Shown here one piece after another: positions 1 to 64,000 of a DNA stretch of 64,000 bases. Position 1 is the first letter of the stretch. The number at the start of each line of letters is the position of its first letter. A model generated the notes under the pieces. That model searched no databases. It worked only from the letters and a program-made list of their open reading frames with translations, and had not been told where the DNA came from. Both the position numbers and the translations under genes were made by a program. The stretch is from Methanoplanus endosymbiosus (GTDB taxonomy: Archaea; Halobacteriota; Methanomicrobia; Methanomicrobiales; Methanomicrobiaceae): contig NZ_CP096115.1 of NCBI RefSeq assembly GCF_024662215.1, positions 1,054,001 to 1,118,000 on the forward strand. The letters run 5' to 3'.

Positions 1-181
1 TAACGGAATTGGGAAAATTACCACCAGTACGATATTTATTTCCCTCAAGATAATCACCTGAAATATACATGATGGTCTGGAGTGTGTTCAGATAATCAGC
101 AATAATAGATATTGAAACAGCAGACCCTGATTTACTTTTTGAAGCTATTTTAACTTTTATTTTATCAGTATCTTCTTTCAT
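1..181 (-). CDS. Hypothetical protein, N-terminal part only (cut by window edge)
   Basis: An ATG at 179-181 (minus strand) opens a frame that stays open to the first base of the window, giving 60 codons. The N-terminus is lysine-rich (starts MKEDTDKIKVKIASKSKSG) and goes on with a serine/isoleucine stretch and a tyrosine-rich segment (IADYLNTLQTIMYISGDYLEGNKY). I do not recognise the family. Codon use is ordinary for the neighbourhood. The rest of the gene lies left of the window, so neither length nor domain content can be judged. Confidence 0.55.
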   Translation of the reverse strand, partial: MKEDTDKIKVKIASKSKSGSAVSISIIADYLNTLQTIMYISGDYLEGNKYRTGGNFPNSV

Positions 182-416
182 GATTATTATCCGGTGTAGC
201 CGCAGCGTTCTTTACTTCACAATATAGAAATATCTGTGATTTATTACTTTTTTTATTGGTATATATTACCACCCACTTTATAATCAATATTTACTTAGCT
301 ACCACTCCCATCCTTCATTTGATCAGATAATACCTTCACAGGCTCCCGCCACCTATTACAACCTGAACCATATTAAATAACTTCACCCATTTTACTTCCA
401 GGGTTTTACACTACTA

Positions 417-447
417 ATGATAATATCGCATTGAATTCAATTATCAT
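417..447. promoter_or_regulatory. Nested palindrome, candidate operator of hicB
   Basis: ATGATAAT (417-424) and ATTATCAT (440-447) form a perfect 8-bp inverted repeat. The spacer holds a second perfect palindrome, TTGAATTCAA (431-440). The structure ends 9 bp before the hicB ATG. Toxin-antitoxin promoters are usually autoregulated through such palindromes; the operator role is inferred. This HicB is short and shows no obvious C-terminal DNA-binding domain, so the binder could be another protein. Confidence 0.45.
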
Positions 448-456
448 CTGATTGGA

Positions 457-687
457 ATGTCCGGCGACCAGAAGAAAACCCATAGATTTACTGTAATTAT
501 AGAAAGGGATGAAGATGGCATATATATAGCGGAAGTACCGCAGCTAAGGGGATGCCATACTCAGGCTAAAGATCTAAACACTCTCATTGACCGAATCAGA
601 GAAGCTGTAAAACTTTGTATTGATGAGGATGATGCAATCAGTCCACTGGAATTTATCGGGCTTCAGCAAATCGAAATAACAGTATGA
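457..687 (+). CDS. hicB: HicB-family antitoxin-like protein
   Basis: 76 residues. The pattern F-T-V-I-I-E-R-D-E-D-G-I-Y-I-A-E-V-P-Q-L-R-G-C-H-T-Q (about residues 11-36) is the HicB partial RNase-H-like fold, with the typical D-G-x-Y-x-A-x-V-P-x-L-x-G-C-x-T-x-G/A core, followed by an amphipathic helix (residues 40-57). HicB proteins neutralise HicA mRNA interferases by direct binding. The protein ends after this fold, so it lacks the ribbon-helix-helix or HTH tail found in longer HicB members. A decayed hicA lies directly downstream, which makes this an orphan antitoxin. No Shine-Dalgarno sequence is seen before the ATG; it may be leaderless. Confidence 0.85.
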   Translation: MSGDQKKTHRFTVIIERDEDGIYIAEVPQLRGCHTQAKDLNTLIDRIREAVKLCIDEDDAISPLEFIGLQQIEITV

Positions 688-742
688 AATAAACCATCAT
701 CTCAGAATATCTTCCCAAATATTTTTTTGGGAATTTTCAGTC

Positions 743-963
743 ATGAAACTATCACCAAAATCTCCGTAAAAAGTCTGCAGGGCCATTGAAAGGCTTGGAT
801 TTATAAATATAAGAATAAAAGGAAGTCATTATTTTATCAGGCATCCGGATGGAAAAACAACTGCTGTACCTTACCATAAAGGAGAAGATATCCCGTTGGT
901 CTCATTGTATAAATAATCAAAAACTGTGAAGTTTCAAAAGAAGTATTCTATGAGTTGTTATGA
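743..963 (+). pseudogene. hicA: Decayed HicA toxin gene
   Basis: Read from the ATG at 743 the frame begins M-K-L-S-P-K-S-P and then hits TAA at 767-769, where intact HicA has the S-G-K-K/E segment. The same frame resumes as K-V-C-R-A-I-E-R-L-G-F and continues into the catalytic core K-G-S-H-Y-F-I-R-H-P-D-G-K (about 818-856; the His of the G-S-H motif is present), then Y-H-K-G-E-D-I-P and a stop at 914-916. From about 892 the C-terminal helix typical of HicA (I-I-K-N-C-E-V-S-K-E-V-F-Y-E-L-L) is readable in another frame, with a further TAA at 910-912, and ends at the TGA at 961-963. So there are two nonsense codons and at least one frameshift. Confidence 0.8.
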
Positions 964-1063
964 TAATTGGGCCCTTCACCGGTTTTCTGAGTATTACGAC
1001 AATATAATTACAAGAAGGATTTATAATATTGTAATGTGAAGATCCCACAACACCACCATACAG

Positions 1064-1190
1064 CAAATATATACCAAACCACATAATGAAACAACAAATA
1101 TATACCACAACCACATAATGAAACAAAAAATATATACCACAACCACACAATGAATCAACAAATATATATCACAACCATATAATGAAACAA
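1064..1190. repeat. Tandem repeat, four units of about 32 bp
   Basis: Units lie at 1064-1094 (31 bp), 1095-1126, 1127-1158 and 1159-1190. Each has the plan AAATATATA-C-rich segment-CCACATAATGAAACAA, with a few substitutions between units. No unique spacers separate the units, so this is not a CRISPR array. Every unit carries a TATA-like AAATATATA element. It lies 75 bp before the upstream ORF of hflX, so a promoter-array or protein-binding role is possible but not shown. Confidence 0.8.
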
Positions 1191-1234
1191 CAATGTTGTT
1201 GAATAGAGGATTTGCCAAACCACAAAATAGAGAA

Positions 1235-1243
1235 TATATAAAA
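1235..1243 (+). promoter_or_regulatory. TATA box, hflX promoter
   Basis: TATATAAAA is centred at about 1239. The usual archaeal spacing would put transcription start near 1265, at the ATG of the small upstream ORF, giving hflX a leader of about 50 nt. The adjacent repeats contain further TATA-like elements, so longer transcripts are possible. Confidence 0.45.
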
Positions 1244-1264
1244 TTACTAAAATTGAGGAATTAA

Positions 1265-1318
1265 ATGACATTCGATACAGAATTCGTACAAATGATCAGG
1301 TTCATGGATGTAATATGA
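1265..1318 (+). CDS. 17-codon upstream ORF overlapping hflX start
   Basis: ATG at 1265 opens a 17-residue reading frame, MTFDTEFVQMIRFMDVI, whose TGA stop (1316-1318) overlaps the hflX ATG (1315) in the arrangement ATGA. A Shine-Dalgarno-like TGAGG (1254-1258) lies six bases upstream of the ATG. The frame differs from that of hflX, so it is not an N-terminal extension. It could couple translation to hflX or act as a leader peptide; HflX splits and rescues ribosomes, which would fit a translation-sensing leader. Its expression is unproven. The TATA box at 1239 predicts a start close to the ATG, in which case the Shine-Dalgarno sequence would not be in the transcript. Confidence 0.4.
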   Translation: MTFDTEFVQMIRFMDVI

Positions 1319-2562
1319 AAAGAATTATTGTTGCCCAGCGAAATGATCCAAATGCTGACACCGCTGCAAATTCCCGGAAACTGGCAGAGCTTAAGGAATT
1401 AGCACATGCTGCCGGCTATATGGTCGTGGGCACATTTGTGCAGTCAAAAAAGCCTGACAGGAATTACCAGATAGGCCGTGGTAAGGTGGATGAACTTGCG
1501 GAGTTTGTGGAATCTTTAGATGCTGAAAAAGTAATTTTTAACAACCAGCTGTCAGTGACGCAGATCTATAACATATCTGAGACATGCAAATGCGAAGTAA
1601 TGGACAGATTACAGCTCATCCTGGAGATATTTGCTGCAAGAGCCACTACAAAGCGTGCAAAACTACAGGTAGAGATTGCAAAACTGCGATATGAGCTTCC
1701 TAAAGTAAAGTCTATCGTTTCCATGCAGAAGAAGGATGAAAAACAGGGATTTATGGGTCTTGGAAGTTACGAAAATTCCCATGAGCAGGACATCAGGAAA
1801 AGGATCACAAGGATCAGGGCCGAACTTCAGCAGGGAAGCGGGAGCGAGTCACAACGCATTTTCAGGCATGAAAGGGGATTTTCCCTTGTAGCTCTGGCAG
1901 GTTATACGAATGCGGGGAAAAGCACTCTTTTCCAGTCACTTGTAAAGGAAGAGACAATAGTTAAGGACATGCTCTTTACGACACTATCTCCTACAACACG
2001 TTCTCTCACAGTAAACAGCAGAAAAATGCTGCTGACAGATACTGTGGGATTTATCGAGGACCTCCCGCACTGGATGGTGGATGCTTTCAGGTCAACACTT
2101 GACGAAATATTCCTGGCTGATGTCATTCTTCTTGTGGTGGATATAAGTGATCCAATGGATATTATAAGACAAAAACTTGCTGTCAGCCATGATATCTTCA
2201 GGGAAAGAACAGAGGGTGCTGTAATAGTTACTGCTCTTAACAAGGCCGATCTTCTCCCTGATGAAGAACTGCAGGAAAAAGTGGAAGTTATCAGTTCCCT
2301 TACTCCTGCCCCGGTCATGATATCTGCAAAATCAGGAGAAGGTCTTAACGAACTTAAACAGCGATTATATGAGAAACTTCCGGAATGGGAACACTGCAAA
2401 ATATCCATCCCGGTTTCCGAAGAGAGTATATCCATGGTGTCATGGCTTTATGATGAAAGCGTTGTGCACACAATCGAGTATGGCGACTCCATTCTCATGG
2501 AAATAGAAGCAAGAGATGAGATAATTCAGAAAATAAAGCCTTTCGCCGTGTTTTCTGAATGA
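1315..2562 (+). CDS. hflX: GTPase HflX
   Basis: 415 residues, normal for archaeal HflX. The N-terminal HflX domain (about 1-180) contains the Q-I-G-R-G-K-V-D-E-L motif (52-61) and the long helical arm E-I-F-A-A-R-A-T-T-K-R-A-K-L-Q-V-E. The G domain carries G1 GYTNAGKS (196-203), G2 TTLSPTTR (222-229), G3 DTVG (242-245), G4 NKAD (309-312) and G5 SAKSG (337-341). HflX binds the large ribosomal subunit and dissociates stalled or hibernating ribosomes in bacteria; the archaeal protein binds the 50S subunit. Translation probably starts at this ATG, which overlaps the stop of a short upstream ORF. No partner gene follows. Confidence 0.95.
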   Translation: MKRIIVAQRNDPNADTAANSRKLAELKELAHAAGYMVVGTFVQSKKPDRNYQIGRGKVDELAEFVESLDAEKVIFNNQLSVTQIYNISETCKCEVMDRLQLILEIFAARATTKRAKLQVEIAKLRYELPKVKSIVSMQKKDEKQGFMGLGSYENSHEQDIRKRITRIRAELQQGSGSESQRIFRHERGFSLVALAGYTNAGKSTLFQSLVKEETIVKDMLFTTLSPTTRSLTVNSRKMLLTDTVGFIEDLPHWMVDAFRSTLDEIFLADVILLVVDISDPMDIIRQKLAVSHDIFRERTEGAVIVTALNKADLLPDEELQEKVEVISSLTPAPVMISAKSGEGLNELKQRLYEKLPEWEHCKISIPVSEESISMVSWLYDESVVHTIEYGDSILMEIEARDEIIQKIKPFAVFSE

Positions 2563-2821
2563 TATTAACATCCGGAAAATATCTGTGTGCACAGTTACGA
2601 AAAGTCGATATATAGATCATTTATGCAATTGAAAAGGAATATCTCCGTACATTCCCCTTCGCTTCATACTATTATCCCCATATTTTCTTTTTTTGATCAA
2701 TTATGCAAAGCATTCTTCAGAAAGATTATAGCCGAACAGCACAGAATTGCTAAAATATATGACTTACTTCCGGCCCTGCAAAAACCGTTCTTTACCACTG
2801 ACATACCCAATATAAATAATT

Positions 2822-2838
2822 GTTCTTTAGTAAAGAAC
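2822..2838. promoter_or_regulatory. Perfect 8-bp palindrome GTTCTTTA-G-TAAAGAAC
   Basis: Two 8-bp arms around one central base. The half-site GTTCTTTAC also occurs near 208 and 2787. It may be a protein-binding site or a stem-loop; nothing in the sequence decides between these. Confidence 0.3.
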
Positions 2839-2871
2839 GATCATATAACCTGAAGTTCAACAGCAGATTGA

Positions 2872-3045
2872 GACACAGACAAAGAACAGCTATTGGATGT
2901 AATCTTACAGCAGCAGGAATTATATAAAGAAGTTTCCGGGGATGTTACTGAACGTGAGATTAATTCCGAAAAATACATGCAGGGAAAAGAGATAATCATA
3001 ATTCCGGTCTGGAAATACATGCTCTACCCCGAATTATATCCATAA
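2872..3045 (+). pseudogene. Possible remnant of a hypothetical gene (C-terminal fragment)
   Basis: From just after a TGA (2869-2871) a frame stays open for 57 codons to TAA at 3043-3045 with a charged, ordinary protein composition (begins DTDKEQLLDVILQQQELYKE, ends KYMLYPELYP). No start codon occurs in its first two thirds; the first ATG is at 2977. This looks like the end of a gene that has lost its beginning. Family not recognised. Confidence 0.25.
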
Positions 3046-3057
3046 AACACAGAAACA

Positions 3058-4407
3058 TCAGACAGACCCGGAGGAGTCCGGACTGAGCAGCCACTTCCAT
3101 AGCGGAACCATCCGGATACCACCATCCAACTCACCTTCAGTATCCTTTGTGAGAAGCAGCAGATCTACAGCACCAGTAAAACCGGAACTCTTACCAATCT
3201 GACATTTCTCTGAGAACTCCCCTGAAAATTCAATAAGTCCGGCAGTCTCCCGTTCTTTAATATCATCAGTATAGGTAACATTAATCGCCTGAAGGCTACC
3301 GTCCCTCTTTTTTATGACAAAATCAGCCTCTTTTCCTGTTCCCGTTTTCTTCCAGTAGTATGGAGAAAAACCACGCCTCATAAGCTCAACAAATACAAGG
3401 TTCTCAGCAAGCCTGCCAACATCCTTTGAAAAAGCAAAAGATACGGAATTTCTAAGACCATTGTCTATGCAATAGATCTTCTTCTGGTTCCTCTCCTGCG
3501 TCTTCAACGAATAGCTGAAATAACGGACCTCAAAGAGTATCTTTGCCATCTCAGCAAAATGTATGTATTCACGTATAGTCCCGCCATCGACCTGCAGAAC
3601 ATCCGACAGATTCCTGTACGAATAAACGGATGTAAAATTAGAGAAAAAATAGACCAGAAGCAAACTTAAGGCCTTCTGATTCCTGACATTCTGAATCCGG
3701 ACAATATCCCGGTAAACAATACTGTCATAATACACCCTCAGATAATCATTTCTTATCTCTTCATCATCCTGCAAAACAACCTGAGGAAAACCTCCGGATT
3801 TAAGATAATCAGACAGATGGTTTATTATCTTATACTTATCTCCCGCAAGAGCCACAGGATCTTTGGAATAATCAAACCCTTTAAACATCAGATATTCTGA
3901 AAAATCAAGAGGATACACAGAAACCGGCAGATACCTCCCGCTCAGCAGAGCAGACAGTCCTGAATCCATAAGATATGAAGAAGAACCTGAGATAATTATC
4001 TTAAACAGCTTCCGGTCATAATAAGACTTAATCCACCTCTCCCACCCATCAATACTCTGTACCTCATCAAGAATCAGCCAGACATCATCCCCGGCATACA
4101 CATCCTTCCTGTAAGTATCAATCACAGTTTCAAGTGGATTTTCAAATTCTGAAAGAAGAGGATCATCACAGTTTACAAAGAGAATTTTCTCAGGTGAAAC
4201 TCCGCGTTTTAAGACCAGTTCGTCAACAGTCTGAAAGAGAATAGTCGTCTTCCCCGAACGACGCACTCCGTTTAAAACGAGAATTTCGCCAGTATCAAGG
4301 TATTTTCTGATCTTTTGGAAATATTTTTCACGTATAATTCCGGTTTTGAGCATCTCCCCTCTCCACCAGGGATTAAATGAAACCAGAAGATCAAGACATT
4401 TAGGCAT
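3058..4407 (-). CDS. AAA ATPase with C-terminal DUF4143 domain
   Basis: 449 residues. An N-terminal P-loop ATPase (AAA_14 type) has Walker A GVRRSGKT (47-54), Walker B V-W-L-I-L-D-E-V-Q (109-117) and sensor-like I-S-G-S-S-S (139-144). The C-terminal part contains the DUF4143 PD-(D/E)xK-like core: G-R-L-A-E-N-L-V-F-V-E-L-M-R-R-G and E-A-D-F-V-I-K. The family is widespread in archaea as accessory, strain-variable genes; no function is established. Start at 4407 gives the longest form. An internal ATG at 4353 (residue 19, M-L-K-T-G) has a purine-rich GGTGGAGAGGGGAG just ahead and may be the real start. Three direct motifs lie upstream (4413-4495). Confidence 0.88.
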   Translation of the reverse strand: MPKCLDLLVSFNPWWRGEMLKTGIIREKYFQKIRKYLDTGEILVLNGVRRSGKTTILFQTVDELVLKRGVSPEKILFVNCDDPLLSEFENPLETVIDTYRKDVYAGDDVWLILDEVQSIDGWERWIKSYYDRKLFKIIISGSSSYLMDSGLSALLSGRYLPVSVYPLDFSEYLMFKGFDYSKDPVALAGDKYKIINHLSDYLKSGGFPQVVLQDDEEIRNDYLRVYYDSIVYRDIVRIQNVRNQKALSLLLVYFFSNFTSVYSYRNLSDVLQVDGGTIREYIHFAEMAKILFEVRYFSYSLKTQERNQKKIYCIDNGLRNSVSFAFSKDVGRLAENLVFVELMRRGFSPYYWKKTGTGKEADFVIKKRDGSLQAINVTYTDDIKERETAGLIEFSGEFSEKCQIGKSSGFTGAVDLLLLTKDTEGELDGGIRMVPLWKWLLSPDSSGSV

Positions 4408-4412
4408 CAGAA

Positions 4413-4495
4413 TTTACTATGATTATAATCATACATAATACCTCTTTTACATAGATTATAACGCCATCAAAAACAGAAATTTACTAAGATTATAA
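4413..4495 (-). promoter_or_regulatory. Three 16-bp direct repeats TTTACnnnGATTATAA
   Basis: On the plus strand the motif occurs at 4413-4428, 4446-4461 and 4480-4495, each with identical TTTAC and GATTATAA halves and a variable 3-bp centre. Start-to-start spacing is 33 and 34 bp, close to three helical turns. They lie directly upstream of the AAA ATPase gene on the minus strand, where the motif reads TTATAATCnnnGTAAA and includes a TATA-like core. They suit phased binding of a regulator, perhaps the gene product itself; that is inference. Confidence 0.6.
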
Positions 4496-4631
4496 ACGGA
4501 ACAAAAAACAGAAAAATCCTGAAAACATTACCAATCCAAAAACAGATTTTACGACCTTAGACCATCAAAAAAAGATTTAAAGCCCGGAAAAAGGTTTTAT
4601 AAATGTCTGAAAAACCTCAGGGCACAAAACC

Positions 4632-6077
4632 TCAGACCATCTCTCCGGCCTCAAAAACATTCCATGATCGTGTCGGGAATGAATCGAGATAACCGTCAAG
4701 ATATCCAAACTGGGGATGCTCTTCCAAATAACTCTTAGCATCAAATGCAATTCCGGACGGGGCACCCCACCGTGCATTGAAACTCATATTCAGAGCCATA
4801 GCTGAATTTACAGTCTTGCCGTCATACGAACCGGACGGCTTATAGGGCTGCCGGTTGTAAACCGGATTTGGGTCAAGCTCATAGTGGCCCTCAACCGTTC
4901 GTGATGACGGAATTTCCTCACAAAGCCAGACATCATAATGATCAGATAAAACAGCCTTCGCATTCTCCGGGTTTATCCTGCCCTTATACTCCTCCATAAG
5001 CTGAGGCAGCCGCACCATCCTTGAAGCAACACTGCCCCTTACATCTGTAGGATCAAGACCTGAACACTCAAAATTCCTGATCCTTGCATCCTCTACGGAA
5101 TTTGCCCCGACAAAACAGCCATCCTTCGTCTTTGAGACATTAAAGAACTTCAGACCCTGCTCAAACCTCATAATCTCACCGGTATTCGCATCACCGACAA
5201 GCCAGGTATTTGCAAACCCGCCGCTCCGGTTGGTATTCATAATAGTGACAAAAGAATCAGGGTCATCAGCATACTGCGAAGCCTTCCTTAGCCTCATAAA
5301 CGAAGGTGTCCTGTTCTCCTCATATTTGTTAAAACCGGAGATCGTAGTCTCTGTAATCATAAGCCCGGCATCAGTAATCAGAAAATCAGTCGAACTGTCA
5401 ATCAGGCCCGGAGCACTCTGCATAAGAATGCGGTGGCCTGAATCAGGCTTCACATCAGCGATGATATGGAAAAACCTTGCACGCTCATACGGTGTCCAGG
5501 TGGTATGCGCCACAACCGCACCGCCGTCTTCCGTATAATTCCCAGTGGCAGCAAAGGCACTGCACGCCTCCATATCATAATCCATCTCACTGTAATATCC
5601 GGATTTGACAATCGGCCACCAGTACCCCACAGTCTCCTTGTAGGAGTTCCAGCCTAATATGTCCTGAAATGTAACATCGGCACCGGCAGCATCTGCACCA
5701 TCGGCAATACCCTGCATCTCAAGAATATACTCCTCATCAATATTTGGCACATACATCCGGACGGAATTCTCCGCAAAGAAATCAAAATCCATCCCCGTAT
5801 TATAATACGTCAGATACCTGATGCTCTCCATAATCTCCAAAATTTCGGGTGCCATCAGGTACCCGTGCTGATAACCCCTCTCATACGGTGAGCCCTCAAT
5901 GTGAAGATATGTCCACCCGTCCTTCTCAAACCTGTATCCCATACCATCCGGGGATTTTTCAGCAGCCGAATCATCAGCTGCAAAAGCGGCACCCGCCTGA
6001 ATGGCAAAGAGAAACAAAACTGCCAGAATAAAAGGCACAATACATACCCTGACCATAAAACCGGAATATTTACTCAT
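4632..6077 (-). CDS. Secreted C45-like (choloylglycine/acyltransferase type) hydrolase
   Basis: 481 residues from the ATG at 6077. An N-terminal membrane segment or signal peptide (residues 9-34, ending A-G-A-A-F-A-A) precedes the mature chain. G-S-P-Y-E-R-G-Y-Q-H-G (62-72) and E-A-C-S-A-F-A-A-T-G (170-179) match the C45 / phospholipase-B-like Ntn-hydrolase family; Cys172 would be the autocatalytically exposed nucleophile. Members cleave amide bonds of acyl amino acids or lipids; the substrate here is unknown. A start ten codons upstream (6107) is unlikely because a TATA element (6110-6117) predicts transcription start near 6088. No co-directed neighbour is close. Confidence 0.78.
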   Translation of the reverse strand: MSKYSGFMVRVCIVPFILAVLFLFAIQAGAAFAADDSAAEKSPDGMGYRFEKDGWTYLHIEGSPYERGYQHGYLMAPEILEIMESIRYLTYYNTGMDFDFFAENSVRMYVPNIDEEYILEMQGIADGADAAGADVTFQDILGWNSYKETVGYWWPIVKSGYYSEMDYDMEACSAFAATGNYTEDGGAVVAHTTWTPYERARFFHIIADVKPDSGHRILMQSAPGLIDSSTDFLITDAGLMITETTISGFNKYEENRTPSFMRLRKASQYADDPDSFVTIMNTNRSGGFANTWLVGDANTGEIMRFEQGLKFFNVSKTKDGCFVGANSVEDARIRNFECSGLDPTDVRGSVASRMVRLPQLMEEYKGRINPENAKAVLSDHYDVWLCEEIPSSRTVEGHYELDPNPVYNRQPYKPSGSYDGKTVNSAMALNMSFNARWGAPSGIAFDAKSYLEEHPQFGYLDGYLDSFPTRSWNVFEAGEMV

Positions 6078-6107
6078 ATTTTTACCAGATATATAAATTA
6101 TAAACAA

Positions 6108-6613
6108 AGCATATAAAACAGTTTCCGGAAATATTCACATAACAAAATATCTGACAGATGAAAGAATATAACGGTATAAACCGGACATATAACTTAAAAT
6201 ATACAGACCAGAATAAGAATTAAACCCCATTTTATGCCCAATTCACAACACCCACATAACGGCCCGTATTTCCTCTTTCCCTGCATCAACCATAGCAGAC
6301 ATCCTCCGGGTACAGACCACCGGTACAGACCCCTCATAGACCAGAAATCCGGGCATTAAAAACAATTTAAACCAGGATTAGCCCTTCGATTCCAGACATC
6401 AAAAACAGAGATCAAATAACAGTCAAAACAAAAAATTAAGCCCAATATGCCGTTTAAAAAAAGGAAGTCTCTGATAAATATCCGGAGACATCAGAGACAC
6501 ATACACAGACATAAATAATGAAGTCTGAATAATTATCCCGGAAAAAATCCACGATAACACAACAGACTGTAACACCGGAGATACTAAAAAAATTGCAGAA
6601 GAATATAAACCCC
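6108..6613. other. Intergenic region, 506 bp
   Basis: AT-rich with no convincing gene of usual size. A 37-codon frame on the minus strand at 6243-6356 is the only protein-like item. A 61-codon frame over 6454-6639 has low-complexity V/C/F composition and overlaps the end of the DUF2202 gene, so I do not accept it. Confidence 0.5.
6243..6356 (-). CDS. Possible 37-residue protein
   Basis: ATG at 6354-6356, TGA at 6243-6245. The peptide begins MPGFLVYEGSVPVVCTRRMS and ends with a charged helix and A-V-M-W-V-L. Composition and codon use look like coding sequence rather than chance. A TTTAAATT element lies just upstream of the ATG. Family unknown; it could also be a gene remnant. Confidence 0.28.
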   Translation of the reverse strand: MPGFLVYEGSVPVVCTRRMSAMVDAGKEEIRAVMWVL

Positions 6614-7438
6614 CTACAGAGTCCTCTGCCCTCTGTCAATATCCCCCTGCATAATCAGATCATATTCATCCTCTGATAGTTCCTGCGGTAAATAAGAGAT
6701 ACCATTCCTCTCAAGATTGCTGACAAAAGACCGAAGATGATTTTCTGAACCACGTCTCAGGTTCTCATAGATAAGAATAATATCCTGCTTATCTGTCCCG
6801 GCAATCGCATCATCGAGATCAATGATGTCAATCTCCTCAATAAGAGCACCGTTCTTTAAAGCATCAGTCTCAGATACCGAGCCGGACGTTACCAGACCAT
6901 CATAGAGTGCCTGAAGTTCAGGGTTTTCAAACACTCCCCTCACCTCACCCTCAACAGGATTTACAAGACTATACCTCTCAATAAGAACAACCATACTGTC
7001 CATATGAGTCTCTTCTGCCGAGGCAATATTTGAAAAGACCGGCTGACCCCATTTATCATAATAATACAGATAGGCGTCACGTGCAAGCTTCTCCTCTTCA
7101 GCCATAAAGAGAATATCAGCAGCTTCAGCCTCAGTCAGATTTCCAACGGGATAAGCATCAGTACTCTGTTTAAAACCTGACGGATTAAAAGCTGTCACAT
7201 ATTCAGAATCATTAAATCCACCCTGACCACCGGCATATCCCGAACCATTCTGAATATGCTGACCGCCGTCAAATCCTCCGCCAGAATCATTCTGGCTGTT
7301 CATCCTCTGCCCGCCACCGCTTCCGTCCTGTTTATTCAGACCCTGACCGGTTCCCGGACTGTTATCAAGACAGCCCGAAACCATAACCATACAGGCAGCC
7401 ACAATCAGAAGAGCCGCCAGAAATCCTGTTATACGCAT
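6614..7438 (-). CDS. DUF2202 ferritin-like lipoprotein
   Basis: 274 residues from the ATG at 7438. A lipoprotein signal (hydrophobic stretch then V-M-V-S-G-C, Cys about residue 23) is followed by a Gly/Asn/Gln-rich linker and the DUF2202 domain: L-T-E-A-E-A-A-D-I-L-F-M-A-E-E-E-K-L-A-R-D, later E-E-T-H-M-D-S-M and N-L-R-R-G-S-E-N-H-L-R-S-F. The conserved Glu and His residues of the four-helix bundle suggest a di-metal ferritin-like site. The role is unknown. The frame also opens at a TTG (7447), but an AAAGGAT element is better spaced for the ATG. Confidence 0.85.
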   Translation of the reverse strand: MRITGFLAALLIVAACMVMVSGCLDNSPGTGQGLNKQDGSGGGQRMNSQNDSGGGFDGGQHIQNGSGYAGGQGGFNDSEYVTAFNPSGFKQSTDAYPVGNLTEAEAADILFMAEEEKLARDAYLYYYDKWGQPVFSNIASAEETHMDSMVVLIERYSLVNPVEGEVRGVFENPELQALYDGLVTSGSVSETDALKNGALIEEIDIIDLDDAIAGTDKQDIILIYENLRRGSENHLRSFVSNLERNGISYLPQELSEDEYDLIMQGDIDRGQRTL

Positions 7439-7606
7439 AATAATCAAATCCTTTGTAACCTGTTCAGTCCGAAAATACGACCCGAAAGATTATATTCTTT
7501 TTTACGAAATACGACATAAAACCCAAAAAATTTCGCCCATAAAACATTATATCCAAATTAAAAACGAAAAATTATCAGAAACCAAAGAAATTTCAGAGGG
7601 ACCTAT

Positions 7607-8584
7607 ATGAGAACCAAAAAAATAATATTAAATCCTGAAATATCCACCCGAAATAAAAAAGGGAGTATCCACAAATTGAAACCAGAATATAAAATAATTA
7701 TACCGGCACTAATCCTCACAGTGCTCATAATCACCGCAGGATGCACAGAAAACCCAAAGAAAACAAAACCGGAAGGTGAAAATTCCGGCATGGAAGATAA
7801 CAGCATACTACTCTTTGTAACCATACCACCACAAAAAGAGATGGCAGAGGCCGTCGGCGGAGATTACGTAACAGTAAAAACACTTGTTCCGCCCGGTGCA
7901 GACCCGCATTCATACGAACCCTCCCCCGGAACACTTCAGGAGATGTCAGTTGCGGATGCCTGTGCAATCGTTGGATCAGGCCTTGAAACTGAGAAAAACT
8001 GGCTTGACAAGATAACCGGACTTAACCCGGACCTAAAGATAATCAACTGTTCTTCCGGAGTGAAATTCATAAGATCAGATGAAGACGCTGACAATAAAGA
8101 AGGCTATACAGACCCACACATCTGGCTCTCGGTCTCAAACGGAAAAATAATGACAGAAAACATAAAAGAGGGCCTCATTGAGATAAAACCGGAACTCAGA
8201 GCAGAATTTGAGTCACAGACTCAGGATTACCTCAGCCGCCTTGACACCTTAAACTCTGAAATAGCAGATAAACTGAAAGAGAGAAGGGGCGAATACATAC
8301 TCGTCTATCATCCTGCATGGAGATATTTTGCAGAAGAATACGGCCTTAACACCATAGCAATTGAAAAAGACGGAAAAGAGCCGACACCGGCCGGAATAAA
8401 ATCAGTGATAGACCAGGCAGAAGAATACAACATAAATACAGTTCTCATATCACCACAGTTTAACAGAAAAAGTGCCGAAGTCATCGCAGAAGAGACAGGC
8501 AGCAGGGTTATGACAGTGGACCCGTTAAAGGAAGACTACATTGAAAACCTGAGAAATACAGCCGAAGTATTTTCAGAGGCATAA
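7607..8584 (+). CDS. Metal ABC transporter substrate-binding lipoprotein (ZnuA-like)
   Basis: 325 residues. A hydrophobic signal ends in I-I-T-A-G-C (lipobox Cys about residue 46). The cluster A-1 solute-binding fold shows the metal-binding histidines in A-D-P-H-S-Y-E-P, Y-T-D-P-H-I-W and Y-H-P-A-W-R-Y-F and an aspartate in V-D-P-L-K-E-D-Y. This family binds Zn2+ or Mn2+; there is no His-rich loop to argue strongly for zinc. GAGGG six bases ahead supports this ATG, although a TTG at 7676 would give a more typical signal length. First gene of a three-gene operon with the ATPase and permease. Confidence 0.92.
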   Translation: MRTKKIILNPEISTRNKKGSIHKLKPEYKIIIPALILTVLIITAGCTENPKKTKPEGENSGMEDNSILLFVTIPPQKEMAEAVGGDYVTVKTLVPPGADPHSYEPSPGTLQEMSVADACAIVGSGLETEKNWLDKITGLNPDLKIINCSSGVKFIRSDEDADNKEGYTDPHIWLSVSNGKIMTENIKEGLIEIKPELRAEFESQTQDYLSRLDTLNSEIADKLKERRGEYILVYHPAWRYFAEEYGLNTIAIEKDGKEPTPAGIKSVIDQAEEYNINTVLISPQFNRKSAEVIAEETGSRVMTVDPLKEDYIENLRNTAEVFSEA

Positions 8585-8587
8585 CAG

Positions 8588-9403
8588 ATGAAAGAACCGG
8601 CAATTGAGATAAATAACCTCACAGTTATGGGCGGAGGGCATCCCCTCCTTGACAGTATAAACCTCACTATAAACAGAGGTGAATTCCACGCAGTAATCGG
8701 GCCAAACGGCGGTGGGAAAACAACACTGTTAAAGGTCATACTCGGCCTGATAAAGCCAGACTCAGGCTCTGTAAAAGTATTCGGCAAAACTCCGGAGGAG
8801 AACCGCAGCCTTATCGGCTATGTCCCGCAGTTTCGGACATTTGAATTCGGATACCCCATATCTGTCATGGAGATGGTCCTCTCCGGAAGAATGGGCCATA
8901 TAAAAGGAATCAGAAAAACCTACAGGGAAGAGGACATAAAAATTGCAAGAGAATCCATCGAAATTCTCGGCATTGAAGACCTCGCAGAGAGAAATCTCTC
9001 AGAACTTTCCGGCGGGGAACAGCAGAGGACAATAATCGCAAGGGCACTTGCAGGAAAACCTGAAATGCTGCTTTTGGACGAACCGACAGTCTATGTTGAC
9101 ACCCCAACAAACAGAATGTTCTTTAAAATGCTTGAAGAACTCCACGACATGATGACAATCCTCCTTGTAACACACGACATAGGAGTTATCTCATCCAATA
9201 TTGACTATGTCGGATGCCTCAACAGAAAACTCTACACCCATCATACAAACCAGATCTCCCAGGACATGCTGGACTCTGCATACAAATGTCCGGTTGAACT
9301 CATAGCACACGGCATTCCGCACAGGGTATTTGAAGAGCATGATGAACGGGACAACTACACCGGCAGTAAAAATTCCGGTTCAGACCTGAAAAAAGAGAGA
9401 TAA
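8588..9403 (+). CDS. Metal ABC transporter ATP-binding protein (ZnuC-like)
   Basis: 271 residues. Walker A GPNGGGKTT (38-46), signature L-S-G-G-E-Q-Q-R, Walker B M-L-L-L-D-E-P-T, and the H-loop histidine in L-L-V-T-H-D-I-G. The glycine-rich Walker A form is typical of Zn/Mn importers. It starts 3 bp after the binding-protein gene. The C-terminal tail (Y-T-G-S-K-N-S-G and Lys-rich end) is hydrophilic and not conserved in the family. It energises the permease encoded next. Confidence 0.93.
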   Translation: MKEPAIEINNLTVMGGGHPLLDSINLTINRGEFHAVIGPNGGGKTTLLKVILGLIKPDSGSVKVFGKTPEENRSLIGYVPQFRTFEFGYPISVMEMVLSGRMGHIKGIRKTYREEDIKIARESIEILGIEDLAERNLSELSGGEQQRTIIARALAGKPEMLLLDEPTVYVDTPTNRMFFKMLEELHDMMTILLVTHDIGVISSNIDYVGCLNRKLYTHHTNQISQDMLDSAYKCPVELIAHGIPHRVFEEHDERDNYTGSKNSGSDLKKER

Positions 9404-9445
9404 TTATGAGAAAAACTGAATCATTCAGAAATAGGTGAAATTCCC

Positions 9446-10267
9446 ATGCTTGAAATATTTGCATATGAATTTTTAAGAAATGCACTCATAGCCGGAGTTC
9501 TGGCAAGCATAATCTGCGGCATCACCGGGACATTTGTAATAGTTAAGAAGATGGTATCACTCTCAGGAGGCATATCACACGCCGCATTCGGAGGCATAGG
9601 CATAGGCTACTTCTTCGGCTTTGAACCTATCGCAGGAGCGGCACTCTTCAGCCTTGCAACCGCCGGCGGAATAAACTATATCAGAAAGAAAGCCGGAGAA
9701 AACCTGGACACACTTGTTGGTGCTGTATGGGCAGGAGGCATGGCACTCGGAATAATGCTCATATATATGACCCCCGGCTACGCACCCGGACTTATGACAT
9801 ATCTCTTTGGAAATATACTGCTTGTGCCGGAATCTGACATCATCCTCACCGGAATTCTGGCAATTGCAGTGATAATTATTGTATCCTTCTTCTTTAACCA
9901 GATGGTGGCAGTAACCTTTGACGAGGAGTATGCAACCGTAATGAACATCAGCACTGACCGCTTTATGCTCCTTTTACTCTGCATAATCGCACTCACCGTA
10001 GTTGTGCTCATACAGATCGTCGGCATAATACTTGTAATCGCACTTCTGACACTTCCGGCAGCGATAGCCCACAGGTATGCCTCCAACATAAAAAAAATGA
10101 TGATACTCTCTGCCATACTCGGAGCAGTATTCACAACAACGGGCATACTCATATCATATTACCTTGATGTCCCTTCAGGTGCTGCAATAATTCTGCTAAG
10201 CTCAGCGGCATACCTGAGTGTGATCGCCAAAAGCAGCTTTAAAATGAGAAAAAACGGCCCAGTATAA
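9446..10267 (+). CDS. Metal ABC transporter permease (ZnuB-like)
   Basis: 273 residues with about eight predicted membrane helices, matching the ABC-3 family: the N-terminal F-L-R-N-A-L-I-A-G-V-L-A-S-I-I-C-G-I and V-S-L-S-G-G-I-S-H-A-A-F-G-G-I-G motifs are diagnostic. An AGGTGA Shine-Dalgarno-like element precedes the ATG. Together with the two genes before it this makes a complete Zn2+/Mn2+ importer. No regulator or operator is visible nearby. Confidence 0.92.
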   Translation: MLEIFAYEFLRNALIAGVLASIICGITGTFVIVKKMVSLSGGISHAAFGGIGIGYFFGFEPIAGAALFSLATAGGINYIRKKAGENLDTLVGAVWAGGMALGIMLIYMTPGYAPGLMTYLFGNILLVPESDIILTGILAIAVIIIVSFFFNQMVAVTFDEEYATVMNISTDRFMLLLLCIIALTVVVLIQIVGIILVIALLTLPAAIAHRYASNIKKMMILSAILGAVFTTTGILISYYLDVPSGAAIILLSSAAYLSVIAKSSFKMRKNGPV

Positions 10268-10330
10268 GATAACAGGAGAGAAAAAATATTTTTCCGGATT
10301 TAAACCAGATATGCGCCCAAAATTCCGGCT

Positions 10331-11524
10331 TCAGTGCCCATAAGTCTCCTTTAACTCATCAGAGACAATCTCTCCCCATTTAATCCTCTCCCATTCACCA
10401 TCCGTTACAGTGAGAACATCATATGCAGGATATATGTCGCCGTTTTCATCAAAATGACGCGGCCCGCAGAGACCGAGATACCTGATCTCCTTTAATGAAT
10501 CCTTAATCTCACCGGCATCATAACCGCCATCTGCAATAGCTTCGGAGAGAATCTTTGTGGTGTCATAACCATAGGGAACAGGCCAGTTAATCACATCATT
10601 TCCGTATTTCTCATAATACCGCTCTTCAAAAGCATCAGAATGAATCTGACTGGACTGCATCGTTGCAGTAAGACCCTCTGAATAGTCACCGATCTCCTCA
10701 ATGAGGCCGTCATTGATAAGCCCTTCAGAGCCAAACCAGACTGCATCAACCTCAGCATCCTCAGCAGCCTTCAGGATATTTACCGCCTGTTCATAGTATC
10801 CGATCAGAATTATGCCGTCGGGATCTGCTCCCTTAATCTTCTCTATAAGAGCACTGAAATCGTATATATTTGGATCAAAACTCTCAACCAGAATGAAATG
10901 ACCGCCATACTTCGGATATGTCTCAAATACAGAATCACTGAGGCCGGCCCCATAGTCATCATCAGAGTAAATGAGAGCCACGCGGTTTAATTCCGGATGG
11001 AGCACTGAGAGCAGTTTTCCAATACCCCGCCCCTGATATTTATCGGACGAGATTGTCCGGAAGACATAATTTTTGTAATCCGAAAGGGCCGGATTTGTGG
11101 CTGACGGTGAGATTAAAACAATACCTCTCTCCTCTGCTATCGGTGCAATTGCCACCGTTGCAGTACTTGAAACAGCACCGATAACCGCAGGAATTCCTTC
11201 ATCCGCATAATAATTAATTGCCCACTTGCTCATATAGGGATTGCCAATATTGTCAAAATAGTCAATTTCAACCATCTTCCCGGATATCCCGCCCCCACCA
11301 TTTATCTCATCAACGGCCATATCAATGCCCTGCTTAAATTCCTGACCATAATTTGAGAGCGAACCTGAAAGCGGCAGAATTGCCCCTATAACAATCTCAT
11401 CCGGATAATCCCCAGGCTCAATTATCAGTATATCATAAGCAGAGAAGAAGACAACCAGCCCTACAATTATCAGGCCGGCTATATTTACAGGAGTCAGAAT
11501 CTCACATATATTTCCGGGCTTCAT
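10331..11524 (-). CDS. Membrane-anchored type-1 periplasmic-binding-fold protein
   Basis: 397 residues. A single N-terminal hydrophobic helix (about 14-32) lacks a clear cleavage or lipobox site, so it probably anchors the protein. The rest is a Peripla_BP_6 (LivJ / receptor-ligand) fold: I-V-I-G-A-I-L-P-L-S-G-S-L-S-N-Y-G and G-A-V-S-S-T-A-T-V-A-I-A-P-I-A. Such domains bind amino acids, amides or other small ligands. No branched-chain amino-acid permease or ATPase is nearby. Its ATG overlaps the stop of the upstream Nramp-like/5TMR-LYT gene by 4 nt (11521-11524), so the two are translationally coupled and probably act together. Confidence 0.88.
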   Translation of the reverse strand: MKPGNICEILTPVNIAGLIIVGLVVFFSAYDILIIEPGDYPDEIVIGAILPLSGSLSNYGQEFKQGIDMAVDEINGGGGISGKMVEIDYFDNIGNPYMSKWAINYYADEGIPAVIGAVSSTATVAIAPIAEERGIVLISPSATNPALSDYKNYVFRTISSDKYQGRGIGKLLSVLHPELNRVALIYSDDDYGAGLSDSVFETYPKYGGHFILVESFDPNIYDFSALIEKIKGADPDGIILIGYYEQAVNILKAAEDAEVDAVWFGSEGLINDGLIEEIGDYSEGLTATMQSSQIHSDAFEERYYEKYGNDVINWPVPYGYDTTKILSEAIADGGYDAGEIKDSLKEIRYLGLCGPRHFDENGDIYPAYDVLTVTDGEWERIKWGEIVSDELKETYGH

Positions 11525-13575
11525 TTATCCGCCTCTCTGGAACTGTCATCTATGTCAGAAGAACCTGTTTCTTTCTCTTCATCAGTCCGGGACTTATTTT
11601 CCCCTTCTGCACCGCTTTTACGTAAATTCAGCCTGCACATAAGATACGATCTCTTCTCTTCAGCAGAAACCCCATCCTGCAAAGAATCTTCACTGATTTT
11701 TCCGGAATATTTCTTATAAAATCTTTCATACAGGAGTTCACGGCCCTGATCACTGAGGATATATACAAATATGAGAAGCCCGACCGTATTTGCAAGAACC
11801 ATTGACGGAAATGCCGCAACAACCACACCGACATACTGTTCAAATGTAATCCCTTCAGTTAACAGCGGCAGAAGCACGAGAATATGAACACTTTCAATAA
11901 TAATGCCAAGAATTATTGCATGATAATAGGTAAGCCTGCCCCTGGTCCATCTTATATATAATCCGGCTATAATTCCGGCAGCAACAGTCCCGGCAAAGCA
12001 GGCAGTGGCAGTCCAGCCGCCTGACGAATACCTGTAAAGTCCGCCGATCAGACCTGCAAGCCCGCCTACCAGAGGGCCACCTAAAAGTCCGGCAATGGCA
12101 GGCCCTGTATCCCTGAAATTGATGATAAGACCGTCAAACGGAATACCACGATATGTACCATAGACGGATATCGCACCAAAAATTGCTACAGCCCAGATTT
12201 TATCGAGATAATCAGCCCGCCCGTCAAGAAACTTCTGAAACATATCAGTCTTTGAAAAGGCATAGATAACAAACCCAATAACAAGAAGCCTCTCAATGAG
12301 CGGCAGGCCAAATGTCAGAAGGCTTGACTCAAGAATCATTGCGACATACAAAAATACAATACTGCCTGCACCTGTGATAAGAATCCATAATCTGCCCCCA
12401 CGGGCATATTCAGGCAGTTTAAGATCGAGATATATTATCATAAAGCCAAGAATGCCAAACATCACCGAGGCAAATGCAGCAGTATGATGCACAAGAGCCA
12501 CCGGATCAAAGAGTAACATTGCAGTAAGAATAATGCCGGTAAAGATGAGCAGGCAGATCCTGTAGATCACCTTTTCACTGCTCTTCACCGGGGTTGAATC
12601 TTTAATTATATGTGAGATCGCCCTTGCACGCCCGTCCATACCTGAAAGGGTTGCACCAAACATGATCAGATATCCGGAGAGAAGAAAGATCACAATACCA
12701 TATGGGATATATGCAAGGACATAGAGCACCTGCGATACCATACTGTCAATTGTTATCGCCTCGCCGTGGCCAAGATATGAGACAGCAAAGCCACTGACCC
12801 CAAGGGTCATATAAAGAAATGTAATAATCCCCACAATTGTGAATGCAATGCAGAGATCGAGATTGATACTCTTTAAAAACCGCTTATAATTTATCTCCTC
12901 AGAAGTGCTTTCCATCTTCTCATGCAGCCATGTAGAATATAAAAGAAGGTTTAATCCCGAACCCACAGCACCCATCATAGCCATAATGGCAATGACTGAG
13001 CCTTCCGGAATATCAGGCTTAAACCCTTCAATTATTGCACCATAAGGAAGTGAAAACTCAAAGAGACAGTACATTATCGCGACAAAGAGACCAAGAACAA
13101 GGAAGATTACGAGCTTTTCAACCCGCTCATATGAGTCCTTCCAGAGCAGGAAGAGAATCAGAACAATAGAAGAGACACCGACAAACCAGGAGGGCCAGAT
13201 TCCCGGAATCAGGTAGTCCAGAAATATTCCTGCATAGATGAGCATTCCTCCGAATGCGAACATCTCAAGGAAATAAATTATCATTACCAGATATGAACCC
13301 CAGTTGGAAGGACCCGGAAGCCGCCTGAATCCGTCAAATATTGTCTCTCCGGTTGCAAAGGTATAGCGTGCAATTCCGTTTGCAAAAGCAAACTTAAAGA
13401 TAATGGTGAGAATTACGACCCATATCAGTTCAAAACCGAAATGTGCCCCAATCTCAACTGCCTCTGCTATCCCGCTCTCTCCGGCAGCAGCAATTGCTAA
13501 AAGCAGACCGGGACCAAGGAAAATAAAATAATCACGGTATTTTTTGGGTATTTTCTTTATGAACCGTCCAAACAT
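11521..13575 (-). CDS. Nramp-like transporter fused to 5TMR-LYT sensor domain
   Basis: 684 residues. Residues 1-440 resemble Nramp (SLC11): G-P-G-L-L-L-A-I at 21-28 and G-A-H-F-G-F-E-L-I-W at 43-52. However, the TM1 metal motif DPGN is replaced by AGESGI (31-36), and the TM6 M-P-H-N region reads M-G-A-V-G-S-G-L-N (201-209), so a classical Mn/Fe site is not present. Residues about 455-610 are a second module like the 5TMR-LYT domain of LytS: N-F-R-D-T-G-P-A-I-A-G-L-L-G-G-P (486-501), G-L-I-G-G-L-Y-R and A-T-A-C-F-A-G-T. A charged cytoplasmic tail follows. No kinase or cyclase output is attached. The substrate is unknown; with the coupled binding protein it may form a ligand-responsive transporter. 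Confidence 0.82.
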   Translation of the reverse strand: MFGRFIKKIPKKYRDYFIFLGPGLLLAIAAAGESGIAEAVEIGAHFGFELIWVVILTIIFKFAFANGIARYTFATGETIFDGFRRLPGPSNWGSYLVMIIYFLEMFAFGGMLIYAGIFLDYLIPGIWPSWFVGVSSIVLILFLLWKDSYERVEKLVIFLVLGLFVAIMYCLFEFSLPYGAIIEGFKPDIPEGSVIAIMAMMGAVGSGLNLLLYSTWLHEKMESTSEEINYKRFLKSINLDLCIAFTIVGIITFLYMTLGVSGFAVSYLGHGEAITIDSMVSQVLYVLAYIPYGIVIFLLSGYLIMFGATLSGMDGRARAISHIIKDSTPVKSSEKVIYRICLLIFTGIILTAMLLFDPVALVHHTAAFASVMFGILGFMIIYLDLKLPEYARGGRLWILITGAGSIVFLYVAMILESSLLTFGLPLIERLLVIGFVIYAFSKTDMFQKFLDGRADYLDKIWAVAIFGAISVYGTYRGIPFDGLIINFRDTGPAIAGLLGGPLVGGLAGLIGGLYRYSSGGWTATACFAGTVAAGIIAGLYIRWTRGRLTYYHAIILGIIIESVHILVLLPLLTEGITFEQYVGVVVAAFPSMVLANTVGLLIFVYILSDQGRELLYERFYKKYSGKISEDSLQDGVSAEEKRSYLMCRLNLRKSGAEGENKSRTDEEKETGSSDIDDSSREADK

Positions 13576-13750
13576 CTTAAACTTGTTTAAATGTATTCGC
13601 TCAGATGGTAAATTAATTGTGTAGTCTGACAGGCAATAGCAGATTTCAGAATAAAAAATAATCCGGAATCAGAGGCAGATAAAAAACCAAAATATAAAAA
13701 TCTTTGAGAATACAGATTACCTGTGAAGTTAACATCCGGGAGGATGAGAT

Positions 13751-14770
13751 ATGATGACACTAAAAGATTTAAAAGGACAAAAATTAGGTATTCCCGTAAC
13801 CCTGCCGCCCTTTGATCCGGAAAAGGATGTAACCAATGCACCTGATTACAACAGACCGGAATGCTGGCTTACTTTGCCGGATCATTTCAGCAGGGAGAGG
13901 CAGCCGGTAGATGTGTTCTGGGTGTACCCGACTATTCTCTCTGATGATACGACCTACTTAATGGACATAACAGACCCAGGTCTGAGGGAGAAGGCAGAGT
14001 GGACAATTGTTGAGCAGGCGAGCATATTTGACGGTCAGGCCAACATCTATGCACCTTATTACAGGCAGAACAATGTCAAAATAAATCCCGTAATGCTCAC
14101 CGCTGCAAGGCCGATCTTCGATTTGGGCCAGCAGGATCTCATCCGGGCATTTGACTACTTCCTGAAAAATATCAATAGAGGTGAGAGGCCGATAATTCTT
14201 GCCGCCCACAGCCAGGGATCTGTCAGGGTTGTTGAACTCTCAAAGGCAGGAGAACTCCTGACAGGCAGTGAGGATTCATTAAAGAAGCTTATTGCAGCCT
14301 ATACTATAGGTTATTCTATAACACAGGAGGACCTTGACATAAACCCCCTGATGAGAATATGTGAAAATGCAGAAGATACCGGGTGTTTTATAACCTATAA
14401 TTCAATCTCCGATGAAAAAAACAAAGAGAGAGAAGCTCCGACGATAATCCCCGGGACCTTTGTCGTAAACCCTCTGACATGGAAAACGGATAATGAGTAT
14501 GCACCTGCATCATCCAATATTGAGGCAGCGTTTTTTAGGCATGAACACCCGGAAACGCCGAACAGGTACAAAAATTTCGCAGCAGCTCAGGTGGTAGGCA
14601 GTGACCTTATCTTAACAGACATTTCTCACCCTGAAGAACTTCCGGCAACGAGCGTTACATTCCCAAAAGGTGTGTACCATATGTATGACTACGCGATATT
14701 TTATGGTAACCTGAGGGCCAATGTCGCTGACCGCATCAGCTCATACTTTAAAAAAGATAATTCAGGATAA
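13751..14770 (+). CDS. DUF3089 alpha/beta-hydrolase-like protein
   Basis: 339 residues. It begins with the DUF3089 pattern: P-x-C-W-L-T-L-P near residue 37, V-D-V-F-W-V-Y-P-T (53-61) and the nucleophile elbow A-A-H-S-Q-G-S, with candidate catalytic His in K-G-V-Y-H-M-Y-D-Y. Unlike many family members it has no signal peptide, so it is probably cytoplasmic. The substrate is unknown. GGGAGG (13739-13744) precedes the ATG; a second ATG follows immediately (13754). It is divergent from the Nramp-like gene and convergent with the radical SAM gene. Confidence 0.85.
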   Translation: MMTLKDLKGQKLGIPVTLPPFDPEKDVTNAPDYNRPECWLTLPDHFSRERQPVDVFWVYPTILSDDTTYLMDITDPGLREKAEWTIVEQASIFDGQANIYAPYYRQNNVKINPVMLTAARPIFDLGQQDLIRAFDYFLKNINRGERPIILAAHSQGSVRVVELSKAGELLTGSEDSLKKLIAAYTIGYSITQEDLDINPLMRICENAEDTGCFITYNSISDEKNKEREAPTIIPGTFVVNPLTWKTDNEYAPASSNIEAAFFRHEHPETPNRYKNFAAAQVVGSDLILTDISHPEELPATSVTFPKGVYHMYDYAIFYGNLRANVADRISSYFKKDNSG

Positions 14771-14778
14771 TACCTGAA
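14761..14778. terminator. Stem-loop between convergent genes
   Basis: TTCAGG-ATAATA-CCTGAA is a perfect 6-bp stem with a 6-nt loop, spanning the DUF3089 stop codon in the 18-bp gap to the convergent radical SAM gene. A bidirectional termination role is plausible but unproven. Confidence 0.35.
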
Positions 14779-14788
14779 TTATTAAGGG

Positions 14789-16102
14789 TTAATACTGGCT
14801 ACCATAATACCGGAATAAAAGCTCAGTTGCAGCCCTGACCTCCTCCCCGTCTTTTCTGACACCTGCAAGATAAGCATTGAATACCTCATCTGTCACCACA
14901 TGAAGTCCCGGTTTGAACATATCGGCGTGCATCTGAAGGTCAAATGACCTTGCTTCTGCCTCAGTAAGCTTCAGTGATCTGTATTCGCCGTCATGCGGGA
15001 TATACACCGGATTATCTTCTCGTGGTGTTTTTAACACAAGATCGGCAAGCGGTGTCATCGGAATAGGTTCTGCAACCGAGACGAAGGCATCATCGAGGGA
15101 ATGTCCGGTTACAAAATCTTTGGTAAGCTCAAAGTCCTCCTCAGTCTCCTTCGGGTGTCCCACAATGAAACTGCCGGCAACCTTTAACCCATGATCCCGG
15201 CACGCAAAGACCGCATCAGATGCCGCCTGAATATTTGCACCCTTGCCCATCTCCCGCAGAATCCTGTCAGAACCGGACTCAATGCCAAAGAAGACCCAGC
15301 CGATTGAATAATCCCGGATGGCATCAAGCACCCTCTCACTTATGCAGTCCACCCTTATGTCAGGCGATGATATATTCCTCGGCCCCATAATGGCAGCCAT
15401 CTCCTTTAAAAGCCCGACAAAGGCATCCTCATTGAACTTACCGTCATCGGCCATGTAGAGCGATCCTGTTCCGCCGGAAATTGAGAGCCTCGTAGCGCCC
15501 ATCCTCTTAAACTCCCTCACTTCGGCCAGTACATCCTCAAGCTTCCTGCTCCTGATATTCCGGCCAAAAAACCTCGGAACCTGGCAGAAGGTGCATGCGC
15601 CTGTGCAGCCCCTGTGGGTTTCTATATATGCGGATGCACCGCGGATGCTCTGGGCGCTGATGTCAGCCGGAATTAATGGCAGTCCACGGTTCACAGATGC
15701 CTGACCTCTCTTTTCCCGGATTACTATGCCTGAATTATCCTTAAAAGCAATTCCTGCAATATCCTTTGAAAATCCGGAATCCAGGAGATCAATAACGGTC
15801 TCCTCGCCTTCCCCGATGACGACAAAATCAGGCTCAAGTTCACCGATTACCATCTCAGGGTATGCCGAGACCGGCCCTCCGATGACAACAGTTCCGCCTT
15901 CTGCCCTCTTATTCCGGACAAACTGCTTAATTTCTGAAGACAGCAGATGCTGGGTGGAATACAGACTGAGCATTACGGGGTCTTCAGTATCGCCGGCAAA
16001 GTTATTGGCTATCGTTACCTCATGACCGCCGTCACGGAGAATACCGCCTATGAGCATGGCTCCGTATGTATATATTTCAGGTGAGATGACAGAGACTTTC
16101 AT
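14789..16102 (-). CDS. B12-binding-domain radical SAM protein
   Basis: 437 residues. The N-terminal Rossmann-like cobalamin-binding domain (1-115) contains V-V-I-G-G-P and F-V-V-I-G-E-G-E-E-T. The radical SAM core has the cluster motif C166-x3-C170-x2-C173 in R-G-C-T-G-A-C-T-F-C-Q, then S-I-S-G-G-T-G and F-F-G-I-E-S-G-S. The layout resembles an archaeal B12/radical SAM family typified by the methanococcal protein MJ0865; that assignment is from memory. Reaction unknown; B12-radical SAM enzymes often methylate unactivated carbons. The C-terminal quarter is helical. It stands alone on this strand. Confidence 0.85.
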   Translation of the reverse strand: MKVSVISPEIYTYGAMLIGGILRDGGHEVTIANNFAGDTEDPVMLSLYSTQHLLSSEIKQFVRNKRAEGGTVVIGGPVSAYPEMVIGELEPDFVVIGEGEETVIDLLDSGFSKDIAGIAFKDNSGIVIREKRGQASVNRGLPLIPADISAQSIRGASAYIETHRGCTGACTFCQVPRFFGRNIRSRKLEDVLAEVREFKRMGATRLSISGGTGSLYMADDGKFNEDAFVGLLKEMAAIMGPRNISSPDIRVDCISERVLDAIRDYSIGWVFFGIESGSDRILREMGKGANIQAASDAVFACRDHGLKVAGSFIVGHPKETEEDFELTKDFVTGHSLDDAFVSVAEPIPMTPLADLVLKTPREDNPVYIPHDGEYRSLKLTEAEARSFDLQMHADMFKPGLHVVTDEVFNAYLAGVRKDGEEVRAATELLFRYYGSQY

Positions 16103-16128
16103 TTATAATTAGTCTTTGTCAGAACCGG

Positions 16129-16136
16129 AAAAAAAA
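16129..16136 (-). terminator. Oligo-T terminator of the small PEGA gene
   Basis: Eight A on the plus strand, hence T8 in the minus-strand transcript, 34 nt after the PEGA gene stop. Oligo-T tracts are the common archaeal termination signal. Confidence 0.4.
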
Positions 16137-16170
16137 TGTCTGTTATGAACCGGAATAAATTCCGGTAATT

Positions 16171-17499
16171 TTAATCTCTCTTAATCTTCCCTATGCAGAA
16201 GATAAGTCCTGCTGCAAGGACTGCACCAATTACTGCAAATGGAGGCAGCCCGCTCTGTGTAGGCTGTGAAACAGGCACAAGATTGCCCTGAACAGAGGAG
16301 GTGCCGCCTGCATTGACAGTTGCTGAAACTGTTGAGTCAGAGTATCCTGTAAGCCTGAAGGTCACACTGTACTGACCTGCTGCCATTGACTGCTGGAAAG
16401 GTGCAATGCCCTTGTATTCATTATTGATATAGACATTTGCACCTGTAGGGTTGGATGTGACATCAAGTGTTCCTGTTGCCGCCGGAGTCGGAGTGGTTGA
16501 ATCCATATTCACAGATACGGTTGCCGTCCCGCCACCTAAAACTGTAGTAGATACTGATTTGTCGGAATAACCTGACATTTTCAGGGTAACTGTATGTGTC
16601 CCGCTTGCGACATTGTCAATGACATAACTGCCTGAGTACGGCGTAACGCCAATATATGACCCGTCAAGGTAGATGTATGCCCCGCTCGGTGTTGAGGAGA
16701 TGTAGAGAGTACCTGTTGAAGGGTTTGGAATTGCAGATAATGTCCTTGACACTGTGGTCACCTGTCCGGCATAGACATTTACCTGTCCTGACCATTCATA
16801 GTAGCCGGCTTTGTTAAGCTCAACGATGTGGGCACCTTTTGTAACACCGGAAATTGTAACCGGAGAGAGTCCCTGATAGTTTCCGTCAAGATATACTGAT
16901 GCACGTGTTGGTGTCGAGGTGACTGCAATTGTTCCGTGATCGTTGACCGGAACAAGGGTTGCTGTGACTGAAGACTGCTGCCCTGCTGAGACTGATACAG
17001 TAGATCCCCAGTCCTGGTAACCGGATCTTGTAACTCTGACAGAGTGCGTACCTGTGGAGAGTCCGTCAACGGTGTGAGGGGTCATTCCATAGTACGTTCC
17101 GTCAACATAGAGTGCCGCATTGCTGGGGGATGACGAGACATAAACTGATCCTGTCGTCGGCCCCTGTGAATTTAATGTGAAATAATAATCAACAGTCTCA
17201 CCAACTGACGGGGTGCTCAGGCTTGTAACCTGACTGTTTGTATAGCCTGCCTTTGCCGCATATGCAGTCGTTGGCATACTTGACGGGCTGCCGTCCAGAT
17301 ACACCGTATAGGTGTACTCCTGGTTCACTGTTGTTCCCACTGCAAGACCATCTACATAGATGGTTGCCCCGTCCACATTGGTATGGAAGGTGTACCAGCC
17401 AAGCTGATTTCCAAGAGGCTGCTCTGCTGAAGCCATCCCCGATAATGCCGCAAGGCAGAGAAGGGCAACTGCAAAAAACCTTAATTTTCCTGATGCCAT
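16171..17499 (-). CDS. PEGA-repeat surface protein with membrane anchor
   Basis: 442 residues from the ATG at 17499. A signal peptide (1-25, ending G-M-A-S-A) is followed by five PEGA-type repeats, the first divergent; the others show S-S-P-S-N-A-A-L-Y-V-D-G and similar lines, each ending in a T-V-x-V-x-x-x-G-Y element. A transmembrane helix (A-V-I-G-A-V-L-A-A-G-L-I) and a short basic tail close the protein. PEGA domains are beta-sandwich surface modules. The frame is open 41 codons further upstream, but a TATA box (17521-17537) lies inside that extension and predicts a start within a few bases of this ATG. It is a small relative of the giant protein at the right end. Confidence 0.88.
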   Translation of the reverse strand: MASGKLRFFAVALLCLAALSGMASAEQPLGNQLGWYTFHTNVDGATIYVDGLAVGTTVNQEYTYTVYLDGSPSSMPTTAYAAKAGYTNSQVTSLSTPSVGETVDYYFTLNSQGPTTGSVYVSSSPSNAALYVDGTYYGMTPHTVDGLSTGTHSVRVTRSGYQDWGSTVSVSAGQQSSVTATLVPVNDHGTIAVTSTPTRASVYLDGNYQGLSPVTISGVTKGAHIVELNKAGYYEWSGQVNVYAGQVTTVSRTLSAIPNPSTGTLYISSTPSGAYIYLDGSYIGVTPYSGSYVIDNVASGTHTVTLKMSGYSDKSVSTTVLGGGTATVSVNMDSTTPTPAATGTLDVTSNPTGANVYINNEYKGIAPFQQSMAAGQYSVTFRLTGYSDSTVSATVNAGGTSSVQGNLVPVSQPTQSGLPPFAVIGAVLAAGLIFCIGKIKRD

Positions 17500-17520
17500 A
17501 ATAATCAAATGTAATTCAGC

Positions 17521-17537
17521 TATAGTATATATATACC
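17521..17537 (-). promoter_or_regulatory. TATA box of the small PEGA gene
   Basis: GGTATATATATAC on the minus strand, centred about 30 nt before the ATG at 17499. It predicts a transcript with almost no leader and fixes the start choice. Confidence 0.65.
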
Positions 17538-17666
17538 TTCCGGAATATTGAGAACAGGCAAAAAATACGCAATAAGGTAAAAAAATGGAATTAAATAGAA
17601 AAAATTTCAAATCTGCACACAATCATCCGGATTACAAAACCCGCGGCGGAAAAAAAGAAATAAATA

Positions 17667-18248
17667 TTATTTTCCTGAACCGGAATAATTCCTGGTTAAG
17701 AAAATCAGACCTGCAATGAGAGGTGCAGAGATGATATAGATAATCCCGGAAGGTGATTCCTTCTTCTCTCCTTTTGGATCTGTAATCTCAATCTCAGTAA
17801 CGGCATAATTTCCGGATGAGAGCGCTTTTTCATTGTCGGACAGTGTTGTCACATGGATTTTGTAAATACCCTCATCAAGTCCGCCCACAACAAGCCCGGT
17901 ATCCCATGAGTAATCCCACTCAGCACCACCTGAATAGATCTGGTGGTGCGGGATTCTTGCGTGCCGGACATCACCCTCAAGTGTGGTTCCGCTCTCAGGA
18001 AGATCAGGCCCTGTAATGAAGAGATAGACAGGTGCTGTATTCATACCAGCGCCTGCCTTACCCTTAAATTTGACAATATCGCCGATCTGTGCACTCTCCT
18101 GTGACGACTCAATTGTCATGGAATCTGTTGCCTGTGCCAAAACCGGAGATACTGCCAGCAGCAGAGCCGCCAGTATAAGAATACATAATGCCGGAAATGG
18201 CCGGCCCGCACCGGAGGAAGATAACCTTAATTTATCCATGTGATACAT
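17667..18248 (-). CDS. Secreted, membrane-anchored hypothetical protein
   Basis: 193 residues. An N-terminal signal segment (about 18-39, ending S-P-V-L-A-Q-A) and a C-terminal helix (I-I-Y-I-I-S-A-P-L-I-A-G-L-I-F-L) bracket a single extracytoplasmic beta-sandwich-like domain with Q-I-G-D-I-V-K-F-K-G-K-A, V-Y-L-F-I-T-G-P-D-L-P and W-D-Y-S-W-D-T. Similar lone domains occur in other methanogen surface proteins, but I cannot name the family with confidence. A second ATG at 18239 (residue 4) is equally possible; a TATA-like element sits at about 18258-18270. It lies between the ABC permease genes and the PEGA gene on the same strand. Confidence 0.7.
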   Translation of the reverse strand: MYHMDKLRLSSSGAGRPFPALCILILAALLLAVSPVLAQATDSMTIESSQESAQIGDIVKFKGKAGAGMNTAPVYLFITGPDLPESGTTLEGDVRHARIPHHQIYSGGAEWDYSWDTGLVVGGLDEGIYKIHVTTLSDNEKALSSGNYAVTEIEITDPKGEKKESPSGIIYIISAPLIAGLIFLTRNYSGSGK

Positions 18249-18342
18249 TGACAGCAGATAAAATATATCACTTCTGAAAAAAACTGAAAAGGTGAAAGGC
18301 CTGAAATTTACAGATATATCACAAAATACCTGTAAATCTCAC

Positions 18343-19419
18343 TCAGATGACCTTACCTTCAACCCTCTTTGCATATCCGGTCATCAGGTACGAGAGTATG
18401 ACACATACACCCATAACCATCGCAAGGACAAGCCAGTGAACCGGCCCTATAGAGTCCACCGAAAGCCTGACAATGAGATTTGCCGGATTCAGGGGCACAG
18501 CCAGTGAGGCAAGGATGACGACCACAAGGGCGGTTGAGAATATAAACTGGGCGTTTGTTCTTTCACGGTATTTAAGAGCGATAAGCGCCCCGATAAGTAT
18601 AATCACCATAGATCCGGCGGTGACATGCAGAATTATCGGGACAAAACCGCTGATCGCTATGCCGTTGGCCATTAAGAGCAGGAGCCACCCGGCAGACTGC
18701 ACAGGCACAAGTCCCAGACATGCAGCAGTCTTGCCCCAGATCATCTCAGGGAAGGTTACAGGAGTTGACATAAGTGTCTCAAGCGTATCCTGCTGGTACT
18801 CCTCCGTTATGAGATCGATTATCAGTGCACCGGAGATTATCGCCGGCATAAAGACCAGAAGCGGAATTAGCAGGCCGTACACAAACTCATAGAAGTCACT
18901 GGACGGGTTTGTCTCCGGAAGTATCAGTTCGACCGGCTTAAACTCAAGCCTTGACTGCCGGATCTTTCTGAGTCTGTCTTCATAGTCTAAAAGAGCATCC
19001 TTTAGCTTCACATTAACAATGCTTGACTGGATGTCATTTTGTATGACATACAGGGTAATTGTGATCGGATCTGCCGAATACTCCTCAATTCCCGGAATCC
19101 ATATGACTGCCGAGAGTTTTCTCTCCTTTAAGGCCGCAAGTGCAGTGCCAAGCTCCATCTCATATATGACAAAATTGTCACTGGATGCAAGCTGCCCTGT
19201 AAGCGGTGATGTGGTATTTCCCGTAACCCCGACAGGATATTTGATCGTTGAATACTGACTAATCGAGTCAGGGTTGTACATAGATGCCAGCCCCACAAGG
19301 AGAAATGAGGAGAACATTGCGATGAAGAGCTGAAGCAGTATGGCAAGGAGTATAGTTTTTTCAGAAAAAAGCCCCTGAAGCTCTTTTTTTGCGATGATTA
19401 TACAGTTTCTTCTCTTCAT
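18343..19419 (-). CDS. ABC-2 type transporter permease
   Basis: 358 residues from the ATG at 19419. One N-terminal membrane helix (about 22-44) is followed by a large extracytoplasmic loop (to about 180) and five C-terminal helices, the NatB/ABC2_membrane_3 arrangement; I-T-E-E-Y-Q-Q-D-T-L-E-T-L-M-S-T-P-V is the conserved coupling segment. It begins 2 bp after the stop of the permease/PrsW fusion; the alternative ATG five codons earlier overlaps that gene, and GGGGTG gives this ATG a Shine-Dalgarno sequence. With that protein and the divergent ATPase it probably forms an exporter; substrate unknown. Confidence 0.88.
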   Translation of the reverse strand: MKRRNCIIIAKKELQGLFSEKTILLAILLQLFIAMFSSFLLVGLASMYNPDSISQYSTIKYPVGVTGNTTSPLTGQLASSDNFVIYEMELGTALAALKERKLSAVIWIPGIEEYSADPITITLYVIQNDIQSSIVNVKLKDALLDYEDRLRKIRQSRLEFKPVELILPETNPSSDFYEFVYGLLIPLLVFMPAIISGALIIDLITEEYQQDTLETLMSTPVTFPEMIWGKTAACLGLVPVQSAGWLLLLMANGIAISGFVPIILHVTAGSMVIILIGALIALKYRERTNAQFIFSTALVVVILASLAVPLNPANLIVRLSVDSIGPVHWLVLAMVMGVCVILSYLMTGYAKRVEGKVI

Positions 19420-19421
19420 TG

Positions 19422-21239
19422 TTAAGCACCCCATCCAAGGATAAAGTACAGGTTATACAGGACATGCACTATCGTTGCCGCAATCAGCCCTATAACATAT
19501 GCACGCCTTCCGCCGAGTTTCAGGCAGGATATGGTAGTCAGGACACCAATCATATGCAGCGAGAGCGGAAGCCAGAGCACCTGAAGGCTTGCAAACATAA
19601 TCTCGCCAAATACAGACTCGGTAATCTCGGCAAGGGTTGCAAATAAGAGGAGCTTTTCAGCCACGAGAAAGCCAAGCGCTACTACAAAAGAACCAACAAT
19701 AATATTTTTCAGGCTGAAGTACTCCGGCGATGTGTAGTACAGGGTATAAACCCCGACTGACTTTGCCAGCTCTTCAATGAATGCCGCAGATATGAGAATT
19801 GCAATCAGGGAATATGGCATTGGCAGATTGAAGAAGAGCACAAGAACCATCATCTGCGCCATAAATACAAAGGGAACGGTTATTGCACTTATTGCAAAGA
19901 GGGATGTATTTGTCCATCTGTCAGATATAACTGTCCGGATAAACTCCCTTAACCTTGGAATCAGCCTGTGATAGTTAAAGAGCCTCTCCTCGGTGAAATT
20001 TCTCGCTGAGAGGTAAAAGATCACACCTCCGGTGATGAAGAAGAGTGATGTCGAATATATGAAATCATAGAATGTAAAGCCGTCACCCTGAAGCTGAAGG
20101 ATTATCAGAGTCAGCGGCGACACCAGGCTTACGACATGGATATTTGCAAAGATGCTTGGGAAGAATATATAGGATGTTGCAACGGTGGAGAAGAATATAG
20201 AGATGAAGGATAACTCCTTAAAACTCCTCGCAGTCATTCCGATTAGAAGAGCATTGGCAAGGAAGAAGAATATCACCGGAATAAGCGGGAGGAGAATTAT
20301 GAACTCACCGCTTGTGAGGGCGGTCAGAATTGTTGAGATTGCAAGCATCATCAGGAAATAGGGAATTCCCTTACCAAGGATTATCTGCCAGCCGGGAACT
20401 GGTGAGGCAAGCAGGGCCTCACCGCTTCTGCCTATCCTCTCATTCATAATACTCATCATGAAGAACTGGGATGTGAAGTAGAGCGGAAATACGAATACAA
20501 ATACCAGTATTATCGAGTCAAACGGAAGGGGCGGCGCAAGCTGAGAGGGAGTCTTGTACTCAAGGCCGTTTCCCCCGGATGAGGTGAGCATATCAGTATA
20601 TCGTGATACCCGGCTGTCCTCACCCTCACCTTCAATAAGCCCGAACCTGAACTCATCAGGATTGATATTTCTTGCATCACCGGGCGGAGTTACGGGCTGC
20701 ACAGGCAGTGATGGTTCAGGCGCTCTGAAAGGATTAGGCGGAGACACTGCCAGCTGTCCGCTCTGGGTTGCAAGAAAATCAAGTTCGCTCTTCACATACT
20801 GCTCGTCAATGAGCAGCGGATATACGGCAAATATATCAGTTTCACGGTTGTACACGGCAGTTTTATACCGGGTATAATCCTTCTCAAGTGCACTTAAGGC
20901 GGCGGATGCCTTCTCAGTGCCAAGGCGCGATACGCCGCCGTCAATTATTGTTATATCAAAATAATTATATGCTCCGGCTGAGGGGGAGGCAGAGTCAATC
21001 AGATAAACCTGAAACCGCTCATCCCCGGAAAGGACAGATGCCGCATCTACGCTGTCAATACCGGCAGTGTAGATGTCATCCTGGAGGTGCATACCGCTCT
21101 GCTGTGTAAGTCCGGTTGCGAGAATCAGGAGAATAAAGAGTACAATGGAGATCGGCAGGACATCCCGGCTCATTGTACCGGCAAACCGCTTGACCTCCCA
21201 TTTTGAAATTGTGCCGATATTTCTCAGTGCATCTGCCAT
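19422..21239 (-). CDS. ABC-2 permease fused to PrsW-like membrane protease domain
   Basis: 605 residues. Residues 1-420 are an ABC-2 permease: helix at 28-44, long outer loop with a proline-rich stretch (166-186), coupling segment M-N-E-R-I-G-R-S-G-E-A-L-L-A-S-P-V (265-281) and helices to about 412. Residues 440-605 add a polytopic domain with E-E-L-A-K (489-493), G-F-L-V-A-E-K (523-529), His562 in S-L-H-M-I-G and His592 in V-H-V-L-Y-N. This is the Glu-Glu-x-x-Lys plus two-histidine pattern of PrsW/CAAX-type intramembrane proteases. The fusion suggests export coupled to membrane processing; activity is inferred. It heads the operon, divergent from the ATPase gene. Confidence 0.8.
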   Translation of the reverse strand: MADALRNIGTISKWEVKRFAGTMSRDVLPISIVLFILLILATGLTQQSGMHLQDDIYTAGIDSVDAASVLSGDERFQVYLIDSASPSAGAYNYFDITIIDGGVSRLGTEKASAALSALEKDYTRYKTAVYNRETDIFAVYPLLIDEQYVKSELDFLATQSGQLAVSPPNPFRAPEPSLPVQPVTPPGDARNINPDEFRFGLIEGEGEDSRVSRYTDMLTSSGGNGLEYKTPSQLAPPLPFDSIILVFVFVFPLYFTSQFFMMSIMNERIGRSGEALLASPVPGWQIILGKGIPYFLMMLAISTILTALTSGEFIILLPLIPVIFFFLANALLIGMTARSFKELSFISIFFSTVATSYIFFPSIFANIHVVSLVSPLTLIILQLQGDGFTFYDFIYSTSLFFITGGVIFYLSARNFTEERLFNYHRLIPRLREFIRTVISDRWTNTSLFAISAITVPFVFMAQMMVLVLFFNLPMPYSLIAILISAAFIEELAKSVGVYTLYYTSPEYFSLKNIIVGSFVVALGFLVAEKLLLFATLAEITESVFGEIMFASLQVLWLPLSLHMIGVLTTISCLKLGGRRAYVIGLIAATIVHVLYNLYFILGWGA

Positions 21240-21456
21240 TTATCCCACATCTCCTCTGTTAATCCGGATTTTTCAGGAATTTAAGTATCATAATTTCCGG
21301 ATAAATAATCAGGAAATAATAACTGCATAAATTCACTCTTTGATCTCTGCTTCTTTTATTATACTGATGATATAAGAAGATTTAGAGTACGGCAATCAAA
21401 AACCGGAATTCACAGGCAGGTGAAAAAATACTGCACTGCCGCCTCAACAGGAATTA

Positions 21457-21466
21457 TTATATAAAA
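21457..21466 (+). promoter_or_regulatory. TATA box of the ABC ATPase gene
   Basis: TTATATAAAA, centred about 32 nt before the ATG at 21494. It predicts a leader of only a few bases, in line with the lack of a Shine-Dalgarno sequence there. Confidence 0.6.
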
Positions 21467-21493
21467 ATGGTGTAAAGTAATCCCTGATACTAA

Positions 21494-22387
21494 ATGATTC
21501 GCGCCCGATCTCTCGTAAAGGACTTTGACGGATTCACAGCTCTTGACGGAGTTGACTTTGAATTCGATAAACCCGGAATATTTGGAATAATCGGACATAA
21601 CGGTGCAGGGAAGACGACACTGTTAAAGATAATGTCCGGGCTGATTAAGCCGACTTCCGGCGAACTTGAGATTAACGGAGTTGATGTGGTCAGGCATCCG
21701 GACATACATAAAAGGACTCTGGGTTATCTTCCGGAAGAGTCCAGGCTTTATGAAAATATGAATGTCTGGAGTTATCTTGCGTTTTTTGGTGAGATATACG
21801 GGATGAGTGACGGGGAGATCAGAAAGAAAAGCAGGGAACTGCTGTCAAAGCTGAAGCTTGATCCGGGCGACAAAAAGATGGGCGAGTTTTCAAAGGGTAT
21901 GAAGAGAAAGGCAGCCATTGCACGATCACTGATGCATGACCCGTCCTTTCTGGTATATGATGAGCCAACCTCCGGGCTTGACCCTATGACATCGCGGTAC
22001 ATAAGCGAGTTTCTCCGTGAGATTAAGGAAGAAGGGGAGAAGACAATAATCCTCTCTGCGCACAATCTCTATCAGGTGGAAGAGATCTGTGACCGGGTGC
22101 TCATACTCAGAAGGGGCAAGACACTTGCTCTCGGAGATATGGACGAGCTGAGAAGTAAATTCGGTTCTGTATCATATGAGATAGAGTTCGTTCTTGACGA
22201 CCGGGATCTGCTTGAAGGTGTTATAGGAGAGTATTCGGAGTCTGCCGGAATTATATCAGCAACGGTTGAGGATGTGGATGACTTAAGCAATCTGACGAAT
22301 ATCGTTGCAAAGGGCGGCGGGAGAGTTAAAAAGATTGAATCGCACTATCCAAGCCTTGAGGATATGCTGGTTATGATCGGTGAATAA
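21494..22387 (+). CDS. ABC transporter ATP-binding protein (CcmA/NatA type)
   Basis: 297 residues. Walker A GHNGAGKTT (34-42), the signature region E-F-S-K-G-M-K-R-K (Leu-Ser-Gly-Gly degenerate to F-S-K-G-M, as is usual for NatA-like ATPases), Walker B F-L-V-Y-D-E-P-T-S-G-L-D-P and switch His in L-S-A-H-N-L. A C-terminal domain of about 80 residues follows. It is transcribed away from two ABC-2 permease genes across a 254-bp gap and is the obvious ATPase for them. It appears to be leaderless. Confidence 0.93.
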   Translation: MIRARSLVKDFDGFTALDGVDFEFDKPGIFGIIGHNGAGKTTLLKIMSGLIKPTSGELEINGVDVVRHPDIHKRTLGYLPEESRLYENMNVWSYLAFFGEIYGMSDGEIRKKSRELLSKLKLDPGDKKMGEFSKGMKRKAAIARSLMHDPSFLVYDEPTSGLDPMTSRYISEFLREIKEEGEKTIILSAHNLYQVEEICDRVLILRRGKTLALGDMDELRSKFGSVSYEIEFVLDDRDLLEGVIGEYSESAGIISATVEDVDDLSNLTNIVAKGGGRVKKIESHYPSLEDMLVMIGE

Positions 22388-22391
22388 TTCC

Positions 22392-22398
22392 TTTTTTT
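22392..22398 (+). terminator. Oligo-T terminator after the ABC ATPase gene
   Basis: T7 starting 5 nt after the stop codon. Confidence 0.4.
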
Positions 22399-22479
22399 CA
22401 GACATTGCCATTATACTATACAGAATTATCCGGAACAAAGCCTGCGCTAAAGAAGTAAAACCCTGAAAAGAAGTTGTAA

Positions 22480-22553
22480 CGGGCCTGAAGGGAGTTGAAC
22501 CCCTGGCCTACGGATTAAGAGTCCGTCGCTCTGCCTGACTAAGCTACAGGCCC
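22480..22553 (-). tRNA. tRNA-Lys (anticodon CTT), copy 1
   Basis: On the minus strand the acceptor arms GGGCCTG and CAGGCCC pair perfectly, with discriminator G. The anticodon arm ACGGA-CTCTTAA-TCCGT presents CTT, decoding AAG. The T arm AGGGG-TTCAACT-CCCTT is normal with one G-T pair. No intron is present and CCA is not encoded. A T-rich tract follows (TTCTTTTCAGGGTTTT). Confidence 0.95.
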
Positions 22554-22805
22554 ACAACTGCGCCTCTGCGCCTACATAACTTATACTTACATTATTTTAG
22601 AACTTCCGGTTTTGATCTCTCCGGTTTAAACCAATGAGGAGAGACAAAAGTCCCGGCTATATTTTCAGAAACAAACAGGTTTTTCCGGCAGAGTCAAACC
22701 AGGCGGCTGCTCAGCGATAAAATTCAGACCATAGATAAAAAAATAACAATTCCGGGACGCAGAAAATCATAATTACTGAGAAAAAACCCTGAAAAGAAGT
22801 TGTAA

Positions 22806-22879
22806 CGGGCCTGAAGGGAGTTGAACCCCTGGCCTACGGATTAAGAGTCCGTCGCTCTGCCTGACTAAGCTACAGGCCC
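22806..22879 (-). tRNA. tRNA-Lys (anticodon CTT), copy 2
   Basis: Identical over all 74 bases to the copy 326 bp away. This one is the upstream copy in the direction of transcription, since both are on the minus strand. CCA is not encoded; a T6 tract follows downstream. Confidence 0.95.
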
Positions 22880-22920
22880 ACAACTGCGCCTTTGCGCCTA
22901 CATAACTAGCATGTGGAACA

Positions 22921-22929
22921 ATATATAGA
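22921..22929 (+). promoter_or_regulatory. TATA box of the RCK_N-DHH operon
   Basis: ATATATAGA is centred about 52 nt before the ATG at 22976, predicting transcription start near 22950 and a leader of about 26 nt. Confidence 0.5.
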
Positions 22930-22975
22930 TTTCGGAAATCCCTTAATAAATCCAGAAGTAGATATATGATGATAC

Positions 22976-24466
22976 ATGCCAGATAGCCTGCCTAATGGCT
23001 CCTCGGATAAGGTGAAGTACCTCGTCCTTGGCTGTGGAAGCATCGGTTATAATGTCGTTGAAGTACTCGCGCATGATTCTGATGAGATCATAATCATCGA
23101 CTCTGATGAAAAGAGAGTCGAGGATTTAAGAGATCAAAACTACGAAGCAATAGTCCGCGACATACAGAAAAACGATTTCCTGAACTCACTCCCGGTTCCG
23201 GAAGTCGTATTTGTCCTTTCAAGCGATAAAAATGCCAACCTCGAAGCAGTAAAGACGGTAAAGGAAACCTATCCTCCGGCTTACGTAATTGCAAGAGCTG
23301 TTGACAGGTTAAGCCTCACCCTGCTCGAACAGGCCGGTTCAGACATGACACTTTATCCGCAGGAAGTCTTTGCAAAATCCGCAGTACACCATATCAGAAA
23401 ACTTCACTCGTCAAGGCTCGCAAGAAAACTCTACCATTACCTCTCTGAAATTGAAGGAATAATGGGTATATTTCTCCATGCTAACCCGGATCCGGATGCG
23501 ATATCGAGCGCAATGGGACTCTGTGCAATAGCAAAAACTGCGAGCGGCGGGAAACTCGAATGCAGAATCGTATATGACGGCAAGATCGGCCATCAGGAAA
23601 ACAGGGCATTTGTCACCCTTCTTGACATTGAGATGGTGAAATTCTCTGACGAAGTCATCGATGAATGTGATTATTTTGCACTTGTTGATTCACCGGGACC
23701 CGGAATAAACAATTCAGTCCCTGACAACATCCACGTCAATATAATAGTTGACCACCACATGCCTCCGGATAATGAACAGTCAGTTCCGGCTGAATTTGTA
23801 GATATAAGGCCGAATGCGGGCGCAGCTGCATCGATAATAACGCAATACATACAGGAACTCGGAATATCAATAGACCAGAAGGTTGCAACTGCACTTCTGT
23901 ATGGCATCAGGGCAGACACAAGGGAATTCTCCAGAAATACAACACCACAGGACTTAAACTACGCCGCATACCTGCTCCCCCTGACAGATGGAGATCTTCT
24001 CGGAAAGATTACATCACCCTCAATGTCGCCAGAGACAATGGAAGGCTTTGGCAATGCCATCAGAAACAGGAAAGTCCAGAGCGGCTATCTCTTTACAAAT
24101 GTCGGATATGTCAGAAACCGCGACATAATCCCGCAGGCCGCAGATCTGATGATTCAGCTTGAAGGCATAAATACAGCAATTGCATATGGAATAGGAGAAG
24201 AGTTCATCACCATATCAGCAAGAAACAAGGACATCAGGCTTCATGTGGGCAATGTCTTAAAAGAGGCATTCTCCGATATCGGTGAAGCCGGCGGCCATGC
24301 CACAATGGCAGCGGCACGAATACCACTCAACTCTTTTTCCCTTGTAAAGAATAAGGAAGAACTCCTTGCACTTGTAATTGACCCGATTCTCGAACGTTTT
24401 GCTGACCTCGTAGATATAAACAAAAAAGTCACAACACATGAACAGCGGCTTACAGAAAACGGATGA
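22976..24466 (+). CDS. RCK_N (TrkA-N)-DHH-DHHA1 phosphoesterase
   Basis: 496 residues. Residues 13-130 form an NAD-binding RCK_N/TrkA-N Rossmann domain with GCGSIG (19-24) and I-I-I-I-D-S-D-E. A DHH phosphoesterase core follows: H-A-N-P-D-P-D-A (168-175), V-D-S-P-G (237-241) and D-H-H (259-261), the Mn2+ ligands of the family. The C-terminal DHHA1 domain has G-E-A-G-G-H-A-T-M-A-A-A (about residue 435 on). DHH enzymes of this layout cleave short nucleotides or cyclic dinucleotides; an archaeal c-di-AMP or nanoRNA role is possible but not shown. Its stop is followed within 30 nt by mptE. Confidence 0.9.
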   Translation: MPDSLPNGSSDKVKYLVLGCGSIGYNVVEVLAHDSDEIIIIDSDEKRVEDLRDQNYEAIVRDIQKNDFLNSLPVPEVVFVLSSDKNANLEAVKTVKETYPPAYVIARAVDRLSLTLLEQAGSDMTLYPQEVFAKSAVHHIRKLHSSRLARKLYHYLSEIEGIMGIFLHANPDPDAISSAMGLCAIAKTASGGKLECRIVYDGKIGHQENRAFVTLLDIEMVKFSDEVIDECDYFALVDSPGPGINNSVPDNIHVNIIVDHHMPPDNEQSVPAEFVDIRPNAGAAASIITQYIQELGISIDQKVATALLYGIRADTREFSRNTTPQDLNYAAYLLPLTDGDLLGKITSPSMSPETMEGFGNAIRNRKVQSGYLFTNVGYVRNRDIIPQAADLMIQLEGINTAIAYGIGEEFITISARNKDIRLHVGNVLKEAFSDIGEAGGHATMAAARIPLNSFSLVKNKEELLALVIDPILERFADLVDINKKVTTHEQRLTENG

Positions 24467-24495
24467 AACAGAGAAATGCTTCACAGGAGAGCATG

Positions 24496-25116
24496 ATGAG
24501 ATTTAAAGACTGGGAACCCCATTACACAAAAATACTCGACTATTTTGGATTTGACAGGGACGGAGATGAGAAAGCCGCCATCCTTGCATCAGAGCTTACG
24601 GACAGAGACGACATAAATCTCCTGAAAGAACTCTGCGGGGGCAATACAGTAACAGTATGCGGAAATGCACCCTGCCTTGACTCTGACATCAAAAAGATAA
24701 AGGGGAAAGTCCTCGCCGCAGATGCAGCATCTGAGAGACTGTATAAAGCGGGCATACTTCCGGATGCGATATTCACCGATCTTGACGGCTGTGATGAGAG
24801 TTTCATTGAGATGAATGATAAGGGAACGGTGATCGTTATCCATGCACACGGAGACAATATCTTTCTCCTCAAAAACTGGATACCACGGTTTAAAGGTCCG
24901 CTTGTGCTCACAACCCAGGCAGAACCCATATCAAATGTCCACAATTACGGCGGATTTACAGACGGAGACAGGGCGGCATTTACAGCAGACGAATTTGGTG
25001 CTGAAGAGATAATCTTTGCAGGCTTTGATCTCGACGACAAAACAGTAAATCCAATGAAGAGAGGCAAACTGATGATTGCCAAGGATCTCTTAAGAGAAAT
25101 CGGATATGAGATCTGA
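24496..25116 (+). CDS. mptE: 6-hydroxymethyl-7,8-dihydropterin pyrophosphokinase MptE
   Basis: 206 residues from the ATG at 24496. The DUF115/MptE family transfers diphosphate from ATP to 6-hydroxymethyl-7,8-dihydropterin, a step toward tetrahydromethanopterin. Visible motifs are V-C-G-N-A-P-C-L-D (nucleotide-binding loop), A-A-D-A-A-S-E-R-L, F-T-D-L-D-G and V-I-H-A-H-G-D-N. The frame also opens at 24463, overlapping the DHH gene stop as ATGA, but AGGAGA (24485-24490) is well spaced for 24496 (or 24493), and M-R-F-K-D-W-E-P fits the usual N-terminus. It overlaps the next gene by 11 nt. Confidence 0.88.
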   Translation: MRFKDWEPHYTKILDYFGFDRDGDEKAAILASELTDRDDINLLKELCGGNTVTVCGNAPCLDSDIKKIKGKVLAADAASERLYKAGILPDAIFTDLDGCDESFIEMNDKGTVIVIHAHGDNIFLLKNWIPRFKGPLVLTTQAEPISNVHNYGGFTDGDRAAFTADEFGAEEIIFAGFDLDDKTVNPMKRGKLMIAKDLLREIGYEI

Positions 25117-26776
25117 CAGTCCCGGTGGCAAAGTGCCAAAGGCTGTAATCATAGACGGATATGTAGATGAACCTGCATGCCTCGGAGTATCGCCCTATAT
25201 CTCACCATATGTCCGCTATGCAGCAGGCGTATGTGCAGAGAGAGGGTTTAAAACCGGATATTACACCATTGATCAGTTAAGGAAAAATCCGGCGGTATTT
25301 TCTGAGCTTCAGGCAAGCGACTATGTCATTGTCATATCAGGGGTTACAGTGCCGGGGAAGTACTTTGCCGGAACTCCGGCAACGGCTACTGAAATCATGC
25401 AGATTGCAGAGTCGCTCACAGTGCCTGAGACATTCTTCGGAGGCCCGTTAAATCTTGGATATTCCGGCGGCGGCGGCCATTATGCAGAGAAGCAGTGCTT
25501 CTCATCCTACGATCACATACTAAAAGGAGAGATTGGAGCAGCCCTTGACAACGCTCTTTCCGGCAGACAACCGGAAGGGAAGCTGAACTACGAAAAGATT
25601 GACAGATTCAGCGCTGCCGGAAGCTTCATCATAAAACTTCATCCAAAATTTCCGCATGTGATCTGTGAGATGGAGACCGCACGCGGGTGCTCGAGATCTG
25701 TGACAGGCGGATGTTCATTCTGCACAGAGTCAGTGTACGGCGAGCCTGTATTCAGAAGTCCAAAGGGCATATTTGCAGAGACAAGGGCGCTGCATGAGAG
25801 CGGGGCAGAGCATATAAGAGTCGGCAGGCAGCCTGACATTCTGGCATACGGTGCTAAGATCGGGGAAGAATTCCCAACGCCAAAACCCGATGTGATCGAG
25901 AGGTTATTCTCCGGAATCAGGAGCAATGCGCCCGGCCTTCATACACTGCATATAGACAATGTAAACCCCGGCACCATTGCAGCCCATGAGGAGGAGGCAA
26001 AGGAAGCCCTGAGAGCGATTGTGAAGTGGCATACAGCAGGGGATGTAGCAGCATTCGGCCTTGAGTCAGCAGATCCTGCTGTTATATCTGCCAACAACCT
26101 CAAAGCCTCAGCAGAAGAGGTTATGAGAGCCATTGAGATTGTAAACGAAGTCGGGGCAGTCAGAAGAGACGGAGTACCGGAACTTCTTCCGGGGATAAAT
26201 TTCGTCACCGGACTTTCGGGTGAGACAAAAGAGACCTACAGGCTCAACCTTGAATTTCTGCATGAGGTCGCCAGACGCGGACTGCTTGTCAGAAGGGTAA
26301 ACATCCGGCAGGTGATGCCCTTTGAAGGGACAAAAGCCTATGATAACAATACACTTGGCATGCACGACAGGGAATTTAAGGCGTTTAAGGATGATGTCCG
26401 CCGGAATTTTGACCTGCCGATGTTAAAGAGGGTATTTCCGGCGGGAACTCCCCTTAAGGAGATAATCATTGAGGAGAGCGGCAAAACCTCATTCGGGCGG
26501 CAGATGGGATCTTATCCTATACTTGTCGGAATCCCGCAGGAGATAAAAGAAGGAACGGTCACTGATGCCGCAGTCACTGACTGGGGATTTAGATCAGTCA
26601 CTGCGATGACCATTCCGGTTAAGATAAATGAACTATCAATACACGCCTTAAAATACCTCCCCGGAGTCGGAAAGAAGAGGGCCGCATCCATCATTGCAAA
26701 GAGGCCGTTTAAAAATATTGAGGAATTCAGAAAGATTGTGGGTGAGACACCCATTGATGATATAATCCAGTTCTGA
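25106..26776 (+). CDS. Radical SAM protein with C-terminal helix-hairpin-helix (COG1031 type)
   Basis: 556 residues. An N-terminal cobalamin-domain-like region (10-150) precedes a radical SAM core whose cysteines are spaced C195-x7-C203-x2-C206, in place of the usual C-x3-C-x2-C. This long spacing is characteristic of the family. Further motifs include R-V-G-R-Q-P-D-I and F-G-L-E-S-A-D. The C-terminus carries a helix-hairpin-helix, L-P-G-V-G-K-K-R-A-A-S-I-I-A (about 519-532), which binds nucleic acid in other proteins. The substrate is unknown; the tail suggests DNA or RNA. Its start overlaps mptE by 11 nt, so it belongs to that operon. Confidence 0.88.
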   Translation: MRSDSPGGKVPKAVIIDGYVDEPACLGVSPYISPYVRYAAGVCAERGFKTGYYTIDQLRKNPAVFSELQASDYVIVISGVTVPGKYFAGTPATATEIMQIAESLTVPETFFGGPLNLGYSGGGGHYAEKQCFSSYDHILKGEIGAALDNALSGRQPEGKLNYEKIDRFSAAGSFIIKLHPKFPHVICEMETARGCSRSVTGGCSFCTESVYGEPVFRSPKGIFAETRALHESGAEHIRVGRQPDILAYGAKIGEEFPTPKPDVIERLFSGIRSNAPGLHTLHIDNVNPGTIAAHEEEAKEALRAIVKWHTAGDVAAFGLESADPAVISANNLKASAEEVMRAIEIVNEVGAVRRDGVPELLPGINFVTGLSGETKETYRLNLEFLHEVARRGLLVRRVNIRQVMPFEGTKAYDNNTLGMHDREFKAFKDDVRRNFDLPMLKRVFPAGTPLKEIIIEESGKTSFGRQMGSYPILVGIPQEIKEGTVTDAAVTDWGFRSVTAMTIPVKINELSIHALKYLPGVGKKRAASIIAKRPFKNIEEFRKIVGETPIDDIIQF

Positions 26777-26785
26777 GATTATAAC

Positions 26786-26793
26786 TTTTTTTT
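26786..26793 (+). terminator. Oligo-T terminator of the DHH-mptE-radical SAM operon
   Basis: T8 starting 10 nt after the stop of the last gene, followed by the convergent S2P/CBS gene. Confidence 0.45.
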
Positions 26794-26828
26794 CAGCCGG
26801 AATTTTATTAAGGCAGAAATCTGACAGT

Positions 26829-27989
26829 TCAGCTCTTTTTATCCCCGGAATATTCCTTAATTTCGATGAACTTCAGGATGTCGGTTCGTGTGACAATGCC
26901 GGCAACCCTGCCGTTTTTCACCACCGGAATCCTGCCGATATTCTGCATAGACATGATCTTTAACACATCTGCAAGTGGCTGTGATGGTGAAACTACCATA
27001 AGATCGGATGACATCACATCCCTTACAACCAGAGCATCACTGTCAATGGAGGCATGTGATCCCGCATCCGCAAGAGTTACCATGCCAACGAGATCCTCGC
27101 CGTCCATCACCGGAAAGCCAAGATGCCTCGTCTGATACATGAGATCAACAAGTTCTGAGATTGGCATATGCGGCCGTACAACCGTCACAGGCGAGGACAT
27201 CGCATCCTTTACACAGACATCCCGGAGCAGCTCATTGTACTTCATCATTGATGCCTCCTGCCCGGCACCGAGATAGACGAATACTGCGATTATTATGAGC
27301 ACAGGGCTGAATATTAACAGTCCGACAATACCGAATACTATCGCAAAACCCCGGCCGACATCTGCTGCTATTTTTGTTGCCCGGTGAACCGGCATCCTCT
27401 TTGCAAGAAGTGCCCTGAGCACCCGTCCGCCGTCCATAGGAAAAGCCGGAATAAGATTGAAGAGGAAGAGAAGAATGTTCAGAAAGCCCAGGTATCCAAG
27501 AATATAAAAGACGAGTGAGGCAAAGGCCGGCTGAGAGATCGTGACATACGAGATATAAGCCGCTACCGAGGTCACAATCCCGATGATAAGGCTTGCAAAC
27601 GGCCCTGCAAGCGCCATTGGAAGTTCGATGGCAGGATCCGGAGACTTACCCTCATCTATGGATGATATACCGCCAAGTATCAGCAGGGTAATACCCGTAA
27701 CTTCCAGCCCTTTTGAGAGAGCGACAACAGAATGTGCCAGTTCATGTATCAGAACGCCCGCAAAAAGTGAAACAGTCACAACAGCGCCGAGAGCATATGG
27801 CATTGTTCCGGCAGTGATAAGCGAGAGATCCATCTCATAAGGCAGACTGTAAATTTCCTCAAGAAAGGATGCGCTGTACTCAATCTGATAACCGATTATA
27901 TACGTAAAAAGCGGAATAACCAGCAGAAATGTGAAATGTAACCTTATGGGAATGCCAAACAGCCTGCCTATCTGTATTGAATCCTGCAT
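26829..27989 (-). CDS. Site-2 protease family metalloprotease with CBS pair
   Basis: 386 residues. About six membrane helices contain the zinc site H-E-L-A-H (82-86) and the distal aspartate in N-L-I-P-A-F-P-M-D-G-G (178-188), as in M50 intramembrane proteases. Two CBS domains (about 250-305 and 315-375) form the cytoplasmic end. CBS pairs bind adenosyl ligands, so proteolysis may respond to nucleotide state. Natural substrates of archaeal S2P-CBS proteins are mostly unknown. It is divergent from the PRC-barrel gene across 52 bp. Confidence 0.93.
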   Translation of the reverse strand: MQDSIQIGRLFGIPIRLHFTFLLVIPLFTYIIGYQIEYSASFLEEIYSLPYEMDLSLITAGTMPYALGAVVTVSLFAGVLIHELAHSVVALSKGLEVTGITLLILGGISSIDEGKSPDPAIELPMALAGPFASLIIGIVTSVAAYISYVTISQPAFASLVFYILGYLGFLNILLFLFNLIPAFPMDGGRVLRALLAKRMPVHRATKIAADVGRGFAIVFGIVGLLIFSPVLIIIAVFVYLGAGQEASMMKYNELLRDVCVKDAMSSPVTVVRPHMPISELVDLMYQTRHLGFPVMDGEDLVGMVTLADAGSHASIDSDALVVRDVMSSDLMVVSPSQPLADVLKIMSMQNIGRIPVVKNGRVAGIVTRTDILKFIEIKEYSGDKKS

Positions 27990-27999
27990 TGAGATAGAT

Positions 28000-28015
28000 T
28001 ATATTTTTAAATATT
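28000..28015. promoter_or_regulatory. Bidirectional AT-rich promoter
   Basis: TATATTTTTAAATATT sits in the 52-bp gap between two divergent starts (27989 minus, 28042 plus). TATA-like centres on either strand fall about 25-30 nt from each ATG, predicting leaderless or near-leaderless transcripts both ways. Confidence 0.5.
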
Positions 28016-28041
28016 AAGTATTATACCTTCAACCGGTAACG

Positions 28042-28302
28042 ATGAAAACACAAATCACCGAGCTCTTCGGGGTAGAAGTTTATACAGACAAGGCAGTCCG
28101 TGTCGGCACGGTTGACGATGCCATACTGAATATCGACACAAAAAAAGTAGATGCTCTTGCCATTGGAGATTTAAACCCTGAATTTGTTCAGATGAAGGGA
28201 TTCACCGGAATAAAAATCCCATACAGGATTGTAAAGTCAATAGGAGACATAATCATCATCCGCCATATCAACAATATGTTCCAGAAGAATGAATCCAAAT
28301 AA
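28042..28302 (+). CDS. PRC-barrel domain protein
   Basis: 86 residues, a single PRC-barrel: I-T-E-L-F-G-V-E-V-Y-T-D-K-A-V-R-V-G-T-V-D-D (about 4-25) and P-Y-R-I-V-K-S-I-G-D-I-I-I-I. Free-standing archaeal PRC-barrel proteins are abundant; some associate with FtsZ-based division (CdpB) or RNA processing. Whether this copy does so is unknown, though ftsZ lies 6 kb away. It is followed after 23 bp by the Thg1-like gene. Confidence 0.85.
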   Translation: MKTQITELFGVEVYTDKAVRVGTVDDAILNIDTKKVDALAIGDLNPEFVQMKGFTGIKIPYRIVKSIGDIIIIRHINNMFQKNESK

Positions 28303-28325
28303 AAAAGGGAGAACTTACCGGTTAT

Positions 28326-29072
28326 ATGCAGGAAAGAGAGATCTTCAGTGGTATTTATGCAGTCCCGCCTGTCATTGTCAGGCTTGACGGAAGGGCATTT
28401 CACAGCCTGACCAGAGATCTGAATTTTAAAAAGCCATTTGATGAGAAGTTCAGCTCTGCCATGTGGAGAGTATCTGAGAAACTCATCTCCAAAAGCGGTC
28501 TTGAACCGGAATTTGCATATACATTTTCAGACGAGATAAGCCTCTACTTTGCAAATCTTCCCTTTAAAGGACGCATTGAGAAGATAAATTCAGTCTGCGC
28601 CTCATATGCGGCATCTGCCCTCCTCCTTGAACTTGGCCTGAATAAGCCGCTGGCATTTGATTCAAGGGTTATAATGATACAGAAAGACCAGACCGGAAAA
28701 TATCTCTCATGGCGGCAGAGTGAGGCATGGAGAAACCATATGAATGCCTACTGCCAGAGCGCCCTCATATCCGAAGGAAATACAGGCACAGAGACTGCCA
28801 GGATAATGAAGGGGATGAAGTCGGCAGATATGCACGAGATGATGTTTAACCGGGGCGTGAATCTTTCGGAAACTCCGGCATGGCAGAGGCGCGGAACAGT
28901 CATTCATAAGGACAAAGTGCTCAGAAAGGGCTTTAACCCCATAACCGGCACTGAAGTTACAGCCTCCCGGACAATAATTACGGCTGACAAAAACCCGCCC
29001 CTCTTCAGTGACGTGCAGGCTGCGGACGAATATATAATAAAACTGCTCTCACGCGATGAAGAGACACAGTGA
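28326..29072 (+). CDS. tRNA-His guanylyltransferase (Thg1)-like protein
   Basis: 248 residues. The polymerase-palm fold of Thg1 is seen in V-R-L-D-G-R-A-F-H (18-26, metal ligand Asp21) and T-F-S-D-E-I-S-L (66-73, Asp69), with M-N-A-Y-C-Q in the middle. Family members add nucleotides in the 3'-5' direction: Thg1 adds G-1 to tRNA-His, and Thg1-like proteins repair 5'-truncated tRNAs. Which applies here cannot be told from sequence alone. A GGGAG element precedes the ATG. It is the downstream partner of the PRC-barrel gene. Confidence 0.88.
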   Translation: MQEREIFSGIYAVPPVIVRLDGRAFHSLTRDLNFKKPFDEKFSSAMWRVSEKLISKSGLEPEFAYTFSDEISLYFANLPFKGRIEKINSVCASYAASALLLELGLNKPLAFDSRVIMIQKDQTGKYLSWRQSEAWRNHMNAYCQSALISEGNTGTETARIMKGMKSADMHEMMFNRGVNLSETPAWQRRGTVIHKDKVLRKGFNPITGTEVTASRTIITADKNPPLFSDVQAADEYIIKLLSRDEETQ

Positions 29073-29184
29073 ACAATAACCACAGTATCTCCGGCAGGCA
29101 ATAATTTCCGGAGAAAAAATACTTTTTTACAGATAGAATCCGGTTATGCCAAAGATTCCGGCGGGCAGTATTTCAGACCCAAAC

Positions 29185-29193
29185 AAAAAAAAA
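29185..29193 (-). terminator. Oligo-T terminator of ileS
   Basis: T9 in the minus-strand transcript, 18 nt after the ileS stop codon. Confidence 0.5.
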
Positions 29194-29211
29194 TTAATTT
29201 AAGCCGGAAAT

Positions 29212-32200
29212 TCAGGAAAGACCTGAAATTCCGATATTCATCGTTATTCCTTCAACGTCCCAGTCCTGAACAAGTGATGCTTCAACATCTCCCGTTTCAG
29301 AGATCTCAAGAGACTTTGCACGCACTTCGTTCATTATCATCTCTTTCCATCCGGAGACAAGACCCAGAATTTTTTCGTCCTCAATCTGAACGACTGCTGA
29401 AATAGAGTCATCAACCTGGAGATCAAGCTGCTTTCTCATCTCCTGGATTCTCCTGATGACCTCCCTTGCGTACCCTTCGGCTGTGAGATCGTCATCAAGG
29501 GTTACATCGACACAGACAATGCCCCCGTCCATCTTTGCGGAGAAGACATTCTCCGGAAGCTCCTCATCAAATGCAACATGCTTTGCTGTAATCGTGTACC
29601 CGGAGATCTCAACCGAGCCGTTTGCCCCGATCTCACGCTTAAGCATGGCTGCGTCCGCACCTTCGATTGCGGCTTTGACCTTCGGCCCTTCCTTTCCGAA
29701 TTCCGGCCCGATTGCCCTCATAACAGGTTCGGCCTTTACGCCCATGCGGTCCCACGCACCCTTCACAACCGTAACTCTGCGTGCATTGGCACGCTGGCGG
29801 CAGAGTTCATTGAGCCTTATAACCGCAGCTTCAGAAACATCAGAGTCAGTGATGACAATAGCCTCTGCAACAGGCCATCTCAGCTTTCTTCTGCCGTCCT
29901 GCCTTGCAGTTGCAACAGCATCATCAAATGACCTTACAACCGCCATCTCGGCCTCAGCTGATGCTTCCTTTAAGGAGTCATCACCTGCAAACCAGTCGAG
30001 CATATGAACACTTGCAGGATCAGCCTCTGATCTGAGATTACTGTATATCTTCTCGGAGATATGCGGGGTGAACGGTGCAAGCAGACCTGAAAGCCGCCTC
30101 ATGACATAGTACATCGTCTCATATGCCTGCCTCTTGCTGACAGAGTCCTCCTCAAGCCACATCCTTGAGCGGACCAGCTGCACATACCAGCGTGAGATGT
30201 CCTCCAGAATACATGATATAAGCAGACGGGTTGCACGGTGAAGCTCACAGGTTCCAATGTAACCGGTAACGTCAGATGCCACAGTATTGATTCTTGAGAT
30301 GATCCATCTGTCCTCATCCGGCATTGACGCAAAATTCTCCCTGACATACTTTCCGTCCCAGATTCCTGATTCATCAGTTTCCGGTTCAAAAGAGTCAAGG
30401 ATCATATACGGAAGCGGGAAGCGGTACACATTCCAGAGAATATTTGCCGCACGGTTGGTTGTTTTGACACCATCCCAGTTGAACTTGAGATCGTCCCAGG
30501 GAGCGCTTGCAGACATGATGTACAGCCTTAAGACATCAACACCGACCTTCTCAATGACCTCCTCAGGTGCAACGACATTGCCAAAGGACTTGCTCATCTT
30601 TCTGCCATCTGAATCGAGAGCAAAACCGTGCATCATCACGCTCTTGTATGGTGATCTGTCAAAGGCGATTGTTGAAGCGCCGAGCTGGGAATAGAACCAT
30701 CCTCTCGTCTGGTCCTGACCTTCGGTTATGAAATCAGCCGGCCAGAGCTTCTCAAAGTCGTCAGTCTTTCCGGGGTAGCCGATTGTCGCCCATGAAGCCA
30801 TTGCAGAGTCAAACCAGACATCGAATATATCCTCAACCCTTCTCATAGTCCCGCCGCATGAACAGGAGTATGTGATCTCATCCACATACGGGCGGTGCGG
30901 ATCAGTAAGATTTGAGCCTGCCTTCTCATTCAGTTCAGCCATTGTGCCAAATGAATCATAATTATCACAGGAGTCGCACTTCCAGACCGGAATCGGAATG
31001 CCCCAGTATCTCTGCCTTGATATACACCAGTCACGTGCATCAGCGACAAAGTCATGGAATCTTGCACTGCCTGCCCACTCAGGGTACCACTTCACCTTAG
31101 CAATTTCTTCGAGCATCTGCTCTTTGATCTTCGGGATTGCAATGAACCACTGCTCAGTGGCAAGAGAGATGATAGGTGTCTTACAGCGCCAGCAGTGCCC
31201 GTATCTGTGCACAATCTTCATCTCACGCAGGAGATGATCACCGAGTGCTTCCAGAACCTTTGCATCAGCGTCCTTCACAAAGAGTCCTTCAAACTCTCCT
31301 GCCTCAGCTGTAAAGATACCCCTTCCGTCAACAGGGCAGACAATCTCCAGATTGTCCCTGAGGCCGACAAGGTAGTCGTCCCACCCATGTCCCGGTGCGG
31401 TATGAACCATTCCGGTATTCTCAAGGGTGACGTGATCTGCCATAACAACCCTGTGTGCGATCTCCTTTTGCCGGGGGACAAAATCAGCAAGCGGGGATTC
31501 GTACTCTGTTCCGGCAAGCTCTGCACCGGTCTTCTTCTCCACCACTGAAAAGTCCTTATACCTGCCTTTCTTCAGGACTTCCCCGGCGAGATCCTCTGCA
31601 ATCCAGAGATATTCTGAGGAATCCTCCTTCTCTGCAAGGACTTTCACATAGACAAACTCCTCTTTGACAGCAACCGCAACATTTGCCGGCAGTGTCCACG
31701 GAGTTGTCGTCCAGATGACAAGGTACTCCTTCTCTGCACCTTTCACCGGGAATTTGACATAGATTGACGGGTCCTGCTCATCCCAGTACTCAACCTCAGA
31801 GTCCGCAATAGCAGTCTCACAGCGCGGGCACCAGTTTACCACACGGGAACCGGTCTCAAGGAGCTTCTTCTCATCCGCTTTCTTGAGCGCCCACCATGCT
31901 GCCTCCACATAGTCAGGAGTTATTGTCTGATACGGATTGTCAAAGTCCATCCAGATGCCGAGCGCTTTGAACTGCTCAGACATAATATCCTTATGAGTGA
32001 CTGCAAAGTCCCTGCACTTCTCAATAAATTCGGATATGCCAAACTTCTCAATATCCTTCTTGGACTTAAAACCGAGTTCATTCTCAACGCGGACCTCAAT
32101 AGGCAGCCCGTGCATATCATAGCCAGCACGATCTGTCACATTTAATCCGCACATCCTCTTGTAGCGCAGAATGGTATCTTTGAGAATCTTATTCCACGCA

Positions 32201-32370
32201 GTACCAAGATGGATATGTCCGGTAGTGTAAGGAGGGCCGTCAACGAAAAAATAATCGTCTCCTCCCTCTCTGAGTTCCTTAACTTTACCGTAGGTGTCGT
32301 TTTCGGTCCAGAATTTTAAGACCTCGCCTTCCACCTCTTTTGCATTAAAGCTGCTTGTCACCTCTTTCAA
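29212..32370 (-). CDS. ileS: Isoleucyl-tRNA synthetase
   Basis: 1,052 residues from a TTG start at 32370. HIGH motif in G-P-P-Y-T-T-G-H-I-H-L-G (45-56), KMSKS at 591-595, with the CP1 editing domain between them and the anticodon-binding domain after. The enzyme charges tRNA-Ile and edits valine. The frame is open upstream as far as an ATG at 32739, but that extension is Cys/Phe/Ser-rich and not homologous to IleRS. The TTG (then K-E-V-T-S-S-F-N) has GAGGG seven bases ahead and gives the normal archaeal length. Confidence 0.96.
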   Translation of the reverse strand: MKEVTSSFNAKEVEGEVLKFWTENDTYGKVKELREGGDDYFFVDGPPYTTGHIHLGTAWNKILKDTILRYKRMCGLNVTDRAGYDMHGLPIEVRVENELGFKSKKDIEKFGISEFIEKCRDFAVTHKDIMSEQFKALGIWMDFDNPYQTITPDYVEAAWWALKKADEKKLLETGSRVVNWCPRCETAIADSEVEYWDEQDPSIYVKFPVKGAEKEYLVIWTTTPWTLPANVAVAVKEEFVYVKVLAEKEDSSEYLWIAEDLAGEVLKKGRYKDFSVVEKKTGAELAGTEYESPLADFVPRQKEIAHRVVMADHVTLENTGMVHTAPGHGWDDYLVGLRDNLEIVCPVDGRGIFTAEAGEFEGLFVKDADAKVLEALGDHLLREMKIVHRYGHCWRCKTPIISLATEQWFIAIPKIKEQMLEEIAKVKWYPEWAGSARFHDFVADARDWCISRQRYWGIPIPVWKCDSCDNYDSFGTMAELNEKAGSNLTDPHRPYVDEITYSCSCGGTMRRVEDIFDVWFDSAMASWATIGYPGKTDDFEKLWPADFITEGQDQTRGWFYSQLGASTIAFDRSPYKSVMMHGFALDSDGRKMSKSFGNVVAPEEVIEKVGVDVLRLYIMSASAPWDDLKFNWDGVKTTNRAANILWNVYRFPLPYMILDSFEPETDESGIWDGKYVRENFASMPDEDRWIISRINTVASDVTGYIGTCELHRATRLLISCILEDISRWYVQLVRSRMWLEEDSVSKRQAYETMYYVMRRLSGLLAPFTPHISEKIYSNLRSEADPASVHMLDWFAGDDSLKEASAEAEMAVVRSFDDAVATARQDGRRKLRWPVAEAIVITDSDVSEAAVIRLNELCRQRANARRVTVVKGAWDRMGVKAEPVMRAIGPEFGKEGPKVKAAIEGADAAMLKREIGANGSVEISGYTITAKHVAFDEELPENVFSAKMDGGIVCVDVTLDDDLTAEGYAREVIRRIQEMRKQLDLQVDDSISAVVQIEDEKILGLVSGWKEMIMNEVRAKSLEISETGDVEASLVQDWDVEGITMNIGISGLS

Positions 32371-32726
32371 CTGCAATCCCTCGAATAGTCCTGTAATGTT
32401 TGTAATTCTTTTAACATAGCACTTTGGAGAGCGGCAGATATTTTTCCGGAAGAAAAGGTGAAAATAACCGTGAGTGAAGTTCACCGCCGGAGACCTGATA
32501 ACCTGTGAGGGAATGCAGAAAAAATGAGAAGATATACAAATATTCAGGCAGAATAGAGGTACATAAGCAGATATTACCACATAAACCCGGTGATGGCAAT
32601 AAGCAGGAGACGGGAAAAGAGACATACAGGCAGATATTGTCACCGGAGTGCATCTCCTTCCGGACAGAAAACAGTAATTCACAGATGCAATACATATGGA
32701 AAAAATATCAGCAGCAGTAAAAAAAT
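32371..32726. other. Divergent intergenic region ileS / dtdA
   Basis: 356 bp between the TTG start of ileS and the ATG of dtdA. I see no gene in it. Promoters for both genes should lie here; AT-rich elements occur at 32537-32550 and 32690-32715. The open frames on either strand are compositionally odd and lack ribosome-binding sites. Confidence 0.5.
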
Positions 32727-34052
32727 ATGAAGATATCAATCGTTAATTCAGCAAAAGACCCCGCAGGATGTCATATCAGGAAAGAACTACTGAAGAAGAC
32801 GGGGCACTCCGGAGAGGGGATATTAAGGTACTTCTCACATGAGATCGTATTTCTGGAGACAGAAGAGCGCCTCATATATGAGGACAATCTCGATGAGAGA
32901 ACAGACTGTGACCTGATAATCTTCATCTCAAGGCATACAAGCGTAAACCCTGCCCCGGCCCTCACAGTGCATGTAACAGGGAATTTTAAGACGGCAGACT
33001 ACGGCGGGGAACCGGAGTCACTTGCCATGGCAGCACCGGAGTGGATGCACAGGACCCTGAATATGCTTCATAAATACGCACCCGAAGGCTACAGTGTATC
33101 CTATGAAGTAACCCACCACGGGCCGACTGATCTGAAAACACCGTCATATTTTGTTGAGATAGGCAGCACTGAGAAGGAATGGGCGGACAGAGATGCCGCA
33201 TCCGCCGTTGCCGACACACTCCTGGAAGTGTTAAAGGAAGATTCTCCGGATGTCATCCGGATGATCGGGTTTGGCGGAAACCACTACGCTGCAAGGGAGA
33301 CTGAGATAGCCCTCAGCTCAAACGCGGGATTCGGGCATATATGCCACTCACGTGAAGTGCCGGGCGCAGGAGTGGAAACAGTCATCAGAATGATTGAAAA
33401 TTCCGGCGCACAGGCGGCATACATTGACAAAAAAAGTGCCCCAAAGAGCGATCTGAGAAGAATTGAGAGGATACTTGCAGACCTTAACATGCCCCTGCTC
33501 TCAGAAGGCGAGATCAAATCAGCCGGAAAACTCGACTGGGAGACATTTCTTGAGATCAGAGAGATGGCAAAGGAGGTACGAGGTGCAGGAAAAGTAAGAA
33601 TCATGGCCCTTTCAGGAAAAGGAGATATAATCCGGGCCGGAATAAATGCAGATCTTTTTGAGGAGGCAATGAAGGCAGATAAAAGCGCAGTCGTTAAAAC
33701 GCTTCAAAAACTTCCGGTTGCCTGTATAATGTCACTTTCCGGGAATGTACTTCCGGAATTTATTTTATATAAAGAGAACAGATTAAAACTAATAAATGAT
33801 TTAATTACTTTGTGTGTCAAAATCTTACACAAAGAAAAATATACTGCCATTGACAATGACAGAATAATTATCAGGAGAGTCAGGTTTGACCCGGACGCAG
33901 CAAAAAGGGCAGGAGTCACGCCGGGTCCGCTGTATGGCAGACTGGCATCCGGAAATGAGATAATTATTGAGGGGAGAAAAATCACTCCGGATATGGTCTC
34001 AGCAGTTGATGAGAAAATAATTCACTTAGAGGGTTTGGAAAGATATCTATGA
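32727..34052 (+). CDS. dtdA: D-aminoacyl-tRNA deacylase (DTD2/GEK1 type)
   Basis: 441 residues. The archaeal/plant-type deacylase domain occupies about 1-275, with [10 protein letters not shown] (126-135), F-V-E-I-G-S-T and [10 protein letters not shown]. It hydrolyses D-amino acids from mischarged tRNA. The C-terminal 165 residues are an extension found in some methanogens, containing [11 protein letters not shown] (about 404-414); its role is unknown. Its stop overlaps the ftsZ start by 4 nt (ATGA), so it leads the ftsZ-ribosomal gene run. Confidence 0.9.
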
Positions 34053-35161
34053 TGAAATCAATAGTGGAAGAAGCACTGTCAAGAAGCAGGGATGATAGTA
34101 AAATGATCGTTGATCGTCCCTACAGCAGCGAGGATGAGGATCTGGAGGAGATCCTCAAATCACTGAGGACAAGAATTACAGTGGTAGGTTGTGGCGGAGG
34201 CGGCTCAAATACCATTACAAGAATGGCAGAAGAAGGCATTGAAGGCGCAACCCTGTATGCACTGAATACCGATGCACAGCATCTCATCAGAACAAAGGCA
34301 GATTACCGGATTCTCATCGGCAGGAAGAGAACAAAGGGATTCGGTGCAGGCTCCGTCCCGCAGGTGGGAGAGGAAGCAGCACTTGAGAACGAAGATGAGA
34401 TTAAGGCAAAACTTATGGACAGTGATATGGTCTTCATCACTGCCGGACTCGGAGGAGGAACAGGCACAGGTTCTGCACCGGTCATTGCACGGGCAGCAAG
34501 AGAAGAGGGCGCTCTCACCATCGCAATTGTAACCCTCCCGTTCACAGTTGAGGGCGCGATAAGGGCAGAGAATGCAGAAGCCGGCCTTGAAAGACTGCGC
34601 GATGTTGCAGATACCGTCATAGTTGTCCCGAATGACAGACTTCTTGAAGTTGTACCCAACCTTCCTCTGCATGCAGCCTTCAAAGTATCCGATGAAGTTT
34701 TGATGCGTGCCGTCAAAGGTATTACAGAACTTATCACCCAGCCGGGTCTTGTCAACCTTGATTTCGCCGATGTCCGTACAGTTATGGAACGCGGAGGAGT
34801 GGCAATGATAGGCATGGGCGAGAGTGACAGTGAGGATAAAGCGGCCGATTCAGTCAAGAAGGCGCTCAGATCTCCGCTTCTCGATGTGGACATCTCCAAT
34901 GCAACAGCTGCACTTGTAAATGTCGTCGGTGGCCCCGACATGACAATGAAGGAAGCCGAAGGTGTTGTACAGGAAGTCTATGAGAGGATAGATCCGGATG
35001 CACGTATTATCTGGGGAGCACAGGTTGATCCGGATATGCAGCATAAAATGAGAACAATGCTTGTAGTTACAGGCGTAAGTTCACCACAGATTTACGGGAA
35101 GGGCGATGAGTATTCACAGAAGCCCGCAGCCCGCGAGTACGATATAGACTTTCTCAGGTGA
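34049..35161 (+). CDS. ftsZ: Cell division GTPase FtsZ
   Basis: 370 residues. The tubulin signature GGGTGTGS lies at 135-142 and the N-terminal nucleotide loop G-C-G-G-G-G-S-N at 47-54; N-T-D-A-Q (73-77) and the T7 loop N-L-D-F-A-D-V are intact. An acidic N-terminal tail of about 40 residues precedes the fold, as in archaeal FtsZ1. The C-terminus ends R-E-Y-D-I-D-F-L-R, resembling the conserved FtsZ tail peptide that contacts membrane anchors. Start ATG-ATG overlaps the dtdA stop. secE follows after 10 bp. Confidence 0.97.
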
Positions 35162-35171
35162 GTAATACAAA

Positions 35172-35351
35172 ATGTCATTTAATTTTAAGTTAGACGAAGA
35201 ACTTTTCAAAAAGTACATGCGTGTTCTGAAGCTTGCAAGAACACCATCACGCGACGAATTCCAGAAAATCGCAATTGTTGCGGCGGCAGGTATTGCCCTT
35301 ATAGGAATGATTGGATTTATCCTCTACGAAATAATCCTTTTAATCCCCTGA
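35172..35351 (+). CDS. secE: Protein translocase SecE/Sec61-gamma subunit
   Basis: 59 residues. An amphipathic cytoplasmic helix (F-K-K-Y-M-R-V-L-K-L-A-R-T-P-S-R-D-E-F, 12-30) leads into one membrane helix (about 33-57), the exact plan of archaeal SecE. It clamps SecY in the translocon. Its place between ftsZ and spt5 is conserved in archaea, which strengthens the call for so short a gene. Confidence 0.93.
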   Translation: MSFNFKLDEELFKKYMRVLKLARTPSRDEFQKIAIVAAAGIALIGMIGFILYEIILLIP

Positions 35352-35378
35352 ATTAATATTTCAGACAGGTACAGCAAA

Positions 35379-35852
35379 ATGAGTACTGAAGAATCCGAGA
35401 ATAAAATATATGCAATAAAGACCACTGCCAAACAGGAGAGGACAGTGGTTGACAATATTGTTGAGGCGCTGAAGGATCACGAAGAGATCCGCGTAATGTC
35501 AATTATGGCGCCTGATGAACTTAAGGGTTATGTGCTTGTTGAAAGTCCTGATCCCATCGCCAGAATGGAACAACTAAGAGAGATGGTGCCAAATGCAAGA
35601 ACTGTGGTAAAAGGGGCATCATCATTCCGTGAGATAGAACATTTCCTTGTACCAAAACCGGTAGTGAGCGGTATTGATGAGGGAACAATTGTAGAACTCA
35701 TTGCAGGGCCTTTCAAGGGTGAAAGGGCGGTTGTAAAAAGAGTAGATACATCAAAAGAAGAGATAACAGTAGAACTTTACGAGAGTATGGTTCCAATCCC
35801 AATCACTGTCCGCGGCGATAATGTGCGCGTGATAGAAAAAGTCCAGGAATAA
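35379..35852 (+). CDS. spt5: Transcription elongation factor Spt5
   Basis: 157 residues. NGN domain (about 8-92) followed by a KOW domain (about 96-150) with E-L-I-A-G-P-F-K-G-E-R-A-V-V. It binds the RNA polymerase clamp with Spt4 and raises processivity. The gene follows secE by 27 bp, the standard archaeal order, and is followed by an oligo-T tract and the ribosomal protein operon. Confidence 0.96.
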   Translation: MSTEESENKIYAIKTTAKQERTVVDNIVEALKDHEEIRVMSIMAPDELKGYVLVESPDPIARMEQLREMVPNARTVVKGASSFREIEHFLVPKPVVSGIDEGTIVELIAGPFKGERAVVKRVDTSKEEITVELYESMVPIPITVRGDNVRVIEKVQE

Positions 35853-35857
35853 TCCTC

Positions 35858-35864
35858 TTTTTTT
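35858..35864 (+). terminator. Oligo-T terminator after spt5
   Basis: T7, 5 nt after the spt5 stop. It separates the dtdA-ftsZ-secE-spt5 run from the L11 operon, which has its own TATA element (TTTAAAT, 35882-35888). Confidence 0.45.
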
Positions 35865-35923
35865 CAGGCCCACCTGAAAGATTTAAATCAGCATAAAATC
35901 AAATAATAAAGACCCAAGCTTGG

Positions 35924-35943
35924 CAGTGGAATCTATATCACTG
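35924..35943 (+). promoter_or_regulatory. Hairpin in the L11 operon leader
   Basis: CAGTG (35924-35928) and CACTG (35939-35943) can pair across a 10-nt loop, and adjacent bases extend the pairing imperfectly. If transcription starts about 25 nt after the TTTAAAT at 35882-35888, the element lies in the leader of the ribosomal protein mRNA. Archaeal L1 operons can be autoregulated by L1 binding to mRNA; this is a candidate only. Confidence 0.25.
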
Positions 35944-35963
35944 TCAGCAAAGGTGATATTACA

Positions 35964-36437
35964 ATGGGAGAAGTAGTCGAGGTATTGGTACCCGGCGGTA
36001 GGGCCACAGCAGGGCCACCATTAGGTCCGTCACTCGGACCACTCGGAATCAATGTGAAGGCAGTCGTTGATGAGATCAACAAGAAGACCTCCAGCTTTAA
36101 CGGAATGCAGGTTCCTGTAAAAGTTGAAGTTGACGACAAGAAGAACTTCACAATTTCCGTTGGTGTCCCGCCAGCAACCGCACTTGTTATGAAAGAGTGT
36201 GGCATTGCAAAAGGCTCGGGAGAACCGAATGTCAACAAAGTTGGCGACTTACCGTTCGAGGCTGCTGTCCGCATTGCCAGCATGAAGTTTGACGACATGC
36301 TCTCATATGACATGAAAAACGCCGTAAAGGAAGTTATCGGGTCATGTGTCAGCGTTGGCGTCACTGTTGACGGCAAAGATCCAAAAGAGATGTTTGCCCT
36401 CATTGATGCAGGCGAATATGACGGTCAGCTAGTATAA
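35964..36437 (+). CDS. rpl11p: 50S ribosomal protein L11
   Basis: 157 residues. It opens with the L11 signature [19 protein letters not shown] (about 12-30), then the proline-rich linker and the rRNA-binding C-terminal domain. L11 shapes the GTPase-associated centre with L10/L12. First gene of the L11-L1-L10-L12 operon. Confidence 0.97.
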
Positions 36438-36508
36438 AGAGCACAGACTATGAAAACCCATAGAAGATCCGGGATTATTCCGGGTCGTTGAACTATGGAG
36501 GTATTAAT

Positions 36509-37153
36509 TTGGTAGAAAAGGTCCAGATTCTAAATGCCGTTAACTCGGCGATAGAAAAGGCGCCAAAGAGAAATTTCCAGGAATCAATGGAAATTATCGT
36601 CAATCTTAGAAATATTGACATGGCACAGCCTAAAAACCGTATAGATGAGACAATGCTTCTGCCACATGGCACAGGGAGAGTGGAAAAGATCGCTGTGCTT
36701 GGTAAAGGAGATATCACCACTCAGGCAAAAGCTGCAGGTGTAGATCTCATCATCGGACCTGAAGAAATTGAGCGTCTCGGTGGAGAAAAACGTGAAGCAA
36801 GGCAGATGGCCGACACTTACAGGTTTTTCCTTGCAGAAACAGGCGTAATGCCTCTTGTAGGCCGATTCTTAGGTACCAGACTGGGTCCGCGTGGTAAGAT
36901 GCCACAGCCAATTCCCCAGGGAGTTGACATCGGACCTATCGTAGATCGTCTCCGCAAATCAGTCAAATTCAGAACCAAGGACAAAAAGACCTTCCACGTG
37001 AAAGTCGGTTCAACCGGTATGAATCCTGATGACGTTGCAGAGAATATTGATGCGGTTCTGAAGAAGGTAGAAGCCAATCTTGAAAGCGGAACTATGAACA
37101 TTCGTTCAATTTACGTTAAAACATCCATGGGCCCGGCAGAGAGGTTAGTGTAA
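36509..37153 (+). CDS. rpl1p: 50S ribosomal protein L1
   Basis: 214 residues from a TTG start at 36509 (M-V-E-K-V-Q-I-L-N). GGAGGT (36496-36501) is correctly spaced for this TTG, whereas the longer open frame from 36488 would run through that Shine-Dalgarno sequence. The L1 motif is seen in T-R-L-G-P-R-G-K-M-P-Q-P and K-V-G-S-T-G-M. L1 binds the mobile stalk of 23S rRNA and, in other archaea, represses its own mRNA. Its TAA overlaps the L10 ATG by one base (TAATG). Confidence 0.95.
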   Translation: MVEKVQILNAVNSAIEKAPKRNFQESMEIIVNLRNIDMAQPKNRIDETMLLPHGTGRVEKIAVLGKGDITTQAKAAGVDLIIGPEEIERLGGEKREARQMADTYRFFLAETGVMPLVGRFLGTRLGPRGKMPQPIPQGVDIGPIVDRLRKSVKFRTKDKKTFHVKVGSTGMNPDDVAENIDAVLKKVEANLESGTMNIRSIYVKTSMGPAERLV

Positions 37154-38007
37154 TGACATTATATACAACACACCTGCCGCAGTGGAAAAGGGACGAAGTT
37201 GAGGAAATTAAGAGCCACGCAGAGGAATACAAACTTATAGGTCTTGTAGATCTTCATGGTATCCCTGCAAGCCAGATGCAGCAGATGCGCCGCAACCTTC
37301 GTGGAAGTGCAGTGCTTAAGATGACAAGAAATACACTCATCGAGCACGCTTTCACAGAGATGGGCGGTGAAATCGAGGGCATCAACAACCATATCGATGG
37401 CCACAGCGCTCTTATTTACACCAACGAAAATCCCTTCAGACTGTACAAAAGGCTTCAGGAAACAATGACAAAGATGGCTGCAAAGCCAGGTGACATTGCT
37501 CCTGAGGACATTTCAGTATCAAAAGGCCCAACATCATTTCCTCCCGGACCAATCGTTGGTCAGCTCCAGCAGGCAGGAATTCCTGCCGCGATTACCGCAG
37601 GAAAGGTAGTTATTCGTGAAACAAAAACCGTTGTCAAAGAAGGCGAAGTGATCAACGCAAAGATGGCAGACGTACTTTCAAAGCTTGATATCAGGCCAAT
37701 TGATGTAGGTATGAGCCTTCAGATTGCTTTCTACGAAGGAACTTTCTTCGAGCCAAAGACACTGGCGATTGATGAGACAGAATACTTCAACAATCTCGTA
37801 CTTGCAGCCCAGCAGGCATTTAACCTTTCAGTTAATGCAGTTATCCCAACCGCTACAACAGCAGGGGCAATTATTGGCAAGGCTGTACGTGAAGCACGCA
37901 ACCTTGGTGTTGACGCGGCAATATATGAGAAGGATATTGTTGAGCTTATTATAGGACGTACACAGAGAGAATCACTCGCTGTTAAAGCGATTGTTGAAGA
38001 AAATTAA
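37153..38007 (+). CDS. rpl10p: 50S ribosomal protein L10 (acidic stalk protein P0)
   Basis: 284 residues. N-terminal rRNA-binding domain with L-V-D-L-H-G-I-P-A-S-Q-M and K-M-T-R-N-T-L-I, then the insertion domain and helical spine that binds L12 dimers. The chain ends in K-A-I-V-E-E-N without the long Ala/Glu tail seen in some archaeal P0 proteins, so it may be slightly short at the C-terminus. Translationally coupled to L1. Confidence 0.95.
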   Translation: MTLYTTHLPQWKRDEVEEIKSHAEEYKLIGLVDLHGIPASQMQQMRRNLRGSAVLKMTRNTLIEHAFTEMGGEIEGINNHIDGHSALIYTNENPFRLYKRLQETMTKMAAKPGDIAPEDISVSKGPTSFPPGPIVGQLQQAGIPAAITAGKVVIRETKTVVKEGEVINAKMADVLSKLDIRPIDVGMSLQIAFYEGTFFEPKTLAIDETEYFNNLVLAAQQAFNLSVNAVIPTATTAGAIIGKAVREARNLGVDAAIYEKDIVELIIGRTQRESLAVKAIVEEN

Positions 38008-38034
38008 TATAAAATAATATAAGGTGAATTAAAA

Positions 38035-38340
38035 ATGGAATACATCTACGCAGCACTTATTTTGCACAACGCAGGAAAAGACGTATCTGAGGAAGCCGTA
38101 ACTTCTGTCCTCGGTGCAGCAGGTATCGCAGTTGACGACAGCCGTGTAAAGGCACTCATTGCAGCTCTTGACGGCGTTGACATCGAAGAGGCAATTGCAA
38201 AGTCAGCAGTTGCAGCAGTAGCAGCAGCACCGGCAGCAGCAGCAGCACCAGCTGAAGCAGCACCAGCTGAGGAAGAAGAAGAGGAAGAAGAAGAAGATGC
38301 AGCAGGCGGCATGGCCGGTCTCGGAGCACTCTTCGGATAA
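38035..38340 (+). CDS. rpl12p: 50S ribosomal protein L12 (P1)
   Basis: 101 residues. N-terminal dimerisation helices ([15 protein letters not shown]), an alanine/proline-rich hinge (62-80), a run of acidic residues, and the conserved end G-L-G-A-L-F-G that recruits translation factors. AAGGTGA precedes the ATG. Last gene of the ribosomal operon. Confidence 0.96.
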
Positions 38341-38345
38341 ATCTA

Positions 38346-38353
38346 TTTTTTTT
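38346..38353 (+). terminator. Oligo-T terminator of the L11-L12 operon
   Basis: T8 beginning 6 nt after the L12 stop codon. Confidence 0.5.
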
Positions 38354-38557
38354 AAGTCTTACATTATATTTCAGAATCTGAACTTTTCTAAGCGATACAT
38401 CCCGCTATTACAGAACATGATCTGTACATTAACGCTGACTGTATCATTGCTTCACTGTTATTCTGTCACATCACTGTAAATTCCGGCTGAATAAAAACCT
38501 GAAAATCTCAGTTGAGAATGTAAATTCTTATTCCTTTGCGGGTATCAGATATTCATA

Positions 38558-39892
38558 ATGGATGCACTCATTATACTCGCTCTTACTCTCATTCTGATAA
38601 CTGCACTTGCATTTTCAAGGAAAGTGCCGGTTTTTATCACCCTTTTGATGAGTGCCCTATTCTTCGGGCTTCTTGCCGGGTTTGATCCGGATACAGTCAT
38701 AAAATGGGCTATTGCAGGCATGGGGAGGGTGTTCTCCGGATTTGCAATCATTATTCTGTCAGGCATAGTAATTGTCAGGCTTCTCTCTGATCAAAATCTC
38801 CTCTCTGCTATGATGTACGGGATAAACAGACGGATAAAGAACCCGTGCATCAGTGCCGGAATTTTAGGTTATCTCCTCTCGGTTCCGACAACCTGCTGTA
38901 TTACAACCTATATGATGCTGGCACCGGCACTGAAGGGAACAGATAATGTTATCTCAGGGGCCGATAATTCCGGTAGTGATATAAATTCCGGGAATCAGAA
39001 GAGATCAAATACACTTCTGTACACGCTGGCAACCGGAAGCATAATCTCCTATGTATTTATATTCCCAACACCGGTGACAATTCCTCTGTTTGTGGCTTTC
39101 GCACCGGAATTTCCGGCATTCTCATTTGATCTGCTTGCAATACCGGTATCAGTTATCTCTCTTCTGGTGCTGATCGGGGTTTTCTGCAGGAGATACAAAT
39201 CAGAAGAGTGGGGGGATGCTGCCCGGAATAAGGATGACAATGAACCGGACGGTGAGATCGCCCTGAAGACTCAGCTTAGGGCATGGGCACCATTTCTTAC
39301 ATTTCTGCTTACTATTCCGGCAGGGCTGTTTATACTCAAACTCTCCCATGCAACCCTCATGCAGTTCATCATGCTTATGGCAATGATAACCGCATTAATT
39401 CTTGCCCCCGATGAGAAGAGAAAGAAGAGCTTTTCAGAGGGTGCAAAATTTGCAGGGCTTATCCTCTTTGATTTCTGTGCCGCAGGAGCTATAGGAAGTG
39501 TAATCTCAGAGTCAGGCCTTGCCAACAGTGCGTTTGATAGCATGCTGCCGGTAATGCCGGCAATTGTGATACCTTTCCTGACCGCAGCAATGCTTGCAAC
39601 CGCACAGGGGTCAAGGGTTGTAACAGCTGTAATCTCGGCTGAGATTATCGGCAAAAGTGCACTTGCGGACATCATACACCCTGTGCCCTTAATTCTCATG
39701 ATAATTGCAGGGACATGCTGTATATCATACTTAACAGATCCTTACTTCTGGCTTGTAAAAAAGACAACCGGAGATGATATAGGAACTGTTCTGAAGAATT
39801 ACACCCTGCCGCTTGCATGCTACGGGATTGTTATTTTTGTGATTGCTCTGATAATGTGGGCATTTGTATTTCCACAGCCGCCCTTCACATAG
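38558..39892 (+). CDS. GntP-like (gluconate/anion permease superfamily) membrane protein
   Basis: 444 residues with about 11-12 predicted helices. The conserved helical-hairpin motifs of the ion-transporter superfamily appear in T-A-A-M-L-A-T-A-Q-G-S-R-V-V-T-A-V and the C-terminal L-T-D-P-Y-F-W-L-V, resembling GntP's A-Q-G-S and N-D-S-G-F-W. A hydrophilic Asn/Ser-rich loop (about 125-150) interrupts the membrane region. Substrate unknown; GntP relatives carry organic anions. It stands alone between the ribosomal operon and the giant surface gene, with which it converges. Confidence 0.75.
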   Translation: MDALIILALTLILITALAFSRKVPVFITLLMSALFFGLLAGFDPDTVIKWAIAGMGRVFSGFAIIILSGIVIVRLLSDQNLLSAMMYGINRRIKNPCISAGILGYLLSVPTTCCITTYMMLAPALKGTDNVISGADNSGSDINSGNQKRSNTLLYTLATGSIISYVFIFPTPVTIPLFVAFAPEFPAFSFDLLAIPVSVISLLVLIGVFCRRYKSEEWGDAARNKDDNEPDGEIALKTQLRAWAPFLTFLLTIPAGLFILKLSHATLMQFIMLMAMITALILAPDEKRKKSFSEGAKFAGLILFDFCAAGAIGSVISESGLANSAFDSMLPVMPAIVIPFLTAAMLATAQGSRVVTAVISAEIIGKSALADIIHPVPLILMIIAGTCCISYLTDPYFWLVKKTTGDDIGTVLKNYTLPLACYGIVIFVIALIMWAFVFPQPPFT

Positions 39893-39965
39893 AGAAGAAT
39901 ATATTTCCGGAGCTTAAATCAATTCTGTCTCCGGATTTTAAAGGATTAAAATAAGAGCTGATAAT

Positions 39966-42900
39966 TTATTTTTTCATCTTTCCACGGAGATATATCACAA
40001 AGCCGACCGCAGCAATCAGGGTTATGATTAAGACCCAGGACCACATTGTGGTGCTTCCCGGTACCTTGGGGGTTTTCTCCGGAGTAACTGATTTATCAGG
40101 TTCAGCAGACTGCTGAGCTGTATCCTCTGCAAAGAGAGCATAGTTGCTGAAGTGATCTATGCGAATAGTTACCGTCCTCTTATCAGCATCAGTTTCTCCG
40201 GAAATAATCTCCCATTCGCCGCTTTCGCTGTTATACCATCCCGCTTTTGCATCACTTCCGTATCTGTTCCATTCATCCTCTGTAAGTTTGAATGTCAGAG
40301 TAATTCCGGGTGTGAAGGTGGTACCGTCAGGCGTGCATTCATAGGCATGCAGTATCATAATCTCTCCGGAGATTCTCGTCAGTATAGCATTTGCGACTGC
40401 CGGAACTGAGTTTACAGGCACAGCTACTATACTTATACTATCCTGTATATTTCCGGATGAATCTTTTACGGTAACGCCTGTGCCGATGCTTAAGTATGCT
40501 GATATATCATCTGACCAGATCGTCACCGGCCCTTTGGTTTCACCTTCAGCACCAAGAGGCAGGTCTGCGGAACCGATAAACTCTTCTGGCTCAACTGTTG
40601 CCTGGGCTGTAGGTTCAGCTGTTGCTTTTACAGTAGGTTCAGCTGTCGGGGTAATTACAGGGTCATCATCGTGGCTGCTGCTTCCTCCGCCGCCACCGCT
40701 GCTGTGCCGGGATACAGTTATGAAATTCGCTTTTGCGGCATTTACATCACCATACCCGTTGGTGGCTGTCAGTGAGACAGAGTATGTACCCGGACTCTGG
40801 TAGGTGTGCACCGGATTCTGCTCAGATGAAGTCTGCCCGTCTCCAAATGCCCAGAGCCATGAATGTGGACTGTCTGTGGATGTGTCGGTGAAGCTTACAG
40901 TCAGCGGTGCATAACCACCGGTTGTATCAGCAGTGAAATCAACTGTCATCGGATTTTTAACGGTGATGTAATCCTGTTTTTCAAGCGTGTCAGATCCCTT
41001 AAGATTTGCTATTGTAAGGGTTACATCAAATGTTCCGGTTGAGTTGTAAATGTGTGACGGGTTTTGCAGGGCTGATGTCTTTCCGTCTCCAAAGTCCCAC
41101 TGCCATGAAGCCGGACCGCCATCTGAGAAGTCGTTGAACTGTACCAGGAGAGGTGCATCTCCGGATACCGGGGTTCCTGAGAACTTTGAGACCGGATTAA
41201 TCAGTGGTACAAATCCTACCAGTGCCTTGGATGAGAAACCATTCGGAGACAGACCGGTGAAGGTGTAAATGCTGTCGCTGAAGGTGTAAGTTGTGTCAAG
41301 AATTGTTACTGCACCGTCATCTGAAAGGCTCAGGAGTGAGAAGTTTGCAGGACCTCCCCATCTGCCGACGTAATCTTCAGGTGCTGTCATTACAATGACT
41401 GCATCTGAGACATTGATACCACCGAATGAGGATTTGTTTATCTCCATTGTATAGGCAACTTCCTCAAGTTCAGCATCCAGTTCATTCAGAACGGCAAGCT
41501 GGAAAGCACGCCCCTGGTTTTCATCAACTGCACCACGGGTGATAGTTATATCAAGCTGTGTGGAGGAGTTGGTAAGTGCTGAGAGTCTTCCGGATATGTT
41601 AGCTGAAATTCCGGTGCTGACATGTCCTACATCACCTTCAAGGTTGATGGAATTTGAGATGTTTCCAATCTGTGCTCCGGTGCTGTTGCCTGTCCAGCCT
41701 GAAGAGGAATTTTGCAGACCGGAAGTTTCGATCTTTATTTCAATTCCGGGATTCTGTACTGTGATCGTCTTATTGTCATTTGATATTGTTGCATTCCTGT
41801 TTTCTTCAATGTTTATCGAAACCTGGCCGGTGTTGTCATTATATGTCATATTGCTGACCACCGCCGGCTGATCCTTTTTAAGGGCAGAAGTTACCGGAGT
41901 TATGTTGATAAGTCCGGGTTCCATATCATCAAAAGCATATGTGGCACTGCTTCTTGTCCAGAAAACATTTACAAGTTCAAGCTCACGAACGCATGGCAGT
42001 CCGTTTGAATGGACATTTATGTCAACAAGCTGAATAGGTTCAATTCCTGTCAGGTTTGTTGTAGATGAACCATAGACCTGAAGCCAGCCGTTTTCATTTC
42101 TGATGACTGAATTTACCGATAGGTCAGGCACTGTGCCATTTGCACGAACATCTATAATCGACATGACAGTCCTGTTGAACTCCATGATGAAGGAGATATT
42201 TCTGACCTCATTGAGGCCGGAGGCACTGACTGTCAGGTATTTGGAGGACTCAACCGGAAGTGTGCCGCTTGGTGCTCCTATTACGGTACGCATCTCGACA
42301 TCGATTGCACCGTCTCTGGAGATTACATGGCACTCCTTACCATATGAGCAGGCTTCTGTCTGTGTAAATGTAATTGGTGAAGTTTCTCTGAGTGTTGTCA
42401 AATTGGAAACTGCTTTGAAGTTTATTTCCGCAATTCCGGCCTTGTTTTTAGATGTTATTCCGGAATTGTCAGTGATGTTTATTGTGAGCAGGCCGTTTGT
42501 GTTATCAATTGTGTCCCTGAAGTCAGAACCTTTGGTTAATTCTGAGGCGGATGCATTCTCAACCGTAATTAATTCAGGGTTGTATGAAAGAACGAAGTTC
42601 ATCTCTGTTATATTGTCAAGAGCTTCACCTGTTACCGGGAATTTAACTATGTCTCCTGATGGAATTCTGCCTGATGGTGCATAGAGCATTATTGTAGAGA
42701 TGTCAGTTGCTGTGATGTAGTCTGTCTTTATGCTCGTATTACTGCCGTACGGGTTGGTTGTCGTAAGGCTGACATTATAAACTCCTTCTTCTGTGTAGAT
42801 GTGTACCGGACTTTGTTCTGATGAAACATCTCCATCTCCGAATGACCAGCTCCACGACTGTGGGTTACCTATGGTTGTATCAGTAAAGGTCACATGAAGC

Positions 42901-45900
42901 GGTGTTTCACCTGACAATGGTGTTGCAGTGAATGAGGTCACTGGTTTTGTTCCTGACGGGACGAGAACAAATTCTGCCTTGGTTGTATCACCGGCTGTTA
43001 CTGTTACAGTCTTTTTACTGTCGTAATACAGGGATTTTTTAAGCAGGATTTCATGGGTTCCTGCCGGAATTTCAGGCAGAGTGTTATTGGTCAGTACTGA
43101 TGTGTTCTCACCGTCAAGCCATATCCAGGCATTGCCTGGTGAGGAGATGACAGTGATGTTTCCGGTCTTCTGCACAAGGTAAAAGAATACATCGGTTGTT
43201 TGGTCTTTGTTTACAACTACGCTTTTGTTTACTGACGGATAGTAGCCGGATTTTTCAACTGTAATATTATGGATTCCGGCTGAAACACCTTCAAGAGTGC
43301 TGTTGGTCAGTTGCCCTGTGTAGTTGCCGTCAAGCCAGATTACAGCTCCCGGCGGACTGCTGGCCACCCTTATGCTACCAGAGTCATGATCGGGAACAAG
43401 CTCAAATGAAACCTGTGAACTATCACCTTTGACAACTGTGATGGTTCTGTTTGCAGGTGTGACATAGCCGGATTTTATCACCGTCAGGTTGTGATCACCT
43501 GAACTTACATTCAGAAGTGTCGTATTAGTGAAATCTCCGGTCAGGATACCATCAAGCATAACACTGCCATTGCCAGGGGTACTGTTGACCACAATGCTGC
43601 CGGTGTCATGATCGGGAACAAGCTCAAATGAAACCTGTGAATTCTCACCTTTGACAACTGTGATGGTTCTGTTTGCAGGTGTGACATAACCGGATTTTAT
43701 GACAGTCAGGTTGTGATCGCCCGAACTTACATTCAGAAGTGTCGTATTGGTGAAATCTCCGGTCAGGATACCATCAAGCATAACACTGCCATTGGCAGGG
43801 GTACTGTTGACCACAATGCTGCCGGTGTCATGATCGGGTTCAAGGTTAAAGCTTACCTCCGAAATTTCACCTTTGGTTATTGTGACAGTCTTATTTAATG
43901 GAGTAAAGTAACCGGACTTGACCACAGTTATGTTGTAAGTTCCAACTGGTTTGTCGGCCAGGGTTACATTGGTCAGTTTGCCGGAATCTGTGCCATTGAG
44001 ATACACCATAGCTCCGGAAGGAGTGGAGTTGATCTGCAAAGTGCCGGTCTGCTCGGTTAAGTCAAAGATGACTGCCTCAGTTTCACCTTTGCTTAAGGTG
44101 ACTATCTGACTGAAGGAATCGTAACCGGACTTTGTAACAGTTATGTTGTAAGTTCCAACTGGTTTATCGGTTAGGGTTACATTGGTCAGTTTGCCGGAAT
44201 CTGTGCCATTGAGATACACCATAGCTCCGGAAGGAGTGGAGTTGATCTGCAAAGTGCCGGTCTGCTCGGTTAAGTCAAAGCTGACTTCTTCAGTTTCACC
44301 CTTGCTTAAGGTGACTACCTGACTGGAGGAATCGTAACCAGACTTTGTAACAGTTATGTTGTACGTTCCAACCGGTTTGTTGGTCAGGGTTACATTGGTT
44401 AATTCACCGGTGTCTGTGCCATTGAGATACACCATAGCTCCGGAAGGAGTGGAGTTGATCTGCAAAGTGCCGGTCTGCTCGGTTAAGTCAAAGATGACTG
44501 CCTCAGTTTCACCTTTGCTTAAGGTGACTATCTGACTGAAGGAATCGTAACCGGACTTTGTAACAGTTATGTTGTAAGTTCCAACTGGTTTATCGGTTAG
44601 GGTTACATTGGTCAGTTTGCCGGAATCTGTGCCATTGAGATACACCATAGCTCCGGAAGGAGTGGAGTTGATCTGCAAAGTGCCGGTCTGCTCGGTTAAG
44701 TCAAAGCTGACTTCTTCAGTTTCACCCTTGCTTAAGGTGACTACCTGACTGGAGGAATCGTAACCAGACTTTGTAACAGTTATGTTGTACGTTCCAACCG
44801 GTTTGTTGGTCAGGGTTACATTGGTTAATTCACCGGTGTCTGTGCCATTGAGATACACCATAGCTCCGGATGGAGTGGAGTTGATCTGCAAAGTGCCGGT
44901 CTGCTCGGTTAAGTCAAAGATGACTGCCTCAGTTTCACCCTTGCTTAAGGTGACGATCTGACTGGAGGAATCATAGCCGGACTTTGTAACAGTTATGTTG
45001 TACGTTCCAACCGGTTTGTCGGATAAGGTGGCGTTGGTTAACTCACCGGTGTCTGTGCCATTGAGATACACCATAGCTCCGGAAGGAGTGGAGTTGATCT
45101 GCAAGGTTCCAACCTGACTGACAAGGTCAAAGCTGACTGCCTCAGTTTCACCTTTGCTTAAGGTGACGATCTGACTGGAGGAATCATAGCCGGACTTTGC
45201 AACTGTTATGTTGTAAGTTCCAACCGGTTTTTCGGATAAGGTGGCGTTGGTTAACTCACCGGTGTCTGTGCCGTTGAGATACACCATAGCTCCGGAAGGA
45301 GTGGAGTTGATCTGCAAGGTTCCAACCTGACTGACAAGGTCAAAGATGACTGCCTCAGTTTCACCTTTGCTTAAGGTGACTATCTGACTGAAGGAATCGT
45401 AACCGGACTTTGTAACAGTTATGTTGTAAGTACCAACCGGTTTGTCGGATAAGGTTACATTGGTTAATTCACCAGTGTCTGTGCCGTTGAGATACACCAT
45501 AGCTCCGGACGGTGTGGAATTGATCTGCAAAGTGCCGGTCTGCTCAGTCAGGTCAAAGATGACTGCCTCAGTTTCACCTTTAGCCAGTGTCACAATACGA
45601 CTGGAGGAATCGTAACCAGACTTTGTAACAGTTATGTTGTAAGTTCCAACCGGTTTGTCGGCCAGGGTTACATTGGTTAATTCACCGGTGTCTGTGCCGT
45701 TAAGATACACCATAGCTCCGGAAGGAGTGGAGTTGATCTGTAAAGTGCCGGTCTGACTGACAAGATCAAAGATGACTGCCTCAGTTTCACCTTTGCTTAA
45801 GGTGACTATCTGACTGGAGGAGTCATAGCCGGACTTTGTAACAGTTATGTTGTAAGTTCCAACCGGTTTGTCGGATAATGTGGCGTTGGTTAACTCACCG

Positions 45901-48900
45901 GTGTCTGTGCCGTTGAGATACACCATAGCTCCGGAAGGAGTGGAGTTGATCTGCAAGGTTCCAACCTGACTGACAAGGTCAAAGATGACTGCCTCAGTTT
46001 CACCTTTGATTAAGGTGACTATCTGACTGAAGGAATCGTAACCGGACTTTGTAACAGTTATGTTGTAAGTACCAACCGGTTTGTCGGCCAGGGTTACATT
46101 GGTTAATTCACCGGTGTCTGTGCCATTGAGATACACCATAGCTCCGGAAGGAGTGGAGTTGATCTGCAATGTTCCAACCTGACTGACAAGGTCAAAGATG
46201 ACTGCCTCAGTTTCACCTTTGCTTAAGGTGACTATCTGACTGAAGGAATCGTAACCGGACTTTGTAACAGTTATGTTGTACGTTCCAACCGGTTTGTTGG
46301 TCAGGGTTACATTGGTTAATTCACCGGTGTCTGTGCCATTGAGATACACCATAGCTCCGGATGGAGTGGAGTTGATCTGCAAAGTGCCGATCTGCTCGGT
46401 TAAGTCAAAGATGACTGCCTCAGTTTCACCTTTGCTTAAGGTGACGATCTGACTGGAGGAATCATAGCCGGACTTTGCAACTGTTATGTTGTACGTTCCA
46501 ACCGGTTTGTCGGATAAGGTGGCGTTGGTTAACTCACCAGTGTCTGTGCCATTGAGATACACCATAGCTCCGGAAGGAGTGGAGTTGATCTGCAAGGTTC
46601 CAACCTGACTGACAAGGTCAAAGATGACTGCCTCAGTTTCACCTTTGCTTAAGGTGACTATCTGACTGAAGGAATCGTAACCGGACTTTGTAACAGTTAT
46701 GTTGTAAGTACCAACCGGTTTGTCGACCAGGGTTACATTGGTTAATTCACCGGTGTCTGTGCCATTGAGATACACCATAGCTCCGGAAGGAGTGGAGTTG
46801 ATCTGCAAAGTGCCGGTCTGCTCGGTTAAGTCAAAGCTGACTTCTTCAGTTTCACCCTTGCTTAAGGTGACTACCTGACTGGAGGAATCATAGCCTGACT
46901 TTGTAACAGTTATGTTGTAGGTTCCAACCGGTTTGTCGGCCAGGGTTACATTGGTTAACTCGCCGGTATTTGTGCCGTTGAGATATACCATAGCTCCGGA
47001 AGGAGTTGAGTTGATCTGCAAGGTACCGGTATGCTCAGTCAGGTCAAAGCTGACTTCTTTGGTTTCATCCTTGCCTAAGGTGACTATCTGACTTGAAGAG
47101 TCATAGCCGGACTTTGAAACTGTTATGTTGTAAGTTCCAACCGGTTTGTCGGATAAGGTGGCGTTGGTTAACTCACCAGTGTCTGTGCCGTTGAGATAAA
47201 CCATAGCTCCGGAAGGAGTCGAGTTGATCTGTAATGTTCCAACCTGACTGACAAGGTCAAAGCTGACTGTCTCAGTTTCACCCTTGCTTAAGATGACTAC
47301 CTGACTGGAGGAATCGTAACCGGACTTTGAAACTGTTATGTTGTAGGTTCCAACCGGTTTGTCGGATAAGGTGACGTTGGTTAACTCGCCGGTCTCTGTG
47401 CCGTTGAGATAAACCATAGCTCCGGAAGGAGTCGAGTTGATCTGCAAGGTACCGGTCTGCTCAGTCAGGTCAAAGCTGACTGTCTCAGTTTCACCCTTAC
47501 CTAAAGTGACTATCTGACTGGAGGAATCGTAACCGGACTTTGTAACAGTTATGTTGTAGGTTCCAACCGGTTTATCGGTTAGGGTTACATTGGTTAACTC
47601 GCCGGTCTCTGTGCCGTTGAGATAAACCATAGCTCCGGAAGGAGTCGAGTTGATCTGCAAGGTACCGGTCTGCTCAGTCAGGTCAAAGCTGACTTCTTTG
47701 GTTTCATCCTTGCTTAAGGAGACTATCTGACTGGAGGAGTCATAACCGGACTTTGTAACAGTTATGTTGTAGGTTCCAACTGGTTTGTCGGCCAGAGTTA
47801 CATTAGTTAATTCACCGGTGTCTGTGCCGTTGAGATAAACCATAGCTCCGGAAGGAGTCGAGTTGATCTGCAAGGTACCGGTATGCTCAGTCAGATCAAA
47901 GCTGACTTCTTTGGTTTCATCCCTGCTCAGGGTGACTACCTGGCTGGAATTGTCATAACCGGTCTTGACCACTGTAATATTGTAGGTTCCAACCGGTTTG
48001 TCGGATAAGGTGGCGTTGGTTAACTCACCAGTGTCTGTGCCGTTGATGTAGATCATAGCTCCGGAAGGAGTGGAGTTGATCTGTAATGTTCCAACCTGAC
48101 TGACAAGGTCAAAGCTGACTGTCTCAGTTTCACCCTTACTTAAGATGACTACCTGACTGGAGGAATCGTAACCGGACTTTGAAACTGTTATGTTGTAGGT
48201 TCCAACCGGTTTGTCGGCCAGAGTTACATTGGTTAATTCACCGGTGTCTGTGCCGTTGAGATAAACCATAGCTCCGGAAGGAGTCGAGTTGATCTGTAAT
48301 GTTCCAACCTGACTGACAAGGTCAAAGCTGACTTCTTTGGTTTCATCCTTGCCTAAGGTGACTATCTGACTGGAAGAGTCATAGCCGGACTTTGTAACTG
48401 TTATGTTGTAGGTTCCAACCGGTTTGTCGGCCAGAGTTATATTGGTTAATTCACCGGTGTCTGTGCCGTTGAGATAAACCATAGCTCCGGAAGGAGTCGA
48501 GTTGATCTGTAATGTTCCAACCTGACTGACAAGGTCAAAGCTGACTTCTTTGGTTTCATCCTTGCCTAAGGTGACTATCTGACTGGAAGAGTCATAGCCG
48601 GACTTTGTAACTGTTATGTTGTAGGTTCCAACCGGTTTGTCGGTCAGGGTTACATTGGTTAATTCACCGGTGTCTGTGCCGTTGAGATAAACCATAGCTC
48701 CGGAAGGAGTTGAGTTGATCTGCAAGGTACCGGTCTGCTCAGTCAGGTCAAAGCTGACTGTCTCAGTTTCACCCTTACCTAAAGTGACTATCTGACTGGA
48801 GGAATCGTAACCGGATTTTACAACAGTTATGTTGTAAGTACCAACCGGTTTGTCGGCCAGAGTTACATTAGTTAATTCACCGGTGTCTGTGCCGTTGAGA

Positions 48901-51900
48901 TATACCGTAGCTCCGGAAGGAGTCGAGTTGATCTGCAATGTGCCAACCTGACTGACAAGGTCAAAGCTGACATCTTCAGTTTCATCCCTGCTCAGGGTCA
49001 CAACCTGGCTGGAGTTATCATAACCGGATTTAACAACTGTAATATTGTAACTGCCAACCGGAATGTCAGAGAGAGTTGTATTTGTCAGTTCTTCCGTAGA
49101 TGTTCCGTTAAGGTAGATCATAGCTCCGGAAGGAGTCGAGTTGATCTGCAACGTTCCAACCTGACTGACAAGGTCAAAGCTGACGTCTTCAGTTTCATCC
49201 CTGCTCAGGGTCACAACCTGGCTGGAATTGTCATAGCCGGATTTAACCACTGTAATATTGTAACTGCCAACCGGAATGTCAGAGAGAGTTACATTGGTTA
49301 ATTCACCGGTGTCTGTGCCGTTGAGATATACCATAGCTCCGGAAGGAGTCGAGTTGATCTGCAATGTGCCAACCTGACTGACAAGGTCAAAGCTGACTTC
49401 TTCAGTTTCATCCTTGCCTAACGTCACAACCCGGCTGGAATTGTCATAACCGGATTTAACAACTGTAATATTGTAACTGCCAACCGGAATGTCAGAGAGA
49501 GTTGCATTTGTCAGTTCTTCAGTAGAGGTTCCGTTAAGGTAGATCAGAGCACCGGAAGGAGTTGAGTTGATCTGCAACGTGCCAACCTGACTGACAAGGT
49601 CAAAGCTGACTGTCTCAGTATCTCCTTTGCTTAAGGTCACAACCTGGCTGGAATTGTCATAGCCGGATTTGACAACTGTAATATTGTAAATGCCAACCGG
49701 AATGTCAGAGAGAGTTGCATTTGTCAGTTCTTCAGTAGAGGTTCCGTTAAGGTAGATCATAGCTCCGGAAGGAGTTGAATTGATCTGCAATGTGCCAACC
49801 TGACTGACAAGGTCAAAGCTGACTTCTTCAGTTTCACCCTTGCTTAAGGTGACTATCTGACTGGAAGAGTCATAGCCGGATTTGACAACTGTAATATTGT
49901 AACTGCCAACCGGAATGTCAGAGAGAGTTGCATTTGTCAGTTTTTCGGTAAAGGTTCCGTTAAGGTAGATCATAGCTCCGGAAGGAGTTGAGTTGATCTG
50001 CAACGTGCCAACCTGACTGACAAGGTCAAAGCTGACATCTTCAGTTTCATCCCTGCTCAGGGTCACAACCTGGCTGGAATTGTCGTAGCCAGATTTGACA
50101 ACTGTAATATTGTAACTGCCAACCGGAACGTCAGAGAGAGTTGCATTGGTCAGTTCTTCAGTAGAGGTTCCGTTAAGGTAGATCAGAGCACCGGAAGGAG
50201 TTGAATTGATCTGCAATGTGCCAACCTGACTGACAAGGTCAAAGCTGACTTCTTCGGTTTCATCCCTGCTCAGGGTAACAACCTGGCTGGAGTTGTCATA
50301 ACCGGATTTAACAACTGTAATATTGTAACTGCCAACCGGAATGTCAGAGAGAGTTACATTGGTTAATTCACCGGTGTCTGTGCCGTTGAGATAAACCATA
50401 GCTCCGGAAGGAGTTGAGTTGATCTGCAACGTTCCAACCTGACTGACAAGGTCAAAGCTGACGTCTTCAGTTTCACCCTTGCCTAACGTCACAACCTGAC
50501 TGGAATTGTCGTAGCCGGATTTAACAACTGTAATATTGTAAATGCCAACCGGAATGTCAGAGAGAGTTGCATTTGTCAGTTCTTCCGTAGATGTTCCGTT
50601 AAGGTAGATCATAGCTCCGGAAGGAGTCGAGTTGATCTGCAATGTGCCAACCTGACTGACAAGGTCAAAGCTGACTTCTTCGGTTTCATCCCTGCTCAGG
50701 GTCACAACCTGGCTGGAATTGTCATAGCCGGACTTGACCACTGTAATATTGTAACTGCCAACCGGAATGTCAGAGAGAGTTACATTGGTTAATTCACCGG
50801 TGTCTGTGCCGTTGAGATATACCATAGCTCCGGACGGTGTGGAATTGATCTGTAAAATGCCAGTCTGCTCAGTCAGGTCAAAACTAACTTCTTCAGTTTC
50901 ACCCTTGCTTAAGGTGACTATCTGACTGGAAGAGTCATAGCCGGACTTGACCACTGTAATATTGTAACTGCCAACCAGAATGTCAGAGAGAGTTACATTG
51001 GTTAATTCACCGGTGTCTGTGCCGTTGAGATATACCGTAGCTCCGGAAGGAGTCGAGTTGATCTGCAATGTGCCAACCTGACTGACAAGGTCAAAGCTGA
51101 CTTCTTCGGTTTCATCCCTGCTCAGGGTCACAACCTGGCTGGAATTGTCATAGCCGGACTTGACAACTGTAATATTGTAACTGCCAACCAGAATGTCAGA
51201 GAGAGTTACATTGGTTAATTCACCGGTGTCTGTGCCGTTGAGATATACCATAGCACCGGAAGGAGTTGAGTTGATCTGCAAAGTTCCAACCTGACTGACA
51301 AGGTCAAAGCTGACTGTCTCAGTATCTCCTTTGCTTAAGGTCACAACCTGGCTGGAATTGTCATAGCCGGATTTGACAACTGTAATATTGTAACTGCCAA
51401 CCGGAATGTCAGAGAGAGTTGCATTTGTCAGTTCTTCAGTAGAGGTTCCGTTAAGGTAGATCAGAGCACCGGAAGGAGTTGAGTTGATCTGCAATGTTCC
51501 AACCTGACTGACAAGGTCAAAGCTGACTTCTTCGGTTTCATCCCTGCTCAGGGTCACAACCTGGCTGGAATTGTCATAACCGGATTTGACAACTGTAATA
51601 TTGTAACTGCCAACCGGAATGTCAGAGAGAGTTACATTTGTCAGTTCTTCAGTAGAGGTTCCGTTAAGGTAGATCAGAGCACCGGAAGGAGTTGAGTTGA
51701 TCTGCAATGTGCCAACCTGACTGACAAGGTCAAAGCTGACTTCTTCGGTTTCATCCCTGCTCAGGGTTACAACCCGGCTGGAGTTGTCATAGCCGGATTT
51801 GACAACTGTAATATTGTAACTGCCAACCGGAATGTCAGAGAGAGTTGCATTTGTCAGTTCTTCAGTAGAGGTTCCGTTAAGGTAGATCAGAGCACCGGAA

Positions 51901-54900
51901 GGAGTTGAGTTGATCTGTAAAATGCCAGTCTGCTCAGTCAGGTCAAAACTAACTTCTTCAGTTTCACCCTTGCTTAAGGTGACTATCTGACTGGAAGAGT
52001 CATAGCCGGACTTTGTAACTGTTATGTTGTAAGTACCAACCGGTTTGTCGGTCAGGGTTACATTGGTTAATTCACCGGTGTCTGTGCCGTTGAGATATAC
52101 CGTAGCTCCGGAAGGAGTCGAGTTGATCTGCAATGTGCCAACCTGACTGACAAGGTCAAAGCTGACGTCTTTGGTTTCATCCCTGCTCAGGGTAACAACC
52201 TGGCTGGAATTGTCATAGCCGGATTTAACTACTGTAATATTGTAACTGCCAACCGGAATGTCAGAGAGAGTTGCATTTGTCAGTTCTTCAGTAGAGGTTC
52301 CGTTAAGGTAGATCATAGCTCCGGAAGGAGTTGAATTGATCTGCAATGTGCCAACCTGACTGACAAGGTCAAAGCTGACTTCTTCGGTTTCATCCCTGCT
52401 CAGGGTAACAACCTGGCTGGAGTTGTCATAACCGGATTTAACAACTGTAATATTGTAACTGCCAACCGGAATGTCAGAGAGAGTTGCATTTGTCAGTTCT
52501 TCAGTAGAGGTTCCGTTAAGGTAGATCAGAGCACCGGAAGGAGTTGAGTTGATCTGCAACGTGCCAACCTGACTGACAAGGTCAAAGCTGACTGTCTCAG
52601 TATCTCCTTTGCTTAAGGTCACAACCTGGCTGGAATTGTCATAGCCGGATTTGACAACTGTAATATTGTAAATGCCAACCGGAATGTCAGAGAGAGTTGC
52701 ATTTGTCAGTTCTTCAGTAGAGGTTCCGTTAAGGTAGATAATAGCTCCGGAAGGAGTTGAGTTGATCTGCAACGTGCCAACCTGACTGACAAGGTCAAAG
52801 CTGACGTCTTTGGTTTCATCCCTGCTCAGGGTAACAACCTGGCTGGAGTTGTCATAACCGGATTTAACTACTGTAATATTGTAACTGCCAACCGGAATGT
52901 CAGAGAGAGTTGCATTTGTCAGTTCTTCAGTAGAGGTTCCGTTAAGGTAGATCATAGCTCCGGAAGGAGTTGAATTGATCTGCAATGTGCCAACCTGACT
53001 GACAAGGTCAAAGCTGACTTCTTTGGTTTCATCCCTGCTCAGGGTAACAACCTGGCTGGAGTTGTCATAACCGGATTTAACAACTGTAATATTGTAACTG
53101 CCAACCGGAATGTCAGAGAGAGTTGCATTTGTCAGTTCTTCAGTAGAGGTTCCGTTAAGGTAGATCATAGCTCCGGAAGGAGTTGAATTGATCTGCAACG
53201 TGCCAACCTGACTGACAAGGTCAAAGCTGACGTCTTTGGTTTCATCCCTGCTCAGGGTAACAACCTGGCTGGAATTGTCATAGCCAGATTTAACAACTGT
53301 AATATTGTAAGTCCCGATTGGAGTATCAGAAAGCGTTGCATTGGTCAGTTCTTCAGTAGAGGTTCCGTTAAGGTAGATCATAGCTCCGGAAGGAGTTGAA
53401 TTGATCTGCAACGTGCCAACCTGACTGACAAGGTCAAAGCTGACGTCTTTGGTTTCATCCCTGCTCAGGGTAACAACCTGGCTGGAATTGTCATAGCCGG
53501 ACTTGACCACTGTAATATTGTAACTGCCAACCGGAATGTCAGAGAGAGTTACATTGGTTAATTCACCGGTGTCTGTGCCGTTGAGATATACCATAGCACC
53601 GGAAGGAGTTGAGTTGATCTGCAAAGTTCCAACCTGACTGACAAGTTCAAAGCTGACTGTCTCAGTATCTCCTTTGCTTAAGGTCACAACCTGGCTGGAA
53701 TTGTCGTAGCCGGATTTAACAACTGTAATATTGTAACTGCCAACCGGAATGTCAGAGAGAGTTGCATTTGTCAGTTCTTCCGTAGAGGTTCCGTTAAGGT
53801 AGATCATAGCTCCGGAAGGAGTTGAGTTGATCTGCAACATTCCAACCTGACTGACAAGGTCAAAGCTGACTTCTTCGGTTTCATCCCTGCTCAGGGTCAC
53901 AACCTGGCTGGAATTGTCATAGCCGGACTTGACCACTGTAATATTGTAACTGCCAACCGGAATGTCAGAGAGAGTTGCATTTGTCAGTTCTTCAGTAGAG
54001 GTTCCGTTAAGGTAGATCATAGCTCCGGAAGGAGTTGAGTTGATCTGCAATGTTCCAACCTGACTGACAAGGCCAAAGCTGACGTCTTTGGTTTCATCCC
54101 TTCTCAGGGTAACAACCTGGCTGGAATTGTCATAGCCAGATTTAACTACTGTAATATTGTAACTGCCAACCGGAATGTCAGAGAGAGTTGCATTTGTCAG
54201 TTCTTCCGTAGATGTTCCGTTCAGGTAGATCATAGCTCCGGAAGGAGTTGAGTTGATCTGTAATGTTCCAACCTGACTGACAAGGTCAAAGCTGACTTCT
54301 TCAGTTTCACCCTTGCCTAACGTCACAACCTGACTGGAATTGTCGTAGCCGGATTTAACAACTGTAATATTGTAACTGCCAACCGGAATGTCAGAGAGAG
54401 TTGCATTGGTCAGTTCTTCAGTAGAGGTTCCGTTAAGGTAGATCATAGCTCCGGAAGGAGTTGAATTGATCTGCAACGTGCCAACCTGACTGACAAGGTC
54501 AAAGCTGACGTCTTTGGTTTCATCCCTGCTCAGGGTAACAACCTGGCTGGAATTGTCATAGCCGGACTTGACCACTGTAATATTGTAACTGCCAACCGGA
54601 ATGTCAGAGAGAGTTGCATTTGTCAGTTCTTCCGTAGATGTTCCGTTAAGGTAGATCAGAGCACCGGAAGGAGTTGAGTTGATCTGCAATGTTCCAACCT
54701 GACTGACAAGGTCAAAGCTGACTTCTTCGGTTTCATCCCTGCTCAGGGTCACAACCTGGCTGGAATTGTCATAGCCGGACTTGACCACTGTAATATTGTA
54801 ACTGCCAACCAGAATGTCAGAGAGAGTTGCATTCGTCAGTTCTTCAGTAGAGGTTCCGTTAAGGTAGATAATAGCTCCGGAAGGAGTCGAGTTGATCTGC

Positions 54901-57900
54901 AAAGTTCCGACCTGCCGGGACAGAGTGAAACTCACAGATTCAGTCTGATCTTTACCAAGTGTCACAACACGGCTGGAGTTGTCATAACCGGATTTAACAA
55001 CTGTAATATTGTAACTGCCAACCGGAATGTCAGAGAGAGTTGCATTTGTCAGTTCTTCAGTAGAGGTTCCGTTAAGGTAGATCATAGCTCCGGAAGGAGT
55101 CGAGTTGATCTGCAAAGTTCCGACCTGCCGGGACAGGGTGAAACTCACAGATTCAGTCTGATCTTTACCAAGTGTCACAACACGGCTGGAGTTGTCATAA
55201 CCGGATTTAACAACTGTAATATTGTAACTGCCAACCGGAATGTCAGAGAGAGTTGCATTTGTCAGTTCTTCAGTAGAGGTTCCGTTAAGGTAGATCATAG
55301 CTCCGGAAGGAGTCGAGTTGATCTGCAAAGTTCCGACCTGCCGGGACAGGGTGAAACTCACAGATTCAGTCTGATCTTTACCAAGTGTCACAACACGGCT
55401 GGAGTTGTCATAACCGGATTTAACAACTGTAATATTGTAACTGCCAACCGGAATGTCAGAGAGAGTTGCATTTGTCAGTTCTTCAGTAGAGGTTCCGTTA
55501 AGGTAGATAATAGCTCCGGAAGGAGTCGAGTTGATCTGCAATGTGCCAACCTGACTGACAAGGTCAAAGCTGACATCTTCAGTTTCATCCCTGCTCAGGG
55601 TCACAACCTGGCTGGAATTGTCGTAGCCAGATTTGACAACTGTAATATTATAAGTCCCAACCGGAATGTCAGAGAGAGTTGCATTTGTCAGTTCTTCAGT
55701 AGAGGTTCCGTTAAGGTAGATCAGAGCACCGAAAGGAGTGGAGTTAACCTGCAAAGTACCGGTCTGCTGAGTCAGGCTGAAATTAACTAACTCAAGACCG
55801 CCTTTGACAAGAGTAACTTCATCGCTGGCATTGTCATATCCTTCAAGCTCAACGGTTACGTTGTAAGTGCCAGCCGGATAATTGGTGAACGTGAAGTTCG
55901 TGAAATTGCCGGTGCTGACTCCGTCAATATAGATTAAAGCGTCAGCAGGAGTAGAATTAACCTGCAAAGTACCGGTCTGCTGAGTCAGACTGAAATTAAC
56001 TAACTCAAGACCGCCTTTGACAAGAGTCACTTCCTCACTGGCGTTGTCATAACCTTCGAGTTCAACGGTTACGTTGTAGGTTCCTACCGGATAATTGGTG
56101 AACGTGAAGTTGGTGAAATTGCCGGTGCTGACTCCATCAAGATAAATCAGGGCATTGGCTGGGGTAGAGTTGACCTGCAGATTACCAACAGAGCGTGTAA
56201 GATTAAACACCGCAACCCGGGTACCATCACCTGGGAGGACCAATACCTCAGATTCAGAATCATAACCCGTCAGCTCAATTGTAACATTATACTCCCCGGC
56301 AACCTGCTCAGTAAAGGTATGATTGGTTACAAAACCAGAATCCATTCCATTCAGGTAAATCGTAGCATTTTGTGGAACAGATTCAATCTGCAGAGTTCCG
56401 GTTTCAAACGTCATCCACTGGAATATCGGATATTTTGATTTTGAATCAAACGCCCTCCAGATTTTAGAATTATCACTGGAAGTGCTTATTATATCGGCCG
56501 ACCATTTAAGGCCATCAGAATCCACAATTCCGGTGAGGAAATCATAGTCCTTAAACCTGGTAACATCTGTAACCAGAGTTCCATAACCGGAAACACCAGT
56601 GGTATAACGGTAACAGTTTGTAAACGTTGAACCATCATTTAAACCCAAAAGTCCTCCATATTCTCCCACTGCAGTAGCAGTGCCTGTTGCATAACTGTTG
56701 GTTATTGTAGAACTATACCGGTTAAGCCCGACAAGACCACCAGCATGGAGATTCGCAGCTCTGGCATTACCAGTTGCATAACAATTCTCTATTGAACCGC
56801 CATTCTCATTGGTCCCTACAAGTCCTCCAATATCATCTATATCACCCGTTGAATTACCGGTTGCATAACAGTTCGTTATACTGCCGCCATTATTCCAGCC
56901 AACCAGACCTCCGTTTGCGTAATTAGGTGCATACACATCACCGGATGCTGTACAGTTATTAATTGCTCCCAGATTCTGTCCAACAAGACCACCGGCATGT
57001 TTGTCACTGCCTGTGACATCACCTGTTGAATAGCAGTTACCGATTTCTCCGCCAGCCTCATTATAACCAACAAGACCCCCATTATTGATTTTGCCTGTGA
57101 TATTTCCCTCAGAATGACACCCGTCCACTGTTCCCGTATTCCACCCGACAAGGCAGCCTACATTATCACCAGTGGCAACTGTATCTCCTGTCGCAGAGCA
57201 GTTTTCAATTGCACCGGAATTCCGGCCGGCAATAATACCAACATTATTTGTTCCTTTTACTCCAGCACCGGCAGTTTCAATATTTAAATCTCTTATAGCT
57301 CCGCCGGAGCCGACATATCCAAATAGACCAACATAATCTGAACCGCTTTCATCCAGCGTAAAATTAAAGATTGAATGTCCCCGACCGTCAAAATCTCCAT
57401 TAAACTGAATTGTAGAATTACCAATAGCAGATTCCGGACCACCATCAGCGAGATCAATATCATCAGTCAGAATGAAATATTTGTTCCAATCGCCAGGATT
57501 ATCAGACAGGCGTATAATGCAGTCACTATTACTCAATTCATACGGATTTTCTTTTGTACCATTTCCTCCACCATATTCCGGAACTAATGCAAATGTGACA
57601 ACTTCAATATCACCCTTTGTAAGATTTACATCTTCATATGCAGATTTATAACCTGTTTTTGCTACAGTGACATTATATATGCCCTCCGGAATCTGAGAAA
57701 TAGTTGTATTAGTTAATTCCCCAGTATCAAACCCGTTTAAGTAAACTGTAGCTCCATCAGGATCTGAATTAATCTGAAGAGTTCCATTTCCAAAACCAGA
57801 AGACTGCCACTGGAAGAATGGATACTGGCACTTATATGTGGATACTCTCCATGTTTTCGATAAATCAGCATCAGTGCTGATTATGCCTGTTGACCAGTTC

Positions 57901-60900
57901 AGACCGTTATTTTCCGTACTTCCGGTGAGGAAATCATAGTCCCTGAATTTAGTTATATCAGAAATATGGATGCCGTAACTGTTGCCATTATCAGCATAAC
58001 GATAACAGTTTATTCCCGAACCATAATTCTGCCCAAAAAGACCACCGGCATATTCCGTTGCAGTGGCATTGCCTGTTGCATAACAGTTTATTAAATAGCC
58101 ATGATAATCATTATAACCAACAAGACCGCCGGCATAATTATAATAAGAATTGACATTGCCCGTTGCATAACAGTTTGTTATTCTACCTTCATTATATCCT
58201 ACAAGACCACCGGTTTGATATTTTGCAGTGGCACTGCCCGTTGCATAACAGTTTGTTAAGTTGCCGGAATTAGAACCGGCAAGACCACCAGCATGGTCAT
58301 TCGCAGTGGCATTGCCTGTTGCATAACAATTCGTCAGTGAGCCACCATCATTACTGCCAACAAGACCGCCGGCATAATTACGTCCCGCAATGACATTCCC
58401 GGTTGCAGAACAATTGGTTATTGTACCGGAATTCCATCCGACAAGACAGCTTGCATTATCTCCCACAGATGTGGAGTCACCTGTCGCAGAGCAGTTTTCA
58501 ATTGCACCGGAATTCCGGCCGGCAAGAATACCAACATTATTATTTCCTTTTACTCCAACACCGGCAGTTTCAATTTTTAAATCGCTTATAGCTCCGCCGG
58601 AACCGACATATCCAAATAGACCAACATAATCTGAACCGCTTTCATCCAGCGTAAAATTAAAGAATGAATGCCCATGACCGTCAAAATCTCCATTAAACTG
58701 AATTGTAGAATTACCAATAGCAGATTCCGGACCACCGGCAGAGAAATCAATATCATCAGTCAGGACGAAAGATTTGTCCCAATCGCCAGGATTATCAGAC
58801 AAGCGTATAATGCAGTCACTATTACTCAATTCGTACGGATTTTCTTTTGTACCATTTCCTCCACCATATTCCGGAACTAATGCAAATGTGACAACTTCAA
58901 TATCACCCTTTGTAAGATTTACATCTTCATATGCAGAGTGATAACCGGAAAGCTCAACAGTTACGTTGTAGGTTCCCACAGGATAATTGCTGAAGGTGAA
59001 ATTGGTGGAATTGCCCGTGCTGACTCCATCAAGATAAATCAAGGCATTGGACGGAGTAGAATTCACCTGCAAAGTACCGGTCTGCTGAGTCAGACTGAAA
59101 TTAACTAACTCAAGACCGCCTTTGGCAAGAGTAACTTCATCGCTGGCGTTGTCATAGCCGTCAAGTTCAACGGTTATGTTGTAGGTTCCTACCGGATAAT
59201 TGCTGAACGTGAAGTTAGTGGAATTGCCGGTGCTGACTCCGTCAATATAGATTAAAGCGTCAGCAGGAGTAGAATTAACCTGCAAAGTACCGGTCTGCTG
59301 AGTCAGACTGAAATTAACTAACTCAAGACCACCTTTGGCAAGAGTCACTTCATCGCTGGCGTTTTCATAGCCGTCAAGTTCAACGGTTATGTTGTAGGTG
59401 CCAACCGGATAATTGGTGAACGTGAAGTTAGTGGAATTGCCGGTGCTGACTCCGTCAATATAGATTAAAGCGTCAGCAGGAGTAGAATTAACCTGCAAAG
59501 TACCGGTCTGCTGAGTCAGACTAAAGTTGACGAACTCAAGACCACCTTTGGCAAGAGTCACTTCATCGCTGGCGTTGTCATAGCCGTCAAGTTCAACGGT
59601 TATGTTGTAGGTTCCTACCGGATAATTGCTGAACGTGAAGTTAGTGGAATTGCCGGTGCTGACTCCATCAAGATAAATCAGAGCACTGGAAGGTGTAGAA
59701 TTAACCTGCAAAGTACCGGTCTGCTGAGTCAGACTGAAATTAACTAACTCAAGACCACCTTTGGCAAGAGTCACTTCATCGCTGGCGTTGTCATATCCTT
59801 CAAGCTCAACGGTTACGTTGTAGGTGCCAACCGGATAATTGGTGAACGTGAAGTTTGTGGAATTGCCGGTGCTGACTCCGTCAATATAGATTAAAGCGTC
59901 AGCAGGAGTAGAATTAACCTGCAAAGTACCGGTCTGCTGAGTCAGACTGAAATTAACAAACTCAAGACCGCCTTTGGCAAGAGTAACTTCATCACTGGCG
60001 TTGTCATAGCCGTCAAGTTCAACAGTTACGTTGTAGGTGCCAGCCGGATAATCCGAGAACGTAAAGTTGGTATAATTGCCCGTGCTCTCGCCGTCTATGT
60101 AGATCAGGGCGTTGGCAGGGGTGGAATTAACCTGCAAAGTACCGGTCTGCTGAGTCAGACTGAAATTAACTAACTCAAGACCACCTTTGGCAAGTGTCAC
60201 TTCATCGCTGGCGTTGTCATAGCCGTCAAGTTCAACCGTTACGTTGTAGGTGCCAACCGGATAATTGGTGAACGTGAAGTTCGTGGAATTGCCGGTGCTG
60301 ACTCCATCAAGATAAATCAGGGCATTGGATGGAGTAGAATTAACCTGCAAAGTACCGGTCTGCTGAGTCAGACTGAAATTAACTAACTCAAGACCACCTT
60401 TGGCAAGTGTCACTTCATCGCTGGCGTTGTCATAGCCGTCAAGTTCAACCGTTACGTTGTAGGTGCCAGCCGGATAATTGCTGAACGTGAAGTTGGTGGA
60501 ATTGCCGGTGCTGACTCCGCCAATATAGATTAAAGCGTCAGCAGGAGTGGAATTAACCTGCAAAGTACCGGTCTGCTGAGTCAGACTGAAATTAACTAAC
60601 TCAAGACCGCCTTTGGCAAGAGTAACTTCATCACTGGCGTTGTCATAGCCTTCAAGTTCAACGGTTACGTTGTAGGTGCCAACCGGATAATCCGAGAACG
60701 TAAAGTTGGTATAATTGCCCGTGCTCTCGCCGTCTATGTAGATCAGGGCGTTGGCAGGGGTGGAATTAACCTGCAAAGTACCGGTCTGCTGAGTCAGACT
60801 GAAATTAACTAACTCAAGACCGCCTTTGACAAGAGTCACTTCATCGCTGGCGTTGTCATAGCCGTCAAGTTCAACAGTTACGTTGTAGGTTCCAACAGGA

Positions 60901-63900
60901 TAACTGCTGAAAGTGAAGTTGGTATAATTACCAGTGCTCTCGCCGTCAATGTAGATCAGAGCGTTTGAAGGAGTAGAATTAACCCGCAGAGTGCCGACCT
61001 GTCTTGACAAAGTGAAGTTGACCTCACCAACAGTTCCACTGGCAATATTTACAGAATTGGTGGCATTGTCATAGCCGTCAAGCTCAACTGTCACATTGTA
61101 GGTTCCAGCCGGATAATTGGTGAACGTGAAGTTGGTATAATTACCAGTGCTCTCGCCGTCAATGTAGATCAGAGCGTTTGAAGGAGTAGAATTAACCCGC
61201 AGAGTGCCGACCTGTCTTGACAAAGTGAAGTTGACCTCACCAACAGTTCCACTGGCAATATTTACAGAATTGGTGGCATTGTCGTAGCCATCAAGTTCTA
61301 CGGTTACGTTGTAGGTGCCAGCCGGATAATCCGAGAACGTAAAGTTGGTATAATTGCCGGTGCTGACTCCGTCAAGATAAATCAGGGCATTGGATGGGGT
61401 AGAGTTGACCTGCAGATCACCAACAGAGCGTGTAAGATTAAACACCGCAACCCGGGTATCATTACCTGGAAGGACCAATACTTCAGATTCAGAATCATAA
61501 CCCGCCAACTCAATTGTAACATTATACTCCCCGGCAACCTGCTCAGTAAAGGTATGATTGGTTACAAAACCAGAATCCATTCCATTCAGGTAAATCGTAG
61601 CATTTTGTGGTACAGATTCAATCTGCAGAATTCCGGTTTCAAACGTCTCCCACTGGAATATCGGGTATTTGGATTTTGAATCAAACGCTCTCCAGATTTT
61701 AGAATTATCACTGGAAGTGCTTATTATATCGGCCGACCATTTAAGGCTGTGATATAATTTTGTTCCAGTGAGGAAGTTATAGTCCCTGAATTCCGTTATA
61801 TCAGAAATATAGATGCCACCATAGCCTCCGGATTTATTATAACGATAACAATTATCTATGTCATTGAGGCTACTGCACCCAGTAAGACCGCCGGCATAGT
61901 TACTCGCAGTGCCACTGCCCGTTGCATAACAATTTGTTAAGGTACTATCAGGGGAATTATAACCAACAAGACCACCGGCATAATTACCAGAAGCAGTGGC
62001 ATTGCCTGTTGCATAACAGTTTGTTATTTTGCCCTTATTATTTCTACCAACAAGACCACCGGCTTGTTCTGTTGTAGCAGTGGCACCGCCCGTTGCATAA
62101 CAGTTTGTTAAGGTGCTATCTTTATTATAACCATTATAACCAACAAGACCACCGGCTTGCTTTGTAGCAGAAGCATTACCCGTTGCAGAACAATTCGTTA
62201 GGGAGCCACCATTATTCACCCCAACAAGACCACCGGCTTGTTCTGTTGTAGCATTGGCACTGCCCGTTGCATAACATTTTGTTAAGGTGCCAGAATTATA
62301 ACCGGCAAGACCGCCGGCACCAGATTCTGCAGTGGCATTACCCGTTGCATAACAGTTTGTTAAGAGGCCAGAATAAATATGACCAGCAAGACCGCCGGCA
62401 CCAGATTCTGCGGCGGCATTACCCGTTGCATAACAATTTGTTAAGGTGGCATAATTATTAAGATCACCAACAAGACCGCCGGCACCAGATTCTGCGGTGG
62501 CACTGCCCGTTGCAGAACAGTTTGTTAAGGTGCCCCTATCTTTAGAACCAACAAGACCGCCGGCATACTTATTTGCAGTGGCATTGCCTGTTGCATAACA
62601 GTTTGTTAAGAGGCCACTACCATCATAACCAACAAGACCACCGGCAGATTCTGTTGTAGCATTGGCACTGCCCGTTGCATAACTATCTGTTATGGTACTG
62701 GTATCAGATTTAGAACTAGAACCAACAAGACCGCCGGCATACTTATTTGCAGTGGCATTACCTGTTGCATAACAGTTTGTTAAGGTGTTAGCCAAATCAT
62801 AACCAGCAAGACCACCGGCATGTTCTATTGTAGCAGTGGCACTGCCTGTTGCAGAACAGTTTGTTAAGGTGCTATAATAACTAATACCAACAAGACCACC
62901 GGCATAATCACGTCCCGCAATGACATTCCCGGTTGCAGAACAGTTGGTTATTTTGCCATTTCGATTATAACCAGCAAGACCACCGGCTTGCTTTGTAGCA
63001 GAAGCATTACCCGTTGCAGAACAATTCGTTAGGGAGCCACCATCATTCTTCCCAACAAGACCACCGGCAGAACCACCAGCAGCAGTGGCATTGCATGCTG
63101 CAGAACAGTTGATTATTGTACCGGAATTCCATCCAACAAGACCGCCGGCATAATTACGTCCCGCAATGACATTCCCGGTTGCAGAACAGTTGGTTATTGT
63201 ACCGGAATTCCATCCAACAAGACAGCTTGCATTATCAACCACAGATGTGGAGTCACCTGTTGCAGAACAGTTTTCAATTAAACCACAATTCCAGCCGGCA
63301 AGAATACCAACACTATTATTTCCTTTTACTCCAACACCGGCAGTTTCAATATTTAAATCTCTTATAGCTCCGCCGGAACCGACATATCCAAATAGACCAA
63401 GATTATCTGAACCACTTTCATCCAGCGTAAAATTAAAGATTGAATATACCTGACCGTCAAAACTCCCGGTGAAATAAGTACTAATATTACCTATCGTCTC
63501 AGTAGGTCCGCTTTCATTAAGAGCTATATCATTGACCAGACTAAAATTACTGCCCCAGTCTTCAGAATGTCCGGACAGATAAATCAGATCTTCCTCTGTG
63601 CTGATATTATAAGGGTCATCTGAAGTGCCGCTGCCCCCGCTGTATTTCTGAATCGAAATTAAAGTAAAGTCAAGAGTTTCAGTCTCACCTGATTCAAGCA
63701 CCACAACCGAAAATGCAGGACTGGAAGTATAACCACTATGGGATATTGTTACATTATACATCCCTTCCGGAATCTCAGAGAGAGTTGCATTGGTAGTCCT
63801 GATGGTATCAACACCGTTCAGGAAAACTTCTGCACCCGCCGGAGTCGAGTTTACATTAATAGTGCCAGTACCAAAAGACTGCCACTGAAATATTGGATAG

Positions 63901-64000
63901 TGTCCTTTGTAACTAAATGCCCTCCAGACTTTTGCTGAGTCAGCATCAGTGCTTATAATACCCGAAGACCAATTCAGACCATTATTTTCCGTAGTTCCGG
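39966..64000 (-). CDS. Giant GLUG/PEGA/PKD/cohesin-like surface protein (5' end outside window)
   Basis: One frame runs without a stop from the right edge to the TAA at 39966-39968: at least 8,010 residues, N-terminus not in the window. The first in-window Met (63761) is internal; coding sequence continues to base 64000. Order from the N side: end of a GLUG block, one PEGA, GLUG block, 13 PEGA, GLUG block, one PEGA, GLUG block, 63 PEGA, PKD, two cohesin-like domains, an unassigned beta-rich region, two PKD, a Gly/Ser/Asp/His then Thr/Pro/Glu linker, a ZU5-like domain, and a C-terminal membrane helix with basic tail (M-W-S-W-V-L-I-I-T, ending K-M-K-K). PEGA, GLUG and PKD are known extracellular modules, so this is a membrane-anchored surface or adhesion protein. 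Repeats are unusually alike at DNA level. Function is inferred from architecture only. Confidence 0.93.
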   Translation of the reverse strand, partial: GTTENNGLNWSSGIISTDADSAKVWRAFSYKGHYPIFQWQSFGTGTINVNSTPAGAEVFLNGVDTIRTTNATLSEIPEGMYNVTISHSGYTSSPAFSVVVLESGETETLDFTLISIQKYSGGSGTSDDPYNISTEEDLIYLSGHSEDWGSNFSLVNDIALNESGPTETIGNISTYFTGSFDGQVYSIFNFTLDESGSDNLGLFGYVGSGGAIRDLNIETAGVGVKGNNSVGILAGWNCGLIENCSATGDSTSVVDNASCLVGWNSGTITNCSATGNVIAGRNYAGGLVGWNSGTIINCSAACNATAAGGSAGGLVGKNDGGSLTNCSATGNASATKQAGGLAGYNRNGKITNCSATGNVIAGRDYAGGLVGISYYSTLTNCSATGSATATIEHAGGLAGYDLANTLTNCYATGNATANKYAGGLVGSSSKSDTSTITDSYATGSANATTESAGGLVGYDGSGLLTNCYATGNATANKYAGGLVGSKDRGTLTNCSATGSATAESGAGGLVGDLNNYATLTNCYATGNAAAESGAGGLAGHIYSGLLTNCYATGNATAESGAGGLAGYNSGTLTKCYATGSANATTEQAGGLVGVNNGGSLTNCSATGNASATKQAGGLVGYNGYNKDSTLTNCYATGGATATTEQAGGLVGRNNKGKITNCYATGNATASGNYAGGLVGYNSPDSTLTNCYATGSGTASNYAGGLTGCSSLNDIDNCYRYNKSGGYGGIYISDITEFRDYNFLTGTKLYHSLKWSADIISTSSDNSKIWRAFDSKSKYPIFQWETFETGILQIESVPQNATIYLNGMDSGFVTNHTFTEQVAGEYNVTIELAGYDSESEVLVLPGNDTRVAVFNLTRSVGDLQVNSTPSNALIYLDGVSTGNYTNFTFSDYPAGTYNVTVELDGYDNATNSVNIASGTVGEVNFTLSRQVGTLRVNSTPSNALIYIDGESTGNYTNFTFTNYPAGTYNVTVELDGYDNATNSVNIASGTVGEVNFTLSRQVGTLRVNSTPSNALIYIDGESTGNYTNFTFSSYPVGTYNVTVELDGYDNASDEVTLVKGGLELVNFSLTQQTGTLQVNSTPANALIYIDGESTGNYTNFTFSDYPVGTYNVTVELEGYDNASDEVTLAKGGLELVNFSLTQQTGTLQVNSTPADALIYIGGVSTGNSTNFTFSNYPAGTYNVTVELDGYDNASDEVTLAKGGLELVNFSLTQQTGTLQVNSTPSNALIYLDGVSTGNSTNFTFTNYPVGTYNVTVELDGYDNASDEVTLAKGGLELVNFSLTQQTGTLQVNSTPANALIYIDGESTGNYTNFTFSDYPAGTYNVTVELDGYDNASDEVTLAKGGLEFVNFSLTQQTGTLQVNSTPADALIYIDGVSTGNSTNFTFTNYPVGTYNVTVELEGYDNASDEVTLAKGGLELVNFSLTQQTGTLQVNSTPSSALIYLDGVSTGNSTNFTFSNYPVGTYNITVELDGYDNASDEVTLAKGGLEFVNFSLTQQTGTLQVNSTPADALIYIDGVSTGNSTNFTFTNYPVGTYNITVELDGYENASDEVTLAKGGLELVNFSLTQQTGTLQVNSTPADALIYIDGVSTGNSTNFTFSNYPVGTYNITVELDGYDNASDEVTLAKGGLELVNFSLTQQTGTLQVNSTPSNALIYLDGVSTGNSTNFTFSNYPVGTYNVTVELSGYHSAYEDVNLTKGDIEVVTFALVPEYGGGNGTKENPYELSNSDCIIRLSDNPGDWDKSFVLTDDIDFSAGGPESAIGNSTIQFNGDFDGHGHSFFNFTLDESGSDYVGLFGYVGSGGAISDLKIETAGVGVKGNNNVGILAGRNSGAIENCSATGDSTSVGDNASCLVGWNSGTITNCSATGNVIAGRNYAGGLVGSNDGGSLTNCYATGNATANDHAGGLAGSNSGNLTNCYATGSATAKYQTGGLVGYNEGRITNCYATGNVNSYYNYAGGLVGYNDYHGYLINCYATGNATATEYAGGLFGQNYGSGINCYRYADNGNSYGIHISDITKFRDYDFLTGSTENNGLNWSTGIISTDADLSKTWRVSTYKCQYPFFQWQSSGFGNGTLQINSDPDGATVYLNGFDTGELTNTTISQIPEGIYNVTVAKTGYKSAYEDVNLTKGDIEVVTFALVPEYGGGNGTKENPYELSNSDCIIRLSDNPGDWNKYFILTDDIDLADGGPESAIGNSTIQFNGDFDGRGHSIFNFTLDESGSDYVGLFGYVGSGGAIRDLNIETAGAGVKGTNNVGIIAGRNSGAIENCSATGDTVATGDNVGCLVGWNTGTVDGCHSEGNITGKINNGGLVGYNEAGGEIGNCYSTGDVTGSDKHAGGLVGQNLGAINNCTASGDVYAPNYANGGLVGWNNGGSITNCYATGNSTGDIDDIGGLVGTNENGGSIENCYATGNARAANLHAGGLVGLNRYSSTITNSYATGTATAVGEYGGLLGLNDGSTFTNCYRYTTGVSGYGTLVTDVTRFKDYDFLTGIVDSDGLKWSADIISTSSDNSKIWRAFDSKSKYPIFQWMTFETGTLQIESVPQNATIYLNGMDSGFVTNHTFTEQVAGEYNVTIELTGYDSESEVLVLPGDGTRVAVFNLTRSVGNLQVNSTPANALIYLDGVSTGNFTNFTFTNYPVGTYNVTVELEGYDNASEEVTLVKGGLELVNFSLTQQTGTLQVNSTPADALIYIDGVSTGNFTNFTFTNYPAGTYNVTVELEGYDNASDEVTLVKGGLELVNFSLTQQTGTLQVNSTPFGALIYLNGTSTEELTNATLSDIPVGTYNITVVKSGYDNSSQVVTLSRDETEDVSFDLVSQVGTLQINSTPSGAIIYLNGTSTEELTNATLSDIPVGSYNITVVKSGYDNSSRVVTLGKDQTESVSFTLSRQVGTLQINSTPSGAMIYLNGTSTEELTNATLSDIPVGSYNITVVKSGYDNSSRVVTLGKDQTESVSFTLSRQVGTLQINSTPSGAMIYLNGTSTEELTNATLSDIPVGSYNITVVKSGYDNSSRVVTLGKDQTESVSFTLSRQVGTLQINSTPSGAIIYLNGTSTEELTNATLSDILVGSYNITVVKSGYDNSSQVVTLSRDETEEVSFDLVSQVGTLQINSTPSGALIYLNGTSTEELTNATLSDIPVGSYNITVVKSGYDNSSQVVTLSRDETKDVSFDLVSQVGTLQINSTPSGAMIYLNGTSTEELTNATLSDIPVGSYNITVVKSGYDNSSQVVTLGKGETEEVSFDLVSQVGTLQINSTPSGAMIYLNGTSTEELTNATLSDIPVGSYNITVVKSGYDNSSQVVTLRRDETKDVSFGLVSQVGTLQINSTPSGAMIYLNGTSTEELTNATLSDIPVGSYNITVVKSGYDNSSQVVTLSRDETEEVSFDLVSQVGMLQINSTPSGAMIYLNGTSTEELTNATLSDIPVGSYNITVVKSGYDNSSQVVTLSKGDTETVSFELVSQVGTLQINSTPSGAMVYLNGTDTGELTNVTLSDIPVGSYNITVVKSGYDNSSQVVTLSRDETKDVSFDLVSQVGTLQINSTPSGAMIYLNGTSTEELTNATLSDTPIGTYNITVVKSGYDNSSQVVTLSRDETKDVSFDLVSQVGTLQINSTPSGAMIYLNGTSTEELTNATLSDIPVGSYNITVVKSGYDNSSQVVTLSRDETKEVSFDLVSQVGTLQINSTPSGAMIYLNGTSTEELTNATLSDIPVGSYNITVVKSGYDNSSQVVTLSRDETKDVSFDLVSQVGTLQINSTPSGAIIYLNGTSTEELTNATLSDIPVGIYNITVVKSGYDNSSQVVTLSKGDTETVSFDLVSQVGTLQINSTPSGALIYLNGTSTEELTNATLSDIPVGSYNITVVKSGYDNSSQVVTLSRDETEEVSFDLVSQVGTLQINSTPSGAMIYLNGTSTEELTNATLSDIPVGSYNITVVKSGYDNSSQVVTLSRDETKDVSFDLVSQVGTLQINSTPSGATVYLNGTDTGELTNVTLTDKPVGTYNITVTKSGYDSSSQIVTLSKGETEEVSFDLTEQTGILQINSTPSGALIYLNGTSTEELTNATLSDIPVGSYNITVVKSGYDNSSRVVTLSRDETEEVSFDLVSQVGTLQINSTPSGALIYLNGTSTEELTNVTLSDIPVGSYNITVVKSGYDNSSQVVTLSRDETEEVSFDLVSQVGTLQINSTPSGALIYLNGTSTEELTNATLSDIPVGSYNITVVKSGYDNSSQVVTLSKGDTETVSFDLVSQVGTLQINSTPSGAMVYLNGTDTGELTNVTLSDILVGSYNITVVKSGYDNSSQVVTLSRDETEEVSFDLVSQVGTLQINSTPSGATVYLNGTDTGELTNVTLSDILVGSYNITVVKSGYDSSSQIVTLSKGETEEVSFDLTEQTGILQINSTPSGAMVYLNGTDTGELTNVTLSDIPVGSYNITVVKSGYDNSSQVVTLSRDETEEVSFDLVSQVGTLQINSTPSGAMIYLNGTSTEELTNATLSDIPVGIYNITVVKSGYDNSSQVVTLGKGETEDVSFDLVSQVGTLQINSTPSGAMVYLNGTDTGELTNVTLSDIPVGSYNITVVKSGYDNSSQVVTLSRDETEEVSFDLVSQVGTLQINSTPSGALIYLNGTSTEELTNATLSDVPVGSYNITVVKSGYDNSSQVVTLSRDETEDVSFDLVSQVGTLQINSTPSGAMIYLNGTFTEKLTNATLSDIPVGSYNITVVKSGYDSSSQIVTLSKGETEEVSFDLVSQVGTLQINSTPSGAMIYLNGTSTEELTNATLSDIPVGIYNITVVKSGYDNSSQVVTLSKGDTETVSFDLVSQVGTLQINSTPSGALIYLNGTSTEELTNATLSDIPVGSYNITVVKSGYDNSSRVVTLGKDETEEVSFDLVSQVGTLQINSTPSGAMVYLNGTDTGELTNVTLSDIPVGSYNITVVKSGYDNSSQVVTLSRDETEDVSFDLVSQVGTLQINSTPSGAMIYLNGTSTEELTNTTLSDIPVGSYNITVVKSGYDNSSQVVTLSRDETEDVSFDLVSQVGTLQINSTPSGATVYLNGTDTGELTNVTLADKPVGTYNITVVKSGYDSSSQIVTLGKGETETVSFDLTEQTGTLQINSTPSGAMVYLNGTDTGELTNVTLTDKPVGTYNITVTKSGYDSSSQIVTLGKDETKEVSFDLVSQVGTLQINSTPSGAMVYLNGTDTGELTNITLADKPVGTYNITVTKSGYDSSSQIVTLGKDETKEVSFDLVSQVGTLQINSTPSGAMVYLNGTDTGELTNVTLADKPVGTYNITVSKSGYDSSSQVVILSKGETETVSFDLVSQVGTLQINSTPSGAMIYINGTDTGELTNATLSDKPVGTYNITVVKTGYDNSSQVVTLSRDETKEVSFDLTEHTGTLQINSTPSGAMVYLNGTDTGELTNVTLADKPVGTYNITVTKSGYDSSSQIVSLSKDETKEVSFDLTEQTGTLQINSTPSGAMVYLNGTETGELTNVTLTDKPVGTYNITVTKSGYDSSSQIVTLGKGETETVSFDLTEQTGTLQINSTPSGAMVYLNGTETGELTNVTLSDKPVGTYNITVSKSGYDSSSQVVILSKGETETVSFDLVSQVGTLQINSTPSGAMVYLNGTDTGELTNATLSDKPVGTYNITVSKSGYDSSSQIVTLGKDETKEVSFDLTEHTGTLQINSTPSGAMVYLNGTNTGELTNVTLADKPVGTYNITVTKSGYDSSSQVVTLSKGETEEVSFDLTEQTGTLQINSTPSGAMVYLNGTDTGELTNVTLVDKPVGTYNITVTKSGYDSFSQIVTLSKGETEAVIFDLVSQVGTLQINSTPSGAMVYLNGTDTGELTNATLSDKPVGTYNITVAKSGYDSSSQIVTLSKGETEAVIFDLTEQIGTLQINSTPSGAMVYLNGTDTGELTNVTLTNKPVGTYNITVTKSGYDSFSQIVTLSKGETEAVIFDLVSQVGTLQINSTPSGAMVYLNGTDTGELTNVTLADKPVGTYNITVTKSGYDSFSQIVTLIKGETEAVIFDLVSQVGTLQINSTPSGAMVYLNGTDTGELTNATLSDKPVGTYNITVTKSGYDSSSQIVTLSKGETEAVIFDLVSQTGTLQINSTPSGAMVYLNGTDTGELTNVTLADKPVGTYNITVTKSGYDSSSRIVTLAKGETEAVIFDLTEQTGTLQINSTPSGAMVYLNGTDTGELTNVTLSDKPVGTYNITVTKSGYDSFSQIVTLSKGETEAVIFDLVSQVGTLQINSTPSGAMVYLNGTDTGELTNATLSEKPVGTYNITVAKSGYDSSSQIVTLSKGETEAVSFDLVSQVGTLQINSTPSGAMVYLNGTDTGELTNATLSDKPVGTYNITVTKSGYDSSSQIVTLSKGETEAVIFDLTEQTGTLQINSTPSGAMVYLNGTDTGELTNVTLTNKPVGTYNITVTKSGYDSSSQVVTLSKGETEEVSFDLTEQTGTLQINSTPSGAMVYLNGTDSGKLTNVTLTDKPVGTYNITVTKSGYDSFSQIVTLSKGETEAVIFDLTEQTGTLQINSTPSGAMVYLNGTDTGELTNVTLTNKPVGTYNITVTKSGYDSSSQVVTLSKGETEEVSFDLTEQTGTLQINSTPSGAMVYLNGTDSGKLTNVTLTDKPVGTYNITVTKSGYDSFSQIVTLSKGETEAVIFDLTEQTGTLQINSTPSGAMVYLNGTDSGKLTNVTLADKPVGTYNITVVKSGYFTPLNKTVTITKGEISEVSFNLEPDHDTGSIVVNSTPANGSVMLDGILTGDFTNTTLLNVSSGDHNLTVIKSGYVTPANRTITVVKGENSQVSFELVPDHDTGSIVVNSTPGNGSVMLDGILTGDFTNTTLLNVSSGDHNLTVIKSGYVTPANRTITVVKGDSSQVSFELVPDHDSGSIRVASSPPGAVIWLDGNYTGQLTNSTLEGVSAGIHNITVEKSGYYPSVNKSVVVNKDQTTDVFFYLVQKTGNITVISSPGNAWIWLDGENTSVLTNNTLPEIPAGTHEILLKKSLYYDSKKTVTVTAGDTTKAEFVLVPSGTKPVTSFTATPLSGETPLHVTFTDTTIGNPQSWSWSFGDGDVSSEQSPVHIYTEEGVYNVSLTTTNPYGSNTSIKTDYITATDISTIMLYAPSGRIPSGDIVKFPVTGEALDNITEMNFVLSYNPELITVENASASELTKGSDFRDTIDNTNGLLTINITDNSGITSKNKAGIAEINFKAVSNLTTLRETSPITFTQTEACSYGKECHVISRDGAIDVEMRTVIGAPSGTLPVESSKYLTVSASGLNEVRNISFIMEFNRTVMSIIDVRANGTVPDLSVNSVIRNENGWLQVYGSSTTNLTGIEPIQLVDINVHSNGLPCVRELELVNVFWTRSSATYAFDDMEPGLINITPVTSALKKDQPAVVSNMTYNDNTGQVSINIEENRNATISNDNKTITVQNPGIEIKIETSGLQNSSSGWTGNSTGAQIGNISNSINLEGDVGHVSTGISANISGRLSALTNSSTQLDITITRGAVDENQGRAFQLAVLNELDAELEEVAYTMEINKSSFGGINVSDAVIVMTAPEDYVGRWGGPANFSLLSLSDDGAVTILDTTYTFSDSIYTFTGLSPNGFSSKALVGFVPLINPVSKFSGTPVSGDAPLLVQFNDFSDGGPASWQWDFGDGKTSALQNPSHIYNSTGTFDVTLTIANLKGSDTLEKQDYITVKNPMTVDFTADTTGGYAPLTVSFTDTSTDSPHSWLWAFGDGQTSSEQNPVHTYQSPGTYSVSLTATNGYGDVNAAKANFITVSRHSSGGGGGSSSHDDDPVITPTAEPTVKATAEPTAQATVEPEEFIGSADLPLGAEGETKGPVTIWSDDISAYLSIGTGVTVKDSSGNIQDSISIVAVPVNSVPAVANAILTRISGEIMILHAYECTPDGTTFTPGITLTFKLTEDEWNRYGSDAKAGWYNSESGEWEIISGETDADKRTVTIRIDHFSNYALFAEDTAQQSAEPDKSVTPEKTPKVPGSTTMWSWVLIITLIAAVGFVIYLRGKMKK
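39969..40046 (-). other. C-terminal membrane anchor of the giant protein
   Basis: About 20 hydrophobic residues (S-W-V-L-I-I-T-L-I-A-A-V-G-F-V-I-Y-L) followed by R-G-K-M-K-K. The basic tail places the C-terminus in the cytoplasm and everything else outside. Confidence 0.85.
40130..40705 (-). other. Linker and ZU5-like juxtamembrane domain of the giant protein
   Basis: A glycine/serine/aspartate linker and a Thr-Pro-Glu-Ala stalk (about 40560-40705) join the PKD pair to a domain with A-G-W-Y-N-S-E-S-G-E-W-E and D-H-F-S-N-Y-A-L-F-A-E (40130-40560). This juxtamembrane domain is common in methanogen surface proteins and resembles ZU5/UPA folds. Confidence 0.6.
40705..41200 (-). other. Two PKD domains of the giant protein
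   Basis: Both carry the PKD hallmark W-D-F-G-D-G / W-A-F-G-D-G, N-P-x-H-x-Y and G-T-(F/Y)-x-V-(T/S)-L-T. A third PKD lies at about 42705-42955 (W-S-F-G-D-G). Confidence 0.88.
41900..42700 (-). other. Two cohesin-like domains of the giant protein
   Basis: The first (about 42290-42700) has M-N-F-V-L-S-Y-N-P-E-L-I-T-V-E-N followed by a late A-G-I-A-E-I-N-F-K-A strand; the second (about 41905-42290) has I-S-F-I-M-E-F-N-R-T-V-M-S-I. These are the sheet signatures of cohesin folds. No dockerin-like EF-hand repeat is seen anywhere in the window. Confidence 0.6.
44041..44892 (-). repeat. Exact-looking 426-bp tandem duplication inside the PEGA array
   Basis: 44041-44466 and 44467-44892 (two PEGA units each) match base for base by eye except one substitution near the end (GGAAGG versus GGATGG). 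A two-unit block was therefore duplicated very recently. Confidence 0.85.
54908..55546 (-). repeat. Three consecutive near-identical 213-bp PEGA units
   Basis: Units beginning at 54908, 55121 and 55334 share the otherwise rare S-R-Q-V / D-Q-T-E-S-V-S-F-T-L variant and differ by only a few bases. This variant occurs nowhere else in the array, so it spread by local tandem duplication. Confidence 0.85.
56405..57590 (-). repeat. GLUG-repeat block 3 of the giant protein
   Basis: A header with D-D-I-D-L-A-D-G-G-P and F-N-G-D-F-D-G-R-G is followed by repeated G-G-L-V-G-x-N-x-G-x-I-x-N-C-Y-A-T-G units (GLUG motif, right-handed beta-helix type). It closes with a Y-R-Y, D-Y-D-F-L-T-G and F-Q-W tail leading into PEGA. 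Confidence 0.85.
57795..58870 (-). repeat. GLUG-repeat block 2 of the giant protein
   Basis: Same header-repeat-tail plan as the neighbouring blocks; the header is nearly identical in DNA to that of block 3. A single PEGA unit (57590-57795) links the two. Confidence 0.85.
58870..61640 (-). repeat. Array of 13 PEGA repeats (second subtype)
   Basis: Units of about 69-71 residues with L-Q-V-N-S-T-P-(A/S)-(N/D)-A-L-I-Y-(I/L)-D-G, N-F-T-F and V-E-L-(D/E)-G-Y-D-N-A-S lines. This subtype reappears as the first units of the 63-unit array. Confidence 0.9.
61640..63650 (-). repeat. GLUG-repeat block 1 of the giant protein (largest)
   Basis: Roughly twenty GLUG-type turns (A-G-G-L-V-G, L-T-N-C-(S/Y)-A-T-G) between the same header and tail as the other blocks. 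Many turns are rich in small residues with one conserved Cys per turn. The tail of a fourth block is visible at 63870-64000. Confidence 0.85.

Follow-up and report, generated by a model that had tools for sequence, protein, structure and literature searches.

Pairing of an archaeal Nramp-related/5TMR-LYT fusion protein with a membrane-anchored binding protein of predicted amino-acid type

Genes, domains and motifs at the locus

The window, that is, the whole 64,000-nucleotide stretch analysed (Methanoplanus endosymbiosus, contig NZ_CP096115.1, positions 1,054,001 to 1,118,000), carries two overlapping minus-strand genes, A and B. Their features are given below in window coordinates.

11521..13575, minus strand: gene A, 684 aa, an Nramp-related LeuT-fold domain plus a 5TMR-LYT domain (sequence, Pfam, AF2 model)
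12310..13515, minus strand: Nramp-fold part of A, residues 21-422, as delimited by the DraNramp match (structure comparison)
13462..13482, minus strand: TM1 motif G32-E-S-G-I-A-E38 of A, replacing DPGN (alignments)
12949..12963, minus strand: TM6 motif G205-S-G-L-N209 of A, replacing MPH (alignments)
11749..12246, minus strand: 5TMR-LYT domain of A, residues 444-609 (Pfam, E 1.1e-38)
12112..12120, minus strand: N486-F-R488 of A, the NxR motif of 5TMR domains, equivalent to BtsS N70-R72 (alignment)
11998..12033, minus strand: R515 to C526 of A, equivalents of BtsS R99 and C110 (alignment)
11521..11524, minus strand: 4 nt over which the end of gene A and the beginning of gene B overlap (sequence)
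10331..11524, minus strand: gene B, 397 aa, a membrane-anchored LIVBP-like binding protein (sequence, Pfam)
11420..11488, minus strand: N-terminal hydrophobic anchor of B, about residues 13-35 (sequence; helix in the homologous L095 model)
10400..11398, minus strand: ligand-binding domain of B, residues 43-375, holding S120, T143 and E267 (Pfam, LivJ mapping)

Pfam matched A to Nramp (PF01566) at residues 36-349 (E 3.1e-22) and to 5TM-5TMR_LYT (PF07694) at residues 444-609, and matched no kinase, cyclase, phosphatase or MCP output domain in the chain. B was matched to Peripla_BP_6 at residues 43-375 (E 2.3e-46); it has a single hydrophobic segment near residues 13-35, and a pattern search of its sequence found no lipobox. 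Three B members carry a Cys after 'LSSG'. By sequence, the closest solved relative of A is a bacterial Nramp, and those of B are branched-chain amino-acid receptors. Because A is 91% identical to its counterpart in a sister genome and 38-59% identical to those across the order, A and B are, on sequence grounds, conserved genes and not chance ORFs.

The original prediction, made from the letters of the window, had described a transporter-like domain without DPGN and MPH, a LytS-type 5TM domain fused to it, and a 4-nt overlap with the gene of a membrane-tethered receptor-fold protein. Each of these features was recovered: GESG and SGL stand in place of the two motifs, PF07694 identifies the fused domain, the overlap lies at 11521-11524, and B combines Peripla_BP_6 with one hydrophobic segment. 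The receptor had also been said to lack an ABC partner, and this holds, as no LivHM-type permease was found in the window's genome and the adjoining ABC genes (7607-10267, convergent with A-B) form a metal-type set by sequence reading. The C-terminal part of A is a real 5TMR domain; that it might be an ordinary Nramp extension, a doubt raised at the outset, is ruled out by the E value of the PF07694 match and is also countered by another protein of the window's genome, in which the same domain precedes SpoIIE.

Distribution of the fusion and conservation of the A-B pair

Within a set of 199 genomes from the order that includes the window's own, at least 47 had a match spanning both parts of the fusion in one place (a hand count among the matches listed). 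This rules out a single-genome oddity and bears out the expectation that the fusion would be found in other archaea. Outside the order, one genome (G438) carries the fusion among the matches listed for the 392 genomes of the phylum; its protein has 1126 aa and three 5TMR copies. A profile search of genome contigs with an alignment, resting on two short patterns, gave 36 loci, all in Methanomicrobiales. With a single A protein as query, the contig search for related loci gave no match, whereas the alignment query succeeded. The fusion itself is not new: an Nramp-5TMR fusion in archaea was reported in 2024 in Commun Biol (PMC11109136), where the accessible text links it to metal homeostasis and proposes ion transport together with sensing.

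B adjoins A in the same orientation in 34 of the 60 loci examined, counting two in which B is cut by a contig end (L012 and L063), two in which its frame is broken (L050 and L040) and one in which B precedes A (L057). In 20 further loci A stands without B, full-length in 16 and split or partial in 4; another 5 hold an Nramp-like protein that lacks a 5TMR, and the last locus holds the 5TMR-SpoIIE protein of the window's genome. Siblings of A that lack a B partner have up to three 5TMR copies. A and B overlap by 4 nt in 16 of the 34 A-B loci.

The 35 A proteins linked to B, the window's among them, group as one clade in a tree of 57 rows (support 100/99), and B-linkage requires one change of label, against a shuffled mean of 17.8. 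These proteins are drawn from three families (f1, f5 and f6), and B is never absent within the clade. The neighbourhoods differ: in several f1 genera the pair converges with a metal-type ABC operon, one genus has a PAS-HATPase gene next to it, and f6 shows other contexts. The A-B pair therefore travels as a unit, and its conservation agrees with what the original prediction had anticipated. No earlier report of the pair was found among the papers listed on Nramp with 5TMR or receptor-fed secondary carriers, or among those listed on Nramp with a substrate-binding protein in methanogens. Nor did the papers listed describe the orphan amino-acid-type receptor, A-type fusions as the sole Nramp proteins of A-B genomes, or A-B genomes without a response-regulator domain; the fusion and the loss of DPGN/MPH were already known.

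Putative ligand sites of A and B

In the AlphaFold2 model of A (mean pLDDT 83.2, pTM 0.72), TM6 is broken at 203/207 and TM1 runs unbroken from residue 22 to 46. TM1 of canonical Nramps is not known to be unbroken in this way. Residues 21-422 of the model align with DraNramp (6c3i_A) with Z 41.2 and rmsd 2.6 over 379 aligned residues; a Foldseek search likewise places A in the LeuT fold. Amino-acid carriers of the same superfold rank after the Nramps in the structure-match list, which took in model residues 11-422 with the 5TMR part outside. As modelled, A keeps the whole Nramp (LeuT) fold, and the amino-acid carriers in the list reflect this shared fold only.

Alignment to solved Nramps, in which the displayed solved chain is an M230A mutant, places G32-E-S-G35 of A at DPGN and S206-G-L208 at the M-P-H of TM6. 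In the 51-row family alignment, which includes the window's row, all 50 rows with a letter have Gly at G32 and G35, where DPGN has its Asp and Asn. Conservation is nearly complete for E33 (Glu in 48 of 51 relatives), E38 (Glu in 49 of 51) and N209 (Asn in 49 of 51); position 206 is Ser in 45 rows, Ala in 5 and Gly in 1. The whole fold with its broken TM6, together with these near-invariant residues of the LeuT-fold site, argues that the Nramp part of A is not decaying. Site patterns given for SLC11 proteins in the available text of PMC8806188 are DxxN-AxxT in NRAT and DxxG-TxxA/T in NRMT, the TM1 Asp being termed universally conserved; the predicted site of A fits neither of these patterns, nor DPGN-MPH. 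Loss of DPGN/MPH is described as a known trait of 'Nramp-related' proteins in the accessible parts of PMC12873925 and PMC10606218, and A, with a PF01566 match and a diverged metal site, falls into this group (orphan PF01566). DPGN/MPH are likewise missing from seven lone Nramp relatives found within the order, which therefore provide no canonical control.

For B, mapping onto E. coli LivJ and LivK placed Y59, S120, T143, D161, Y191, Y243 and E267 of the window protein at LivJ Y18, S79, T102, D121, Y150, Y202 and E226, residues that we take to hold the amino and carboxyl groups of the ligand. Across the 31 B rows compared, T143 is Thr in all 31 and position 267 is Asp or Glu in all 31; S120 is Ser, D161 Asp and Y191 Tyr in 30 each. 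Position 59 is Tyr or Phe in 30 rows, and position 243 is Tyr in only 12. B keeps the residues of an amino-acid-type binding site. The matching permease is missing: in 22 of the 35 A-B genomes, the part counted for PF02653, PF13458 and PF01566, PF02653 (the LivHM permease family) exceeded the cut-off in none and gave one sub-threshold match, compared with 12 of 14 control genomes over the cut-off. Fifteen of these 22 genomes have no PF13458 place other than B. That B belongs to a Liv-type ABC importer is ruled out, because none of the 22 A-B genomes has a LivHM-type permease over the cut-off.

The 5TMR domain of A was compared with that of BtsS, which binds pyruvate with R72, R99, C110 and S113 (PMC10653868, accessible text). 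The window equivalents are R488, R515, C526 and G529. Among 47 A rows, window included, the R72 site is Arg in 29, the R99 site Arg in 42, the C110 site Cys in 35 and the S113 site Ser in 6. Since the family is variable at the R72 and S113 positions, a keto acid such as pyruvate is only a lead as the 5TMR ligand, despite the presence of three of the four BtsS residues in the window.

Proposed function and comparison with known systems

We propose that A and B make up a single system that takes up an amino acid or a similar solute, comprising a LeuT-fold carrier and a regulatory 5TMR; the chance that this reading is right is, in our estimate, slightly below even (about 0.48). In the proposed scheme, B, anchored outside the membrane, would capture an alpha-amino acid or close analogue and pass it to A, on which it presumably docks. 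The Nramp-related LeuT-fold domain of A would then move the solute inward as a putative energy-coupled secondary transporter, and the S-component-like C-terminal 5TMR might tune the carrier by binding either the substrate itself or a second small ligand. Direct support comes from the domains, the folds, the conserved pairing, the amino-acid-type site in B and the missing matching ABC permease. PxpT, an Nramp-family protein, is required for 5-oxoproline use (PMC13274462, available text), and an organic substrate for a protein of this family is therefore not far-fetched.

A complex of the two proteins, which the original prediction had proposed to model, could be approached at the L095 locus, where A and B are naturally in frame. 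About 345 ordered residues of the 1047-residue read-through chain belong to B, and an unplaced B would by estimate give a pTM near 0.6; the chain was modelled with a pLDDT of 83.5 and a pTM of 0.77 from four paired rows, without a control. The higher pTM suggests that B docks on A, which lends the proposed complex support within the limits of those four rows.

Several observations count against an uptake system. The 5TMR domain is otherwise known from sensors, TM1 of the A model is unbroken, sibling A proteins without B adjoin REC-HisKA_2-HATPase genes in five loci, and all carriers reported with a binding protein in the accessible text of PMC12344293 are elevators, which A is not.

Some of these observations would suit a transceptor, in which loaded B docks on A, the carrier fold no longer carries, and the 5TMR signals to another protein in the cytosol, for example a histidine kinase; we regard this as unlikely, though it deserves serious weight. 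The 5TMR is a sensor domain elsewhere (PMC11109136, accessible text), and transporter-kinase transceptors such as CbrA exist (PMC13022988 and PMC7096432, available parts). Kinase-type neighbours were seen at eleven loci: a REC-HisKA_2-HATPase gene precedes sibling A without B in five (L059, L062, L066, L067, L072), and a divergent PAS-HATPase gene accompanies one B-linked genus in six (L012, L039, L041, L042, L043, L050), with L059, L062 and L039 scanned with Pfam and the other eight assigned by clustering. Kinases are also many in the window's genome, which has 53 HATPase_c and 43 PF00072 (response regulator) places. Against such signalling, A has no cytosolic output domain in Pfam, its putative carrier-site residues are near-invariant, and PF00072 had no match in 11 of 13 B-linked Methanocorpusculum-type genomes, two of the 13 being <90% complete (G054 and G094 had one match each). 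HATPase_c occurs in these 13 genomes at 3-5 places per genome, 47 in all; of these 47, the 12 that could be recognised from their N-terminal sequences resemble GyrB or Topo VI-B, and among the other 35 a G094 place (E 5e-23) is a candidate kinase.

Two-component output is therefore dispensable for A-B, and these PF00072 and HATPase_c counts weaken a kinase as a general need of the pair. Because the pair is kept in genomes almost devoid of two-component proteins, the evidence leans to a transporter, and transport is thus the predicted role that fits all B-linked genomes. Of the two options in the original prediction, a ligand-gated transporter or a sensor, the transporter gains, with ligand gating as a conjecture, and the sensor is less favoured for A-B; for siblings of A that lack a B partner, a sensor role is plausible. 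By eye, the L080/L081 proteins end in what looks like a degenerate histidine kinase, a resemblance that we do not count, because sequence searches of Pfam, NCBIfam and PDB matched no kinase in these tails.

The reading published for the fusion, extended to the pair, would have A import a divalent metal and the 5TMR sense it, with B separate or binding a metal complex. It appears improbable to us. A-type fusions are the only Nramp-family proteins (PF01566, 26 places) in all 22 genomes counted, several genera have the metal-type ABC set as a convergent neighbour, a cation could be bound by E33, and YcsG, an Nramp-family protein of a 5-oxoproline operon and a relative of PxpT, is called a Mn importer (PMC10448178, accessible text). 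On the other side, the TM1 Asp that PMC8806188, in its available text, treats as universal in SLC11 is replaced by Gly in every row with a letter, the Asn and Met ligands are lost too, and B, a receptor of amino-acid type, is present throughout its clade. The A-B pairing supplies a partner to a published, unexplained fusion and speaks against the metal reading.

A third arrangement, in which the 5TMR part itself accepts the ligand of B in an S-component-like pocket with the Nramp domain as motor or scaffold, seems the most doubtful: 5TMR shares the S-component fold (PMC11109136, accessible text), matches ECF-ribofla_trS weakly in A (E 1.2e-5, below the family cut-off), occurs in one to three copies per single Nramp domain and in the window retains N-x-R, R and C of the BtsS pocket, but that pocket varies among B-linked members (the R72 equivalent is Arg in 18 of 30) and is less strictly conserved than the Nramp site residues.

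Among known proteins, the NRAMP-like/5TMR fusion of PMC11109136 has the same architecture with a C-terminal 5TMR and almost certainly comprises the same proteins as A; its accessible text mentions neither a binding-protein partner nor lost metal ligands, both of which are found here. Canonical Nramp/SLC11 metal transporters share the fold of A and have the DPGN and MPH that A lacks. NRMT (EleNRMT), a Mg2+ transporter, resembles A in its Nramp fold with altered DPGN/MPH sites but retains the TM1 Asp (DxxG-TxxA/T), a residue absent from every row of A with a letter, and PxpT is a case of the Nramp family with a non-metal substrate. In the available sources, neither NRMT nor PxpT/YcsG is reported as fused to a 5TMR or paired with a binding protein, unlike A. 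The LytS-type sensor BtsS (PMC10653868, accessible text) has the N-x-R, R and C of the pyruvate pocket, as in the window, but carries its 5TMR N-terminal to a kinase, whereas that of A is C-terminal, lacks an output and has Gly at the S113 position. In SLC5-STAC histidine kinases (CbrA; available parts of PMC13022988 and PMC7096432), a LeuT-fold transporter domain is joined to a sensory part, as in A; they belong to another carrier family and include the kinase in the chain, while A has no kinase and has a binding protein. LivJ and LivK (LIVBP/HAAT) share with B the fold, by profile, and the amino-acid-site residues, but serve ABC importers, whereas B is membrane-anchored and linked to A in genomes of which 0 of 22 have a LivHM permease over the cut-off.

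The closest functional model for A-B is probably, by analogy, TAXI-GltS (PMC12344293, 2025). Like TRAP and TTT, and like A-B, it couples a binding protein without ABC genes to a membrane protein of the secondary-carrier type, and it shares translational coupling with A-B; its amino-acid ligand has been shown, while that of A-B is predicted. The membrane parts of TAXI-GltS, TRAP and TTT are elevators (GltS by its authors' model), and further classes, according to the accessible text of that paper, would test whether an elevator is needed. A, as known here from sequence and models, is instead a LeuT-fold protein with a 5TMR, and a conserved amino-acid-type receptor tied to it without an ABC permease offers such a test case. 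We suggest, more tentatively than uptake itself, that A-B is the first LeuT-fold (rocking-bundle) binding-protein-dependent secondary transporter, with an S-component-fold domain as built-in second ligand sensor; if so, a receptor-fed carrier would not need the elevator of TAXI-GltS, TRAP and TTT.

Variation in the architecture of the fusion protein

Two or three 5TMR copies follow the Nramp domain in single chains of 845–1167 aa at L136 (5828-9208; G438, a genome outside Methanomicrobiales), L058, L061, L080 and L081. The L080 and L081 chains carry an additional conserved tail of ~290 aa, for which a family search returned no match. At the Methanocalculus-type loci L082 and L083, the fusion protein is encoded by two ORFs with the break located within the Nramp part, which may reflect either a frame error or a real split. 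Nramp-like proteins of 416–420 aa standing alone, without 5TMR, are encoded at L085–L089, where the adjacent gene codes for an anchored protein (cluster 25) that is conserved and contains WEEH-type repeats.

Other binding proteins and transport genes

Reading of the window sequence identified a metal-type ABC operon convergent on the gene for the anchored LIVBP-like protein, and its position relative to that gene is retained across several related genera. Further orphan Peripla_BP_6 proteins are encoded at three loci.

Window 7607-10267: metal-type ABC operon, its genes read as those for a binding protein, an ATPase and a permease
L142:3295-5580: large lipoprotein-like Peripla_BP_6 protein, 761 aa, two such domains
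L144:2331-4562: large lipoprotein-like Peripla_BP_6 protein, 743 aa
L143:4246-6323 (the window's genome): lipoprotein-like Peripla_BP_6 protein, followed by a small membrane protein

Seven loci of family f6 (L045, L047, L063, L064, L065, L068 and L078) harbor a second binding-protein-type gene, divergent to the conserved pair; its product is N-terminally anchored and, at the three loci scanned, Bmp/PnrA-like (PF02608). No PF02653 permease was found in G024, G048 and G098, the three genomes searched among those carrying these loci.

Response regulators

Response-regulator domains (PF00072) are absent from 11 of the 13 Methanocorpusculum-type f6 genomes (G024, G048, G070 and others), whereas the window's genome contains 43 response-regulator places.

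Follow-up and report, generated by a model that had tools for sequence, protein, structure and literature searches.

The gene and its reading frame

The window (i.e. the whole stretch of DNA analysed, 64,000 nucleotides in length) comprises bases 1,054,001-1,118,000 of the 3,163,021-bp genome of Methanoplanus endosymbiosus, a species described from a marine ciliate; the genome is a single contig and is 99.1% complete. From 39966 to 64000 on the minus strand lies most of one very large gene (approximately aa 1315-9324 plus the TAA, assigned from the ORF and its flanking DNA). The frame is unbroken from the window edge at 63998 to the TAA at 39966, i.e. over 8,010 codons. The gene starts 3,940 bp beyond the window edge with an ATG at genome position 1,121,940, so that window and flanking DNA together give a complete ORF of 9,324 aa. 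A preliminary description of this DNA had reported a single gene of more than 8,000 codons and proposed extension to find its start and signal peptide; the gene is as claimed, and the extension revealed both the ATG and a signal-peptide-like N-terminus. An in-frame stop lies a few codons 5′ of the ATG, which is preceded by GGAG and, ~110 nt upstream, by the AT-rich element TATATTATATATTA.

The predicted protein has a mass of 977 kDa and a pI of 4.1. Its signal-like N-terminal sequence is MECQRFYSGVVGFSYFRVFLLSLFVAILVLTGTVSA-Y, and its C-terminus is STTMWSWVLIITLIAAVGFVIYLRGKMKK. The C-terminal anchor noted earlier corresponds to a predicted transmembrane (TM) helix at aa 9298-9318 (39987..40049, minus strand) followed by RGKMKK. 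It has a hydrophobicity of 2.28 over 19 residues, and the sole comparable segment in the whole protein is the N-terminal signal. An ATG-initiated ORF of 7,931 aa was rejected as the extent of the gene; it is an edge effect, the real ATG being outside the window. Programmed recoding was rejected for a frame without stops, as was a compositional island, the GC content being 45.1% in the gene against 45.2% in the first 38 kb of the window.

Domain organization

Pfam profiles confirm PEGA, Glug, PKD and Cohesin domains in the protein, bearing out the GLUG blocks and PKD domains of the preliminary description. In total there are six GLUG blocks, 81 PEGA units, three PKD domains and one C-terminal TM helix. 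The PEGA units (PF08308) score ~40-65 bits against a gathering cut-off of 20.8, and all 34 matches to the 28-residue GLUG motif (PF07581) in the genome fall within this one frame. Alternation of GLUG and PEGA is confined to the N-terminal 3,850 aa, ahead of an uninterrupted array of 63 PEGA units. The part of the gene beyond the window encodes the signal peptide, GLUG block 1 with one PEGA unit, GLUG block 2 with two (i.e. three further PEGA units), and GLUG block 3.

Reading from N- to C-terminus within the window, all on the minus strand, GLUG 3 is followed by a single PEGA unit (63648..63866), GLUG block 4 (61635..63647, Pfam; the longest, with 671 aa) and an array of 13 PEGA units (58866..61634, pattern count). 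GLUG block 5 (57786..58871, Pfam), a further single unit (57573..57785) and GLUG block 6 (56400..57572, Pfam Glug, with a β-strand-rich model) then lead into the 63-unit array (42948..56399). Beyond the array come PKD domain 1 (42705..42950, Pfam), Cohesin domain 1 (aa 8416-8552, 42285..42695) and a second, cohesin-like module (aa 8549-8690, 41871..42296) that is 50-69% identical in relatives. These are followed by a 223-aa linker domain (41205..41873) that has 58-69% identity in close relatives and matches no Pfam family, and by PKD domains 2 and 3 (40707..41195, from Pfam PKD_4/PKD and PDB PKD matches). After a Pro/Thr linker, a conserved membrane-proximal domain (~aa 9121-9275, 40116..40580), again with no Pfam family and with relatives aligning through residue 939 of P0001, precedes the TM helix.

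The protein contains 469 N-X-S/T sequons, compared with 175 ± 11 in shuffled sequence. There are 73 cysteine residues, none of which is in the 63-unit array. No sorting-signal family of NCBIfam was matched, and no Pfam or NCBIfam S-layer domain family was found in the parts scanned. The PKD region has one similarity to a surface layer protein in the PDB, chain 1l0q.

The PEGA array

Pattern searching finds 81 PEGA units, and an independent HMM count gives the same total with 63 in the long array. Thus both the 78 units reported within the window and the uninterrupted array of 63 are exact. The long array occupies aa 3848-8331 and the 13-unit array aa 2103-3025; all other units are single or paired. 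Spacing within the long array is exactly 71 aa for 59 units, and 72-74 aa for the last four. Adjacent units are 87% identical in bases, 62 of the 63 are distinct as DNA, and no exact repeat is longer than 458 bp, on which grounds collapse or inflation of the assembly was rejected; the array length, which is taken from the assembly, is plausible as assembled. The ratio pN/pS in the long array is 0.24 for adjacent units and 0.26 when every pair is compared; the 13-unit array gives 0.32. The combination of a 28-kb open frame with low pN/pS argues that this is the coding sequence of a translated protein under selection. In a comparison that included relatives, the nearest unit belongs to the same protein for 78 of the 81 units, pointing to growth of the array within the lineage.

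It had been noted that PEGA proteins as a rule contain few of these modules. This holds for most other PEGA frames of the genome and fails for the relatives of the gene, which contain runs of 13-39. A smaller PEGA protein of 483 aa encoded within the window (16171-17622) has the usual scale for this genome. On a first look at per-genome counts, many genomes of the order are rich in PEGA among the matches listed, so what is unusual here is the one frame and not the genome total.

Structure prediction of a short segment had also been proposed. An AlphaFold model of four units, built from window sequences only, has a mean pLDDT of 94.9 and 28 regular strands (i.e. seven per unit), so each unit is predicted to be a seven-strand β-sandwich. 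The pTM of 0.63 means that the inter-domain angles are not fixed by the model; the chain may therefore be flexible, and not a straight rod. The best fold matches in the PDB (Foldseek) are stalk and pilin β-sandwiches, i.e. TIE of Bacillus anthracis, BcpA and SdrD, with E-values of 3e-13 to 1e-6. Searching the PDB by PEGA sequence gave nothing meaningful, and by profile only a weak match to carboxypeptidase D. A viral fold search returned generic tail and baseplate β-sandwich likeness only, and we do not argue for a phage origin. The model of GLUG block 6 has a core of short strands resembling a β-helix (pLDDT mostly 77-98) with ends below 50. The nearest folds to this core are the β-helices of IgA1 proteases (3n6z and 6xjb), with weak E-values.

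Cohesins and dockerins

The preliminary description referred to cohesin-like domains. The first is a true Cohesin, matching PF00963 with an E-value of 5.4e-12 and known cohesin structures in addition. Its sequence alone finds the archived cohesin structure 2xdh (E 1.6e-3), and a profile of seven orthologous relatives matches both scaffoldin and archaeal cohesin structures, i.e. the scaffoldin-anchoring cohesin 4uyp at 2.4e-7 and 2xdh ('COHESIN') at 6.8e-6. The second module matches Pfam Cohesin weakly (0.017 alone, 0.0018 for the best member) and has no match in the PDB by profile search, so that it can be called no more than cohesin-like.

There are three cohesin ORFs in the genome, including this one. 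The other two themselves end in dockerins, making the giant protein the only anchored cohesin protein found in the genome. One of the two, of 1,961 aa (C1:2877106-2882988; L120 3106-8988), has a cohesin at its N-terminus and, at its C-terminus, a dockerin of another type (LGDVDNSGGVSISDAQ), and is adaptor-like. Thirteen ORFs contain a dockerin with a duplicated Ca-loop motif. In every one the dockerin is C-terminal, with a signal-like N-terminus ahead and no TM segment after it. Among the proteins so tagged are two subtilases, a papain-like protease that also carries a lectin-like domain, two NHL propellers and several β-helix proteins.

Among 28 genomes of the taxonomic family, all seven that have the full cohesin-bearing C-terminus contain at least three dockerin matches, while only two of the other 21 have any, with one match each (Fisher p = 3e-5, a value that overstates independence since the seven carriers belong to two genera only). 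In archaea, specific cohesin-dockerin bonds have been reported, as have scaffoldin-like proteins of ANME with as many as five cohesins; large scaffoldins had not turned up in archaea in an earlier survey (PMC9012536). Of the properties of a scaffoldin, a surface anchor is provided by the C-terminal TM helix (with predicted topology) and dockerin partners by the 13 ORFs of the genome; where two or more functional cohesins would be looked for, we observe one clear cohesin and one cohesin-like domain. Given these 13 dockerin proteins, the likeliest role for the base is no longer simple anchoring but that of a possible docking platform.

The locus and its relatives

The gene fills 28.7 kb (genome 1,093,873-1,122,620) that on DNA alignment is replaced by 336 bp (2,713,697-2,714,031) in Methanoplanus limicola. 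The left conserved flank is a gene for a GntP-family permease (38558..39892, plus strand), and the segment lacking in M. limicola starts after window base 39872. In that species the GntP permease gene and the HypF gene, which flank the segment here, adjoin each other. With the flanks conserved, the alignment indicates that the 28.7-kb block was either acquired in this species or lost from M. limicola. Immediately upstream of the giant gene is a small divergent PEGA ORF (genome 1,122,780-1,123,469; L009 12780-13469, plus strand) encoding 229 aa with two units and a hydrophobic C-terminus. This ORF and a response regulator gene, both beyond the 28.7-kb segment, are kept in M. limicola at the site without the giant gene. 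A DDE-type transposase gene between the two (L009 13927-15084) is missing there. Elsewhere in the window are two tRNA-Lys(CTT) genes with the same Rfam scores, 250 bp apart (22479-22554 and 22805-22880), and near its start a 32-bp tandem repeat of 4.2 copies (1060-1193).

Full-length relatives of the C-terminal 944 aa, with 53-58% identity, are found within the genus and in a second genus of the family. M. limicola has one, elsewhere in its genome, of 3,701 aa with 13 PEGA units. Those in genomes G009 and G010 have 3,393 aa with 15 units and 3,610 aa with 19, respectively, and that in G013 has ~6,800 aa across one frameshift, with 47 units over two frames. In G114 (57% identical over a 500-aa core) a contig end cuts the gene, leaving at least 2,997 aa and at least 28 units. 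These proteins share with the giant the C-terminal 944 aa, PEGA arrays and, in most, the excess of sequons, and differ in having 13-47 PEGA units against 81; GLUG blocks are present in those with a complete N-terminus. Together they form a series from 13 to 81 units on a common base, which provides material for studying the growth of repeat proteins. Of 232 Methanomicrobiales genomes, 78 match the linker domain, with one 64% match in a genome of another family, and among the matches listed there is no other frame longer than 4,330 codons. A contig search with the giant's C-terminus gave PKD-driven matches only, and no orthologs.

A core gene of M. endosymbiosus is 88% identical to that of M. 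limicola and 47-49% to that of the other genus. The 500-aa core of the giant's C-terminus is 63% identical to that of G009 and 57% to that of M. limicola. Horizontal exchange with the other genus would be a reasonable reading of these values.

Several relatives are disrupted. That of G013 is in two frames, of 2,520 and 4,330 codons, with the break near six consecutive G (L102 ~16430-16496) and due to either a sequencing error or a true frameshift. C-terminus relatives in G008 and at G009:C2:403264-406103 contain in-frame stops, most of them TGA. A core gene of G008 is interrupted likewise, pointing to a poor draft; the second copy in G009 looks like a decayed paralogue.

Probable function

We suggest that the giant protein is a single-chain, membrane-anchored and probably N-glycosylated surface fibre with GLUG heads and a docking site at its base, which we regard, with modest confidence, as the probable reading. 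It is consistent with a complete ORF that is hydrophobic at both ends with no further TM-like segment, and together with the 63-unit array this supports the giant surface protein with a very long PEGA fibre that was originally described. The protein would be exported by Sec, and its C-terminus placed in the membrane. The 63-unit array would form a stalk of ~0.2-0.3 micrometre if extended (0.22-0.28 at an assumed rise of 3.5-4.5 nm per unit). The GLUG β-helices would be held at the tip, contacting another surface or matrix. The secreted dockerin proteins (proteases, NHL propellers and β-helix proteins), which have no anchor of their own, would dock to the cohesin at the base and be retained at the cell. 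Array length would shift via recombination between the 213-bp units, with selection keeping each unit foldable. We note that, with one clear cohesin and 13 known dockerin proteins to pair it with, the question of what cohesins and dockerins do in archaea comes down to a few binding assays.

The adhesion, sheath or prey contact previously proposed might each be inferred for such a protein. Nothing in the analysis points to predation, and a sheath seems unneeded, since a hexagonal S-layer of glycoprotein has been reported as the envelope of the close relative M. limicola (PMC4149034).

The protein might instead be a plain giant adhesin or stalk keeping its GLUG heads off the S-layer, with the cohesin-fold domains as spacers and the dockerins binding elsewhere. 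This is a serious contender, if one that falls short of even chances. The second module is degenerate, and the two other cohesin ORFs could partner the dockerins, which limits our preferred explanation also. Against it, Cohesin 1 scores like true cohesins and co-occurs with dockerins, both being missing in G011, a 94%-complete genome from the genus to which most carriers belong. A mucin-like protective coat, i.e. a brush of acidic and heavily glycosylated protein that hydrates or shields the cell, would be in keeping with the low pI, the sequons and the absence of cysteine from the array, and a shielding role was proposed for halomucin, which is similar in size (PMC1544339). Yet the units are predicted to be ordered, folded β-sandwiches and not disordered mucin, and a brush needs neither GLUG heads nor a cohesin, so we find it improbable.

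The array could alternatively have drifted long by unequal crossing-over in a shorter surface protein, its length having little function in itself. The same C-terminus does occur in relatives with 13-47 units, PEGA units cluster by genome and M. limicola lacks the locus; but selection acting on the units (pN/pS 0.24-0.26) and a 71-aa period kept exactly across 59 of them render neutral expansion rather unlikely. Long tandem arrays are difficult to assemble and this one is known from the assembly alone, so it might be inflated or chimeric. With all but one unit distinct, exact repeats so short, a single contig, an intact frame, and long arrays in independent relatives, we consider such an artefact very improbable.

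At its most ambitious, the docking interpretation would make the protein an archaeal membrane-anchored scaffoldin, in which a 28-kb gene encodes a glycosylated PEGA fibre of ~0.25 micrometre that docks about a dozen dockerin proteins, the block having been gained in one Methanoplanus species and being possibly linked to a life in association with ciliates. This is speculative, and we would hold it doubtful. If true, a methanogen would have a non-cellulosomal but cellulosome-like surface complex.

Comparison with other giant surface proteins

Giant archaeal surface proteins are known in few lineages. A genome in a single contig, a sister species without the locus and repeats that can be distinguished individually make the present one a tractable case. 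Its 9,324 aa place it close to the upper limit of protein size reported for cultivated archaea, without setting a record, since SVXNc_0300 of the nanohaloarchaea has 9,409 aa; this and BNXNv_0298 (8,880 aa) are proteins of DPANN epibionts with a VirB4/TraG-like ATPase domain (PMC10266531). The Methanoplanus protein resembles them as a giant surface protein with a signal peptide, a membrane anchor, Ig-like domains and a pI near 4. It differs in that no such ATPase domain, sought as a test of SPEARE-like character, was matched by Pfam in the segments scanned (the N-terminal 1,980, middle 2,999 and C-terminal 1,544 aa), the rest being PEGA array. Halomucin (Hmu1) of Haloquadratum walsbyi, of 9,159 aa, is mucin-like with many potential modification sites (PMC1544339). 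Judged by size and published description, it too is a secreted giant from an archaeon, and nearly the same in length; in contrast to it, the present protein has ordered PEGA and GLUG modules, a cohesin and a TM anchor.

An anchored cohesin with dockerin-tagged secreted partners is shared with scaffoldins and with the dockerin and cohesin proteins of ANME (PMC9012536). Unlike scaffoldins there is one clear cohesin, on a PEGA/GLUG fibre, the partners are proteases, propellers and β-helices with no cellulose link seen, and the docking is predicted only. The predicted chain of small β-sandwich domains recalls the Gram-positive stalked adhesins and pilins TIE, BcpA and SdrD, from which it differs in being archaeal and TM-anchored, with no detectable sequence homology. 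The literature that we searched contains no account of such an array, or of GLUG together with PEGA in methanogens. Among giant modular surface proteins, this one is set apart by its 63-unit PEGA stalk and cohesin base.
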